NCBI GenBank assembly: GCA_030141605.1
Contig: JAQGDQ010000016.1
Location: forward strand, 198,282 to 262,281
DNA: 64,000 nucleotides
Direction: 5' to 3'
From: Tubiluchus corallicola
Taxonomy: Eukaryota; Priapulida; Priapulimorpha; Priapulimorphida; Tubiluchidae
This document shows positions 1 to 64,000 of this stretch, one piece after another. Position numbers and translations under genes: made by a program. The stretch's first letter is position 1, and every line of letters starts with the position of its first letter. Under the pieces are notes generated by a model that worked only from the letters and a program-made list of their open reading frames with translations, was not told the DNA's origin and did no database searches.

Positions 1-283
1 GAGTAGTCACTATGGAAGCTTATATGAGCTAAAGAGAACAGTCACTACAGAAGCTTATATCAGCTAAAGAGAGCAATCACCACAGCAGCTTATATCAGCA
101 AAACAGAGTAATAAAAAAGCAAACAGAACGTGTTATTAACCAGCATCTAGGAGGCCTAGGGGTAAATGACTTAACTCATACTACAAAATAATGGTTAGGG
201 CATTTTGTTAACAAGTTCTCTCCAGATAAGAACTAATGATTTTTACAAGGAATTATTAGCAATCATGTTGTTTAATAGCTCAC

Positions 284-1280
284 CTGCGGATCATGGAAAT
301 CAGAATGGATGCACAGGCTGCTTGTGAACAAGCCAGCTCCGGTTCCACTGTCGGTTCGGTAGAGAAAGTTAAATTCTGACACGGTCCCCTTAGTGGTGAA
401 CTGTGACACCAGGGCCGGTTCATTGCAATTGTCTGATAACGTCAACTCGATGAAACACGAATCAGAATCAAGTTCGCTAAGATCACATCGAATGCCTGGG
501 CCACCTTTAATATGTATTTTTAATAAATATTCATATCTGAATCTGATTAACTTCATGTCTTATCCAATACAATTATCAAAAGAAGCATCTGGTAATTATT
601 ACTTCTTTCTTAATAGCAATAGAATACAACAATATCTAAAATAAACAAACTTCTGCTACAGAAAAATTTTTTTTACGAGATACCTAACTACATAACTATG
701 TATATTAAAGATATACATGTAATACAAGTCTTCAAAAACAGACACTTTAAAAAAGAAATTTCATTGCAGCTTCTACATGCCATGCCACATATTTTACCTA
801 GCTAAAAGTGAACAGACAAAAAGTCAGTTAATTTGTGTGGGCCAAAAATTGAAGTTAATTAATGGACATACAGAATCTCAGTTTAGTAAGATTTAATGAG
901 ACAGACTATAGAAAAGATGAAATTTACACAGCTAAATAAAGACCATTTTCAACATTATATTCACAATCTAATCAAAAGGCACTGAAATAGTTTGCTTAAA
1001 AATGCAAATCATAAATGCACAACGAGGAAAACATAGAAAAAATTATGTCTTTATTAGAAGCTGCCTGACCAGATAACTGTGGATCACTATGCTCTTACTC
1101 TTATACTCAAATCTATAAAAGATGGAGATTGATTTTACATTAATCAATTGGACTTCAGCAAAAAATTTCACAGCAACATACCTTTCCTGATAATTCTTCC
1201 CACTGGCTCGCCATCCCCGTTTTTTATGGCATCATTGGGTATGATCATTTCATCATCCATGCCGTTAACTTCATAACATT
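284..1280 (-). CDS. F5/8 type C domain 15, first two exons (partial)
   Basis: Exons 1280-1182 ([34 protein letters not shown]) and 504-284 ([45 protein letters not shown], ending HSDFHDPQ). B stops soon after the middle strands with a clean GTGAGC donor and contains no repeat array. Exon C, and any separate insert exon as in domain 3, lie beyond the window. It closes the array on the 3' side. Confidence 0.83.
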
Positions 1281-4200
1281 CTGGTTCTGGAGAACGAGAA
1301 CCAGAAACATATTAAATTTCCGTATTGTCTATACAGATATGCACAATTGCACATGGCAGAAAGTGTACAAAAACACTTTACTGCAAACATGATAAAAAAA
1401 ATCAATAGTCAAGATAAAAATATTTAAACATCAAAATGTGTTCTACAAATGTGTATTATTAATGTGAAATGCTACATATGTTTTTCATATCTCATGTGAA
1501 CCTGGACAATAATAATAATAATAATATAATATGACAGGGAGTATGTAGATGCTATGCATTAAAATTTAATATTTTCATTTTCTTTGACTTTTTTGTTTAT
1601 TTCCACTAAAGTTAGATAGTTAATTATCATCTACACCAGCTCGCCACAACCATCTCCATCATTATTGCTGTTGTCGTTATCATCAACATCATCATCATCA
1701 TCATCAAAATCATCATTATAAATACTGGGCTTATTACGTTAAATTTAATGCTGAACTTGATTATTTTCAACAAAAAACATTAAAATGCAGAAGCTTAAAC
1801 ACATGTATACAAGTTTTTACTATTCACCAAGTGTGTTGCTTATTATTTGTGTACTAGAAAAACAGTGTTTCCACTCGATTTTTCAATAAATCAAAGAAAG
1901 TATACTTTCGAAAAAGCAAAGAAATGCACAATGAAACAATGTTTACTATGTTTATTGCCACAAAAAATCATATCTAAATCTTACCAAATGCTAGTCTGTC
2001 TGCTGGAGGTGCTTTGAAACAACCAGTGATCTCTGGAATTGTAAACCTGGGATCTGTTTCACCATCCTTAAGAGTGAGAGGATATAGTCGCAAAACGACG
2101 ATGGACCTTGGACCAATTCTATTCACACCAGATACAAGTTGCTGCAAAAGACGTGCAAATACCAAATACTTAAAATAAAATTGGTGAGTAAAAAAGTACC
2201 AGGTTTTAGTAGCTGTTTAATTTTGAAATATTCAAGATACAACCATATTGTTGAATTATTCAAGCATACAGCATCCAACAAAACAACAAGAATATCTGCA
2301 ATTAAAAACAAACAAAGAAAGTACTTATGCTAAAAAGTAAATGAAAATCATGTGCTTGAACTAACACTCAAAATAATTGCATTAATTAATTCTCCAGATT
2401 TCTGCCTTTCATGCAACATTTTCAATTATTATGTTCTCTATGTTATCTCTATTCTTATTTGTACAGAAGACTTGTTCAAATTTGAACTTTCAGGCAAGTT
2501 CTCACTACTTATTTAGCTGGCATACTGTTTTGCCGAAATACATAAAAATCACACACACACACTAAAGCTCAAGAAATCAAATTAATTACCGAGAAGTCAG
2601 AGAACTCTCCAGATTCAAAACATTCTTGTCTGGTGATAAAAATGTCACTTGTTTGTCTTTTGACAACAGATTTGCGAGAGCTTCCTGCTTTTGATGCCGA
2701 TGTGCCAGCTTTTCTACCAGCATTGGTTGCTTGTGTCCCAAACTTTTGTCGGACATTAGTAGTTCGTGTTCCACTCTTTGTACCAGCATTAGTTGCTTGT
2801 GTCCCAACCTTTCGTCCCACTTTAGCAGTTTGTGTTCCACTCTTTGTACCAGCATTGGTTGCTTGTGTCCCAAGCTTTTGTCGGACATTAGTAGTTCGTG
2901 TTCCACTCTTTGCACCAGCATTAGTTGCTTGTGTTCCAACCTTTCGTCCGACTTTAGTAGTTTGTGTTCCAGCTTTTGTACCAGCATTGGTTGCTTGTGT
3001 CCCAAACTTTCTTCGGACATTAGTAGTTCGTGTTCCACTCTTTGAACCAGCATTAGTTGCTTGTGTCCCAACCTTTTGTCCCACATTAGTAGTTTGTGTT
3101 CGAACTTTTGCACCAGCATTGGTTGCTTGTGTCCCAAACTTTCGTCGGACATTAGTAGTTCGTGTTCCACTCTTTGAACCAGCATTAGTTGCTTGTGTCC
3201 CAACCTTTTGTCCCACATTAGTAGTTTGTGTTCGAACTTTTGCACCAGCATTGGTTGCTTGTGTCCCAAACTTTCGTCGGACATTAGTAGTTCGGGTTCC
3301 ACTCTTTGAACCAGCATTAGTTGCTTGTGTCCCAACCTTTTGTCGAAGATTAGCAGTCTGTGGTCCAGCCTTTGTTCGTGTATTTGTAGAACTTCTGCCT
3401 GTATTTAACTTCCTTCCAACAACACCAGGCTCTGCAGCTGAAATCTGGGGAGCTTTAACTGTCTGTGCATTCTGATTACGAGATTCTGAAACACTTTCTT
3501 CATTCGGTATTTCATCACCTGTTGTTATTAAAGGTTCTTTACTGCGAGCAATTGGAAAGCCAGCATCCTCCCCAACAGAAGGACTATCAGATCTTAATAT
3601 TGTTACATCGGGTTCGGGACTTATCTCAATGCCAGTTCCCTCAGTACGATCTGGTGTTTTACTTGCACTGTCGGTTGGAGACTCTTTAGCACTTTGCAAA
3701 CTGATCTCTCCACCAGGAGGAAGACTTTGAGGTCTAGGGTTAATGTCCGGTCTAATTTCATTCATAGCAGAAGACTGTCTGATAGGGGAAGTAATTTCGT
3801 CGCTAACAAGACTTTCCGGTCTAGGGAGTGGAACATCAGGTTCAATGTTTAGATCACTATCGACACTATCATAAGGAATTTCTGCTCCATAAGGTTTGTA
3901 TTGTACTTTGAACTCTGCTACAGTTCCTTCAAGTGTAAGCCGAGATACTAGCACTGGCATACCACAATCACTTGTCAGTTTTACTTCAATGTAACAGTCA
4001 TCGGAATCCAATTCTTCTTTAGAACAAGTGAAACCACTGCCACCTAAAATCAATTATGAGATCAAAATAAAAGAATAAGAACGAATATTGAAATAATAGT
4101 TAGTGTACATAAAACAAGAAATCAGAAAAAATAAAAGTTCAGATTAATACTAATAAAAAATACCAGATAAAGCGATACAACTGCTACTCAGAGCATAGTA

Positions 4201-7200
4201 GTAGATTTAAAGACAGTTAAAAGTTCAAAAGTGTAGTTCTATTTCAAGCAATTGAAAATGAGCAAGGAAGTAAATCTGTAGTGCATGGATCACTAAATAG
4301 AAATGGTTGCATCATTAAATATACGAAAATAAGTGAAATATGAAAATTTTCATTAACTTGCCCGCAGTTAGCTAAAACAGTTAGAAAGTTAGAAAAACTA
4401 TACATTAGTCAATATTCGTAAAATCTTGAGTTTGAAAGCGTGAATGCACAAAAAAAAACTGTGCATGTGAAATAAGGCGAGTTTCCTATTCACAGAACCA
4501 CCAAAAGGCAGAAACTGCAAAACTATGCATGCTAGCTTGTGTGGTTGATTTATACAGGGAAAGTTGTTACACATGGATTTGTATGGCAGCCTACTAATAT
4601 TGTAGGATAAGCCAATCGGATTAGAACTGCATATAATTTTATGCCATGGGTATTTGGGAAGTTGGTAGATTTTTTTGATTAATTTATTTCTCAATTAGTA
4701 TCCCACTACTTAATGGATCTAATGCCACCCACAAAAAGTACACAAAAAGCAAATATTTCTACTTAGCCTTACAAATTGAGGCACAGTTTAAATGTAAACA
4801 GATAATTCACGAGCAAATTTTGAGATCACTGACAAAAAACTTTTTAACTGCAGTGAAAATGTTCTTCACAGCAACATACATTTAAGAGGTTACAGCAGGA
4901 CCTCTAAATTAATGTACCTTTACGGACAAGGCTGCCAACTGAATTTCCATCTTGATCTCGAACAGCTTCATTAGGAATAAGAGTATAATCAGCCATGCCA
5001 TTGACTTCATCACATTCTGCAACAAAAGTACCAATAATTTGTGGCTTTACCAAGATTTTCCCAGGAGTTTTCTAGTTCATTGAAAAACTCATTGCAAAAA
5101 TAGTTTACTGAAAAATATATTCTAAAAAGCTAAAATAAATAAGAGTGTCTTTATTTTTTGAATTACTCTGCTAAATAGCCACAAAAAATACTGTTTTATA
5201 TTCAGACAAGGCATATCTCAATGCGTTTTAGACATCTCCTTCAATTAATAAGCTTGTAGGCCAAATTACTTTAAGAACAATGTTCCTCTTAATGCCTGTC
5301 TTGGATAACTTATAGAAAGGTGCAGAGGGCTACAGTAAATTCACCTTGTTGACTACAAAATATATTAAAATATGGAGTTATATATCACTAGTATCAGAAA
5401 AGAGGCTCAAACAGATTATCTACTAAGGTGAGAATTCAGACCTGCTCTGCTATGCTGTCTCAGTCACTCGAATAGTACAGCATGCGCACTAAAAGTGCAA
5501 GGTTTCACGTTCAAGTCTTGACTGATGGGCCATAACATTTCAGTGCCATCTTTTTCAGTCATCTAGCTGTTAAGCTACCTGTTGTATTCCTCATAATGTG
5601 GGCATGTACAAGTGTGCGCAAGCACTTTTGTGCAGTACCATAGGGCACTAATGTAAACTGAAGAGTGATGCATAATACAGATGATAGTCTTGAAGCCGTA
5701 AATGAAGTCATTTCTACTATTTTGATGACAGAAAAAATTTAAGCAGAATTTACTGATGGTTTCTGTTATGACGATTGTGCAACATTCTTTTTAAAGCTTC
5801 AAGGAATCAAGTTTTTAGTGGAAATTCTCATGTTTAGTTCTCACGACATTAGATGAGAAGATGACTGGTATGTATTTCTGCCGATACTTTTTACTTTTAC
5901 AGCATATTACATTACTGAAATTATTTTTAGCACAAAATGAAAATGCAAAGCTCATTTGTCAGATCTAGTTCCACAATTTTGAATACAAGACAATTTAATC
6001 AAAATGCTAAACTCGTAGAATTACAGACACTAAAATGCTAATTACATTGACTTAACAATTACAAAGACTGAAAAGAGCATGTCTTTGAATGTACAAGCAA
6101 CCAGCATACATTAACTCCATCCAGACAGGTAAGTGATTCGCCCTAATCAATGAGAAACTGGCACTAGCAGGATAGTGAATATGTAGATATCACAAGTTAA
6201 AGAAGTATGGAATCTCAGTTCACTCTCACAAGGTTCCGAACTCAGAAATTTGTTAAGAACATTTAGAATTAATTTAGTTATTGAGGACAATACGATAATA
6301 ATGAAATGTTGGTACAAATTATGTTAGAAAAATGACAGATGTCCAGCATACCATGACTATTTATTTAACATCATAAAAAAACAGCTAAAAATAGATTTTA
6401 TAAATAAAGACTAAAGATGGGTAAAAATCATAAGTTTGCCTTCTGTAATGCCCGAGGTAAGGAAATATAGAAGCTGTATCTGGAGACTGTGGTAACAATC
6501 AACATTTTATGATACTCTCAAACTCCCTCAGTGAGATACAGTTAATTCTGTCATGTTATGTGCAAATCACCAAGTTGTAATATAAGAAAATCAGACACAC
6601 TTCATTAACTCTTAAACAAAAAATTGTATATAATAGTGCTCTTCATCCAGCGAAAAAATGTAAAAAATGAAGACATTGTACCTGGAGGTGATGGTGGTAG
6701 AAAACAACCTTTAATTTCTGGTAAATCAATAGGCCTATCAATGGGAGAATCACTAGTTCACGCTGTATCAAGCCAGTACGAAATCAATAAAGGAAACGTA
6801 TTTAAGCACTACTGAACTAGAAAGTGCAGTATTCAGTACTAAACTATGGAACTCAGGCAACACAAGAGACAAACTCTTATGCTAAATAGGGGAGTGGGAA
6901 TTGATTCAGTTGTTCCCTTTGCAGTTTACTAAAATGCAGTAGGTAAAATTCATACGGATACAGACAAAATAATTTATTAACATTATTAAATGTTATTATA
7001 ACATAATAAAACATATAAAACATTATTATAATGTTATTAACATTATAATAACATACCTGGAGGTGATGGTGGTAGAAAACAACCTTTAATTTCTGGTAAA
7101 TCAATAGGCCTATCAATNNNNNNNNNNNNNNNNNNNNNNNNNNNNNNNNNNNNNNNNNNNNNNNNNNNNNNNNNNNNNNNNNNNNNNNNNNNNNNNNNNN

Positions 7201-10200
7201 NNNNNNNNNNNNNNNNNGGCAACACAAGAGACAAACTCTTAGGCTCCATAGGGGAGTGGGAATTGATTCAGTTGTTCTTTTTGCAGATTACTAAAATGCA
7301 GTAGGTGAAATTCATACGGATACAGACAAAATAATTTATGTTCGTAACATTGTTCCAGTAGCTATAGGCAAACATAAGAAATTCTACCTGGAGGTGGTGG
7401 TGGTACAAAGCAACCTTTAATTTCTGGTACAGTAAATCGAGCTTCATTTTCTCCATCTTTCAGCTTGACCGGATACAGACGAAAAACAGTAACTTGTCTT
7501 GGACCAATTTTATTAATGCCAGAAAACGCACGCTGAAAAAGCATTTGACAAGAGTGAGTAAAATGTGCTGAAATGCAGTCAAAATACAACTTTCTGCCTT
7601 TCATGAAACATTTTCAATTATCGTGTTCTCTATATTATCTCTTTTCATATTTGTACAGAAGACTTGTTCATATTTGAACTTTCTGGCAAGTTCTCACTAC
7701 TTATTTAGCTGGCATACTGTTTCGACGAAATACATAAAAATCATACACACACACACTAAAGTTCAAGAAATCAAATTAATTACCGAGAAGTCAGAGAACT
7801 CTCCGGATTCAAAACATTCATGTCTGGTGACAAAAATGTCATTTGTTTGTCTTTTGACAACAGATTTGCGAGAGCTGCCTGCTTTTGATGCCGATGTGCC
7901 AGCTTTTCTACCAGCATTAGTTGCTTGTGTTCCAACCTTTCGTCCGACTTTAGTAGTTTGTGTTCCAGCTTTTGTACCAGCATTGGTTGCTTGTGTCCCA
8001 AACTTTCGTCGGACATTAGTAGTTCGTGTTCCACTCTTTGAACCAGCATTAGTTGCTTGTGTCCCAACCTTTTGTCCCACATTAGTAGTTTGTGTTCGAA
8101 CTTTTGCACCAGCATTGGTTGCTTGTGTCCCAAACTTTCGTCGGACATTAGTAGTTCGTGTTCCACTCTTTGAACCAGCATTAGTTGCTTGTGTCCCAAC
8201 CTTTTGTCGAAGATTAGCAGTCTGTCGTCCAGCTTTTGTTCGTGTATTTGTAGAACTTCCACCTGTATTTAACTTCCTTCCAACAATACCAGGCTCTGCA
8301 GCTGAAATCCGGGGAGCTTTAACTGTCTGTGCATTCTGATTAGGAGATTCTGAAACATTTTCTTCATTCGGTATTTCATCACCTGTTGTTATTAAAGGTT
8401 CTTTACTGCGAGCAATTGGAAAGCCAGCCTCCTCCCCATCAGAAGGACTATCAGACCTTAATATTGTTACATCAGGTTCGGGACTTATCTCAATGCCAGT
8501 TCCCTCAGTACGATCTGGTGTTTTACTTGCACTGTCGGTTGGAGACTCTTTAGCACTTTGCAAACTGATCTCTCCACCAGGAGGAAGACTTTGAGGACTA
8601 GGGTTAATGTCCGGTCTAATTTCATTCATAGCAGAAGACTGTCTGATAGGGGAAGTAATTTCGTTGCTAACAAGACTTTCCGGTCTAGGGAGTGGAACAT
8701 CAGGTTCAGTGTTTAGATTAATATCGTCTCTTCTTCTGTTGCCTGGTGATTTATTTTCATTCACAAAGGAAGATTCTGGAGTTTGAGTGTCAAAATATTC
8801 TGTTCCATAAGGCTTGTATTGCACTTTGAACTCTGCTACAGTTCCTTGAAGAGTTAGCTGGGATACTAGTACAGGCATACCACAATCACTTGTCAGTTTT
8901 ACTTCAATATAACAGTCATCGGAATCCAATTCTTCTTTAGAACAAGTGAATCCATCACCATCTGAAAGCAAATTTTTATATATTATGTAACGTGTAACTA
9001 AATAACAAAAACTTATCTATTTCTAGACATTGCATTGACGTCACAAACAAGAGAAGGAATCTTAGCCTCACAAACAATAAATACAAAAATCATACCTTTC
9101 CTGACAAGGTTGCCAACAACATTTCCATCCTGATCCCTGATAGCCTCATTGGGAATAATGTCGTGATCAGATATACCATTAACTTCGTCACACTCTACAA
9201 AAGAGCAAAAATGACACACACATTTTCAAGAAAAACTATATAAACTATATAAACAGGTCAGCTAAATATATCCTGCGTAATACATAGTTACGAATAGCTA
9301 AACCAACTGATATCATAGCTAAGAGAAAAGCAAATGAGCACGTGTTAGACAAAACCATCACACTGCTATTTGAAAAAAGATTTAAAAGACACAGAAATCA
9401 TATAAACGTATGAAAGCATGCTAAATTAGGTCCAAAAGATTTTGTATCTTCACAGTTCCATTCAGGGTAAAGTTTTCTGATGCGAATTTTCTGCCTGGAG
9501 TAAACTTACCAGTGTGAAGTGCTTTATGAGTTACTATCAGCAAGACATTGCCAACTCTGCGACAGTTGCCACAAGCTAGTTTACAGTCTAATATGATACC
9601 TCTGTGAGTTTACTCTCAACAGCTCCTAGCACTTCTTACAGGAAATAGAGACAAGTTTATTCACTGTGAGAACTTGTGAAATATCCAAGCTACTGCAGAG
9701 ATCAGCAATTTGTCCACAGTAACTTCTTTTTAGTCTGAATGCTGTAGCAAAATTTGTCCCAAGATTAATTCATAGGAGATTTTGCTTTAAAATGTGAACC
9801 CTCTTGCAAGTTTGGTGGGGAGTTACAAGTCTTTTTGAAAACACATCAATCTGAATCTGTCACAACACACTATAGGCCTATCACTGGGAGAATCACTAGT
9901 TCACGCTGTATCAAGCCAGTACGAAATCAATAATGGAAACGTATTTAAGCAATACTGAACTAGAAAGTGCAGTATTCAGTACTAAACTATGGAACTCAGG
10001 CAACACAAGAGACAAACTCTTAGGCTCCATAGGGGAGTGGGAATTGATTCAGTTGTTCTTTTTGCAGATTACTAAAATGCAATAGGTGAAATTCACATGG
10101 ATACAGACAAAATAATTTATGTTCACAGCATTCTTTTAGTAGCTATAAACGGATGTAAGAAATTGTACCTGGAGGTGGTGGAGGTACAAAGCAACCTTTA

Positions 10201-13200
10201 ATTTCTGGTACAGTAAATCGAGCTTCATTTTCTCCATCTTTGAGCTTGACCGGATACAGACGAAAAACAGTAACTTGTCTTGGACCAATTTTATTAATGC
10301 CAGAAAACGCACGCTGAAAAAACATTTGACAAGAGTGAGTAAAATGTGCTGAAATGCAGTCAAATACAACTTTCTGCCTTTCATGCAACATTTTCAATTA
10401 TCGTGTTCTCTATATTATCTCTATTCATATTTGTACAGAAGACTTGTTCATATTTGAACTTGCTGGCAAGTTCTCACTTCTTATTTAGCTGGCATTCTGT
10501 TTTGACGAAATACATAAAAATCATACACACACACTAAAGCTCAAGAAATCAAATAAATTACCGAGAAGTCAGAGAACTCTCCGGATTCAAAACATTCATG
10601 TCTGGTGACAAAAATGTCATTTGTTTGTCTTTTGACAACAGATTTGCGAGAGCTGCCCGCTTTTGATGCCGATGTGCCAGCTTTTCTACCAGCATTAGTT
10701 GCTTGTGTTCCAACCTTTCGTCCGACTTTAGTAGTTTGTGTTCCAGCTTTTGTACCAGCATTGGTTGCTTGTGTCCCAAACTTTAGTCGGACATTAGTAG
10801 TTTGTGTTCCACTCTTTGAACCAGCATTAGTTGCTTGTGTCCCAACCTTTTGTCCCACATTAGTAGTTTGTGTTCGAACTTTTGCACCAGCATTGGTTGC
10901 TTGTGTCCCAAACTTTCGTCGGACATTAGTAGTTCGTGTTCCACTCTTTGAACCAGCATTAGTTGCTTGTGTCCCAATCTTTTGTCCCACATTAGTAGTT
11001 TGTGTTCGAACTTTTGCACCAGCATTGGTTGCTTGTGTCCCAAACTTTCGTCGGACATTAGTAGTTCGTGTTCCACTCTTTGAACCAGCATTAGTTGTTT
11101 GTGTCCTAACCTTTTGTCCCACATTAGTAGTTTGTGTTCGAACTTTTGCACCAGCATTGGTTGCTTGTGTCCCAAACTTTCGTCGGACATTAGTAGTTCG
11201 TGTCCCACTCTTTGAACCAGCATTAGTTGCTTGTGTCCCAACCTTTTGTCGAAGATTAGCAGTCTGTCGTCCAGCCTTTGTTCGTGTATTTGTAGAACTT
11301 CCACCTGTATTTAACTTCCTTCCAACAATACCAGGCTCTGCAGCTGAAATCCGGGGAGCTTTAACTGTCTGTGCATTCTGATTAGGAGATTCTGAAACAT
11401 TTTCTTCATTCGGTATTTCATCACCTGTTGTTATTAAAGGTTCTTTACTGCGAGCAATTGGAAAGCCAGCCTCCTCCCCAACAGAAGGACTATCAGACCT
11501 TAATATTGTTACATCGGGTTCGGGACTTATCTCAATGCCAGTTCCCTCAGTACGATCTGGTGTTTTACTTGCACTGTCGGTTGGAGACTCTTTAGCACTT
11601 TGCAAACTGATCTCTCCACCAGGAGGAAGACTTTGAGGTCTAGGGTTAATGTCCGGTCTAATTTCATTCATAGCAGAAGACTGTCTGATAGGGGAAGTAA
11701 TTTCGTCGCTAACAAGACTTTCCGGTCTAGGGAGTGGAACATCAGGTTCAATGTTTAGATCACTATCGACACTATCATAAGGAATTTCTGCTCCATAAGG
11801 TTTGTATTGTACTTTGAACTCTGCTACAGTTCCTTCAAGTGTAAGCCGAGATACTAGCACTGGCATACCACAATCACTTGTCAGTTTTACTTCAATATAA
11901 CAGTCATCGGAATCCAATTCTTCTTTAGAACAAGTGAATCCATCACCATCTGAAAGCAAATTTTTATATATTACGTAACGAGTAACTAAATAACAAAAAC
12001 TTATCTATTTCTAGACATTGCATTGATGTCACAAACAAGAGAAGGAATTTTAGCCTCACAAACAATAAATACAAAAATCATACCTTTCCTGACAAGGTTG
12101 CCAACAACATTTCCATCCTGATCCCTGATAGCCTCATTGGGAATAATGTCATGATCAGATATACCATTAACTTCGTCACACTCTACAAAAGAGCAAAAAT
12201 GACACACACATTTTCAAGAAAAACTATATAAACAGGTCAGCTAAATATATCCTGCGTAATACATAGTTACGAATAGCTAAACCAACTGATATCATAGCTA
12301 AGAGAAAAGCAAATGAGCACGTGTTAGACAAAACCATCACACTGCTATTTGAAAAAAGATTTAAAAGACACAGAAATCATATAAACGTATGAAAGCATGC
12401 TAAATTAGGTCCAAAAGATTTTGTATCTTCACAGTTCCATTCAGGGTAAAAAGTTTTCTGATGCGAATTTTCTGCCTGGAGTAAACTTACCAGTGTGAAG
12501 TGCTTTATGAGTTACTATCAGCAAGACATTGCCAACTCTGCGACAGTTGCCACAAGCTAGTTTACAGTCTAATATGATACCTCTGTGAGTTTACTCTCAA
12601 CAGCTGCTAGCACTTCTTACAGGAAATAGAGACAAGTTTTATTCACTGTGAGAACTTGTGAAATATTCAAGCTACTACAGAGATCAGCAATTTGCCCACA
12701 GTAACTTCTTTTTAGTCCGAGTGCTGTAGCAAGATTTGTCACGAGATTAATTCATAGGAGATTTTGCTTTAAAATGTGAACCCTCTTGCAAGTTTGGTGG
12801 GGAGTTACAAGTCTTTTTGAAAACACATCAATCTGAATCTGTCACAACACACTATAGGCCTATCAATGGGAGAATCACTAGTTCACGCTGTATCAAGCCA
12901 GTACGAAATCAATAAAGGAAACGTATTTAAGCACTACTGAACTAGAAAGTGCAGTATTCAGTACTAAACTATGGAACTCAGGCAACACAAGAGACAAATC
13001 CTTATGCTCCATAGGGAGTGGGAATTGATTCAGTTGTTCTTTTTGCAGATTACTAAAATGCAATAGGTGAAATTCACATGGATACAGACAAAATAACTTA
13101 TGTTCACAGCATTCTTTTAGTAGCTATAAACGGATGTAAGAAATTGTACCTGGAGGTGGTGGAGGTACAAAGCAACCTTTAATTTCTGGTACAGTAAATC

Positions 13201-16200
13201 GAGCTTCATTTTCTCCATCTTTGAGCTTGACCGGATACAGACGAAAAACAGTAACTTGTCTTGGACCAATTTTATTAATGCCAGAAAACGCACGCTGAAA
13301 AAACATTTGACAAGAGTGAGTAAAATGTGCTGAAATGCAGTCAAATACAACTTTCTGCCTTTCATGCAACATTTTCAATTATCGTGTTCTCTATATTATC
13401 TCTATTCATATTTGTACAGAAGACTTGTTCATATTTGAACTTGCTGGCAAGTTCTCACTTCTTATTTAGCTGGCATTCTGTTTTGACGAAATACATAAAA
13501 ATCATACACACACACTAAAGCTCAAGAAATCAAATAAATTACCGAGAAGTCAGAGAACTCTCCGGATTCAAAACATTCATGTCTGGTGACAAAAATGTCA
13601 TTTGTTTGTCTTTTGACAACAGATTTGCGAGAGCTGCCCGCTTTTGATGCCGATGTGCCAGCTTTTCTACCAGCATTAGTTGCTTGTGTTCCAACCTTTC
13701 GTCCGACTTTAGTAGTTTGTGTTCCAGCTTTTGTACCAGCATTGGTTGCTTGTGTCCCAAACTTTCGTCGGACATTAGTAGTTTGTGTTCCACTCTTTGA
13801 ACCAGCATTAGTTGCTTGTGTCCCAACCTTTTGTCCCACATTAGTAGTTTGTGTTCGAACTTTTGCACCAGCATTGGTTGCTTGTGTCCCAAACTTTCGT
13901 CGGACATTAGTAGTTTGTGTTCCACTCTTTGAACCAGCATTAGTTGTTTGTGTCCCAACCTTTTGTCCCACATTAGTAGTTTGTGTTCGAACTTTTGCAC
14001 CAGCATTGGTTGCTTGTGTCCAAAACTTTCGTCGGACATTAGTAGTTCGGGTTCCACTCTTTGAACCAGCATTAGTTGCTTGTGTCCCAACCTTTTGTCG
14101 AAGATTAGCAGTCTGTGGTCCAGCCTTTGTGCGTGTATTTGTAGAACTTCTGCCTGTATTTAACTTCCTTCCAACAACACCAGGCTCTGCAGCTGAAATC
14201 TGGGGAGCTTTAACTGTCTGTGCATTCTGATTAGGAGATTCTGAAACATTTTCTTCATTCGGTATTTCATCACCTGTTGTTATTAAAGGTTCTTTACTGC
14301 GAGCAATTGGAAAGCCAGCCTCCTCCCCAACAGAAGGACTATCAGACCTTAATATTGTTACATCGGGTTCGGGACTTATCTCAATGCCAGTTCCCTCAGT
14401 ACGATCTGGTGTTTTACTTGCACTGTCGGTTGGAGACTCTTTAGCACTTTGCAAACTGATCTCTCCACCAGGAGGAAGACTTTGAGGTCTAGGGTTAATG
14501 TCCGGTCTAATTTCATTCATAGCAGAAGACTGTCTGATAGGGGAAGTAATTTCGTCGCTAACAAGACTTTCCGGTCTAGGGAGTGGAACATCAGGTTCAA
14601 TGTTTAGATCACTATCGACACTATCATAAGGAATTTCCGCTCCATAAGGTTTGTATTGTACTTTGAACTCTGCCACAGTTCCTTCAAGTGTAAGCCGAGA
14701 TACTAGCACTGGCATACCACAATCACTTGTCAGTTTTACTTCAATATAACAGTCATCGGAATCCAATTCTTCTTTAGAACAAGTGAATCCATCACCATCT
14801 GAAGCAAATTTTTATATATTATGTAAGGTGTAACTAAATAACAAAAACTTATCTATTTCTAGACATTGCATTGATGTCACAAACAAGAGAAGGAATCTTA
14901 GCCTCACAAACAATAAATACAAAAATCATACCTTTCCTGACAAGGTTGCCAACAACATTTCCATCCTGATCCCTGATAGCCTCATTGGGAATAATGTCGT
15001 GATCAGATATACCATTAACTTCGTCACACTCTACAAAAGAGCAAAAATGACACACTCATTTCCAAGAAAAACTATATAAACAGGTCAGCTAAATATATCC
15101 TGCGTAATACATAGTTACGAATAGCTAAACCAACTGATATCATAGCTAAGAGAAAATCAAATGAGCACGTGTTAGACAAAACCATCACACTGCTATTTGA
15201 AAAAAAGATTTACAAGACAAAGAAATCATATAAACGTATGAAAGCATGCTAAATTAGGTCCAAAAGATTTTGTATCTTCACTGGTACATTCAGGGTAAAA
15301 AGTTTTCTGTTGCGAATTTTCTGCCTGGAGTAAACTTACCAGTGTGAAGTGCTTTATGAGCTACTATCAGCAAGACATTGCCAACTCTGCGACAGTTGCC
15401 ACAAGCTAGTTTACAGTCTAATATGATACTTCTTTTTAGTCCGAATGCTGTAGCAAGATTTGTCACGAGATTAATTCATAGGAGATTTTGCTTTAAAATG
15501 TGAACCCTCTTGCAAGTTTGTTGGGGAGTTACTCACAAGTCTTTTTGAAAACACATCAATCTGAATCTGGCACAACACACTATAGGCCTATCAATGGGAG
15601 AATCACTAGTTCACGCTTCATCAAGCCAGTACGAAATCAATAATGGAAACGTATTTAAGCAATACTGAACTAGAAAGTGCAGTACTCAGTACTAAACTAT
15701 GGGACTCAGGCAACACAAGAGACAAACTCTTATGCTCCATAGAGGAGTGTGAATTGATTCAGTTGTTCCCTTTGCAGATTACTAAAATGCAGTAGGTAAA
15801 ATTCATACGGATACAGACAAAATAATTTATGTTCATAGAATTCTTTTAGTAGCTATAAACGAATGTAAGAAATTTTACCTGGAGGTGGTGGTGGTACAAA
15901 GCAACCTTTAATTTCTGGTACAGTAAATCGAGCTTCATTTTCTCCATCTTTGAGCTTGACAGGATACAGACGAAAAACAGTAACTTGTCTTGGACCAATT
16001 TTATTAATGCCAGAAAACGCACGCTGAAAAAACATTTGACAAGAGTGAGTAAAATGTGCTGAAATGCAGTCAAATACAACTTTCTGCCTTTCATGCAACA
16101 TTTTCAATTATCGTGTTCTCTATATTATCTCTATTCATATTTGTACAGAAGACTTGTTCATATTTGAACTTTCTGGCAAGTTCTCACTACTTATTTAGCT

Positions 16201-19200
16201 GGCATACTGTTTCGACGAAATACATAAAAATCATACACACACACTAAAGTTCAAGAAATCAAATTAATTACCGAGAAGTCAGAGAACTCTCCAGATTCAA
16301 AACATTCATGTCTGGTGACAAAAATGTCATTTGTTTGTCTTTTGACAACAGATTTGCGAGAGCTGCCTGCTTTTGATGCCGATGTGCCAGCTTTTCTACC
16401 AGCATTAGTTGCTTGTGTTCCAACCTTTCGTCCGACTTTAGTAGTTTGTGTTCCAGCTTTTGTACCAGCATTGGTTGCTTGTGTCCCAAACTTTCGTCGG
16501 ACATTAGTAGTTCGTGTTCCACTCTTTGAACCAGCATTAGTTGCTTGTGTCCCAACCTTTTGTCCCACATTAGTAGTTTGTGTTCGAACTTTTGCACCAG
16601 CATTGGTTGCTTGTGTCCCAAACTTTCGTCGGACATTAGTAGTTCGTGTTCCACTCTTTGAACCAGCATTAGTTGTTTGTGTCCCAACCTTTTGTCCCAC
16701 ATTAGTAGTTTGTGTTCGAACTTTTGCACCAGCATTGGTTGGTTGTGTCCCAAACTTTCGTCGGACATTAGTAGTTCGTGTTCCACTCTTTGAACCAGCA
16801 TTAGTTGCTTGTGTCCCAACCTTTTGTCGAAGATTAGCAGTCTGTTGTCCAGCTTTTGTTCGTGTATTTGTAGAACTTCCACCTGTATTTAACTTCCTTC
16901 CAACAATACCAGGCTCTGCAGCTGAAATCCGGGGAGCTTTAACTGTCTGTGCATTCTGATTAGGAGATTCTGAAACATTTTCTTCATTCGGTATTTCATC
17001 ACCTGTTGTTATTAAAGGTTCTTTACTGCGAGCAATTGGAAAGCCAGCCTCCTCCCCAACAGAAGGACTATCAGACCTTAATATTGTTACATCGGGTTCG
17101 GGACTTATCTCAATGCCAGTTCCCTCAGTACGATCTGGTGTTTTACTTGCACTGTCGGTTGGAGACTCTTTAGCACTTTGCAAACTGATCTCTCCACCAG
17201 GAGGAAGACTTTGAGGTCTAGGGTTAATGTCCGGTCTAATTTCATTCATAGCAGAAGACTGTCTGATAGGGGAAGTAATTTCGTCGCTAACAAGACTTTC
17301 CGGTCTAGGGAGTGGAACATCAGGTTCAATGTTTAGATCACTATCGACACTATCATAAGGAATTTCTGCTCCATAAGGTTTGTATTGTACTTTGAACTCT
17401 GCTACAGTTCCTTCAAGTGTAAGCCGAGATACTAGCACTGGCATACCACAATCACTTGTCAGTTTTACTTCAATATAACAGTCATCGGAATCCAATTCTT
17501 CTTTAGAACAAGTGAATCCATCACCATCTGAAAGCAAATTTTTATATATTATGTAACGAGTAACTAAATAACAAAAACTTATCTATTGCTTGACATTGCA
17601 TTGATGTCACAAACAAGAGAATGAATTTTAGCCTCACAAACAATAAATACAAAAATCATACCTTTCCTGACAAGGTTGCCAACAACATTTCCATCCTGAT
17701 CCCTGATAGCCTCATTGGGAATAATGTCGTGATCAGATATACCATTAACTTCGTCACACTCTACAAAAGAGCAAAAATGACACACACATTTTCAAGAAAA
17801 ACTATATAAACAGGTCAGCTAAATATATCCTGCGTAATACATAGTTACGAATAGCTAAACCAACTGATATCATAGCTAAGAGAAAAGCAAATGAGCACGT
17901 GTTAGACAAAACCATCACACTGCTATTTGAAAAAAGATTTAAAAGACACAGAAATCATATAAACGTATGAAAGCATGCTAAATTAGGTCCAAAAGATTTT
18001 GTATCTTCACAGTTCCATTCAGGGTAAAAAGTTTTCTGATGCGAATTTTCTGCCTGGAGTAAACTTACCAGTGTGAAGTGCTTTATGAGTTACTATCAGC
18101 AAGACATTGCCAACTCTGCGACAGTTGCCACAAGCTAGTTTACAGTCTAATATGATACCTCTGTGAGTTTACTCTCAACAGCTCCTAGCACTTCTTACAG
18201 GAAATAGAGACAAGTTTTATTCACTGTGAGAACTTGTGAAATATCCAAGCTACTACAGAGATCAGCAATTTGCCCACAGTAACTTCTTTTTAGTCCGAGT
18301 GCTGTAGCAAGATTTGTCACGAGATTAATTCATAGGAGATTTTGCTTTAAAATGTGAACCCTCTTGCAAGTTTGGTGGGGAGTTACAAGTCTTTTTGAAA
18401 ACACATCAATCTGAATCTGTCACAACACACTATAGGCCTATCAATGGGAGAATCACTAGTTCACGCTGTATCAAGCCAGTACGAAATCAATAAAGGAAAC
18501 GTATTTAAGCACTACTGAACTAGAAAGTGCAGTATTCAGTACTAAACTATGGAACTCAGGCAACACAAGAGACAAACCCTTATGCTCCATAGGGGAGTGG
18601 GAATTGATTCAGTTGTTCTTTTTGCAGATTACTAAAATGCAGTAGGTGAAATTCACACGGATACAGACAAAATAATTTATGTTCACAGCATTCTTTTAGT
18701 AGCTATAAACGGATGTAAGAAATTGTACCTGGAGGTGGTGGAGGTACAAAGCAACCTTTAATTTCTGGTACAGTAAATCGAGCTTCATTTTCTCCATCTT
18801 TGAGCTTGACCGGATACAGACGAAAAACAGTAACTTGTCTTGGACCAATTTTATTAATGCCAGAAAACGCACGCTGAAAAAACATTTGACAAGAGTGAGT
18901 AAAATGTGCTGAAATGCAGTCAAATACAACTTTCTGCCTTTCATGCAACATTTTCAATTATCGTGTTCTCTATATTATCTCTATTCATATTTGTACAGAA
19001 GACTTGTTCATATTTGAACTTGCTGGCAAGTTCTCACTTCTTATTTAGCTGGCATTCTGTTTCGACGAAATACATAAAAATCATACACACACACTAAAGC
19101 TCAAGAAATCAAATAAATTACCGAGAAGTCAGAGAACTCTCCGGATTCAAAACATTCATGTCTGGTGACAAAAATGTCATTTGTTTGTCTTTTGACAACA

Positions 19201-22200
19201 GATTTGCGAGAGCTGCCTGCTTTTGATGCCGATGTGCCAGCTTTTCTACCAGCATTAGTTGCTTGTGTTCCAACCTTTCGTCCGACTTTAGTAGTTTGTG
19301 TTCCAGCTTTTGTACCAGCATTGGTTGCTTGTGTCCCAAACTTTCGTCGGACATTAGTAGTTTGTGTTCCACTCTTTGAACCAGCATTAGTTGCTTGTGT
19401 CCCAACCTTTTGTCCCACATTAGTAGTTTGTGTTCGAACTTTTGCACCAGCATTGGTTGCTTGTGTCCCAAACTTTCGTCGGACATTAGTAGTTTGTGTT
19501 CCACTCTTTGAACCAGCATTAGTTGTTTGTGTCCCAACCTTTTGTCCCACATTAGTAGTTTGTGTTCGAACTTTTGCACCAGCATTGGTTGCTTGTGTCC
19601 AAAACTTTCGTCGGACATTAGTAGTTCGGGTTCCACTCTTTGAACCAGCATTAGTTGCTTGTGTCCCAACCTTTTGTCGAAGATTAGCAGTCTGTGGTCC
19701 AGCCTTTGTGCGTGTATTTGTAGAACTTCTGCCTGTATTTAACTTCCTTCCAACAACACCAGGCTCTGCAGCTGAAATCTGGGGAGCTTTAACTGTCTGT
19801 GCATTCTGATTAGGAGATTCTGAAACATTTTCTTCATTCGGTATTTCATCACCTGTTGTTATTAAAGGTTCTTTACTGCGAGCAATTGGAAAGCCAGCCT
19901 CCTCCCCAACAGAAGGACTATCAGACCTTAATATTGTTACATCGGGTTCGGGACTTATCTCAATGCCAGTTCCCTCAGTACGATCTGGTGTTTTACTTGC
20001 ACTGTCGGTTGGAGACTCTTTAGCACTTTGCAAACTGATCTCTCCACCAGGAGGAAGACTTTGAGGTCTAGGGTTAATGTCCGGTCTAATTTCATTCATA
20101 GCAGAAGACTGTCTGATAGGGGAAGTAATTTCGTCGCTAACAAGACTTTCCGGTCTAGGGAGTGGAACATCAGGTTCAATGTTTAGATCACTATCGACAC
20201 TATCATAAGGAATTTCTGCTCCATAAGGTTTGTATTGTACTTTGAACTCTGCTACAGTTCCTTCAAGTGTAAGCCGAGATACTAGCACTGGCATACCACA
20301 ATCACTTGTCAGTTTTACTTCAATATAACAGTCATCGGAATCCAATTCTTCTTTAGAACAAGTGAATCCATCACCATCTGAAAGCAAATTTTTATATATT
20401 ATGTAACGTGTAACTAAATAACAAAAACTTATCTATTTCTAGACATTGCATTGATGTCACAAACAAGAGAAGGAATCTTAGAATCACAAACAATAAATAC
20501 AAAAATCATACCTTTCCTGACAAGGTTGCCAACAACATTTCCATCCTGATCCCTGATAGCCTCATTGGGAATAATGTCGTGATCAGATATACCATTAACT
20601 TCGTCACACTCTACAAAAGAGCAAAAATGACACACTCATTTCCAAGAAAAACTATATAAACAGGTCAGCTAAATATATCCTGCGTAATACATAGTTACGA
20701 ATAGCTAAACCAACTGATATCATAGCTAAGAGAAAATCAAATGAGCACGTGTTAGACAAAACCATCACACTGCTATTTGAAAAAAGATTTACAAGACAAA
20801 GAAATCATATAAACGTATGAAAGCATGCTAAATTAATTCCAAAAGATTTTGTATCTTCACTGGTACATTCAGGGTAAAAAGTTTTCTGTAGTGAATTTTC
20901 TGCCTGGAGTAAACTTACCAGTGTGAAGTGCTTTATGAGCTACTATCAGCAAGACATTGCCAACTCTGCGACAGTTGCCACAAGCTAGTTTACAGTCTAA
21001 TATAATACTTCTTTTTAGTCCGAATGCTGTAGCAAGATTTGTCACGAGATTAATTCATAGGAGATTTTGCTTTAAAATGTGAACTCTCTTGCAAGTTTGT
21101 TGGGGAGTTACTCACAAGTCTTTTTGAAAACACATCAATCTGAATCTGGCACAACACACTATAGGCCTATCAATGGGAGAATCACTTGTTCACGCTGTAT
21201 CAAGCCAGTACGAAATCAATAATGGAAACGTATTTAAGCAATACTGAACTAGAAAGTGCAGTATTCAGTACTAAACTATGGAACTCAGGCAACACAAGAG
21301 ACAAACTCTTATGCTCCACAGAGGAGTGTGAATTGATTCAGTTGTTCCCTTTGCAGATTACTAAAATGCAGTAGGTAAAATTCATACGGATACAGACAAA
21401 ATAATTTATGTTCATAGAATTCTTTTAGTAGCTATAAACGAATGTAAAAAATTTTACCTGGAGGTGGTGGTGGTACAAAGCAACCTTTAATTTCTGGTAC
21501 AGTAAATCGAGCTTCATTTTCTCCATCTTTCAGCTTGACCGGATACAGACGAAAAACGGTAACTTGTCTTGGACCAATTTTATTAATGCCAGAAAACGCA
21601 CGCTGAAAAAACATTTGACAAGAGTGAGTAAAATGTGCTGAAATGCAGTCAAATACAACTTTCTGCCTTTCATGCAACATTTTCAATTATCGTGTTCTCT
21701 ATATTATCTCTATTCATATTTGTACAGAAGACTTGTTCCTATTTGAACTTTCTGGCAAGTTCTCACTACTTATTTAGCTGGCATACTGTTTCGACGAAAT
21801 ACATAAAAATCATAAACACACACTAAAGTTCAAGAAATCAAATTAATTACCGAGAAGTCAGAGAACTCTCCAGATTCAAAACATTCATGTCTGGTGACTA
21901 AAATGTCATTTGTTTGTCTTTTGACAACAGATTTGCGAGAGCTGCCTGCTTTTGATGCCGATGTGCCAGCTTTTCTACCGGCATTAGTTGCTTGTGTTCC
22001 AACCTTTCGTCCCACTTTAGTAGTTCGTGTTCCAGCTTTTGTACCAGCATTGGTTGCTTGTGTTCCAAACTTTCGTCGGACATTAGTAGTTCGTGTCCCA
22101 CTCTTTGAACCAGCATTAGTTGCTTGTGTCCCAACCTTTCGTCCCACTTTAGCAGTTTGTGTTCCAACTTTTGTACCAGCATTGGTTGTTTGTGTCCAAA

Positions 22201-25200
22201 ACTTTCGTCGGACATTAGTAGTTTGTGTTCCACTCTTTGAATCAGCATTAGTTGCTTGTGTCCCAACCTTTTGTGGAAGATTAGCAGTCTGTGGTCCTGC
22301 CTTTGTTCGTGTATTTGTAGAACTTCTGCCTGTATTTAACTTCCTTCCAACAACACCAGGCTCTGCAGCTGAAATCCGGGGAGCTTTAACTGTCTGTGCA
22401 TTCTGATTAGGAGATTCTGAAACATTTTCTTCATTTGGTAATTCTCCGGCAGGCTTCGCCAGATTAGCAGGAAAACTAATTTGTGAGCCAACAGGAGGAC
22501 TTTCTGCTCTTACGTCTGCAACATCAGCTATAATTGCACTCACAGGAGGAGGTTGTTCAGCTGGCTGACGGCTAAGCTTAGATTTTAAAATTGTAACATC
22601 AGGTTCAATGTTTAGATCACTATCGACACTATCATAAGGAATTTCAGCTCCATAAGGTTTGTATTGTACTTTGAACTCTGCGACAGTTCCTTCAAGTGTA
22701 AGCTGAGATACTAGCACTGGCATATCACAATCACTTGTTAGTTTAACCTCAATATAACATTCGTCAGAATCCAACTCTTCTTTAGAACAAGTAAATCCAT
22801 CACCATCTGAAAACAAATATTTATACATTACATAACTTGTAACTAAACAACAAAAATGTGTATTTTTGCCATTACGCTGATGTCATCAATAACCGAAGGG
22901 AACATGGCCTCACAAACAACATAAACAAAAATCACACCTTTTCTGACAAGGTTTCCAACAACATTTCCATCCTGATCCCTGATAGCCTCATTGGGAATAA
23001 GGTCGTAATCAGATATGCCATTAACTTCGTCACATTCTACAAGAGAGTAAAAATACCACACTAATTTCCAAGAAAATCTATATAAACAGGTCAGCTAAAT
23101 ATATCCTGTGTAACACACGGTTAAGTCGATCAAATTAAAAATGGCTAAACCAATAGATACAAAAGCTAGGAGAAAAATCAAATTAGTACGTAATAGATAA
23201 AACCATCACACCAGTAAAAAAGGATTTCCAATACAAATAAATCATATAAACGTATGAAAGCTTTGCCAAAATAGTTCCAGAAATTTTAGACCGCCACGTG
23301 GATGTTCAGTGTGAAAAGTTTTGTGTAGTAAGTTTTCTGTCTGGCAGTAAACTTGCCATTGTGGACTGTTGTGCGAGTTATTATCAGCAAGAAATTGCAA
23401 ACTCTGCAACAGTTGCTGCCAGACCATAGAGATAAGCAACTTGCCAAAAGTAATTTCTTTCTAGTCTAAATGCTGCTGCAAGATATGTCACGAGATTAAC
23501 TAGTAGGAGATTTTGCTTTTTAATGTGAACCCCTTGCAAGTTTTTTGGCAAGTTACTTTCAAGTATTCTTGAAAACTCGAATGTGTCATAAACCATTACA
23601 GGTATATCAATGGGAGAATTACTAGCTCAAACTGTGTCAAGATAGTACGGAATTAGAAATTGCAGTATTCAATACTCAACTTTTGATCTTAGCCAATATT
23701 AAAGACGAAATGCTATGCTCCCTAGGCGAATGGGAACTAATTCAGTTATTACCTTTGCAGATTACGAAATTATGGTAGATAAATCCATATGCATTTGATA
23801 TACATACGGACAAAACAATTAATGTTCGTAACATTGTTCCAGTAGCTGTAGGCAAACATAAGAAATTTTACCTGGAGGTGGTGGTGGTACAAAGCAACCT
23901 TTAATTTCTGGTACAGTAAATCGAGCTTCATTTTCTCCATCTTTGAGCTTGACCGGATACAGACGAAAAACAGTAACTTGTCTTGGACCAATTTTATTAA
24001 TGCCAGAAAACACACGCTGAAAAAACATTTGACAAGAGTGAGTAGAATGTGCTGAAATACAGTCAAATACAACTTTCTGCCTTTCATGCAACATTTTCAA
24101 TTATTGTGTTCTCTATCTTATCTCTATTCATATTTGTACAGAAGACTTGTTCATATTTGAACTTTCTGGCAAGTTCTCACTACTTATTTAGCTGGCATAC
24201 TGTTTTGCCGAAATACATAAAAATCATACAGTTAAAGGCAACTACAAGAATGAGTTTAAGGATCAGTTATTATGCCCAGTGTGTGAGGAAGATGATGACA
24301 CTACTGAACATGTGCTTAGATGTTACAGATATGGAGAATGGAAAAAAAATTTGAACTCAGACGTATTAATGAACAGTGAAAAGGAAGGATTGCTAGAAAT
24401 TAGAAATCTAGTGAACTAATGTATGGAATACAGGATAAAGACAAATAAAGACATTAAATTTGGAAAAGACAAATAAAAGATCAGCGTTAAAAAAGAATAG
24501 ACTTCGCACCCTATAAAGGTGCCCGCCTCTGATAGGTGGAGAGAGTCGAGTATCGCAATCGCAATACACACACACTAAAGCTCAAGAAATCAAATTAATT
24601 ACCGAGAAGTCAGAGAACTCTCCAGATTCAAAACATTCATGTCTGGTGACAAAAATGTCATTTGTTTGTCTTTTGACAACAGATTTGCGAGAGCTGCCTG
24701 CTTTTGATGCCGATGTGCCAGCTTTTCTACCAGCATTAGTTGCTTGTGTTCCAACCTTTCGTCCCACATTAGTAGTTCGTGTTCCAGCTTTTGTACCAGC
24801 ATTGGTTGCTTGTGTTCCAAACTTTCGTCGGACATTAGTAGTTCGTGTCCCACTCTTTGAACCAGCATTAGTTGCTTGTGTCCCAACCTTTCGTCCCACT
24901 TTAGCAGTTTGTGTTCCAACTTTTGTACCAGCATTGGTTGTTTGTGTCCAAAACTTTCGTCGGACATTAGTAGTTTGTGTTCCACTCTTTGAACCAGCAT
25001 TAGTTGCTTGTGTCCCAACCTTTTGTCGAAGATTAGCAGTCTGTGGTCCAGCCTTTGTTTGTGTATTTGTAGAACTTTTCCCTGTATTTAACTTCCTTCC
25101 AACAATACCAGGCTTTGCAGCTGAAATCTGGGGAGCTTTAACTGTCTGTGCATTCTGATTAGGAGATTCTGAAACATTTTCTTCATTTGGTAATTCTCCG

Positions 25201-28200
25201 GCAGGCTGCGCCAGATTAGCAGGAAAACTAATTTGTGAGCCAACAGGAGGACTTTCTGCTCTTACGTCTGTAACATCAGGTATAATTGCACTCACAGGAG
25301 GAGGTTGTTCAGCTGGCTGACGGCTAAGCTTAGATTTTAAAATTGTAACATCAGGTTCAATGTTTAGATCACTATCGACACTATCATAAGGAATATCTGC
25401 TCCATAAGGTTTGTATTGTACTTTGAACTCTGCGACAGTTCCTTCAAGTGTAAGCTGAGATACTAGCACTGGCATATCACAATCACTTGTTAGTTTAACC
25501 TCAATATAACATTCGTCAGAATCCAACTCTTCTTTAGAACAAGTAAATCCATCACCATCTGAAAACAAATGTTTATACATTACATAACATGTAACTAAAC
25601 AACAAAAATGTGTATTTTTGCCATTACGCTGATGTCATCAATAACCGAAGGGAACATAGCCTCACAAACAATAAACACAAAAATCACACCTTTTCTGACA
25701 AGGTTTCCAACAACATTTCCATCCTGATCCCTGATAGCCTCATTGGGAATAAGGTCGTAATCAGATATGCCATTAACTTCGTCACATTCTACAAGAGAGT
25801 AAAAATACCACACTAATTTCCAAGAAAAACTATATAAACAGGTCAGCTAAATATATCAAGTGTAACACACGGTTAAGTCGATCAAATTAAAAATGGCTAA
25901 ACCAATAGATACAAAAGCTAAGAGAAAAATCAAATTAGTACGTAATAGACAAAACCATCACACCAGTAAAAAAGGATTTCCAATACAAATAAATCATATA
26001 AAAGTATGAAAGCTTTGCCAAATTAGTTCCAGAAATTTTAGACCGCCACGTGGATGTTCAGTGTGAAAAGTTTTGTGTAGTAAGTTTTCTGTCTGGCAGT
26101 AAACTTGCAAATGTGGACTGTTGTGAGAGTTATTATCAGCAAGAAATTGCAAACTCTGCAACAGTTGCTGCGAGCCCATAGAGATAAGCAACTTGCCAAA
26201 AGTAATTTCTTTCTAGTCTAAATGCTGCTGCAAGATATGTCACGAGATTAACTAGTAGGAGATTTTGCTTTTTAATGTGAACCCCTTGCAAGTTTTTTAG
26301 CGAGTTACTTTCACGCATTCTTGAAAACTCGTAAGTCTGAATGTGTCATAAACCATTACAGGTCTATCAATGGGAGAATTACTAGCTCAAACTGTGACAA
26401 GATAGTACGAATTAGAAATTGCAGTATTCAATACTCAACTTTTGATCTTAGCCAATATTAAAGACGAAATGCTATGCTCCCTAGGCGAATGGGAACTAAT
26501 TCAGTTATTACCTTTGCAGATTACGAAATTATGGTAGATAAATTCATATGCATTCGATACACATACAGACAAAACAATTAATGTTCGTAACATTGTTCCA
26601 GCAGCTATAGGCAAACATAAGAAATTTTACCTGGAGGTGGTGGTGGTACAAAACAACCTTTAATTTCTGGTACAGTAAATCGAGCTTCATTTTCTCCATC
26701 TTTGAGCTTGACCGGATACAGACGAAAAACAGTAACTTGTCTTGGACCAATTTTATTAATGCCAGAAAACACACGCTGAAAAAACATTTGACAAGAGTGA
26801 GTAGAATGTGCTGAAATGCAGTCAAATACAACTTTCTGCCTTTCATGCAACATTTTCAATTATCGTGTTCTCTATATTATCTCTATTCATATTTTTACAG
26901 AAGACTTGTTCATATTTGAACTTTCTGGCAAGTTCTCACTACTTATTTAGCTGGCATGCTGTTTCGACGAAATACATAAAAATCATACACACACACTAAA
27001 GCTCAAGAAATCAAATTAATTACCGAGAAGTCAGAGAACTCTCCAGATTCAAAACATTCATGTCTGGTGACAAAAATGTCATTTGTTTGTCTTTTGACAA
27101 CAGTTTTGCGAGAGCTGCCTGCTTTTGATGCCGATGTGCCAGCTTTTCTACCGGCATTAGTTGCTTGTGTTCCAACCTTTCGTCCCACATTAGTAGTTCG
27201 TGTTCCAGCTTTTGTACCAGCATTGGTTGCTTGTGTTCCAAACTTTCGTCGGACATTAGTAGTTCGTGTCCCACTCTTTGAACCAGCATTAGTTGCTTGT
27301 GTCCCAATCTTTCGTCCCACTTTAGCAGTTTGTGTTCCAACTTTTGTACCAGCATTGGTTGTTTGTGTCCAAAACTTTCGTCGGACATTAGTAGTTTGTG
27401 TTCCACTCTTTGAACCAGCATTAGTTGCTTTTGTCCCAACCTTTTGTCGAAGATTAGCAGTCTGTGGTCCAGCCTTTGTTTGTGTATTTGTAGAACTTTT
27501 CCCTGTATTTAACTTCCTTCCAACAATACCAGGCTTTGCAGCTGAAATCTGGGGAGCTTTAACTGTCTGTGCATTCTGATTAGGAGATTCTGAAACATTT
27601 TCTTCATTTGGTAATTCTCCGGCAGGCTGCGCCAGATTAGCAGGAAAACTAATTTGTGAGCCAACAGGAGGACTTTCTGCTCTTACGTCTGCAACATCAG
27701 GTATAATTGCACTCACAGGAGGAGGTTGTTCAGCTGGCTGACGGCTAAGCTTAGATTTTAAAATTGTAACATCAGGTTCAATGTTTAGATCACTATCGAC
27801 ACTATCATAAGGAATTTCTGCTCCATAAGGTTTGTATTGTACTTTGAACTCTGCGACAGTTCCTTCAAGTGTAAGCTGAGATACTAGCACTGGCATATCA
27901 CAATCACTTGTTAGTTTAACCTCAATATAACATTCGTCAGAATCCAACTCTTCTTTAGAACAAGTAAATCCATCACCATCTGAAAACAAATGTTTATACA
28001 TTACATAACATGTAACTAAACAACAAAAATGTGTATTTTTGCCATTACGCTGATGTCATCAATAACCGAAGGGAACATAGCCTCACAAACAATATAAACA
28101 AAAATCACACCTTTTCTGACAAGGTTTCCAACAACATTTCCATCCTGATCCCTGATAGCCTCATTGGGAATAAGGTCGTAATCAGATATGCCATTAACTT

Positions 28201-31200
28201 CGTCACATTCTACAAGAGAGTAAAAATACCACACTAATTTCCAAGAAAAACTATATAAACAGGTCAGCTAAATATATCAAGTGTAACACACGGTTAAGTC
28301 GATCAAATTAAAAATGGCTAAACCAATAGATACAAAAGCTAAGAGAAAAATCAAATTAGTACGTAATAGACAAAACCATCACACCAGTAAAAAAGGATTT
28401 CCAATACAAATAAATCATATAAAAGTATGAAAGCTTTGCCAAATTAGTTCCAGAAATTTTAGACCGCCACGTGGATGTTCAGTGTGAAAAGTTTTGTGTA
28501 GTAAGTTTTCTGTCTGGCAGTAAACTTGCAAATGTGGACTGTTGTGAGAGTTATTATCAGCAAGAAATTGCAAACTCTGCAACAGTTGCTGCGAGCCCAT
28601 AGAGATAAGCAACTTGCCAAAAGTAATTTCTTTCTAGTCTAAATGCTGCTGCAAGATATGTCACGAGATTAACTAGTAGGAGATTTTGCTTTTTAATGTG
28701 AACCCCTTGCAAGTTTTTTAGCGAGTTACTTTCACGCATTCTTGAAAACTCGTAAGTCTGAATGTGTCATAAACCATTACAGGTCTATCAATGGGAGAAT
28801 TACTAGCTCAAACTGTGACAAGATAGTACGAATTAGAAATTGCAGTATTCAATACTCAACTTTTGATCTTAGCCAATATTAAAGACGAAATGCTATGCTC
28901 CCTAGGCGAATGGGAACTAATTCAGTTATTACCTTTGCAGATTACGAAATTATGGTAGATAAATTCATATGCATTCGATACACATACGGACAAAACAATT
29001 AATGTTCGTAACATTGTTCCAGCAGCTATAGGCAAACATAAGAAATTTTACCTGGAGGTGGTGGTGGTACAAAACAACCTTTAATTTCTGGTACAGTAAA
29101 TCGAGCTTCATTTTCTCCATCTTTGAGCTTGACCGGATACAGACGAAAAACAGTAACTTGTCTTGGACCAATTTTATTAATGCCAGAAAACACACGCTGA
29201 AAAAACATTTGACAAGAGTGAGTAGAATGTGCTGAAATGCAGTCAAATACAACTTTCTGCCTTTCATGCAACATTTTCAATTATCGTGTTCTCTATATTA
29301 TCTCTATTCATATTTTTACAGAAGACTTGTTCATATTTGAACTTTCTGGCAAGTTCTCACTACTTATTTAGCTGGCATGCTGTTTCGACGAAATACATAA
29401 AAATCATACACACACACTAAAGCTCAAGAAATCAAATTAATTACCGAGAAGTCAGAGAACTCTCCAGATTCAAAACATTCATGTCTGGTGACAAAAATGT
29501 CATTTGTTTGTCTTTTGACAACAGATTTGCGAGAGCTGCCTGCTTTTGATGCCGATGTGCCAGCTTTTCTACCGGCATTAGTTGCTTGTGTTCCAACCTT
29601 TCGTCCCACATTAGTAGTTCGTGTTCCAGCTTTTGTACCAGCATTGGTTGCTTGTGTTCCAAACTTTCGTCGGACATTAGTAGTTCGTGTCCCACTCTTT
29701 GAACCAGCATTAGTTGCTTGTGTCCCAATCTTTCGTCCCACTTTAGCAGTTTGTGTTCCAACTTTTGTACCAGCATTGGTTGTTTGTGTCCAAAACTTTC
29801 GTCGGACATTAGTAGTTTGTGTTCCACTCTTTGAACCAGCATTAGTTGCTTTTGTCCCAACCTTTTGTCGAAGATTAGCAGTCTGTGGTCCAGCCTTTGT
29901 TTGTGTATTTGTAGAACTTTTCCCTGTATTTAACTTCCTTCCAACAATACCAGGCTTTGCAGCTGAAATCTGGGGAGCTTTAACTGTCTGTGCATTCTGA
30001 TTAGGAGATTCTGAAACATTTTCTTCATTTGGTAATTCTCCGGCAGGCTGCGCCAGATTAGCAGGAAAACTAATTTGTGAGCCAACAGGAGGACTTTCTG
30101 CTCTTACGTCTGCAACATCAGGTATAATTGCACTCACAGGAGGAGGTTGTTCAGCTGGCTGACGGCTAAGCTTAGATTTTAAAATTGTAACATCAGGTTC
30201 AATGTTTAGATCACTATCGACACTATCATAAGGAATTTCTGCTCCATAAGGTTTGTATTGTACTTTGAACTCTGCGACAGTTCCTTCAAGTGTAAGCTGA
30301 GATACTAGCACTGGCATATCACAATGACTTGTTAGTTTAACCTCAATATAACATTCGTCAGAATCCAACTCTTCTTTAGAACAAGTAAATCCATCACCAT
30401 CTGAAAACAAATGTTTATACATTACATAACATGTAACTAAACAACAAAAATGTGTATTTTTGCCATTACGCTGATGTCATCAATAACCGAAGGGAACATA
30501 GATATAAACAAAAATCACACCTTTTCTGACAAGGTTTCCAACAACATTTCCATCCTGATCCCTGATAGCCTCATTGGGAATAAGGTCGTAATCAGATATG
30601 CCATTAACTTCGTCACATTCTACAAGAGAGTAAAAATACCACACTAATTTCCAAGAAAAACTATATAAACAGGTCAGCTAAATATATCCTGCATAATACA
30701 TAGTTAAGAATAGCTAAACCAACTGATATCAAAACTAAGAGAAAATCAAATGAGCACGTGATAAACAAAACCATCACACTGCTATTTGAAAAAAGATTTA
30801 CAAGACAAAGAAATCATATAAACGTATCAAAGCATGCTAAATTAGGTCCGAAAGATTTTGCAACTTCACTGGTACATTCAGGGTGAAAAGTTTTCTGATG
30901 CGAATTTTCTGCCTGGAGTAAACTTACCAGTGTGAAGTGCTTTATGAGCTACTATCAGCAAGACATTGCCAACTCTGCAACAGTTGCCACAAGCTAGTTT
31001 ACAGTCTAATATGACACCTCTGTAAGTTTACTCTCAACAGCTCCTAACACTTCTTGCAGGAAATAGAGACAAGTTTTATTCACTGTGAGAACTTGTGAAA
31101 TATCCAAGCTACTACAGAGATCAGCAATTTGTCCATAGTAACTTCTTCTTAGTCCAAATGCTGCAGCAATAGCCAAGATATATATTTTACGACTAGGCAA

Positions 31201-34200
31201 AAAAAACAACTATAATACTTAGTTAATGAACAAATACTCTTACCATTTGGGGGTGGTGTGAAGCAACCAGTGATTTCTGGGATGGTAAACCTGGCTTGTA
31301 CCTCATTGTCTTTCAATTTAACTGGGTAGATCCGCAATACTGTAGCTCGTCTTGGATGAATTTCGTTGCGACCAGACCATAAAACCTACAAATGAAGTAG
31401 CAACTCATAGTAAAACATGGACACACCAAAAAACTCGTGTAAACCTTGTTTTCAGAAATCAAACAGAATCAAGCTCTATCCATAACCATGGCCATACCAT
31501 CCTATATATTATGCTAAATTTTAAACATAATTTTAATATATTATGCTGAAAAATCTTGCCAGCAATATGCTTTTGACAAAAAGTTATAAACACTTTTAAC
31601 AATGGTCACTTGGAATCTTGCTATCATTACAGTTTATTAATTAGCACTGATGTAATATATGCAATTTTCAAACACATTAAACTATATTAAAGTAATATGA
31701 ATAAAAGCTGGCATTGTAAAATCTGGCAATAAATAAAATCTTAGTTTCCGAATGTTTAGTTTCCAAAATGCTCCACGTAAAGCACTATAAACAGTCAGGA
31801 CAATGAACATTCCAAAGTACTTGGAAATATGCAATACTGTTAAAACTATTTTAAAAGTAAACTGGTTATAGAAAAAGTATATTCTCTACTGGTGAATAAG
31901 TATATCTGTGCATGTCATAAGCAAATAAGCTGTTCACTAGTCATCTGTGCATGCATAAGCAAATTAATATTAAATTTTTTTGCTGGTCAGAAACAAAACT
32001 GTTCATTTATGTAAAATTGTGAAGTTTTGTCTCTGGCAAGTTAAAGATTTCATATAAATACATGCAAGTAGGTTCAAACATGTTCAACTACTCACACAGC
32101 GTACAATTTTTTCAGCAACCAGTTTATTTTGATATCTTTGTAACAATATAAGTCTATTATTTCAGGATGCTTGTTTTTGTTTTCCTGAACATTGATAACG
32201 CTTTACATACAGCAAAATGTTTGGTAAATAAAGAGATATATTAATGTAACTACATAATTACCAGGGAACTGGAAAAATCGCCATCACACTCTTCATCAAT
32301 AATATCGCTTGCTTGTCTCTTCACTATAGACTTTCTAGAACTGCCTGCTTTTGTCCCAGCTTTAGTTCCAGTATTAAATGCTCCAGTCATTCTCGCTGCT
32401 GTTCTAACATTAGCACCCAGTGTTCCGACCTTTGTTCCAGCGTTAGTAGCCTGTGTACCTGTTTTTGTTCCAATGTTAGTAGCCCGTGTACCTGTTTTTG
32501 TTCCAACGTTAGTAGCCCGTGTACCTGTTTTTGTTCCACTGTTAGAGCCAAGTGTTCCAGCTTTTGTTCCGCTGTTAGTGGTAAGTGTTCCAACTTTTGT
32601 TCCAAATGTTCTAGATTGTTTTCTAGCAGTTAGACCACTAGTCTCATCTGCTAGCACTGGAGCAGGAATTGGCACACTTGGTGGTGCAGCAGGTGGTACA
32701 TCTGGTGCAGCAGCAGGTAGAGTTGGTACAACAGCTGGTGCACTTGGTACAGCAGCTGGCATACTTGGTACAGCAGGTGCGTCTTCTGCACCAAAGGGGT
32801 TTCTTGATGCTCCCATTATTGCTTCTAATGGGTTCACACCGCCTGCAGGTTTTGCTTCACTAGTCTCTCTGAATTCCATCGTAAATTGTTTCTCGCCAGG
32901 TTCTTGAGGTTTATACTGCACTTTATACTCAGCTACTGTTCCCTCTAGCCTAAGCTGAGATATTATAACTGGCACATCGCAATCGTTTGTTAGCACAACT
33001 TCCACGTAACAGTCATCAGAGTTTAACTCGCCCTCAGAACAAATGAAGCCACTGCCACCTGTAAATTTTTCATATCATCAAAACTGCTGAGCAAGTTAAA
33101 AAAGTAATAAACAAACTTATAGACTAAAATAAAAATCAATTAATGCATTAATGTTACTTATCATGGTGCAAAAGAATCTAGCTGAGAAACCACAGTTTCT
33201 CATCCCAAGACTGACACCAGTTCATCAGACCAAAGGCCTCACACTTGATTACCTGCACTTTTTTAAAGATTTTGGCAAGCTGCAAGCCAGAATCCAGCAG
33301 CCAAAGGCATGGCCTGCTGAAAATACTATTTGTAGCAAAACTGGAGCCACAAAGAGGACATTGGATGCGCCAGTAAACTGCCAGCTGTGTAATAGCCAAG
33401 GATTACAAATAATAACACCTAGAGTGAATGTTGTGCTCAAGGAGCCAGACCCCATTAATGTGAAAGCTCTCATGCCTATCCAGCCAGCCGTGAATCCACT
33501 ACTGCATAAGACTTCCTATATACATTTTATAATGTCAGCAAATTAAGTCTTCATACCTTGCCTAAGCAAATCTCCTACCACCTGACCATCCTGATTTGTG
33601 ATTCGATAATTAGGAATCACCCTTTCATCTGCCATTCCATTGAGTTCTTCACATTCTGCAATCATGATCAAATAAAACTTATTCTGGCAATGAAGGGACA
33701 TCTTAGCAACATAATTGCTTACGTTAAAAAAAGTAACGTAAGTAAAAACAGCTTACAAACAAAAGGTAAAACAAACAAACTTCAGCTCGAAGCAGTGCAA
33801 AGTTTCAAGCCAAAGCTTTTTATATATACAATAAAAAATAAATTTATAACATTTTCTTGGCTAGGTTAAACAAGCGAAATCAAAAAATAGAAGTAAACAA
33901 TCACAACTCATCCATGACTGACTGACTGACTAACAAAATGGCTAACTAATTAACTAATTATATTTAACCAAAGATAATAGCACATTAGTTACCGAACGGT
34001 TTATTTTGTTTGACTTAAAGGTCGAAAATTAAATTCTACCTGACTTGTCATAGCAACCAGAAACATCAGGAACAGTAAATTTGGCTTCTGTCGCACCGAG
34101 AGCGAGTTTCGTTGGAAACAATCGTATAGCACTAACTCTCTTTCCTACCCGTATTACTCCAGATAACACCTATAAGCAGAAAAATGGGAATTAACGAAAA

Positions 34201-36364
34201 ACTTTCTTGCTACAAGTGGTCCAGGATCAATGTAAAGGCTGAGTTATGTTCAACATAAGTACTTATATTCTCCTTAAACGAAAACTGAATCCAATCTCAA
34301 ACTAAAGCTCAAAACAATCTACCCTGTATAAAGTATTGAAAGGGACGTACTATTTTTTTAGGAATACACACGCAATTTCGCGTTCACACCACCAGTTCTT
34401 CGCTGTCACATGCATTTCGCCATTCACTAGTTAGACAGCCACTAGCATCTGCATTCCGGAAACATGTCGCACAAAAAGGTGCTGTACTTCTCAGTGTAGA
34501 GGTGTTCATTTGTGACATACTGCACACATTATAGAGCTCATGTGTGAGCAAAGACATAAAATTTGCTGAGTTTTTGTGTATCTCACTCCACATAGTACGG
34601 TAACACAGCACACTTTATTTTCGGTTTTGCTAACATGTGCCACACGCTCCTGGAAGGTTTGTGCTTTTGAAAATTATATTCAGTTGTGATGTCTTCACTA
34701 GTTAGGCTCACCACAAATTAAGCGTTTAATCTATTATTTAATTATCAGAAATATTTTAGTATTATTATAGGTGTTAAAATGTATACTTTTTACTGTACTT
34801 TAAAATGGGGCATGATATGAAAAATCATCCAAATTTCCTTTATATTAACAGAAAATGCTAAAGAACGTAAATAGTCCACAGTGAAGTAGAAACTTTTTTT
34901 ATAATCAATAGTGTAATTACCAATGGCTCAGCTTCTACAGTTTCATCAACTGGTGTGGTGGTTAGCTCTACTGGAGGCGGAATGAATCGTGCCACTTCAG
35001 CTTTTGCTGCGATAGCTGGAAGAGCATTAGTGGGAGATAAGGCCGGAATAACTGGAACCTCCGGAATAGGATCAGCTGCAGCTCTTGAAACAGGTGCAGC
35101 AGCAGCTGGAAGTACCGGAGCTGGTGGAGCAGTTTGCGTACTCGGAGCTTCTGTAATAGGTGGAGCAGCAAACGGTGCACTTTTCTGAAGCACAAAGTCT
35201 TGAAACTTGGCAGCGGTAGTTGTTCTAGTCGTAGAACTTCTGATAATTTCCTTTGGAATTTGCACTCCAGGCTTAGTCCCGATAAAGGTACCAGTCTTTG
35301 TTGACCCACGAGTACCAGTTTTTGTTGCTGAGAAGGTTCCAGTCTTTGATGTACGTGTTCCAACTTTATTAGATGTTCGTGTGCCAGTTTTGGTGGCTGT
35401 AAGCGTTCCAGCTTTTCTAGATGTATGTGTTCCGGCTTTAGTAGATGTGGCTGATGTAAAAGTGCCTGTTTTAGTTCCACGTACAGAGCTTTGCCTTTTT
35501 ACACGCGTCGAAGCGCCTACGGTCTTGCTTTTGATTCTAACAATCTGAAACAAAATTGGTAAAATTCAAAAAAATTGAGGCAAAATCAGAGCAACAATCT
35601 ATGATTACGTGATCAGCACAAACAGATTTAATTTATAGTTTAACTCAAAGGAACAGCAAGCCTACAAACATGCGAAAGAACTACAGTTATGATTATTCAA
35701 TTATTTGTTTATTAAAGTAAATCAAATGCATTGTTGGATCACCTTCTTTCTCCATACATTTCTGTCTCTAGCATCATCCTGTCTGCTAGTCCTTCAAATT
35801 TAACTGAGTACTGCTATGATTTTTAACTATTACAGCTAGGTAAATCAAGGGCAAATAAATTACATTACAGTGGTTAGTGAGTGTGCTGCACTATAGTAGA
35901 TAAGCAATACCAAGCCTAGTCTGTAAATGGATGGATCACTGCCAAAGGGCTGTTTCTGGCTGCTCCACTTACTGCACAACAAGGTAGTTCAGATCCACAC
36001 AAGGCTAATTCACCTCTGCCATTTTCAGCATTTCATCATAGAAAATTATTATTTTTGACAATAAGCTGTATTCTGGCCTTACAACCAACATTATTAGTAA
36101 CAGATTCTGCTTTTAAGTGCTGGATTTTAGACTGCAATATGCATGTAAAAGATTAATACCAAAGTGACATATGGGTCTACTACTTTGCATCTCTGCGCAT
36201 CTTTGCAACTGAACACAAATGTTGCAGTTGACAAGAGATCCATTTTAGTGATGATGCCAACAGTTTGATTTTGACTAGTTTCAGCAAGTAAAATCAGTTT
36301 AAGCAATGTCTCAGAGTAAAAATGAATATTATAAATACAAGTCTTATTATAAATCTTTCTTATA

Positions 36365-36408
<44 letters not shown>

Positions 36409-39400
36409 TTTTGAAGGAAAAGTCACTAGAAGTGTCACAACAGGTTGGTTTATTCTGGGTAAATTTAATAACGGGAGGTATAAGTTTCAATCAACATGAA
36501 AATTATCCATTGATCTCATGTCAAAAAATACACTGAAATAGCCTCACTTGAATGCAGGGTAATGCAACAAAACGATAATTAAGTCTTTTTCAAGGTTCCA
36601 TCTATTGTAGACATTGAGAAAAAATATGGAACGCTTCACAAATTTGCATGTCATGTTATATCATTACAATGTCTTAATATCAAGTTGGTAATCATATTGT
36701 CCTAATATCAATATTAATGTCTTAATATTACAATGTCTTTATCAAAAAACATTTTCAACCAAATTAAAGGATTACATGTCCTTAACAAGAAAATACGAAA
36801 AGTCCACTTGGAAATTTAGAGGTCTCTAGATCATTATATGCACCAACATATATATATATATATATATATTCCACTCAATATAATATTAGGTGGATGAGTG
36901 CATTACATGCAAGAGGAAACAATTAAGTTCTTCCTATGCTGAATGGTTAAGTAGTGCTTTCAATATAAGAAAAATAACTAAACTTCTTTTCTAGTCTTTT
37001 ATTTTTTTAATTTTTTGCTTTAAGCTTCACTTTTACTAAAAGGATTATTAAACTAGACGACTGTTTATGATTAACTCACAAACTTAAGATTCTGCAATCT
37101 GACTGGAACTGCAACTGAAGCAGGTAACATGAATGCATGTTAGCTGTACAACACATACCATGAAATGGGATATATTTGCTGGCCTTTGCCTCTGTCTCTA
37201 GATCATAATTTTACTTTTGCTGAATTCACATGGGTTTGATTACCTAAGAACTGCATTTCTTTCCATGAAATTGCAACTTGTCACTTTTGTACATACAATC
37301 ACATGGATCAGAGGTTTTGAGTCTAAATATCGTCTCCAATGAATTCTTCATGCCTGATTACTTAGGAATAAATTGCATTTCTTTTCAAAGACATCTGAAC
37401 TTAGCACTATTTGACCCATGACCTTGAGTCAAGGTCAACCAATCTTGGGTCAGCCTGTACCATTTAGTTTCTCTTATCAAGAACATTCAACTGATATACT
37501 CTAAGCTATTGTTCCTGACACTGGAAAATGTCTGTGCCCAACCTACCCAAATTTATGTTTTTGTCCCTCGATAATTTTTTTAATATCCATATGACCTATA
37601 TTTAGACACGCACAAGAACTCGACACTACCATGTACCAACAGTTACGGCCATAGCTGGATGAGGCAGTGTCTACTGAAAAACTGACAGATATCAACTGTC
37701 CTTGACTCTTTGATCCAAGGTTGCTATTCATGAGTATTGTAGAATCTTAATCAATAAAGAAACCATTGACTCCCAATAAAATTCTGCAATATATTGCATA
37801 ATCTTAATTACTAAAATAATGCAGCACATTTGACTATTCACCTAGTATATTTTTAAACATGCACATGCAACAGAACACTAACAATAAAATAATAATAATA
37901 ATAATACATGGGCAGTTGTTATGTAATACATGCTTTTCCAGCAGTTAACTGCAAGCCTGTAGCTGTAGATAGCTGTACAAGCACTATGAATACTATACAA
38001 TATTTAAAATTTAAAAAACTGTTAAAATTAAAGTAATGCATATATACTGATTTTACATCATGTTTTTAAATTGACCGAGAATGTTGGTCTGGTCTTTTAA
38101 AAGCAGGGAGCGAGGGCACAAAATCTTTTATGATAAAATGACAGGACAACTCAATAAAAATTTAATAACGAAGCTCTACCAACACTTAAGAAGAAAGATA
38201 TTCAATACCAAAATATTTAACTGTCAAAAGTGGTAGATGCAATATCAATTTGGCTGGCAACTTTTTAGTTGACAAATTTTCCTTCTAATGAACATAAAAC
38301 ATGTTCAAAAAATGATACAAACAATTCAGGTAGCACGTGAAAACCAAAATTATTACCTGAGGGTTACTGAATACACTGCCTTCCTTGTATTGCATTTTGA
38401 ATTCAGATACAGTACCAGATACCATCAACTGTGATACTAGCATAGGTATACCGTTATCTTCTACATTGAATTCTACGTAACAATCTTCAGATGTTACAGT
38501 ACCTTCTGGACATACATAACCATCTAGAAAAAATTATCCATTTATTAAATGCAACAAAAGTAAGAGAAAGTCCTTTTGCTTTTGTTTGGGCATCGTCGAT
38601 GCACTGCTTTTCTTCTTTTACTGTAACCACTGAACATCCAGCAATCAATTTAATGTAAAAAACTGTGGCAGAATCTGAACATAGATCACCAAAAGCATAC
38701 ATCTAGAGTGAGACTTAACCAACAGAGATATTGTAACGGAAGAAATAGCTAATGGTTGTACTGGTCTAGCCAGCATTTGGATTTTTGTCAATACCTGGCT
38801 TCAAACCGGTTTCTACTGGCTGTCTTTTTCAAGCACTTTAACACAGTGTTTTACAGACGACTACATGTGAAGAGCTAGTTTAGCTGTAACTTTCGTGTTA
38901 GATATTATTTAAATAATAACATTATTTATATTATAACAAATTTCTTATTATAACAGATGATATTATAACAAATCATGTGCTTATTCGTTTAATTCATAGA
39001 TGTCACAAAGTGTAAGTTCACATAATCTTTATTCTAATTTTACATGTTTAAACTGTTCAAACTTTTCGTAACATCTTTAAGAACTTGGTAATATTTGTAG
39101 CTAGATGAGATTATCCTGCTTTTTACAGATCCGAAAAAAGCCTTACTTGTAGCAAAAGCCTTTCACTAATAAACTGCACTACTGCATTGCCTTATACAGA
39201 GCTTTGAGACTTTGCTCTATTACCTTAAAATATTAATCACATCAAGTACGGCAGACAAAATCACACCGGTAGTTTTCTCAGTAGTCACCAGGTCCAGTTA
39301 TGTTTAATGTGTGCCCGATATGCAGCACACAGCATCACCAACAAGTCAGCCATTAACCTCACCTCTTGTATAGATGTTTAATTAATGGCATTGAATCTTG

Positions 39401-42400
39401 GATAACTAGAAATTCTTACTTGCTTGGGCTTTGGTAACCCAACCAAAACAAAGTCTTAATCTAGCTTAATTTAATGAAAGACAAAGTGGGAATAGAAAAT
39501 TGAAAAAAATGAATATAGAATGTTTTAATGTCAGCTAAAGGTTGCTTAGTTTATTACACGTACAAAAAAAAATGCACATGTTTTTAGTGCTTCGTTTGCA
39601 AGGTAAAGGTGATTTTTGCCGAGCAATATGTTAATACTAAAATGCAAAAAATAACATGACTAGTTTATTTGCTACAGTTTGAAATGTGTAGTTAAAATTA
39701 AACAGTCACTTGTCTATAATTGACAAATAAAACTTGCAAATGTTGGTCTTAAATACTGATTTTTACTGTGCATTAAGTAGTACCTACCATATCTGATGGC
39801 ATCAGTTACATAGTTGCCATCTTGATCTTGAACATCATCAAAGCTAATCACGGTATCCATTGCATTGATCGGATGATCACAGCTTTCTACACTCGGATCT
39901 AGATCACACGTTTGTAAAAGTAATAAGAATATTAGTTTATTTTTTAGAAATTTTTACATATTTATTTCATTGGTCGTTACAAGGCTGAAATAAGTTACAG
40001 AACACATTAAAACTAATACAAAAAGTTTGGTACCTGAGAGAAAAAACTAATCAAAATGTTGAGAATAATGAATATATTAAGAAACGAAAAATGCAACTAA
40101 AACACAGAATAATGCCTTGAGAGTTTAACTGCACACATCAATCGAAATAAATAATGGTTTTATAGAATAAAAGTAAAGATTTTCAGATAAATGTAATGTT
40201 AGTAAAACTCTTTGTGTACTTCAGAAATATTCTGAGTTCTAAAATGATGCGTGTATGTGTAACTGAAACGTTATCTTTGCAGAAGTGTTCATTAAAAAAG
40301 TGCACAGTGTTTTTGTAACCGGCTGGCTATCATATGGCTTAAGCAATCAAAATATATAAAGATGCTAAACTATCGTACATTACAGAATAACTAAGTTCTA
40401 TGTAAAAAGTCTTTAACACAATCAATCAAAAACAATGAGCAGTAGGAAACTGCAAATTCTATTTTATTACTGACTAAGCAGCTTTTTGTTAAAAGAATCC
40501 CACGTATCTACAAAACATCACACAACTTACCAGAATGTTTTAACCTTTAAAATTAACTATAAAGTATAGTACAAAATAAAATAATTTTTTAGAAAATCAA
40601 ATTTGCTCATATTGAGAATTCAAGTTTGCTATAAATATTGTATTTTATATTTTATAGTCAATTTTAAAGACAGCCCAAGATAACCAGTAACATAAGTAGA
40701 AATGGTTTGGAAAGTTGTGTGGGCATTTTTTAAATAAATATGGTCATGGTTAAATGCCTGATTTTATCAATTGCTTTGTGTAATAAATTACCTTCGCAGC
40801 CTCGTTCATCTGAAAAATCCTGACAATCAACTATGTCGTTACATCGTGTTCCGTTGACACAATTGCGATCGTCACATCTCAAGAATCCATCAGGACACTG
40901 AAAATGTCCATCCTCTACTAATTTGATTCTTTTTTGACATGAAATAATGCATCGAAAATCCAGATAGAATGCTACTGCATATTACAATACATCACTGTCT
41001 TCAAACAATTGCCTCATTGCTGGTAAGAGATTGCATGTCTAATAAAGCATCTACACACTACACAGAGCTATTAAATACACAACGAATTTATACCATTTGC
41101 TTTTATAATGTCTTATCATGACCATTTATATCATATACTAGCATGTAAATGGCAGTCAACAGTTATGATGCAGGTAATATTAACTACTTACACTTGGAGC
41201 TCCAGAACTTTGAAACGTTGGAATAAAAATTGATGGTTTTCCTTCAGGTTTTTCTAAAATAAAATGCAAGTTCAATACCAGCATAGCATTTTTAGAATTT
41301 GGTATAGTCTAATGTGATTTGCTAATAGAACATCACAACTGCAGAACGGATTTGGCATAATTAATGTGGCAATCCTCAATGTTAATCCAGCTGGCTTTAT
41401 TTTATAAAGAAGTACATGTAATTTCTGCTGCTAAAAATAAATAGTTTATGCTTCATTCTGTCATAAAGCTCATAAAATGAAAAATTTAGTACGATTAGTA
41501 CGACATCGTACGATTTTAGTACTGACATTAGTACGATTTTAGATCTTTATTGTATTGACTGTACTGTCAGTCAAGCACTGATCATTTCGGGTATTGACTG
41601 AGAAAAGTAATGAAATACCAGGAAAGTATATTGACCAGTTCTTTTAAAAACAAAACTTAAAGATAAATTATAATTTTTTTGTTTCTTTAAAAAATTTGAA
41701 CTTTAAACCATTAAACTACGTTAAAATCTCCAAGTTTGCATTTTTTGTTTAAAAATTGCTACTATTCATTTTGTATGCATTTATTTTGACGGCAAAAAGA
41801 TTTATCTTGCAGTGGTCCCAAGAATATGATTAGCAACTGCAGAGGAAACAACCCATTTCAGATCAATATTTGATAAATAGTACCACATATAAAGCTTGTA
41901 ATTAAGCACGTGGATCTATGCAACCAATCACAGAGTAATTATAACCAAGTTACAGAAGAACAAAAAGTAAATTATTTTGATTCTAGCACAACTGGGCTAC
42001 ATTGTACACATTCGTGTAATTTTAATTATACATAATCTTAATAGAAAGATTTCTAATTATGCCAGAACAAACCCACATTTAACTAAATATTAGAAACAAA
42101 AAAAGAGGCCAAAAAATGTTAAAAATTGAAATTGAAACTGACCCTGATTTCGAACCAAGGAACTTTAGTTCAAGCATAATGTTTAAGACGGCTAAAATAA
42201 TTCAGCCTGGACAAGAGAAAACTCTGATTCAATCTTAGCAGCTTGGCAATAATTCCCGCATTGTCAAATGTTGGTGATAAATGATAGCCTATTAAACATA
42301 CCTGGTTCGGGCACCTCGAAACAAGCTTCAATTTCTAATGTCAAGTTGAGAGAAGCTTCACCGGGCAACAGACTCATGGGATATATTCTCAGAGAAGATG

Positions 42401-45400
42401 CTACTTGTGCAGTACTGAATTTCAGGCTTTTGGAAAATTCCTGTGAAGCAAAGTAAATTGTTAACGGAGGTGCAAATGGTTAATGAAAACTGCAAAGAAA
42501 TGCTTGCAAACAAGTTAATTTTAAAATTCAGAAAATACTTTGAATTTTTACAGATATACATCTCCAAACTGTCTAGTATGTTGCATACTTGAGACTTATT
42601 TACTTAACTAGCTTAAGATTACACATTCCCAAAACAATTTATTTCAATGATCACTTAACACAGTGATGTAACATAATAAAATACTTAAATTCAGAAATAT
42701 GCAATGTACCTTGTCAATTTTAACATAATGGTCATCCAATATATCCTTCTTAAGAGCAACTTTGTATTTGTCCACTGTGCCACCCACTGTGACTTCCCGT
42801 AAATCGATGGGTTCGCTTTCCAGGAAAACTTGAACATATGTTTCACCAGGAACAAATCTTCGGGGCGTCCACCCAAAACCACGACTAAGACGAACAGAGC
42901 TGGCCAGAAAGCCGTAGTTGTCTGTGATATGAGCATCTGGAATGACGCCGCCTCTCATGCCAAGCTGGTAGGAACACTTCTTGCTTCGTGTGGTTTCTGT
43001 TAATGCGGAAGATTGTCAACACCATTGACAGTTAACAGGGCGATTGAATATAAACTTCTGCCGCTATTTATACTTGTTTAATAAAAGAAAACAAACTGCA
43101 ATCAATGCTTTATTAAACCAGGTAAACCAAACATCACCAGATAAACCTAGTGAATGAATATGAACTAGCAAATAAATATAACTGTAAGGATCTAGCAGAT
43201 AAACATTACTGTAAATTACAAAATCAAATTTTATATTTTTAACTGCCTTGTTATAGGTTTGCCTCTCAGAACTTGTTTCACATTATGGTGAAGTTTATAA
43301 TATTTATTACGACAGGAAATATATTAAAAATATCTTTGGGTTACTCAGTTGCAATGTAGCCTTAGAAACAGATTGCTTTCGCCATGACGCCAACCTTGTT
43401 CTTGTTCTCGTTATCATAAGCAGTAACAAGAAAAGGTTGAAGAGAATCACAACTCCAAAATACTGCTTACAGCGGAAATAAATTCATACGAAACAGTGGA
43501 AAACAATCGTTAATTTCAGAACAAACATGTCTCAGTAGAAATTTCTGTAACAGTGCGACAGTAATGATAATTGTTTATACATAAACTACCTTCTGGAGTA
43601 AAACATCCGATGATTTCAACGCTCATAACAGCTGAATCAGCATTGTCCAAAATTTTAACTGGGTAAATTCGAACAATCTGTGCTCTCATTTCATTCGTGA
43701 ATTTTACAGGTCCTTTTGTAGCATCAATAATCTACGTACAAAAATGCATAAAATAAAAATACAAGAAAAGCATAGAATCTTAATGTAAATAAATAAATAT
43801 TTATATAATGTAATTATATAAATAGAGACCGTTTTTTGAATATTTTGTAATGACTTTTTTATTTTTAAAAGTCACGTAATAAATAAAAATAATCTGGAAT
43901 TTACACAATTCTTAAGCAAACGTAATGCCACTTTCTAACTCATGCAAACTGCAAAATATAAAATACCAACATTTTTTAATTACAGTTTGTCGTTAACAGT
44001 GCCCTAAGTGGTACAAATTGCTTTCTCATTTGTGGAGTGTAAAGGTTCTGTCACCTTGGAGGCTCACACACAAAGTTATTTAGTGTGGGAAATGGCTTAA
44101 TCACTGACGCTCTTCAAATCCAGCGAGCTTGTTTCAAAACTTAATATCTCAAAACAGTTTTCTAATTTGGCACATACTTGAGTGATTACTATTTGTTGAT
44201 ATTAGCCTTTTATCTGTATATTGTTTGCAAATTGAATTACAATGTTTGTATTAGTTTTTGCCTCGGTGTTTTCTAAGAATGACCTTGTAATAAAGGGCCA
44301 AAATGTACAATTTTAACCATGTTAACTAGTTTTATATGGTTGCTTGTTCTCTTCTGGATATTTAAGTTGTCGTTATCCCACAGTAGTCAAGATTTTGGCT
44401 GTTTACCCTCATTGACAAAGATGGTTTTCACATCTAATCTAGGCAATGACAACTGCAGGCTTTGATGCGTTCTTGTTTTAATTTATCTTACCCTAGACTC
44501 TTGCTTGAATTCCTGTCCATCCTCACTAAGTGCTACGGTAAACTGTTCCACTGTTCCGCGCACTTCGACCTTTGAGATTATAACTGGCTCTTTCGGATTT
44601 GTCACAATGTCTACATATGTTCTATCTTTTCCTGTAATGATTGATATAACCTTGTAGCAAAAATTAAATTAAATTAAATTAATGACAACAATTTGAACTA
44701 TTACAACATACGCAATCATGATTAATAAGTGCATAAACATAGATTCATTACAATTAGTCACAATTTAAATTAGTTTAAACGGCTATATAAGTTGTTTGGT
44801 TTCAATTTAATACACAGTAGCAAGTGTGAAAGTCAAACACCTTACCTATCTCTGTATTAAGTTGAGGAATAACCCATCCAGACCGTAGCACATCAACAGA
44901 AATCTGGTTATTTAGATTATCGTTGATTTGTCCATTAGAAACATATCCACTACTTAATAAAGCTCGTTCATTGCAACGTGTGCCCACTGAAATAAAAATC
45001 CTTTTGATAACCAGTTTTAACAAAAAAATTATTAGAACAATGCTAGAGACAACAAGGTTAACATAGAAGACCTTACGTATTTTAAGTGAGCACATCTAAA
45101 AGCATTGAATTTCTGTCAAAATATGAATAAACCCAATATAATCAACACAGTTATTAAGCTCACGACATTAAAAGATCTTGAAGGATGCTCTCAGAGATGT
45201 CACATAAAATGCATTAAATAAAAATCCTGCAATTACATAAACAAGGAAAAACAAAGTAGGGGCACACAACGTTTAGAAATACCATTATAGAGCTTCTTCG
45301 GGTGAACATAAAATCCCAAAAAAGACAAAAGAGAAAAAAATCACAAAAAATACTAAAACTACTAAACTAATTTTTGTGGAGTTTTTCTTTATATTGTTCA

Positions 45401-47612
45401 CATAAAAAGTGGTATCGCAAAAAAGGATACAAGTATGTAGAAAAAACTTCGTAGAAAAAAGCACGTTGAAAGAACATACAAAAACAATGATTTCTATTCA
45501 TTGTTACTATTAAACATTGTGCCCTTTCTTTCTTTTTCCTTGATTTTTAATTATGGGATTTTTATTCATAGTCAATATTCCTGTCAATTATAATCTGTGT
45601 TATGAAAACAAACCGTGTTTGCAACAGAGATAATAGCACACAGCAAAGTAATTTAGTCATGAACATCAACAGGGCAGAGATAGAGAATTCAACAATTATA
45701 GTTGATTAGAAAAATCACAAACTAACTGTATATGATTCACTATTACCAAAACAATGTATTAACACATAAAATATCTAATGTCCATCTAACCAGTTCTCTT
45801 TTTCATATTTAATAAGATAAAATTAATAGGTAGCAAATAAGTAAAATAATGTGATATATACACATTGCATAACTGTATATCTTAGTTACCTGGTTTAGTA
45901 CAGCCCATTTCATCTTGCATGTCTAAGCAGTCTCTAATCCCATCACATCGGTGTGCCGGATCCAGACATGTACCGTTGTCACATGCAAACTGTCCATCTC
46001 CACATGGACCTAGTGTGATGAAATCACAAGAAATGATTCAGGACAAAGTTAACAAATCCAAAACAGCACTTCATCAATCAACCATTTGCAATATTAAATC
46101 AAAATTGAACACACAAGAGCCACTGTTACTGTATGTATTATATATATTTTTAATACCTGTATCAAAAGGAATACTAATTATCAGTTTAAGTAGCATTAAT
46201 CAAATGTGCAAATCCTGCAAACAATATGAGTAGTAGAATTTTTAAAAAATATGTCAAAACAGCAATACTTTCAAGTATCTTCCAGGTTTTCTGAAAATTT
46301 TCACAAACAACTTGCTTATTGGAGCTACAGATTTAAGATTTTGAGTACCAACATTTTTATAATGTCTCACATTCATCATAAGATTGTTGCTAACTGAACG
46401 TTACATCTCATTAACATTCCTTGCTCTTGAAAACATTGTCTTTAATTTTGTCATTTATCTATTTTAGCCTGCCGTTGCATGTTTGCTGAAAAGATCTGCA
46501 CTCAAAAAGTGCTCTTCAAAAACTGACAAAACAGAAATAGAAACATGCATACAGTATAGAAGCTTCCAGCTATAGCCTGTGGTGCAATAGCAATGGTCAC
46601 TTTTAAATTCTACAGATCTTTAGTATTAAATGGCCTAAAATTTAACACTATTGATCATACTATTATCAAATAATCATATCAAAGCAATTTTAATCAAATG
46701 TAATTTACATAATGTTGCTTGACTGGGATTTTTAGGAATTTGTTTTATTAAACATCATAACTTTAAATAGCTCACGATATATTTATTGAAAAACTATTTG
46801 TATAACGATACAAACCGATGGTTGAAGTCGGTTAAATAACTGTGCAACCCTACAAAACACCCAGAACAAAGCCAATTGGCCAATCAAAGTAAGGGCTGTA
46901 TCAGAAAAGTGAAAATATGAATGTAAGTCTATGATAATGAAAATTTATTAGTGAGTTATATTATAAAAACTTACATCCCACTTCATCAGTATCACAATCC
47001 TGTGTACCGTCACAAACTTTAAATAGAGGGAGGCAGCTGCAGTCTCCGCAAGTGAACTGTCTTGGACAAATACATGCTAAATAAAATAATAACAGAATTA
47101 GGCAGTTAATTTTTTAAGTTACAATGTAGTTAAGACCATGAACAGTTATCTTGCACAGAAACCTATAATCTATTGTCAAGTATAATCTACTCATGAAAAC
47201 CAACACACTTCAAAAGCAACAAATGCTTTTCATAACAAATGGTAACGATGAAGACGACGACAACAAAAATAGCAAAAATGATGATAACGATGACAATGAA
47301 GAAGGTGATAATAATGATGATGGTGGTGATGACGATGGCGACATTGACGATAATACCGACGACGAAGGATAAACGATGACAAATGATGATGTGACAATGA
47401 TATACAGAAAAATTATTATGATGATGATCATTATCGTAATGCTGACAATGATGAAGATATGGATGATGTTAATGACGTTGTTATAAAAGATTAATGCTAA
47501 TGAAGCTGATTAAGATGATGATGATGATATCGATGATGACAATAATGATGATGAGGATGATGGTATTAGTGATGTTGTTATAAAGATTAATGATGATGAA
47601 GCTGATTAAGAA

Positions 47613-47644
<32 letters not shown>

Positions 47645-50600
47645 CGAAGATGATAACGATGATGATATCAATGATGATGATGATGACGATAAAGGAAGAA
47701 AAATAGTGATGATAATGTTGATGATGACACTAGCAACTATGACAAAGCCAACAGTAATGGAGATAAATTTCTGAAAACCATTGCTACGATTACAATGGTG
47801 ATGATAATAATGACAATATACTTACTGCAGTTTTCTTCATCAGAGTTATCTCCACAATCATTATGACCATCACAGAGTCGAGATAGCAGAATACAAACAC
47901 CACGGCCACCACAATTATACTCACGAATGCTGGGACAGGCATCTGTAAGAACAAAAGATAATGATGAATTAGCAAACAAATGGGAAAAATGCAATTACTA
48001 TAAAACAATTATATTTTAAATTTATTTTAGCACAAATTTCATTTTGCTTGATTTGTGAAAACGATTTTTTTCATGAAATTAAGTTCTTATGAAGTTCTTC
48101 CAGAAAATACCTTACCTGTGCTTTCATGTTCAACAAAAAATACTATTTAACATTAGGTACTAGATGGCTGCCTACTAAAACTACTTCTCATTTAGGCTTT
48201 GTAATTATGGCAAATTTCTAATAAATTTTATGTTCTTGAGTCTTCACCAGCTTTAAGTGTCCTAAAATAGATAAAATAATCTTTTGTTCACTAAATAAAT
48301 GCACAACTTAAATCTACGTAACTAGAACAACAACTAACTAAAAAACTAAAACTTTAAATAACAGCACATTAAAAAAATACCACAAAAAAGAACGAAACAT
48401 ACCGCAGTAACTTTCATCGCTGTTATCGAGAACATCACAGTCAACCTTACCATCACAAACTTTTGACCTTGGTATGCATTTACCAGTATCACAAGTAAAT
48501 TCATTCTCACTGCACTGTGGTGGTGCTGTAATAGTAATTTATTTACAAGTTAATACAAATTAGCAAATCCTAACAACTTATTTACAGTCAGGAAGAAAAA
48601 AACAAACTGTGCTGATAACATGAAGTTTCAGAATTCGTTAATTGCCAAGATAGGAACGGGAAATTTTAGAACAAAAATGAACAGAGACAAAACAGTAACT
48701 TTTTCATGAAATGAAATAGAAAATTGGCCAATTTCTATTTTAAATGCCCCATACCTTTGAAAAAAGAAATAATAAAAAGTAATAAGGAAAGGAAAAAACT
48801 AGGAAATTAAGCAATACTTACGACAATTATATTCATCACTTCCATCAATGCAATCTGCCATTCCGTCACATTGATGACTCATCGGTATGCAGTCGCCCAT
48901 TTTACAAGCAAAATCCCCCAAATCGCACATAACGTTGACTGAAATTTATAAATGTGCAAATGATACAAATTAAGCTCATAGGCTGTGTTCAGGAGAAAAA
49001 CGAACTTAGTTCAAGTTCGATGACATTCCAGCCAGAACTCAAATCAAGTTTACATTCGAGTTTTGGTAAAATTCAGGTTCGAAGTTGGTATACTACCTAA
49101 ATGGCACCGCTAATGAATAAAGCACGTTAAGTGTGTAGGTCTATTGGGTCTATACACAAGGGAGTCTGCTGCAACTTTTCCAAGGGGGGGGGGTAAAGGG
49201 ATGGAACTCCTACTATCACAATTATTGCTTAAAATTATCCATAAAATGATCAATAAAAAAGATAGTGCTACAAGTCCGCACCTAACTGATTCTGGGGTTT
49301 AAATGAAAAGAACTCCATCGTAAAATTAATGGTAAAAGTAACATTCATGAGCAAAGTGCTCCACAGTTTTTCCTAGGTTAAGACTGGAGAGGATTAGCGT
49401 TCTCACAAGTTCTTGTGAGCAAAAATAATAAAAATTATGATATAAAAATAGGGAAATACAAAAAAACAGAACAAACTTTTCAAATAAATTTGAACTGATA
49501 TGGTCTGAGACTGCATGGTTTTGCCACTGCTGAAGGCGTTGATCTTTCTCTTGTATCTGGAGCTGTGATTCGTCCTAAGCTGTCACTGTTTTTGCAGTGA
49601 TCGCTTAACCCCCAGATCTGGCCTCTTAAGCCAGACTGGCAATGGTTTATATCATTTAATTTACCTGAGTGAGGCAGAGAATAGAAATTTCCGAGTCCCG
49701 ACACTCCTTAGAGAATTAATTATAAGGTTCCAACTTCCAAACCTCCTCGTCCTAGGTTAGAAGGCCTGATCCAGGGAGGGGAGTCAAATGATCTGTTTGT
49801 CACTCCCAGCAGATGCCCATGTCTATACATGTAGTTATTTAACTAAAATTCTGAATTCGCCTATTGAATTTGGTTCATTTTTACCATTTTTTACACTTGG
49901 ATTTAGCTAAATTTGACTGGGTTTGGTTTAATTAATGAGGAGTTTGGCGTAAGAAAACTGTCATCAGAGTAATACTGACTAAAGATCTGTGATATTAAGC
50001 AGTGGCATTTATTAGTATTTTCTTGAAATTTCTTGAAATTTAACAATAGAATCTGTTTGCTTTTTCATTTTTTTCATTGCTAGTTTGGGGAATAAACATG
50101 AAAGTTAAGTTCAAGTTCACGTTTTCAGTGAACTCGTTTACGTTTCAGTTGAAGTTATTTTTATAATAATTTTTGGAAAGTTCTTAAGATCACAAAGAAG
50201 TGAAAGAGTCCCTTCACTGCTATCTAGATTAAATGGGTGCTGAATTTTGGCAAGCAAAGTGCTAAGCTGAGTAAACAGAAGTTGTTAGCCACAGATGAGA
50301 ACTTGTAAAGAATTTAATAGAAAAATACAGAAAACTTATTTAGTTAATAGACTTTACCACAGAAATTTTCATCAGAACTGTCACCACAGTCGTCGCTGCC
50401 ATCACACGTCCAAGCTGCTGGTATACAGACACCATTTAGACAGCTGAACTGCCACGGTTCACAACTCTCTCCACAGGTGTCGCTAGTGACATCACATGCA
50501 AACCTGCCAGCCACGCACGTACTGAAAGAGAAAAGACAAATAATTAACCAAGTATCATATTATATTCTCAACATTTTTTATCAGGCAATGTAAAGAAATT

Positions 50601-53600
50601 CTGTGAAATACAACACATGTTTGTAATTCCATAAATGTACATTCCATTACAGCTATGGAATGTAAAAAACGTACCAGTTTTTACATTCGTCTAGCAGCAC
50701 TGTCCCGACAGGTAATTTTACTCCATCTCTACTGCATGGACAATTAGTGTTTGGTACACAGGTGTCACCTGAAACACAGGGTAACATAAGTATAACCACT
50801 GTAAACAACAAGTAAATGGTCCACCAAAAACAACAGAAACAATAAAAATAGGAAAAAGAAAAACAGAATAAGAAACAGATACAAAGAGAAGAACAAAACA
50901 AATAAATGTGACATAGAAACAGGAAATAGGTAGGCTTAGGGATATACAGCACGTAAGTAAATCTTTAGAAAACACAGGAGAATGAAGAAAGAAAGACAGA
51001 GAAACACCGGAAAAAAGAGACATTGTAAGTATGAAAGTGAATGAGAAGTAGTGACTGAAGATGACTGAATGAAAATAACAGAAAGAGAAGGATAAGGAAA
51101 CAAATGATATACCCGAGAAAAGCAGCACAGATTATACGAAGCACAGCAATCATGAAAAAGCTCGTTTGTACTATACAGCACGCAAAAAATCTGGGATTCA
51201 GGAGAAGCCCTATAAATAGAGATAATATTTATTGATTAAATGCCTGAATGACATCATTCGACCTTTAAAATAAACTTTACTGGTTACATATTACACACCC
51301 ATTAAAACAAAATCTTTGGGACAGAAGCAGCCTTCCACACAAGCAATTTTTTGGCACTCTGGTCCTGGCTCATCACCCATGTTTTCACACGTCTCAGGAC
51401 ACGTTGGTCCGCATGGGTCATAAAGAAAGCCATAATCACACTGAAGTGCTGCAAAGTATAAAATACAAAACATTCAACATTTATGTAAACAGTAGACGTT
51501 TAAAAAGAAGTGCCATGCTGTCAAGTGCATTATTAAAGAACATAAATGACAATGTTAAAATTTGTTAGAGTTGTCACACATTTAACTACCCTGTTTCATA
51601 ATAGACCGACCAGAGGAATACAGTTGCATAAATAAGGAAATTCGTCATTAAAATATAATGTACTTTGACAAAATGGTATTTGAAAGTCAACAGTTTCATT
51701 TGATTCTAATATTTGACTCAATCTCTAAACAGTTGGAGTTCAAAGCAGCCTGCCATTGTTTTACAAAACTATAAAGTGTGTTTTATAGAGTCTAAAAACA
51801 AGCTGTAACTGGCATATAATATGCTTTCAAAAAAATAAATAACTCTTATATAAAAAAATTTAAGAAAGTAAAACGTCAAATTTTTCCATTTATTATATCT
51901 CTTCATAACAAAAAAAAACGTGAAATTCAAGTGCCCTTATCAAGTTTACAACGATCACTTCTAATAATAATAAACCAAATTCCTCAATAAGACCAATAAG
52001 AAAAAATATAACCCACCACCGTTAAAACTACTAATTAAAATGGTACCGACCACATATTTTCAGAAAGGCACAATTATTGACAAAGCTTTAACCACTAACA
52101 ATAGAAGATAAAGGAAAACTGCACTTCTCCCAAACACATTATTAGAAACTTATGACCAGCACCATCGTTTTTTTGTTATTTTTCTGAGTGCTAGTATATA
52201 AGTTTCATCGAGGTAGACAAATTTGTTAATGATTGTAGCAAGTGTGTTAAGGAAATACCTCCAAAATCTAGACAACTTACACATTATCAACTGACAATTA
52301 CCCACTTAAAAATTTATTTTTAAGTTTAAATAAAATCAGCAGAGCTTGTGAGCAGATTGGTCAGCAAATCAGCAACACAGCATAGAGAAAGTATATTTTA
52401 TTAATTATAAAGCTTGTGGCTCCCAAATATTCAGATTAATGATAGAAGCATTATTGACCGAAAATCTAATTGGAATAATAAACATCAAAACTAACAATAA
52501 ATGAAAAACTGGCTGAAATCTATTAATCTGCATAATACATTTCTAATTTTACCGTAATTCATTGTTAATCAATAAAACTATAGATAAGTAAATAAAATAA
52601 GAAAGAACTTAATAGCATTTCTGCACTAAAGACAAAATTGATTAAATGCTAGATGCACCAAGTTTGACATCACTCTACGAGTGATACTGGCTGCTTCCAA
52701 CAATGTGGTCTTGTGTTTTCATAGTGTTAACGCTGCATTTTTTTACCTGATTCGTGTGTTTATAGCAGCATGCTAGTAGTTTTGGATATGTCTTCTTGAA
52801 TTTGTGTAAGGAAAGCTTTTATTTATTTTGGTAACTTTACTATTTTGGTACATTACTGTTTAGTTAACTTATCTAATAATTAGTACCATTTTGGCTTGTC
52901 ATTGATTTAGCCGAATAATTTCATATATAATCTTAAATTGATATTATAGTGAATTCAAAATGTACCATACAGCACTTTTGGATTCATAAAGTTCAGTATG
53001 TTCTTTGAAGCATTCATTTGTGTTGTCACAGAATGAGACAAAAAACAATGGTGATAAGGAAAAAATGATAAAAAAATGTACAAGCTTAAAACAGGGGAAC
53101 TTTTATTTAAACTGAATCGTCCAGCATCCTACAATAAAACAAAAGGGAAAGATAATAACAAAATATTTCACAATAAGCTATGATACTAAAAGAACAGTGT
53201 AACAACGTACCGATAAGCAGTGGCGAATAGCACGTTGTGCACATTTTACTAATTCATATGAACAGCACTCTGTTTTCCCATTTTTTGACATTGTTGATTA
53301 TGATTACTAATTATCCTTTCTGGACTGTGGCCAAATTATAGTCTAAATACCAATTAATAGTCTTTGTTTGTGAAAACAAGTAAGTTATTGATGTTCAGTT
53401 TACCTTAATGTCATTTTTACATGACATTGAAAGTACCACAGATCAAAAGACCACAGAGTTGCCTTATAGTTTCAGAGCTTATTTGAGACTAGAAGCTTTC
53501 GGTCTTTCTACCTTAATCAGTCACAAAGTGTGTCACAGCCAACTTACTGCAAACTAGTTTCTGCTGTTGTTGTTACATTTATCTTTGAAAGTCACCACAG

Positions 53601-56600
53601 GCTACAGTTTTCATTGTATGAAGCCGAAATTCTGAAGACACTACGATCACTGAGCAGACCATAAAGGAGCCTGATTTTTCACATTTCCAACATATTCCTC
53701 AAATATTCCTGTTAAATGGATCTGTCCTACACATTGTTACATCATTATGGTTTTTTCACTCTAATGTATGAATTGATCAGCACCAACAATGCATAGTCTA
53801 AATTTTTATGAAAAAAATGGATTCACGACAATTGTAAATGCTTCCTGTAGCTTTCTGGTGAAAACCATCACTTTTACAACAAATGAACAAGTAGGACATG
53901 TCTGATCCAAGCACTTCAGTGCTTTCGTTCTAGTTTATTTGGATAATTAATACTATAGCACTTCAATATGAATTTGTTACAGTATGAATTACCGGAATGA
54001 AAAATCACATTTGCTATAACACATACAACGTCATTTGTGCAACATGCCCATGTCAACGAGACTGTGCCTGAATATTTTATTGGTAATTTGTCACAGCCAT
54101 TTGTATCGCAAAATGAAGTTGTGCACACATTGTCCATAAACAGGTCTAACAAGATCTGAAAAATCTGGTTAAATACCTCGATGAGTTTGAAAATTGGTGA
54201 TAACTAGTAGCATAAATATTGAAAATAGTTACAAAGCATACTAGTATAACCAAACAATGAAGGTAATCCAGATAAAAATTGCAAATGCACATTTAATTCA
54301 GTGATAACAGCCCACCCTTGTACGTTTGCTATGCTACATGCAGACAATTAACAAACATAACTACCATCGGCTGCAGGGCGGCAAATAAAAGAAAAGAAAT
54401 TTTGCCCCCATAAGCAAAGCTGTTTATAAATTAAGCTACTCTTTTCATGAATACAAAACACCAAAAAAATTATGTGAAACTTGGAAATTGCTTTCTCCTT
54501 CCAAAAAATGTTGCAGTCAAATGCTCAAATTTTTGCATTTTCATTATACAGAATAAATTTACTGTTGCTTCTTAAAATTCCATTTAGACACTGTATTCAT
54601 AAGAACATACAATAGACACCAAAATAAACCAAAAAACTTTATTGCTTCCCAATTTACCAAAAAATCCTCCTAAATATCTGATGAGCAAATGAGATCATAT
54701 GAAAAAACTCCCACGGGCAAATTTTCGATCATAAACATTTCAAACATAACAACATTTGGTATGCTTTTATATTATGTTATGTTTTTGGGTCTTTATTTAA
54801 AAACGCTGCTATCTTAAGTGATGAAATTGTATTGAAAGATGTCTTTCAATAAAGAGTAACTTAATCTGGTTCAATGACAGCACATTTTTCTGGTAACATG
54901 CATCAAAAAAATGTCAAGCAAACACAAAAGAAAACTCAACCATATCTAAAAAACTAAAAAATAAAGAAACAGTGTCTAAATGGAAGATGAGTAACACTGC
55001 CAGTGAAGGAAGCCACGTATTTACAAGCGTAGCACCAAAAACTTGCATTACTAATCATTAAGAATACCTCACTGTATCAATTAACACATTACAGAGAATA
55101 AGCAACAAATTTATTTTTTTATTTTTTGCCACAAATGCAAATTCTTTTGCACATTTAATCATTTTTAGTTTTGGCAATTTGCAAAATTTCGATTCAGCTT
55201 ACTTATTAATCATTCTTGACAAAACAAATTGAGTCTAGTTTTAGCTTTTCGCATATCGCTATGAAATTATTAGAATTGCGTAAAGCTTGATGTATAAGAG
55301 GTTCGATTGGGTCGGGGAAAACAAATTCTCAAAATAAAAATAACAGTCAGCACCCACTTAAGCAAAGACATAACTTTTATTCAGACACAATATGACAACA
55401 TCTGCAACGTTTCGACACAGTTAAGGTTATGATCCCCAATAATCCATCTAAATAAAGATACACATTAAAAATCAACAGTGTGACAAGCAAATTTGTCACA
55501 ATGTTGACTTTTGCATTTTTAACATATTAACTGTGACGATGTTAGCAGATGTTGTGATATTGTGTCTGAATAAAAGCCAAGTCTATCCTTAAGCAAATGT
55601 TATTTTTAATCTAGGAGTAATTGTTTAAAATGCACATTGCACACACAGTATTAATTTTGCTATAGCCAAGCCAATAAAAAATTGTGAATATTGTGGAAGC
55701 AAAGTTTAGAAGTTACTCAATTTTTGATAGGTTCATATTGAAAAAATTTACATGGTAAATGTAAATATAATATAATTTCTTTGCCGCTTTAAATAGTTGA
55801 CATTATGACTAATGTAGCCATTTCAGTAACATTACTAGAGTAACAACAGTTTATAATGCAAACAAAGTTTCAAAGTTTCTTTCCATAGATTATTCAGATG
55901 CTGAACAATTTCCTACGAATTTTTCACTTAAAGATTACGTATTTCTGATTAAATGCTAAATTTACTAGCTAACAGCTCAACCAAGCTAAAACTACTATAA
56001 TACATACGACATAGTTCCTGACTCCTCCAGTACACGGGGTATCCAGCCCTGTTGCACTCTTCTGCAAAGGCTGCTAATGCTGTACACAAACACTCACAAT
56101 CTCCACCACGATCACAGCTGTAATGAAAGATTCTGTTACCATACAAGCACTTGTCAAATAGTTATCATAAAACCTGTAAACCTAACGCCAGCAAACATTA
56201 GGTTTACAGTTTTCGTAATGTACAGCATGTACTTGCAAATACTGTAGTGCAGTTCTGGCAATTCACTGTACATACCTGCAAGCATCGTATTTACGGTTCT
56301 GGTAATACACTGTACGTATCCACAAGCATTGTATGTACAGTTCTGGTAACACACTGTACAGACCCACAAACATCGTATTTACGGTTCTGGTAATGCACTA
56401 TACGTACCTGCAAGCATCGTATTTACAGTTCCGGTAATGCACTATACGTACCTGCAAGCATCGTATTTACAGTTCTCATAATAAATTTCGACTAAAGTTC
56501 CCAGTTCTTCTCGACATTCTGCAAATATGTCATCGAAAATCTTGTTGCAAGACCGTTCAGCCCAAGCTTTTCTTTTAGACGAAGCCTGTAATTAGAAAAT

Positions 56601-59600
56601 AAAATAAAAATATATGTACATATTGAAGAAAAACGAGTATTAAATGGATCAAAAATGGAAAACTGGATGGAGATGTTCAATGTTCTTATTATTGAAAATG
56701 TCATATAATTTGCTGCTAACACACTACAAATAGGTCTCATAAAAAGGCAGTAGAGCAAAACTGAACAAGATTAGAAATTCTGTTTGCTGTGATACAGAGA
56801 TTATGTGCAACTCAAGACCAGTCTCAACACCAATTTTTGACTGACTTTGCAATGGCCTTCTAAGTTGTAATTTTTGCCAACATTGGTCTTGGTATTGATC
56901 ACATACATGTCGATATTGACTTGGTCTTGTTCTGGAAGCTGGTCTCAAGATAGGCTCCATTTTATGTGATGTCACTACGTCATTTTACCAGTCACTAAGC
57001 AAAACTGCCTAGTAGCATTTTGTCAAAACACTAGCTAATAAACTACTTGGGCAGTTTCTCAAAATTTCTGATTTTTTGCATGTGGTGGGCAAGCAAGTAA
57101 ACTTGGGTAAATAAACGGCGATTGGAACATAAACGTAAAGTCTGAGCAACACATCTTGAATCTTGCACCTGAAAAGTTCATATATTGGGATTAAAACTCA
57201 ACTTCTGATACGATAATGTCATTCGACCCGGCATATCAATTTTCGAAAGACATAGTAAATGGATTCACATTTGAAGTTCAAACAACAGTACTAGTAATTT
57301 AATGTTGCCAAATTTTGCTGTTTTTTGATGCTTTTGGGACTTCTTCCTTTGGGAATTTTCGTTTTAGCAATAATTTGTGCTGTTCACCACATAATGCACC
57401 AAAGAATGACTATAGAATTTATGGAAAAGCATTTTAAAGGCAGCTTTAATAAGCCTAAAGTTATGTTCTCAGAAAGCACAGTTCTCGGTCTTGGTCTTGG
57501 ACTTCAACAATTGGGTCTTAATAAGTCATGGATTTAGGCTTGAAAGTTGTAGTCTTGGTCTTGATTTTGGTCTCTACTGCACTCAAGTTTTGGTCGCACA
57601 TGTCTGCCTTGATAACATAACCAGTTTCAGCAACTGGTCCATTTCACTGTTGAATATGTCAAATCTTCATCTAAGACACTGTCACTTGTTTCTGTAAGGG
57701 AATATAATGCATCTGAAGTGCATTGCGAAAATTATTTTCATGTATGTATATTAAAAGTGTGACCAAATCATTTGTATACGAATTTAGAAATGTGTGTTCT
57801 ACATTATGCAGTAGGTCAGAAATACAAATATTCTCTCACAGCTTGTAAAATTCATAACGGAAAATAAAAAATGTTAAAAAAAATAATGTAAGATACATTA
57901 ACCCTTTCACTACGGAAAGTGGCACACTGTCACCTATATTTTTCAGGCAAGACACAGAAGGCTGTAGACTGCTGCCCAAGCTCAGCACTAAGTGCAGTCA
58001 CCCAGGTGTGTTTATTTCACTGCTACGGCCATGCGAAACGTAGAAAAGTTCAACAGCAGGGGCTGGGATTCATTTGGGGTTGCTTCGCAATAAGTAACGC
58101 TAAACAGCCAATCAGCGTCTGAAATCAGTTGCATTCCACAACACTGTACTGTATGGTATGTTCCCATGCAAATCACTTGTAGATCTTTGACCAAACGTAC
58201 GTTTAGTTGAGTGTTCTGCATTCTTATAAAATGATTACATATTATGGATTAGTATTGAATCTTTTATGAAAACTGGTTTCTATATATAAGTACATGCTTA
58301 TTTATGATGGTGTGCACGTGTATGTGTACTGTTGTGTGTGTATATAAAACCAATATTTAATATTGGTACTCAAAAATAAACAACTATTTGTTTATTTGCA
58401 AGATTATGTTTTAGCAACACACCACAACAAGTTATTGTCAAATGAGCAAAAGTCAATGTGGCCCAGTTAAAAAGCAACGATGTAGCGAAAGGGTTAAGAG
58501 ATGTACAATGCTCAGCAAAAATCAATCAAAATGTTGTAGTTAACACATGCATTTAAACTTACATCCATGTTACATGGATTAGTAATATTAGATGAATCGA
58601 AATCGGTGCAGCCTTCCGGATTTACGTTCCACGTTTTAGCAAACTCGGCAGGTATCTGTTCCTCAATGTTGCTGGATGTGAGAAAATCATTCTGACTTAA
58701 TCCATCAAAATTACCACACAGGCCAGCAACATTCCCTTTATATGCCGGGTCAAGGATCACTTGAACGCGAGTACCTAATGCAGAACAGTAATCACGTTTA
58801 ATTATTAAAACTCTGTTTATTTCTGTTTTTGAAATGTTTTGTTTGAATAACTTAATAAGAATGTCAAATTAAAATAATTTTTAAAACAAAAATTATCCTG
58901 GTATGTCACTGGTATACACCTTTATCTAAGACTTCAATATAACACTTTATAAAAAACACCAGTAAAAGTATGTAGAAAAATTAGTAGAGCATGTATGCAA
59001 ATTTGCTATTGACTACTAAGGCATAACAAAAAAAATCAGGTCTTACATCTCAGTGGTATACATCTTTATGTAAGACTTCAATATATAATTTCACCAAAAT
59101 AAAAAAATTGGACAAAATTAGTTAGACTTCATAGTAACACTTTAAAAAACACCAACAAAAGTATGTAGAAAAATTAGTAGGAAATGTATGTGAACTTACT
59201 ACTAAGGCATAACATAAACCTGGTTGCCCAAAATTAAAAGAATACTTCGTTAAACCAGTAAATTCAAAGTTATTAAAAAATGTAACACATCACATTCCTA
59301 TCACGAATAACTGAAATAAAAAGAAAGAAACGGCATTATTTTCATCACACTTTCAAGTTAACTTCTTGCTTTACTAACATTACGACACGCATAAACACTG
59401 GTGCTATTACCTCCATCCCACAATACAGTCAAGCCAACCGTAGTACTGATCACAGTGAAAAAACCAGCTGTAGTAATATTCAGGCCTTGCGTGTACTTGG
59501 GAATATGCACCTCTGCATCGTTAATGGTTACCTGAAACACAAGAACAAAAAATTTAAACAAAAATCAGAAAACCCAGTTACATTAATAGCATCTGTAAAA

Positions 59601-62600
59601 ATCAAAATGAGGAACTGGAATGGCTAAATACTGTAATTAGTTTATTTTGGTGTTCATTTTTGCAACAAGATGACAAGTTAAACAGAATTTACATTTATAT
59701 AATAAAAATTGCTTCTCTAGTTTTTTTCAAACAAAGAGCTTTTGCTGATAATTTTGACAAAATTATCAGCTAATGGATCTTGCACAGTGGTACCTTTACA
59801 ATATTAAGAAAAGTAAACATCTAAACAAAAGCAATCGTCAATAACATCATATACAACTGACAAAAGTCCTAATATAAACATTTGCTAAGTGATCCAATTT
59901 TGTTCGTCCATTACACAAATCTGATTCCGCTGGCATTCTGTTTACACTACCTCTAGATTACTGAGAAGAAGTGTCTTTCTTGAACAGCTCACATAAAAAC
60001 ATCCATGGTTAAAAAGCTGCAAAATATGGTGAACACAAGAAATGGGTATAACTCTGCAGTCAAGGCAATGACTCAACAATTAAATTTTATGCAAAAACTT
60101 TTTGTTTGAAAATACATAAAGAAGTAATTTTTCGGATTATATGTATGAAACATGTAAGGGTGCATTATGATTTTAGTTAGTTACTATTAATATTTTTTCT
60201 GAAATACTGATTATACAAACTCACTTGCTTTCCACGCACAAGCTTCACAACTGTTGATCCATGCAAGATAACTTCCACATTCTTAGTACAAGAAACTCCT
60301 TGAGTCCCACAAGGTACATTAGATATTACAACTTCGAAGTTTTTACTTTCCGACACGTCCATGGCTAGCCTGTAGCTGCACTCTCCGGTGAAATCGTATG
60401 CCTTGCCATCAAATGTAATGTAATGGCTTTCACCAATTGTGTGACAAATACCTTAAATAGAGAATAGTCATATTTTGACTATTAAGTTTTGGATAGAAAC
60501 AAACACTTGCCACAGCCCCTTCTGTTACAGATATCAGTAAAAACAAACTTCATTTCAAATAAACATCTTACAGTCATATGTCGCAGTCTACCAACAAGTA
60601 CAATAAGTTCTCACTTAATAATGTTAACGCAGTCTTTGGAAACTGGGACGTTTCGTAACATGTGGTTAAATGACAAAATGGCTTTCATAAAAAGTAATGA
60701 AAAGGCATTAAGATACTTTCCAGGAGCAAAATTAGCAATGCTTAGCTCATATCAATAAAATGTTTTATGAGTTTTCCTGCTTAAATTTACACATTACTTG
60801 TCTACTAAAATGAAAAAAGTAGAATGGTAATGTTGCTTCAGATGCAAACAGCTGGTGAACAAACTAGCCATTATTCACCATTCCACGACACTCGTAAAAA
60901 AAGCCACTACTTCAGCTACTGTTAAAATGCTTCATTACTTATATGACATCATCAAATGAGGACTAACTGCATGGAATTTAGGTATGTGCTTCATTCACTA
61001 ATGTAATTACAAAGTAGACAAAAACAAAACGAATCTATTGTAAATGAACTGCGGTATGATTTAAACCAATAGAGTGTAAAATAATGGTAAAACTTAATTG
61101 ATTACACTTACCATGGCATTCGGTTGCTGTGCAGCTCCATTTCTTACCACCTTCACAAACACTATAAATAAAAAACTTTTATTTGCCGTAGTGAATTTAT
61201 GTCGACACTTTGAGTAGGAAAAATACGAAAACAATTATGCGTCAAATGAAATTTATAAATAAATGAATGCCTAGAAAAAAAAGTTGACAAGCCACAAATT
61301 AGTTCCAACAAAAAAGTGCAAAAATTTAATCATAAAAAATTGACGAAAAGGGAAATAAAGCTTCTTGCAGAGTAAAATATGTTCAACAGTTCTCACTTAA
61401 GATGGCAATTATTACCAAATGCATTCATCATGTATTTTTGCAAAAGATTTTGTAAGAATCCAAAATTTCCAATTTACCATTTTTAAATACTTCAAAATTG
61501 AGTAGGATATGAAAAATCATTATGTTTTCCTTTAAGGTAAGAATCAGAACAAAACTGTTTTCACGAGGCTCTAAATTGTTAACATACCACGTATTGCAAA
61601 CTTCAGTTCGTGTCTGACCAGGCTGGTATGACCTACTGCCATGAACACATGGACATTGTTTGACATCAACACATGTTTCACCCTGTATAGAAGAATATCA
61701 ATCAGTCTGATTGGAACATTAAAGGAAAGGTTAATCAATAACTGATTAATGAATTTTTCCTTCAGGAACTTTTATAGCTTATCTCAAACTTTGTCAGCCA
61801 TGAACAAGATTCTGTGTATATAGATTGAACAAGATTCTACCCAAAATTTGATGTAAACGGATAAAACCTTTTTTCGTATCCAGTAATAAATCTAATCATG
61901 CTGCACCCAATTTTTGCCAAAAATGTGAAAAAATTAGAAAAATATAATCATGAATGTGTACATGTGAAAATTTAAAATAAGCTTTTATCTAAAAATAAAA
62001 TGACGATGTTTTTGACAATTATGTAAATAATTTTGTAGTTTCTATATATTTTCTAGTAGTGACCACTTACTAGTTTTGAAAAATTTCTATCCAGAGGCTT
62101 GAACTTTTTAACTCATTCCTTACAACAGGAATAAATACAATGCTCATACTTACATCATAAGCCAATACTTGCTCATCGGGACACGTGCAACCATGGTATG
62201 TCGGCTGAGGACAAGTTGTTTCAATCATATAATTATCGCAGGTTTTTCTGCATGGTGAAGCAAACTGTGACATTATCTGGTTACTCGGACACACGTTAGC
62301 AATTGTACACATTAGATCTTCTACACAATCTAACACTCCAGAACGGCAAGTGCTAAAAATTAGAAAAAGCATTGTGATCTGGTAATCATTGTTTTCAAAT
62401 TGTTACTAAAGACTGATCAACAGAAATTTTAAAACTAGCTATAAGCACTTGAAGCTATGTCAATGAGTGATTTTTTTGTTATTTCAAGTGAAAATGTTTT
62501 ACTTAGTCTTATACATCACTGAGTGTTAACGAAAGCTAGAAAAGCTGTGTGTGGTTCTGGAGAAAAATGACATGACGAACATCAATTAAAGCAAAAAAGA

Positions 62601-63538
62601 TAAGTATTTGCAAGCTCTATGAGCTTTATGAGAAATAGCTAAGCATGTGCTTGGGCACAAAGTCAAGTAGTGCCAAGCCTGGTTAGTAAATGGATGGGTA
62701 AATCATTTAATCTATGATGTGATATCTGGCAGTTTAACTTGTTGAAGAAGAACATAAGCACAGGCAAATGTGGTTAAGAAGGCTCTGCTTGTTCAATAGC
62801 TCTTGTTAGAAAACTTTTTTTGGTAATTAACTAAGTTGATCCTACAACAAGCACCTACACTAAGTAAACCCAGCCACTGATAGCTCTATCTCCAGCCTAC
62901 ACGGAGCTAAACTAAACAAAAAAGAACTTTTATAATCTCATAGATGCATTGGCACAAGACAATAATTCAGAATTCCGCATATTAACGTTTTCATCAGGCA
63001 CCTAACATGAGTTGCCCAAAATATAATTAACCATACAGCATTATTACATTAAGAATAATTATACAGTGAACTCATGAAACTACAGCTAGGTTTACATATG
63101 CTATAACACACTGCTATAACACAGTAGCTGAAAAACATATTTACATGAACAATAATGTGTTTGCAGTAGATTCTTAACACATGTATTATAGTAATGGTAA
63201 GCCTGGCTATAGTTTCAAAAGTGCATAATGTAATTATTCTTAATGTAAAAATTATTTTTAGCCAATTAAATCTTAATTTTAAGTCCCTGACAAAGATATT
63301 AATTTGCTAAAATGTGGTGAACTCACCTTATAACTTTAGGTTTTGTAATTTCTAACTTATACACTTTATATAGTCATCTTTATACAATCAAAATTTTTCA
63401 CAGAAAAAGGTAAGTACCAGTTCTGACATGCTCTATAAACCATGTCATTTGGCAATAATGTCTTCTGAGTTTGGTAATCAAAACACATACACTCTTCTTT
63501 TGGTACGCACTGTCCAGAATCATCAAATACAAGATCAC
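284..63538 (-). CDS. Giant secreted SCO-spondin-like multidomain protein (partial at both ends, 63 exons)
   Basis: A single minus-strand gene spans the window. I joined 63 exons using GT donors and AG acceptors; each junction preserves phase, giving roughly 6,570 codons with no stop. Domain order: TIL/E end, TIL-E, VWD, C8, TIL-E, six LDLa, two F5/8C, LDLa, then thirteen F5/8C domains, most with a repetitive insert. Neither start codon nor stop codon is in the window. VWD/TIL/LDLa/F5/8C proteins are cysteine-rich extracellular proteins (SCO-spondin, hemocytin, gel-forming mucin relatives, sea-star foot protein); secretion is inferred because the signal peptide is out of range. The closest vertebrate layout I know is SCO-spondin, but no thrombospondin type 1 repeats are seen here. 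The two ends could in principle belong to adjacent genes, but the unbroken frame argues for one. Confidence 0.85.
1505..1712. repeat. AAT and ATC triplet runs
   Basis: An (AAT)n run at about 1508-1526 and an (ATC)n run at about 1681-1707 lie in the intron between domains 14 and 15 (1281-1984). Nothing else is seen in that intron. Confidence 0.8.
1985..5016 (-). CDS. F5/8 type C domain 14, long-spacer cassette with 20 repeat units (3 exons)
   Basis: Exons 5016-4918 (A), 4043-2590 (B) and 2141-1985 (C). [22 protein letters not shown] starts [17 protein letters not shown] and has the largest array, 20 units, with several unit types not seen elsewhere ([20 protein letters not shown]). C is diverged ([35 protein letters not shown]) and four residues longer than the others. 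Introns are unlike those of cassettes 5-13. So B has been homogenised with the array while A, C and the introns look older. Confidence 0.87.
2707..3366 (-). repeat. 33-bp coding repeat, 20 units (domain 14)
   Basis: Twenty exact 33-base units in frame, each an 11-residue GTxxTNxxxKx variant, counting the degenerate first unit ([11 protein letters not shown]). Confidence 0.93.
5017..6681 (-). other. Intron between domains 13 and 14, unique part
   Basis: AT-rich; apart from the tRNA-like element near 5.45 kb nothing is recognised. It does not match the array introns, so the homologous array stops at about 6.68 kb. Confidence 0.65.
5448..5530 (+). mobile_element. tRNA-like sequence, probable SINE head
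   Basis: A hairpin gcac-taaaa-gtgc resembling an anticodon arm is followed by GTTCAAGTC, a good match to the RNA polymerase III B box. The A box is poor and the acceptor stem does not pair well, so this is a tRNA-derived element or relic and not a functional tRNA. It lies in the intron between domains 13 and 14. Confidence 0.4.
6682..7108 (-). pseudogene. Two truncated exon-C relics downstream of domain 13
   Basis: At 6682-6733 and 7057-7108 the minus strand reads the last part of exon C ([14 protein letters not shown]) followed by a donor-like GT (GTACAATG and GTATGT). The 5' half of the exon and its acceptor are missing; in both, homology breaks at the same point and continues into sequence found elsewhere in inter-cassette introns. 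The two relics and the true exon C (7388) are spaced about 375 and 331 bases, so a small segment was tandemly duplicated after the truncation. Not expected to be spliced in. Confidence 0.72.
7118..7217. other. Assembly gap of 100 N
   Basis: Exactly 100 unknown bases, the usual placeholder for a gap of unknown size. By comparison with the sister copy, 6743-6855 (113 bases) should fill it if the local duplication is simple. It lies inside the repetitive array, so collapsed or missing cassettes cannot be ruled out. Confidence 0.95.
7388..9194 (-). CDS. F5/8 type C domain 13, variant long-spacer cassette (3 exons)
   Basis: Exons 9194-9096 (A), 8961-7784 (B) and 7532-7388 (C). B has ten repeat units. 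Just after the KVQYKPYG strand it carries a private segment ([24 protein letters not shown]) in place of [11 protein letters not shown], then rejoins the shared acidic spacer. This looks like recombination with another cassette or retention of an older sequence. Two truncated copies of its exon C lie just downstream, next to an assembly gap. Confidence 0.88.
7901..8230 (-). repeat. 33-bp coding repeat, 10 units (domain 13)
   Basis: Ten units in frame. AG-type (NAGxKx) and VR/VG-type (NVRRKF, NVGQKV) units alternate. Confidence 0.93.
10169..12182 (-). CDS. F5/8 type C domain 12, long-spacer cassette with 18 repeat units (3 exons)
   Basis: Exons 12182-12084 (A), 11949-10562 (B) and 10313-10169 (C). 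B is 1388 bases, exactly 132 bases (four 11-residue units) longer than in domains 9-11. The extra block repeats the pattern SKS / RRKF / AKV / GQK, so expansion happened in 44-residue steps. The spacer and signature ([14 protein letters not shown]) agree with domain 10, its partner in the dimer duplication. Confidence 0.9.
10679..11272 (-). repeat. 33-bp coding repeat, 18 units (domain 12)
   Basis: Eighteen units in frame. The four-unit block SKS / RRKF / AKV / GQK is repeated three times, showing a 132-base higher-order period. Confidence 0.93.
13150..15030 (-). CDS. F5/8 type C domain 11, long-spacer cassette (3 exons)
   Basis: Exons 15030-14932 (A), 14798-13543 (B) and 13294-13150 (C). 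Nearly identical to domain 9, including the KFWTQ unit and 14-unit array. The acceptor of B is intact (CAG followed by ATGGTGATGG) despite a one-base deletion just upstream in the intron compared with domain 9. First half of the second 5.6 kb dimer. Confidence 0.9.
13660..14121 (-). repeat. 33-bp coding repeat, 14 units (domain 11)
   Basis: Fourteen units in frame, with one WTQATNAG unit replacing GTQ; same order of unit types as the array at 19239-19700. Confidence 0.93.
15879..17760 (-). CDS. F5/8 type C domain 10, long-spacer cassette (3 exons)
   Basis: Exons 17760-17662 (A), 17527-16272 (B) and 16023-15879 (C). B has 14 units and the subtype signature [14 protein letters not shown], shared with domains 12 and 13, where domains 9 and 11 have [14 protein letters not shown]. 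One unit reads GTQPTNAG. Exon A differs from its neighbours outside the exon only. It is the second half of the 5.6 kb dimer. Confidence 0.9.
16389..16850 (-). repeat. 33-bp coding repeat, 14 units (domain 10)
   Basis: Fourteen units in frame; the first degenerate unit is [11 protein letters not shown]. Confidence 0.93.
18729..20610 (-). CDS. F5/8 type C domain 9, long-spacer cassette (3 exons)
   Basis: Exons 20610-20512 (A), 20377-19122 (B) and 18873-18729 (C). The 418-codon B exon holds an acidic Pro/Ser-rich spacer of about 130 residues ([42 protein letters not shown]) followed by 14 repeat units and [13 protein letters not shown]. Its repeat array, including the rare KFWTQ unit, matches domain 11 nearly exactly, 5579 bases away, marking a dimeric duplication. 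C begins [11 protein letters not shown]. Confidence 0.9.
19239..19700 (-). repeat. 33-bp coding repeat, 14 units (domain 9)
   Basis: Fourteen units in frame, unit-for-unit equal in type to the array of domain 11. Confidence 0.93.
21458..23036 (-). CDS. F5/8 type C domain 8, short-spacer cassette (3 exons)
   Basis: Exons 23036-22938 (A), 22806-21851 (B) and 21602-21458 (C). Same 956-base B exon and ten repeat units as 5-7, but with more substitutions: ANLPQKV for ANLRQKV at the array start, a NADSKS unit for NAGSKS, and SAIIADV for SAIIPDV in the spacer. It is the most diverged of the four short-spacer cassettes and borders the long-spacer set; its downstream intron (20611-21457) is of the long-spacer family, so the boundary between array types falls here. 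Confidence 0.9.
21968..22297 (-). repeat. 33-bp coding repeat, 10 units (domain 8)
   Basis: Ten units in frame with private changes (NADSKS, ANLPQKV). Confidence 0.93.
23872..25788 (-). CDS. F5/8 type C domain 7, short-spacer cassette with LINE in its intron (3 exons)
   Basis: Exons 25788-25690 (A), 25558-24603 (B) and 24016-23872 (C). B is 2421 bases from B of domain 6 and has the same 956-base length and ten 11-residue units. The B-to-C intron is 338 bases longer than in domain 6, fully explained by a 335-base LINE fragment plus a 3-base target duplication. Coding sequence and splice sites are undisturbed. Confidence 0.9.
24231..24565 (+). mobile_element. 5'-truncated non-LTR retrotransposon (LINE) 3' end in the B/C intron of domain 7
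   Basis: The 335-base insert is absent from the otherwise matching introns of domains 5 and 6. It contains a plus-strand frame (24231-24419) ending [19 protein letters not shown] ... RNLVN and a TAA stop; the CxxC-x8-H-x3-C motif near the C terminus is typical of non-LTR reverse-transcriptase proteins. After the stop there is a short 3' UTR with two potential hairpins and a CGCAAT-repeat tail. A 3-base ACA duplication flanks it within a CA microsatellite. Clade is undetermined. It lies opposite to the host gene. Confidence 0.82.
24720..25049 (-). repeat. 33-bp coding repeat, 10 units (domain 7)
   Basis: Ten units in frame, almost the same as the arrays of domains 5 and 6. Confidence 0.93.
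26631..28209 (-). CDS. F5/8 type C domain 6, short-spacer cassette (3 exons)
   Basis: Exons 28209-28111 (A), 27979-27024 (B) and 26775-26631 (C). B and C lie exactly 2421 bases from those of domain 5 and are nearly the same sequence. B has ten 11-residue units. One change alters the conserved motif before the cleavage-like site: RKTVVKRQ here for RKSVVKRQ elsewhere. Between B and C this copy keeps the empty target site (catacacacacac) that is interrupted by a LINE in domain 7. Confidence 0.9.
27141..27470 (-). repeat. 33-bp coding repeat, 10 units (domain 6)
   Basis: Ten units in frame. Shares with domain 5 the rare GTKATNAG and GRKIGTQ variants. Confidence 0.93.
29052..30619 (-). CDS. F5/8 type C domain 5, short-spacer cassette (3 exons)
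   Basis: Exons 30619-30521 (A), 30400-29445 (B) and 29196-29052 (C). [35 protein letters not shown] opens [19 protein letters not shown] and [53 protein letters not shown]. The insert has a Pro-rich spacer ([14 protein letters not shown]) and ten 11-residue units, then [23 protein letters not shown]. Almost identical to domain 6, introns included, apart from a few substitutions (for example TSHCD here for TSDCD) and an 11-base deletion in intron A/B. Lacks a clear GW motif, as do all array copies. Confidence 0.9.
29562..29891 (-). repeat. 33-bp coding repeat, 10 units (domain 5)
   Basis: Ten units in frame, unit types identical to domain 6. Confidence 0.93.
31244..33655 (-). CDS. F5/8 type C domain 4 with Pro/Ala-rich and GT-repeat insert (3 exons)
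   Basis: Exons 33655-33557 (A), 33058-32262 (B) and 31385-31244 (C). [17 protein letters not shown] begins [17 protein letters not shown] and runs through [38 protein letters not shown] and [11 protein letters not shown]. The insert in B first has a Pro/Ala/Val-rich stretch, then about six 11-residue repeats near [11 protein letters not shown], then [14 protein letters not shown] and a short acidic tail with one Cys. Its repeats are intermediate between domain 3 (8-residue) and domains 5-14 (regular 11-residue), so it looks like the founder type of the array. Intron A/B carries an unrelated open frame at 33151-33546. Confidence 0.87.
31386..32261 (-). other. B/C intron of domain 4
   Basis: 876 bases of AT-rich sequence that differ from B/C introns of cassettes 5-13. 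No repeats or coding signal are seen. Confidence 0.65.
32370..32610 (-). repeat. Degenerate 33-bp coding repeat (domain 4)
   Basis: About six units of the form GTKxGTxxTNx with less regular Lys/Arg positions, followed by an irregular tail ([19 protein letters not shown]). Ends are approximate. Confidence 0.8.
33151..33546 (+). other. Unassigned 131-codon open frame inside the A/B intron of domain 4
   Basis: A plus-strand frame of 131 codons with a CQLCNSQG motif, in a segment clearly richer in GC than the flanking intron. The minus strand of the same segment also has open frames (one with [10 protein letters not shown]). The matching cassettes have no such sequence, so it is an insertion or old transposon or pseudogene fragment. 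I do not recognise the family and see no terminal repeats. Not claimed as a gene. Confidence 0.35.
34040..39898 (-). CDS. F5/8 type C domain 3 with insert in a separate exon (4 exons)
   Basis: Exons 39898-39788 (A), 38523-38357 (B), 35544-34921 (insert) and 34169-34040 (C). A reads [19 protein letters not shown] and [16 protein letters not shown] reads [21 protein letters not shown] and [12 protein letters not shown] reads [12 protein letters not shown] and [14 protein letters not shown]. The 208-codon insert exon is phase 0-0. It holds STRVKRQSS, which includes a furin-type RVKR site, then about eight imperfect 8-residue GTxxxxKx repeats, then a long Pro/Ala/Val/Thr-rich stretch. Here the insert is a cassette exon placed exactly at the B/C junction, whereas in domains 4-14 it is part of exon B. 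The order (cleavage motif, repeats, Pro-rich) is the reverse of the later domains. Confidence 0.83.
35270..35480 (-). repeat. 24-bp-class coding repeat (domain 3 insert exon)
   Basis: About eight imperfect units of the form GTxxxxKx ([32 protein letters not shown]). The unit is mostly 8 residues long rather than 11, with one 11-residue unit. Ends are approximate. Confidence 0.78.
35870..35960 (+). repeat. Dispersed repeat, copy 1 (SINE-like)
   Basis: Contains an A-box-like TGGTTAGTGAGTG and a segment (ccaagcctag..tgtaaatggatgg) that recurs with changes at 62673-62700. Two copies in the window suggest a dispersed family. Identity is unknown. Confidence 0.35.
36367..36406. repeat. TA microsatellite
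   Basis: About 20 AT dinucleotides in the domain 3 intron; a second shorter run lies at 36846-36869. Confidence 0.95.
38524..39787 (-). other. A/B intron of domain 3
   Basis: 1.26 kb of AT-rich sequence. A somewhat GC-richer patch at about 39240-39370 has no recognisable content. Confidence 0.6.
39899..40791 (-). other. Intron between LDLa 7 and domain 3
   Basis: AT-rich, no feature recognised. Confidence 0.6.
40792..40897 (-). CDS. LDL receptor class A repeat 7
   Basis: One exon, phase 0 in and phase 1 out: [19 protein letters not shown], then [16 protein letters not shown]. It has six Cys and the acidic cluster. This LDLa sits after two F5/8C domains, an order (LDLa array, F5/8C, LDLa) also known from SCO-spondin. 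Its phase differs from repeats 2-6, so it was not produced by simple duplication of a 1-1 exon. Confidence 0.87.
41192..41253 (-). CDS. Linker exon between F5/8C 2 and LDLa 7
   Basis: A 62-base exon (phase 1 in, phase 0 out) encoding [21 protein letters not shown]. Acceptor TTTTAG and donor GTAAGT are both good, and it is needed to bring LDLa 7 into frame. It is Pro/Ser/Gly-rich and has no Cys, which suits an exposed linker. No domain is recognised. Confidence 0.7.
41254..42301 (-). other. Intron between F5/8C 2 and the linker exon
   Basis: AT-rich. Contains a small cluster of agtacgattttag-type direct repeats (about 41489-41541) and the tRNA-like element at 42.12-42.22 kb. Confidence 0.65.
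42115..42215 (-). mobile_element. tRNA-like sequence, probable SINE head
   Basis: On the minus strand a gaac-taaa-gttc hairpin is followed by GGTTCGAAATC, a B-box match. Layout is the same as at 5448-5530, which suggests one tRNA-derived family. Limits and tail are uncertain. Confidence 0.4.
42302..42996 (-). CDS. F5/8 type C domain 2 (exons AB fused, C)
   Basis: Exon 42996-42710 encodes what is split into A and B in other domains ([53 protein letters not shown]). Exon 42440-42302 is the C part ([30 protein letters not shown]). It retains the GW.P motif typical of discoidin domains and carries no insert. The missing A/B intron may be a loss or an ancestral state. Confidence 0.87.
43590..44986 (-). 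CDS. F5/8 type C (discoidin) domain 1 (exons A, B, C)
   Basis: Exons 44986-44846, 44631-44492 and 43731-43590, with introns in phase 1 and 0. It opens with [19 protein letters not shown] (the usual C..AL..G.I..QI start), has [30 protein letters not shown] and SEDGQEF, then closes with [11 protein letters not shown] and [11 protein letters not shown]. These are the standard strands of the F5/8C jelly-roll fold, with first and last Cys to close it. F5/8C domains bind glycans, phospholipids or collagen-type ligands. This copy has no insert and sets the baseline for the later domains. Confidence 0.87.
44987..45889 (-). other. Intron between LDLa 6 and F5/8C 1
   Basis: AT-rich with A-runs, no feature recognised. 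The introns 43732-44491, 42997-43589 and 46010-46974 are likewise featureless. Confidence 0.6.
45890..46009 (-). CDS. LDL receptor class A repeat 6
   Basis: A phase 1-1 exon: [35 protein letters not shown], followed by TKPG as a short tail. The exon completes the split Cys of repeat 5 and ends one base into the codon that opens the first F5/8C domain, so the LDLa array joins the discoidin region directly. Confidence 0.87.
46975..47076 (-). CDS. LDL receptor class A repeat 5 (shortened acidic loop)
   Basis: A phase 1-1 exon reading [32 protein letters not shown], written here only as its Cys frame: [26 protein letters not shown]. The last acidic loop is two residues shorter than in repeats 1-4 and lacks the SDE serine, so calcium binding could be weaker. 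The final Cys codon is split by the donor at 46974. Confidence 0.85.
47220..47735. repeat. GAT-rich simple-sequence tract
   Basis: About 500 bases dominated by GAT/GAC/AAT triplets, with a pure GAT run near 47615-47645. It fills most of the intron between LDLa 4 and 5. Open frames rich in Ser or Ile here are products of the simple sequence. Confidence 0.9.
47826..47942 (-). CDS. LDL receptor class A repeat 4
   Basis: A single phase 1-1 exon starting [18 protein letters not shown] and ending [16 protein letters not shown]. It has a complete LDLa cysteine and acidic pattern. The intron downstream of it (47077-47825) is a long GAT-rich simple-sequence tract, but the donor AACTGCA/GTAAGT is intact. 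Confidence 0.9.
48403..48525 (-). CDS. LDL receptor class A repeat 3
   Basis: A single phase 1-1 exon. It begins with a short Pro run (PPPQCS), then [19 protein letters not shown] and ends DNSDESYC. Two extra residues sit between the fifth Cys and the acidic cluster compared with its neighbours ([10 protein letters not shown]), a minor loop change. Confidence 0.9.
48822..48938 (-). CDS. LDL receptor class A repeat 2
   Basis: One exon encodes one LDLa repeat with phase 1 introns on both sides. It reads [19 protein letters not shown] then [16 protein letters not shown]. The six Cys and the D..D.SDE calcium cluster are present. LDLa repeats are small calcium-dependent ligand-binding modules; the ligand is unknown. 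Confidence 0.9.
49480..49800. other. GC-richer island in the LDLa 1-2 intron, unidentified insertion
   Basis: The stretch (cgctgaaggcgttgatc, ccagatctggcctcttaagc, cagagaatagaaatttccg) is much richer in GC than its surroundings and contains a 74-codon minus-strand frame. It has a local hairpin around cactgtttttgcagtg. Its composition suggests a foreign insertion, perhaps a transposon relic. Both sides (49000-49100 and 50095-50160) have aagttcaagttc-type runs, possibly borders. Identity unknown. Confidence 0.35.
50358..51448 (-). CDS. TIL-E module after C8, and first LDLa repeat (3 exons)
   Basis: Exon 51448-51299 is a TIL domain ([20 protein letters not shown], ending [11 protein letters not shown]). 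Exon 50768-50675 continues with [12 protein letters not shown] and an E-module segment [12 protein letters not shown]. Exon 50521-50358 finishes it ([11 protein letters not shown]) and runs without a break into LDL receptor class A repeat 1: [29 protein letters not shown], with all six Cys and the acidic calcium-binding set. So the D assembly and the LDLa array share an exon, which supports one continuous protein. This last exon ends in phase 1, as do all following LDLa exons. Confidence 0.88.
50800..51115 (-). other. Long polypyrimidine tract before the acceptor of exon 50768-50675
   Basis: On the minus (sense) strand about 300 bases are almost entirely C and T, just upstream of the acceptor at 50769-50770. 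Polypyrimidine tracts recruit U2AF and PTB; one this long is unusual. Overlapping Phe/Ser/Leu-rich open frames here are artefacts of the composition. Confidence 0.6.
51449..56007 (-). other. Large intron (4.6 kb) between C8 and TIL exons
   Basis: AT-rich non-coding sequence. It holds the foldback element at 55.36-55.60 kb. A 78-codon minus-strand frame at 53916-54152 ([19 protein letters not shown]) is flanked by broken frames and may be transposon-derived; I could not place it. Nothing else is supported. Confidence 0.7.
55357..55596. mobile_element. Foldback (MITE-like) element in the C8-to-TIL intron
   Basis: The left arm (cttaagcaaagac, then cttttattcagacacaatat) is repeated in imperfect inverse at the right end (atattgtgtctgaataaaag, then ..tccttaagc), arms of about 60 bases. 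A second smaller inverted pair around gtcacaatgttgac lies in the centre. No coding frame. Family unknown; outer limits and target duplication were not resolved. Confidence 0.65.
56008..56585 (-). CDS. C8 domain (2 exons)
   Basis: Exons 56585-56452 and 56117-56008 follow the VWD domain. The first reads [16 protein letters not shown] then [10 protein letters not shown]; the second reads [22 protein letters not shown] and ends with WRSQELC. This is the C8 pattern of paired cysteines and the FAxxC..G..V.WR run. The donor of the first exon lies in a 44-bp tandem repeat that copies the donor several more times downstream (see the repeat at 56165-56480); the copy at 56451 is the one that keeps frame. 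The second exon ends one base into the codon completed by the TIL exon at 51448. Confidence 0.87.
56165..56480 (-). repeat. 44-bp minisatellite that includes a splice donor
   Basis: About six to seven imperfect copies of a 44-base unit, the rightmost of which is the actual 3' end of the first C8 exon plus its GTACGT donor (56446-56451). Further copies repeat the exon end and donor (for example GCTTGCAG/GTACGT near 56407 and GCTTGCAG/GTATGT near 56275). Copies furthest from the exon are the most diverged. Confidence 0.8.
57902..58493. mobile_element. piggyBac-type MITE in the intron between VWD and C8 exons
   Basis: A 592-base element starts CCCTTTCACTAC and ends with the near-inverse GTAGCGAAAGGG (one mismatch in 12). 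It is flanked on both sides by TTAA (57898-57901 and 58494-58497), the target site of piggyBac transposases, whose termini also start with CCC. No transposase frame is present, so it is non-autonomous. It is more GC-rich at its left part than the surrounding intron. Confidence 0.8.
58563..60451 (-). CDS. von Willebrand factor type D (VWD) domain (3 exons)
   Basis: Exons 60451-60225, 59531-59411 and 58774-58563 encode a VWD domain beginning [14 protein letters not shown] and ending near PEFAKTW-like sequence ([15 protein letters not shown]). Core markers are the TFDGKAYDF strand, a [11 protein letters not shown] strand, LTVLWDGG and [19 protein letters not shown] domains bind calcium through the GNFDG..NDF loop and drive assembly of mucins and VWF. 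Two departures are visible: the GDPH autocleavage motif found in many VWD domains is replaced (GESHY), and the CGLCG motif linked to disulfide multimerisation lacks its first Cys (AGLCG). The exon pieces join in frame with phases 0 and 1. Confidence 0.88.
58916..59210 (-). repeat. Imperfect direct duplication in the VWD intron
   Basis: Segments around 58916-59030 and 59049-59210 share long stretches, including aagacttcaatata and aagtatgtagaaaaattag, then ctactaaggcataaca. This is a local duplication in an intron with no coding content. Confidence 0.6.
61112..62352 (-). CDS. TIL-E module upstream of the VWD domain (3 exons)
   Basis: Exons 62352-62154, 61682-61588 and 61161-61112. The first finishes the preceding E module ([11 protein letters not shown]) and begins a TIL domain ([30 protein letters not shown]). 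The second completes TIL with [12 protein letters not shown] and opens the E segment; the third ends it with [18 protein letters not shown]. Spacing of cysteines fits trypsin-inhibitor-like (TIL) and VWC-type E modules, which pack against the following VWD domain. Phases join as 1-base, 0, 2-base and then 1. All borders have GT/AG. No protease-inhibitory function is implied; in D assemblies TIL is structural. Confidence 0.84.
62353..63417 (-). other. Intron at the 5' end of the visible gene
   Basis: Holds the SINE-like copy near 62.67 kb; nothing else is seen. The introns 60452-61111 and 61683-62153 and the stretch 63539-64000 show no feature, and neither does 1-283 at the other end. Confidence 0.6.
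62640..62710 (+). repeat. Dispersed repeat, copy 2 (SINE-like)
   Basis: Shares gccaagcctgg..agtaaatggatggg with 35918-35935 in the other large intron. Only this core is shared clearly. Confidence 0.35.
63418..63538 (-). CDS. Exon: end of a TIL domain plus start of its VWC/E-like module
   Basis: The exon runs 63538 to 63418 (acceptor AG at 63539-63540, donor GTACTT after 63418). It reads as the C-terminal TIL signature [17 protein letters not shown] followed by a CxC and a [11 protein letters not shown] segment, the usual lead-in to the VWC-like E module that follows TIL in von Willebrand D assemblies. It enters in phase 1 and ends with TG of a split Cys codon completed by the next exon. The rest of this TIL domain lies beyond 64000, so at least one more D-type unit is expected upstream. 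Confidence 0.82.
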
Positions 63539-64000
63539 CTTAAACAAATTAAATAAAACCTTGTTACAATAGTTGCTTTATCATAAAATTATGGCTAGTA
63601 AAACTGCCAGATACGGTCCAAAATTAATCAGATACATAATACAGTTAACAAAAGCTTGCTAAAACCTGCTGGGTAACTGCTGATTAATCTAAAGCTAGAA
63701 AAAGCCTACTACAACTCCCTTTCATTATTGCAACAGTTATGGTGCTATGATGTATTGACATTAGATGCCACTTACAACAGCAGGTTCCCACAGATTTTTT
63801 AAATAACATTACTGACTTTTTCATGACCAAATACTGAGTTTCCATGACCAAGATAAGCATAAATTGCATTAACAGTATACATATTCAAATATTTTTGAGT
63901 ATGGACATTCATACATATACAGATATATATAATGTGTCAGCACAGTTGCAGTAGTGCTAACGAAATTACACCAATCACGTCAAATAAACTTTCTTAATCC

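What the first reader, a model, noticed from the sequence alone, without database searches (positions are those of the whole stretch)
2590..33058. Discoidin fold interrupted by a repetitive basic insert in eleven consecutive domains
In domains 4-14 the insert lies between the [11 protein letters not shown] strand and the strands coded by exon C, inside the globular domain. It comprises an acidic or Pro/Ala-rich spacer, an array of 11-residue Thr/Gly/Lys/Arg repeats and a conserved VKRQ tail. The frame and flanks are kept in every copy, so the insert is tolerated and probably selected. I know of no described protein family built this way.
Basis: partly seen in the sequence, partly recalled or inferred. 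Interest (0 to 1): 0.85.

Follow-up and report, generated by a model that had tools for sequence, protein, structure and literature searches.

The report
Discoidin-like domains with long charged loops
An animal gene for a giant, apparently secreted, mucus- or glue-like protein carries a row of discoidin-like domains, each interrupted at the same loop by a long positively charged repeat with a likely cutting site; the parts are familiar, the arrangement looks unusual.

Summary
On the minus strand, 11 of 11 consecutive domains (exons A-B-C, window 33655-1985) are open and correctly phased. Each has 198-413 residues between the strand ending QYK and exon C: an acidic spacer, a basic 11-residue-repeat array and a VKRQ tail. 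A twelfth, one domain upstream, lies on its own phase 0-0 exon (35544-34921), order reversed. Upstream the gene resembles the first part of SCO-spondin: VWD/C8/TIL, then LDLa modules.

The F5/8C identity is remote. No Pfam hit in three of the eleven domains tested. Domains 4-14 match insert-free domains 1-2 (hhalign 98.8%), which match real F5/8C (about 90%; whole family 0 of 200 shuffles).

Frame keeping is no evidence of selection: the unit is 33 bp. Core and tail are constrained (dN/dS 0-0.22 and 0.04); the array signal is mixed.

Best reading: a cohesive secreted matrix or adhesive protein whose loops are polycationic, probably disordered side chains, probably nicked at VKR|Q. Function and cutting are inferred. 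Novelty: new variant of known adhesive/mucin-like proteins.

The parts
44846..44986 (-). domain 1 exon A (no insert; reference F5/8C-like domain)
   Evidence: splice sites by eye; translation
44492..44631 (-). domain 1 exon B, ends ...[17 protein letters not shown] (hairpin without insert)
43590..43731 (-). domain 1 exon C
   Evidence: domain 1 has a weak PF00754 match, E 0.0074
42300..43015 (-). domain 2 (A+B in one exon, then C; no insert); outer limits approximate
39788..39886 (-). domain 3 exon A (start inferred; gives the 99-nt length of the other A exons)
38357..38523 (-). domain 3 exon B, ends [12 protein letters not shown], phase 0
34921..35544 (-). domain 3 separate array exon, phase 0-0: STRVKRQ, then TKxGT array (charge +14), then Pro/Ala-rich spacer
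34040..34169 (-). domain 3 exon C
33557..33655 (-). domain 4 exon A
32262..33058 (-). domain 4 exon B; insert 32909-32316 (198 aa)
   Evidence: insert limits computed
31244..31385 (-). domain 4 exon C
30521..30619 (-). domain 5 exon A
29445..30400 (-). domain 5 exon B; insert 30251-29511 (247 aa)
29052..29196 (-). domain 5 exon C
28111..28209 (-). domain 6 exon A
27024..27979 (-). domain 6 exon B; insert 27830-27090 (247 aa)
26631..26775 (-). domain 6 exon C
25690..25788 (-). domain 7 exon A
24603..25558 (-). domain 7 exon B; insert 25409-24669 (247 aa)
23872..24016 (-). domain 7 exon C
22938..23036 (-). domain 8 exon A
21851..22806 (-). domain 8 exon B; insert 22657-21917 (247 aa)
21458..21602 (-). 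domain 8 exon C
20512..20610 (-). domain 9 exon A
19122..20377 (-). domain 9 exon B; insert 20228-19188 (347 aa)
18729..18873 (-). domain 9 exon C
17662..17760 (-). domain 10 exon A
16272..17527 (-). domain 10 exon B; insert 17378-16338 (347 aa)
15879..16023 (-). domain 10 exon C
14932..15030 (-). domain 11 exon A
13543..14798 (-). domain 11 exon B; insert 14649-13609 (347 aa)
13150..13294 (-). domain 11 exon C
12084..12182 (-). domain 12 exon A
10562..11949 (-). domain 12 exon B; insert 11800-10628 (391 aa)
10169..10313 (-). domain 12 exon C
9096..9194 (-). domain 13 exon A
7784..8961 (-). domain 13 exon B; insert 8812-7850 (321 aa)
7388..7532 (-). domain 13 exon C
4918..5016 (-). domain 14 exon A
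2590..4043 (-). domain 14 exon B; insert 3894-2656 (413 aa)
1985..2141 (-). domain 14 exon C
1182..1280 (-). domain 15 exon A (no insert)
284..504 (-). domain 15 exon B without insert (loop [25 protein letters not shown]); its exon C is not seen (N run)
45885..50560 (-). six LDLa modules of the same gene (about 50.5k, 48.9k, 48.5k, 47.9k, 47.1k, 46.0k), upstream of domain 1
   Evidence: three over the Pfam cut-off singly, two tested as a pair (77.8 bits, two stretches), 47.1k just under (21.7 of 24.1 bits)
40733..40981 (-). LDLa-like module between domains 2 and 3 (23.5 bits, cut-off 24.1)
50656..63577 (-). VWD, C8 and TIL modules of the same gene (more lie upstream of the window, to about 78 kb in window coordinates)
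   Evidence: exon joins by eye

Best explanation
This is part of one very large animal gene, read on the minus strand, built like the first part of SCO-spondin or an invertebrate adhesive/mucin-like cohesive protein (EGF, then VWD/C8/TIL modules, LDLa modules), followed by at least fifteen divergent F5/8C (discoidin-like) domains. In domains 3-14 the hairpin after the strand FKVQYK was replaced by a long, probably disordered loop: an acidic or Pro/Ala-rich spacer, a strongly basic Thr/Gly/Lys/Arg array and a KR|Q motif that fits the furin rule. Inferred mechanism: the VWD/C8/TIL part multimerises the chain, the discoidin-like domains form a rod or bind glycans, and each loop is displayed as a polycationic side chain (+17 to +49 in domains 4-14) that binds polyanions such as sulfated mucin, acidic partners or its own acidic spacers, giving cohesion to a secreted gel or glue. 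A proprotein convertase probably nicks each loop at VKR|Q; disulfides C1-C6 and C4-C5 would hold the two halves together. Shown: anatomy, phases, architecture, charge blocks, conservation of tail and core. Inferred: secretion, disorder, cleavage, disulfides, cohesion. The loops spread by tandem duplication and by exchange of exon B between domains.
For: Open, phased A-B-C frames in 11 of 11. Modules by Pfam: VWD E 1e-10, 2e-28, 6e-39; two C8; four TIL; LDLa; EGF. F5/8C link: domains 4-14 (four rows) vs domains 1+2 hhalign 98.8%; domains 1+2 vs F5/8C 89.5-90.4%; whole family vs F5/8C scores 34.5 and 34.7 against shuffle maxima of 20.4 and 15.2, 0 of 200 in each of two tests. Charge: spacer -7 to -18 and array +17 to +49 in 11 of 11. 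Tail dN/dS 0.04 and core 0.11 between domains 4 and 9. VKR|Q satisfies the furin rule (recalled: Arg at P1 and two of P2/P4/P6 basic) in 11 of 11; domain 3 has RVKR|Q (judged by eye). C4 and C5 flank the loop in 12 of 12 of domains 4-15; neither is seen in domains 1-3 and two downstream domains, 5 of 5 (sequences). The array is not a dispersed satellite: of 44 matches listed (a lower bound) 37 are on this contig, two are a broken fragment on C1846, five are weak, E 0.077 or worse. Published cohesive proteins combine VWD/C8/TIL with Lys/Arg-rich low-complexity stretches (passages: PMC9229212, PMC6745481).
Against: No transcript, signal peptide or protein evidence was seen. The exon B fold model proves nothing (mean pLDDT 31.8). 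Domains 4-14 alone hardly match F5/8C (hhalign 1.8-4.6%), the family without domain 1 21.5-41.8%, two downstream domains alone 3.5-5.4%; the PF00754 genome search gave 19 matches, none on this contig. Array units show no third-position excess within types. Other furin-like sites before VKRQ are not significantly depleted: none in 5 of 11 inserts, one each in 6 of 11; shuffled arrays give means 0.41-2.01. The strongest 11-residue harmonic at 98 degrees and a sub-cut-off apolipoprotein match (E 5.6e-7) suggest the array might instead be helical. A third C8 candidate gave only a TIL match.
Confidence: 0.5

Rival explanations
1. The array is a neutral or parasitic coding minisatellite that happened to land at a tolerant loop and was carried along by tandem duplication; it has no function of its own.
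For: 33-bp units keep the frame whatever happens; no third-position excess in units of one type; array dN/dS 0.27-0.81 for the closer pairs, spacer up to 1.3; domains 5 and 6 99.3-100% identical part by part including introns.
Against: Array motif, basic charge and VKRQ persist in three diverged forms (domains 3, 4, 5-14), once on a separate exon; array dN/dS 0.31-0.33 between domain 4 and domains 5, 9, 14 (protein-guided alignment favours low dN); tail strongly constrained; few matches elsewhere in the genome.
Confidence: 0.25
2. The array is removed or made optional by splicing, so the mature domains are ordinary discoidin domains.
For: In domain 3 the array exon is symmetric (0-0) and skippable; in exon B of domain 9 cryptic donors reach 6-7 of 9 consensus letters, where I count 6 by hand for the real exon B donor.
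Against: With donors of at least 6 of 9 near the insert start and acceptors of at least 7 of 12 pyrimidines near its end, no in-frame pair is found in 6 of 11 domains and one, with a GTC donor, in 5 of 11 (domains 9-13); the VKRQ tail shows coding constraint.
Confidence: 0.12
3. The array is a membrane- or lipid-binding amphipathic 11-residue-repeat helix (apolipoprotein/perilipin type) rather than a disordered polycation.
For: Sub-threshold Pfam apolipoprotein match to the insert of domain 9 (E 5.6e-7, 29.9 bits, cut-off 90); hydrophobic moment strongest at 98 degrees among five harmonics in 4 of 4 arrays tested (of 11); permutation p 0.016 for the 11-mer [11 protein letters not shown] before correction for five harmonics.
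Against: Very rich in Gly, Thr, Asn; no confident helix in the model; repeats easily give spurious profile matches; only a chance-level match in solved structures (E 0.39).
Confidence: 0.1
4. The domains are not F5/8C domains but another beta-rich extracellular fold.
For: No Pfam F5/8C match for three of domains 4-14 tested, nor for domain 2; none in the PDB with a family profile; removal of domain 1 from the profile drops hhalign to 21.5-41.8%.
Against: Collinear matches through domains 1-2; 0 of 200 shuffles in two tests; first and last Cys, RIYP and the EIxGCF end look typical of F5/8C (recalled).
Confidence: 0.1

Closest known systems
P-vulgata_3, SCO-spondin-like pedal mucus protein of the limpet Patella vulgata (PMC7333891, passages), and SCO-spondin
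   Same: C8, VWD, TIL and LDLa modules
   Different: no discoidin tandem or loop arrays in the passages seen; SCO-spondin has many TSP1, none of the 78 TSP1 matches listed lies on this contig
Flatworm cohesive proteins ap1/ap3 with GRK repeats (PMC9229212, PMC6745481; passages)
   Same: VWD/C8/TIL core together with long Lys/Arg-rich low-complexity stretches; threonine-rich repeats in ap2
   Different: basic stretches flank the core or form a separate protein; C-type lectin and EGF are listed, F5/8C is not in the passages; not inside a domain
Sea urchin Nectin (PMC10057474, passages)
   Same: tandem discoidin domains in an adhesive secretion
   Different: six FA58C domains, no loop arrays or VWD/LDLa in the passages seen
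Sea star footprint proteins Sfp1/Sfp2 (PMC9382459, passages)
   Same: giant cohesive VWD-type proteins cut into subunits
   Different: cutting is described as autocatalytic; that the GDPH motif lies in VWD domains is from an abstract in a listing (PMC10880436); not at KR|Q in loops

Membership tests
F5/8C (discoidin) domain, PF00754 | profile match over the curated cut-off | tested here: not met
   three of domains 4-14 tested, none; domain 1 E 0.0074, 16.8 bits, cut-off 28.2 (0.0025 with a wrong join)
F5/8C (discoidin) domain, PF00754 | remote profile similarity, collinear | tested here: met
   family vs F5/8C 67.4% and 69.6%, 0 of 200 shuffles each; domains 4-14 reach it through domains 1-2 only
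F5/8C (discoidin) domain, PF00754 | beta-sandwich fold | not testable with these tools
SCO-spondin | VWD/C8/TIL repeats followed by LDLa modules | tested here: met
SCO-spondin | many TSP1 repeats | tested here: not met
   0 of 78 genome matches on C2; contig gaps remain and counts are lower bounds, so not a proof of absence
SCO-spondin | C-terminal cystine knot | not tested
   3' end of the gene lies in or beyond gaps
temporary-adhesion cohesive proteins (ap1, Sfp1, P-vulgata_3) | VWD-C8-TIL multimerisation modules | tested here: met
   modules present; multimerisation untested
temporary-adhesion cohesive proteins (ap1, Sfp1, P-vulgata_3) | expression in adhesive or mucus glands | not testable with these tools
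   no transcripts; species unnamed
proprotein-convertase substrates | Arg at P1 with two of P2/P4/P6 basic (rule recalled) | tested here: met
   VKR|Q 11 of 11, RVKR|Q in domain 3 by eye; cleavage itself untested
apolipoprotein A1/A4/E repeats, PF01442 | profile match over cut-off | tested here: not met
   29.9 and 20 bits, cut-off 90

The most novel reading that the evidence does not exclude
A natural molecular bottlebrush: a discoidin rod in which every domain's hairpin is a furin-nicked loop, so that each domain becomes two chains pinned by two disulfides (C1-C6, C4-C5) and each basic array becomes a free-ended polycationic bristle, preceded by an acidic block near the rod: a self-contained coacervating glue made from one gene, with exon B as the exchangeable cassette.
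Probability: 0.2. Interest if true: 0.8.

Novelty: new variant of a known kind. Interest (0 to 1): 0.5.

Why it matters
If translated and cut as proposed, it shows how a compact binding domain can be turned into a holder for long charged side chains without breaking the domain, twelve times in a row, and gives a concrete sequence design for cohesive underwater or mucus materials. It may also catch an intermediate: in domain 3 the loop is still a separate, skippable exon, while in domains 4-14 it is part of exon B and is exchanged between domains as a unit.

Tried and rejected
Tried without result: Pfam on joined cores; PDB by sequence for a core, a family profile and the array (E 0.03, nothing, E 0.39); COX1 and GFP families to place the organism (no match, and for GFP nothing rang in the controls either), so the species stays unknown. 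Structure of exon B alone: mean pLDDT 31.8, not usable, so no fold search was made. Considered and rejected: array as genome-wide satellite; frame keeping as proof of selection (33-bp unit); depletion of other furin-like sites as support for cutting (not significant). My first hhalign and profile sets used eye-made joins that were wrong by a few residues (domain 1; domains 2 and 3 in all five); one search repeats the hhalign tests from coordinates, mostly with slightly lower values (whole family 86.8% and 75.8% before, 67.4% and 69.6% after), and its values are used, save for the two downstream domains alone. Domain 14 figures were computed with a truncated exon C, so they cover exons A and B in effect.


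Full report
What is there. The window is C2:198282-262281 of an animal-type genome of 343.5 Mb. One gene on the minus strand fills most of it. Upstream exons, some beyond the window, read EGF, VWD, C8 and TIL modules (VWD E 1e-10, 2e-28, 6e-39; C8 E 1e-15 and 6e-14; four TIL E 2e-7 to 4e-11; a third C8 candidate did not match) and LDLa modules. Exon joins in those tests were approximate. After them come at least fifteen repeated domains. More lie downstream: two were read at C2:174.8-177.4 kb (+), and part of them again on the minus strand, because the assembly holds a 5,000-bp stretch twice in opposite orientation (99.98%) beside large runs of N.

The repeated domain. Each of domains 4-14 is coded by exon A (99 nt in 11 of 11), exon B and exon C with phases 1, 1, 0, 1 and GT-AG borders. 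The joined frames have no stop in 11 of 11 (labels there are one lower; exon C of domain 14 corrected). Insert lengths are 198, 247 (four times), 347 (three times), 391, 321 and 413 residues. The spacer carries -7 to -18 net charges, the array +17 to +49, and 136 array units of 11 residues were recognised, the commonest being [11 protein letters not shown] (19) and [11 protein letters not shown] (17). The insert ends in VKR|Q in 11 of 11.

A twelfth insert. In domain 3, exon B ends at [12 protein letters not shown] in phase 0, and exon C starts in phase 0. Between them lies a separate phase 0-0 exon, 35544-34921, which reads STRVKRQ, then an array of TKxGT units (+14 in 74 residues), then a Pro/Ala-rich spacer. 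So the same three elements occur at the same place, in the opposite order, on a skippable exon. In domains 4-14 they are part of exon B.

Is it discoidin? By Pfam, no: none for the cores of domains 4 and 9 and the whole of domain 5, none for domain 2 or two downstream domains, and none of the 19 PF00754 matches in the genome lies on this contig. Domain 1, which has no insert and reads ...[21 protein letters not shown]..., matches PF00754 at E 0.0074, under the cut-off. By hhalign with seven (or the four closest) F5/8C sequences of the same genome: domain 1 alone 74-94%; domains 1+2 89.5-90.4%; the whole family 67.4% and 69.6% with scores 34.5 and 34.7 against maxima of 20.4 and 15.2 in 200 column shuffles each; four of domains 4-14 alone 1.8-4.6%; the family without domain 1 21.5-41.8%; two downstream domains alone 3.5-5.4%. 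Domains 4-14 (the same four rows) match domains 1+2 at 98.8%. I take the F5/8C identity as likely but remote, resting on domains 1-2 as a bridge. A PDB search with a family profile found nothing. The insert falls where domain 1 has the hairpin SEDG. That this hairpin lies away from the ligand-binding spikes of F5/8C domains is recalled, not tested.

Selection and history. Over nine pairs the core has dN/dS 0-0.22. Between domains 4 and 9 it is 0.11 for the core, 0.31 for the array, 0.71 for the spacer and 0.04 for the 13-codon tail with VKR; synonymous change is near saturation, so these are rough, and the protein-guided alignment of repeats pulls array dN down. The tail contrast (6 of 9 synonymous against 2 of 30 nonsynonymous sites) has Fisher p 0.0006; between domains 4 and 14 the tail ratio is undefined, and among recent copies the tail hardly varies. 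Within the closer pairs the array gives 0.27-0.81 and the spacer up to 1.3. Minor-base frequencies by codon position were 0.123/0.076/0.126 and 0.156/0.083/0.096 in the two unit types (no third-position excess) and 0.200/0.156/0.242 pooled. Domain 14 has an exon A 75% identical to that of domain 9 but an insert 97.5% identical, with dS 0.33 in exon A plus B core against 0.009-0.029 in the insert: exon B was exchanged between domains. Domains 5 and 6 are 99.3-100% identical part by part, introns included.

Cutting and disulfides. With the recalled furin rule, VKR|Q qualifies in 11 of 11 and RVKR|Q in domain 3 by eye. Other qualifying sites before it: none in domains 4, 9, 10, 11 and 14, one each in domains 5-8, 12 and 13; shuffled arrays give means of 0.41-2.01 and shuffled whole inserts 0.24-1.54, so there is no significant depletion. 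Every domain 4-14 has six cysteines; C4 and C5 sit on either side of the loop in 12 of 12 of domains 4-15 (exon C of 15 not seen) and neither is seen in domains 1, 2, 3 and two downstream ones. If C1-C6 and C4-C5 pair, a cut at VKR|Q would leave each domain in two linked chains. Pairing is inferred.

Shape of the loop. AlphaFold on exon B of domain 5 with the 11-row alignment gave mean pLDDT 31.8 and block means of 23-37 over the loop; a model this poor says little. Hydrophobicity has its strongest 11-residue harmonic at 98 degrees in 4 of 4 arrays tested (of 11), permutation p 0.016 for one 11-mer before correction for five harmonics, and the inserts of domains 9 and 5 match apolipoprotein under the cut-off; a helical alternative is kept as a rival.

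Genome and literature. The array query listed 44 places, a lower bound: 37 on this contig, two on C1846, five weak. The domain 3 array listed four: itself and three at E 0.53 or worse. The exon C query listed 18 places, 17 on C2 and one at E 0.65; the exon B core 15 of 15 on C2. The domain family thus appears nearly confined to this locus. Paper searches (listings) and passages of six papers show relatives in kind: flatworm cohesive proteins with Gly/Arg/Lys-rich stretches beside VWD/C8/TIL, a limpet SCO-spondin-like mucus protein, a rotifer SCO-spondin-like fibre protein, sea star proteins cut into subunits, sea urchin Nectin with six discoidin domains. None of what I saw described a basic array inside a discoidin domain; no paper was read whole and most subscription journals are not held.

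Verdict. A real, orderly feature of a giant protein with secreted-type modules; most likely a cohesive matrix or adhesive component whose loops act as charged side chains, probably cut at VKR|Q. It is a new variant of a known kind.

Noticed in passing
G000 C1846, about 166214-166578 and 11684-11893 (L008, L009): Two copies, in surroundings 92-94% identical to each other, of a broken fragment of the insert (end of spacer, array, VKR and a few residues more) without the discoidin strands, outside the gene.
   Followed up: partly
window 7267-7046 and 6783-6608: Extra exon-C-like pieces ([18 protein letters not shown]) between domains 13 and 14, next to the 100-N gap: remnants of a lost or misassembled domain.
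   Followed up: no
window 24192-24416 (+), in the B-C intron of domain 7: About 340 extra bases with an open frame ([17 protein letters not shown]) that looks, from recall, like the end of a non-LTR retrotransposon; the same intron is 248-251 bp in domains 5, 6 and 8-13.
   Followed up: no
G000 C2:175642-180641 (+) and C2:188282-193281 (-): A 5,000-bp stretch of the same gene, 99.98% identical, stands twice in opposite orientation beside N runs: likely an assembly error at the 3' part of the gene.
   Followed up: partly
G000 C1893:472700-507272: A TSP1-rich locus on another contig, 23 TSP1 matches by my count; a candidate for a fuller SCO-spondin relative.
   Followed up: no
window 2546-3472 (+) and other arrays: The 33-bp arrays are open in several frames and on both strands at once, which makes mechanical ORF lists misleading here.
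   Followed up: no
G000 C31, C1798 and C2237: The same two F5/8C matches appear on three contigs, two with equal coordinates: duplicate contigs in this assembly.
   Followed up: no
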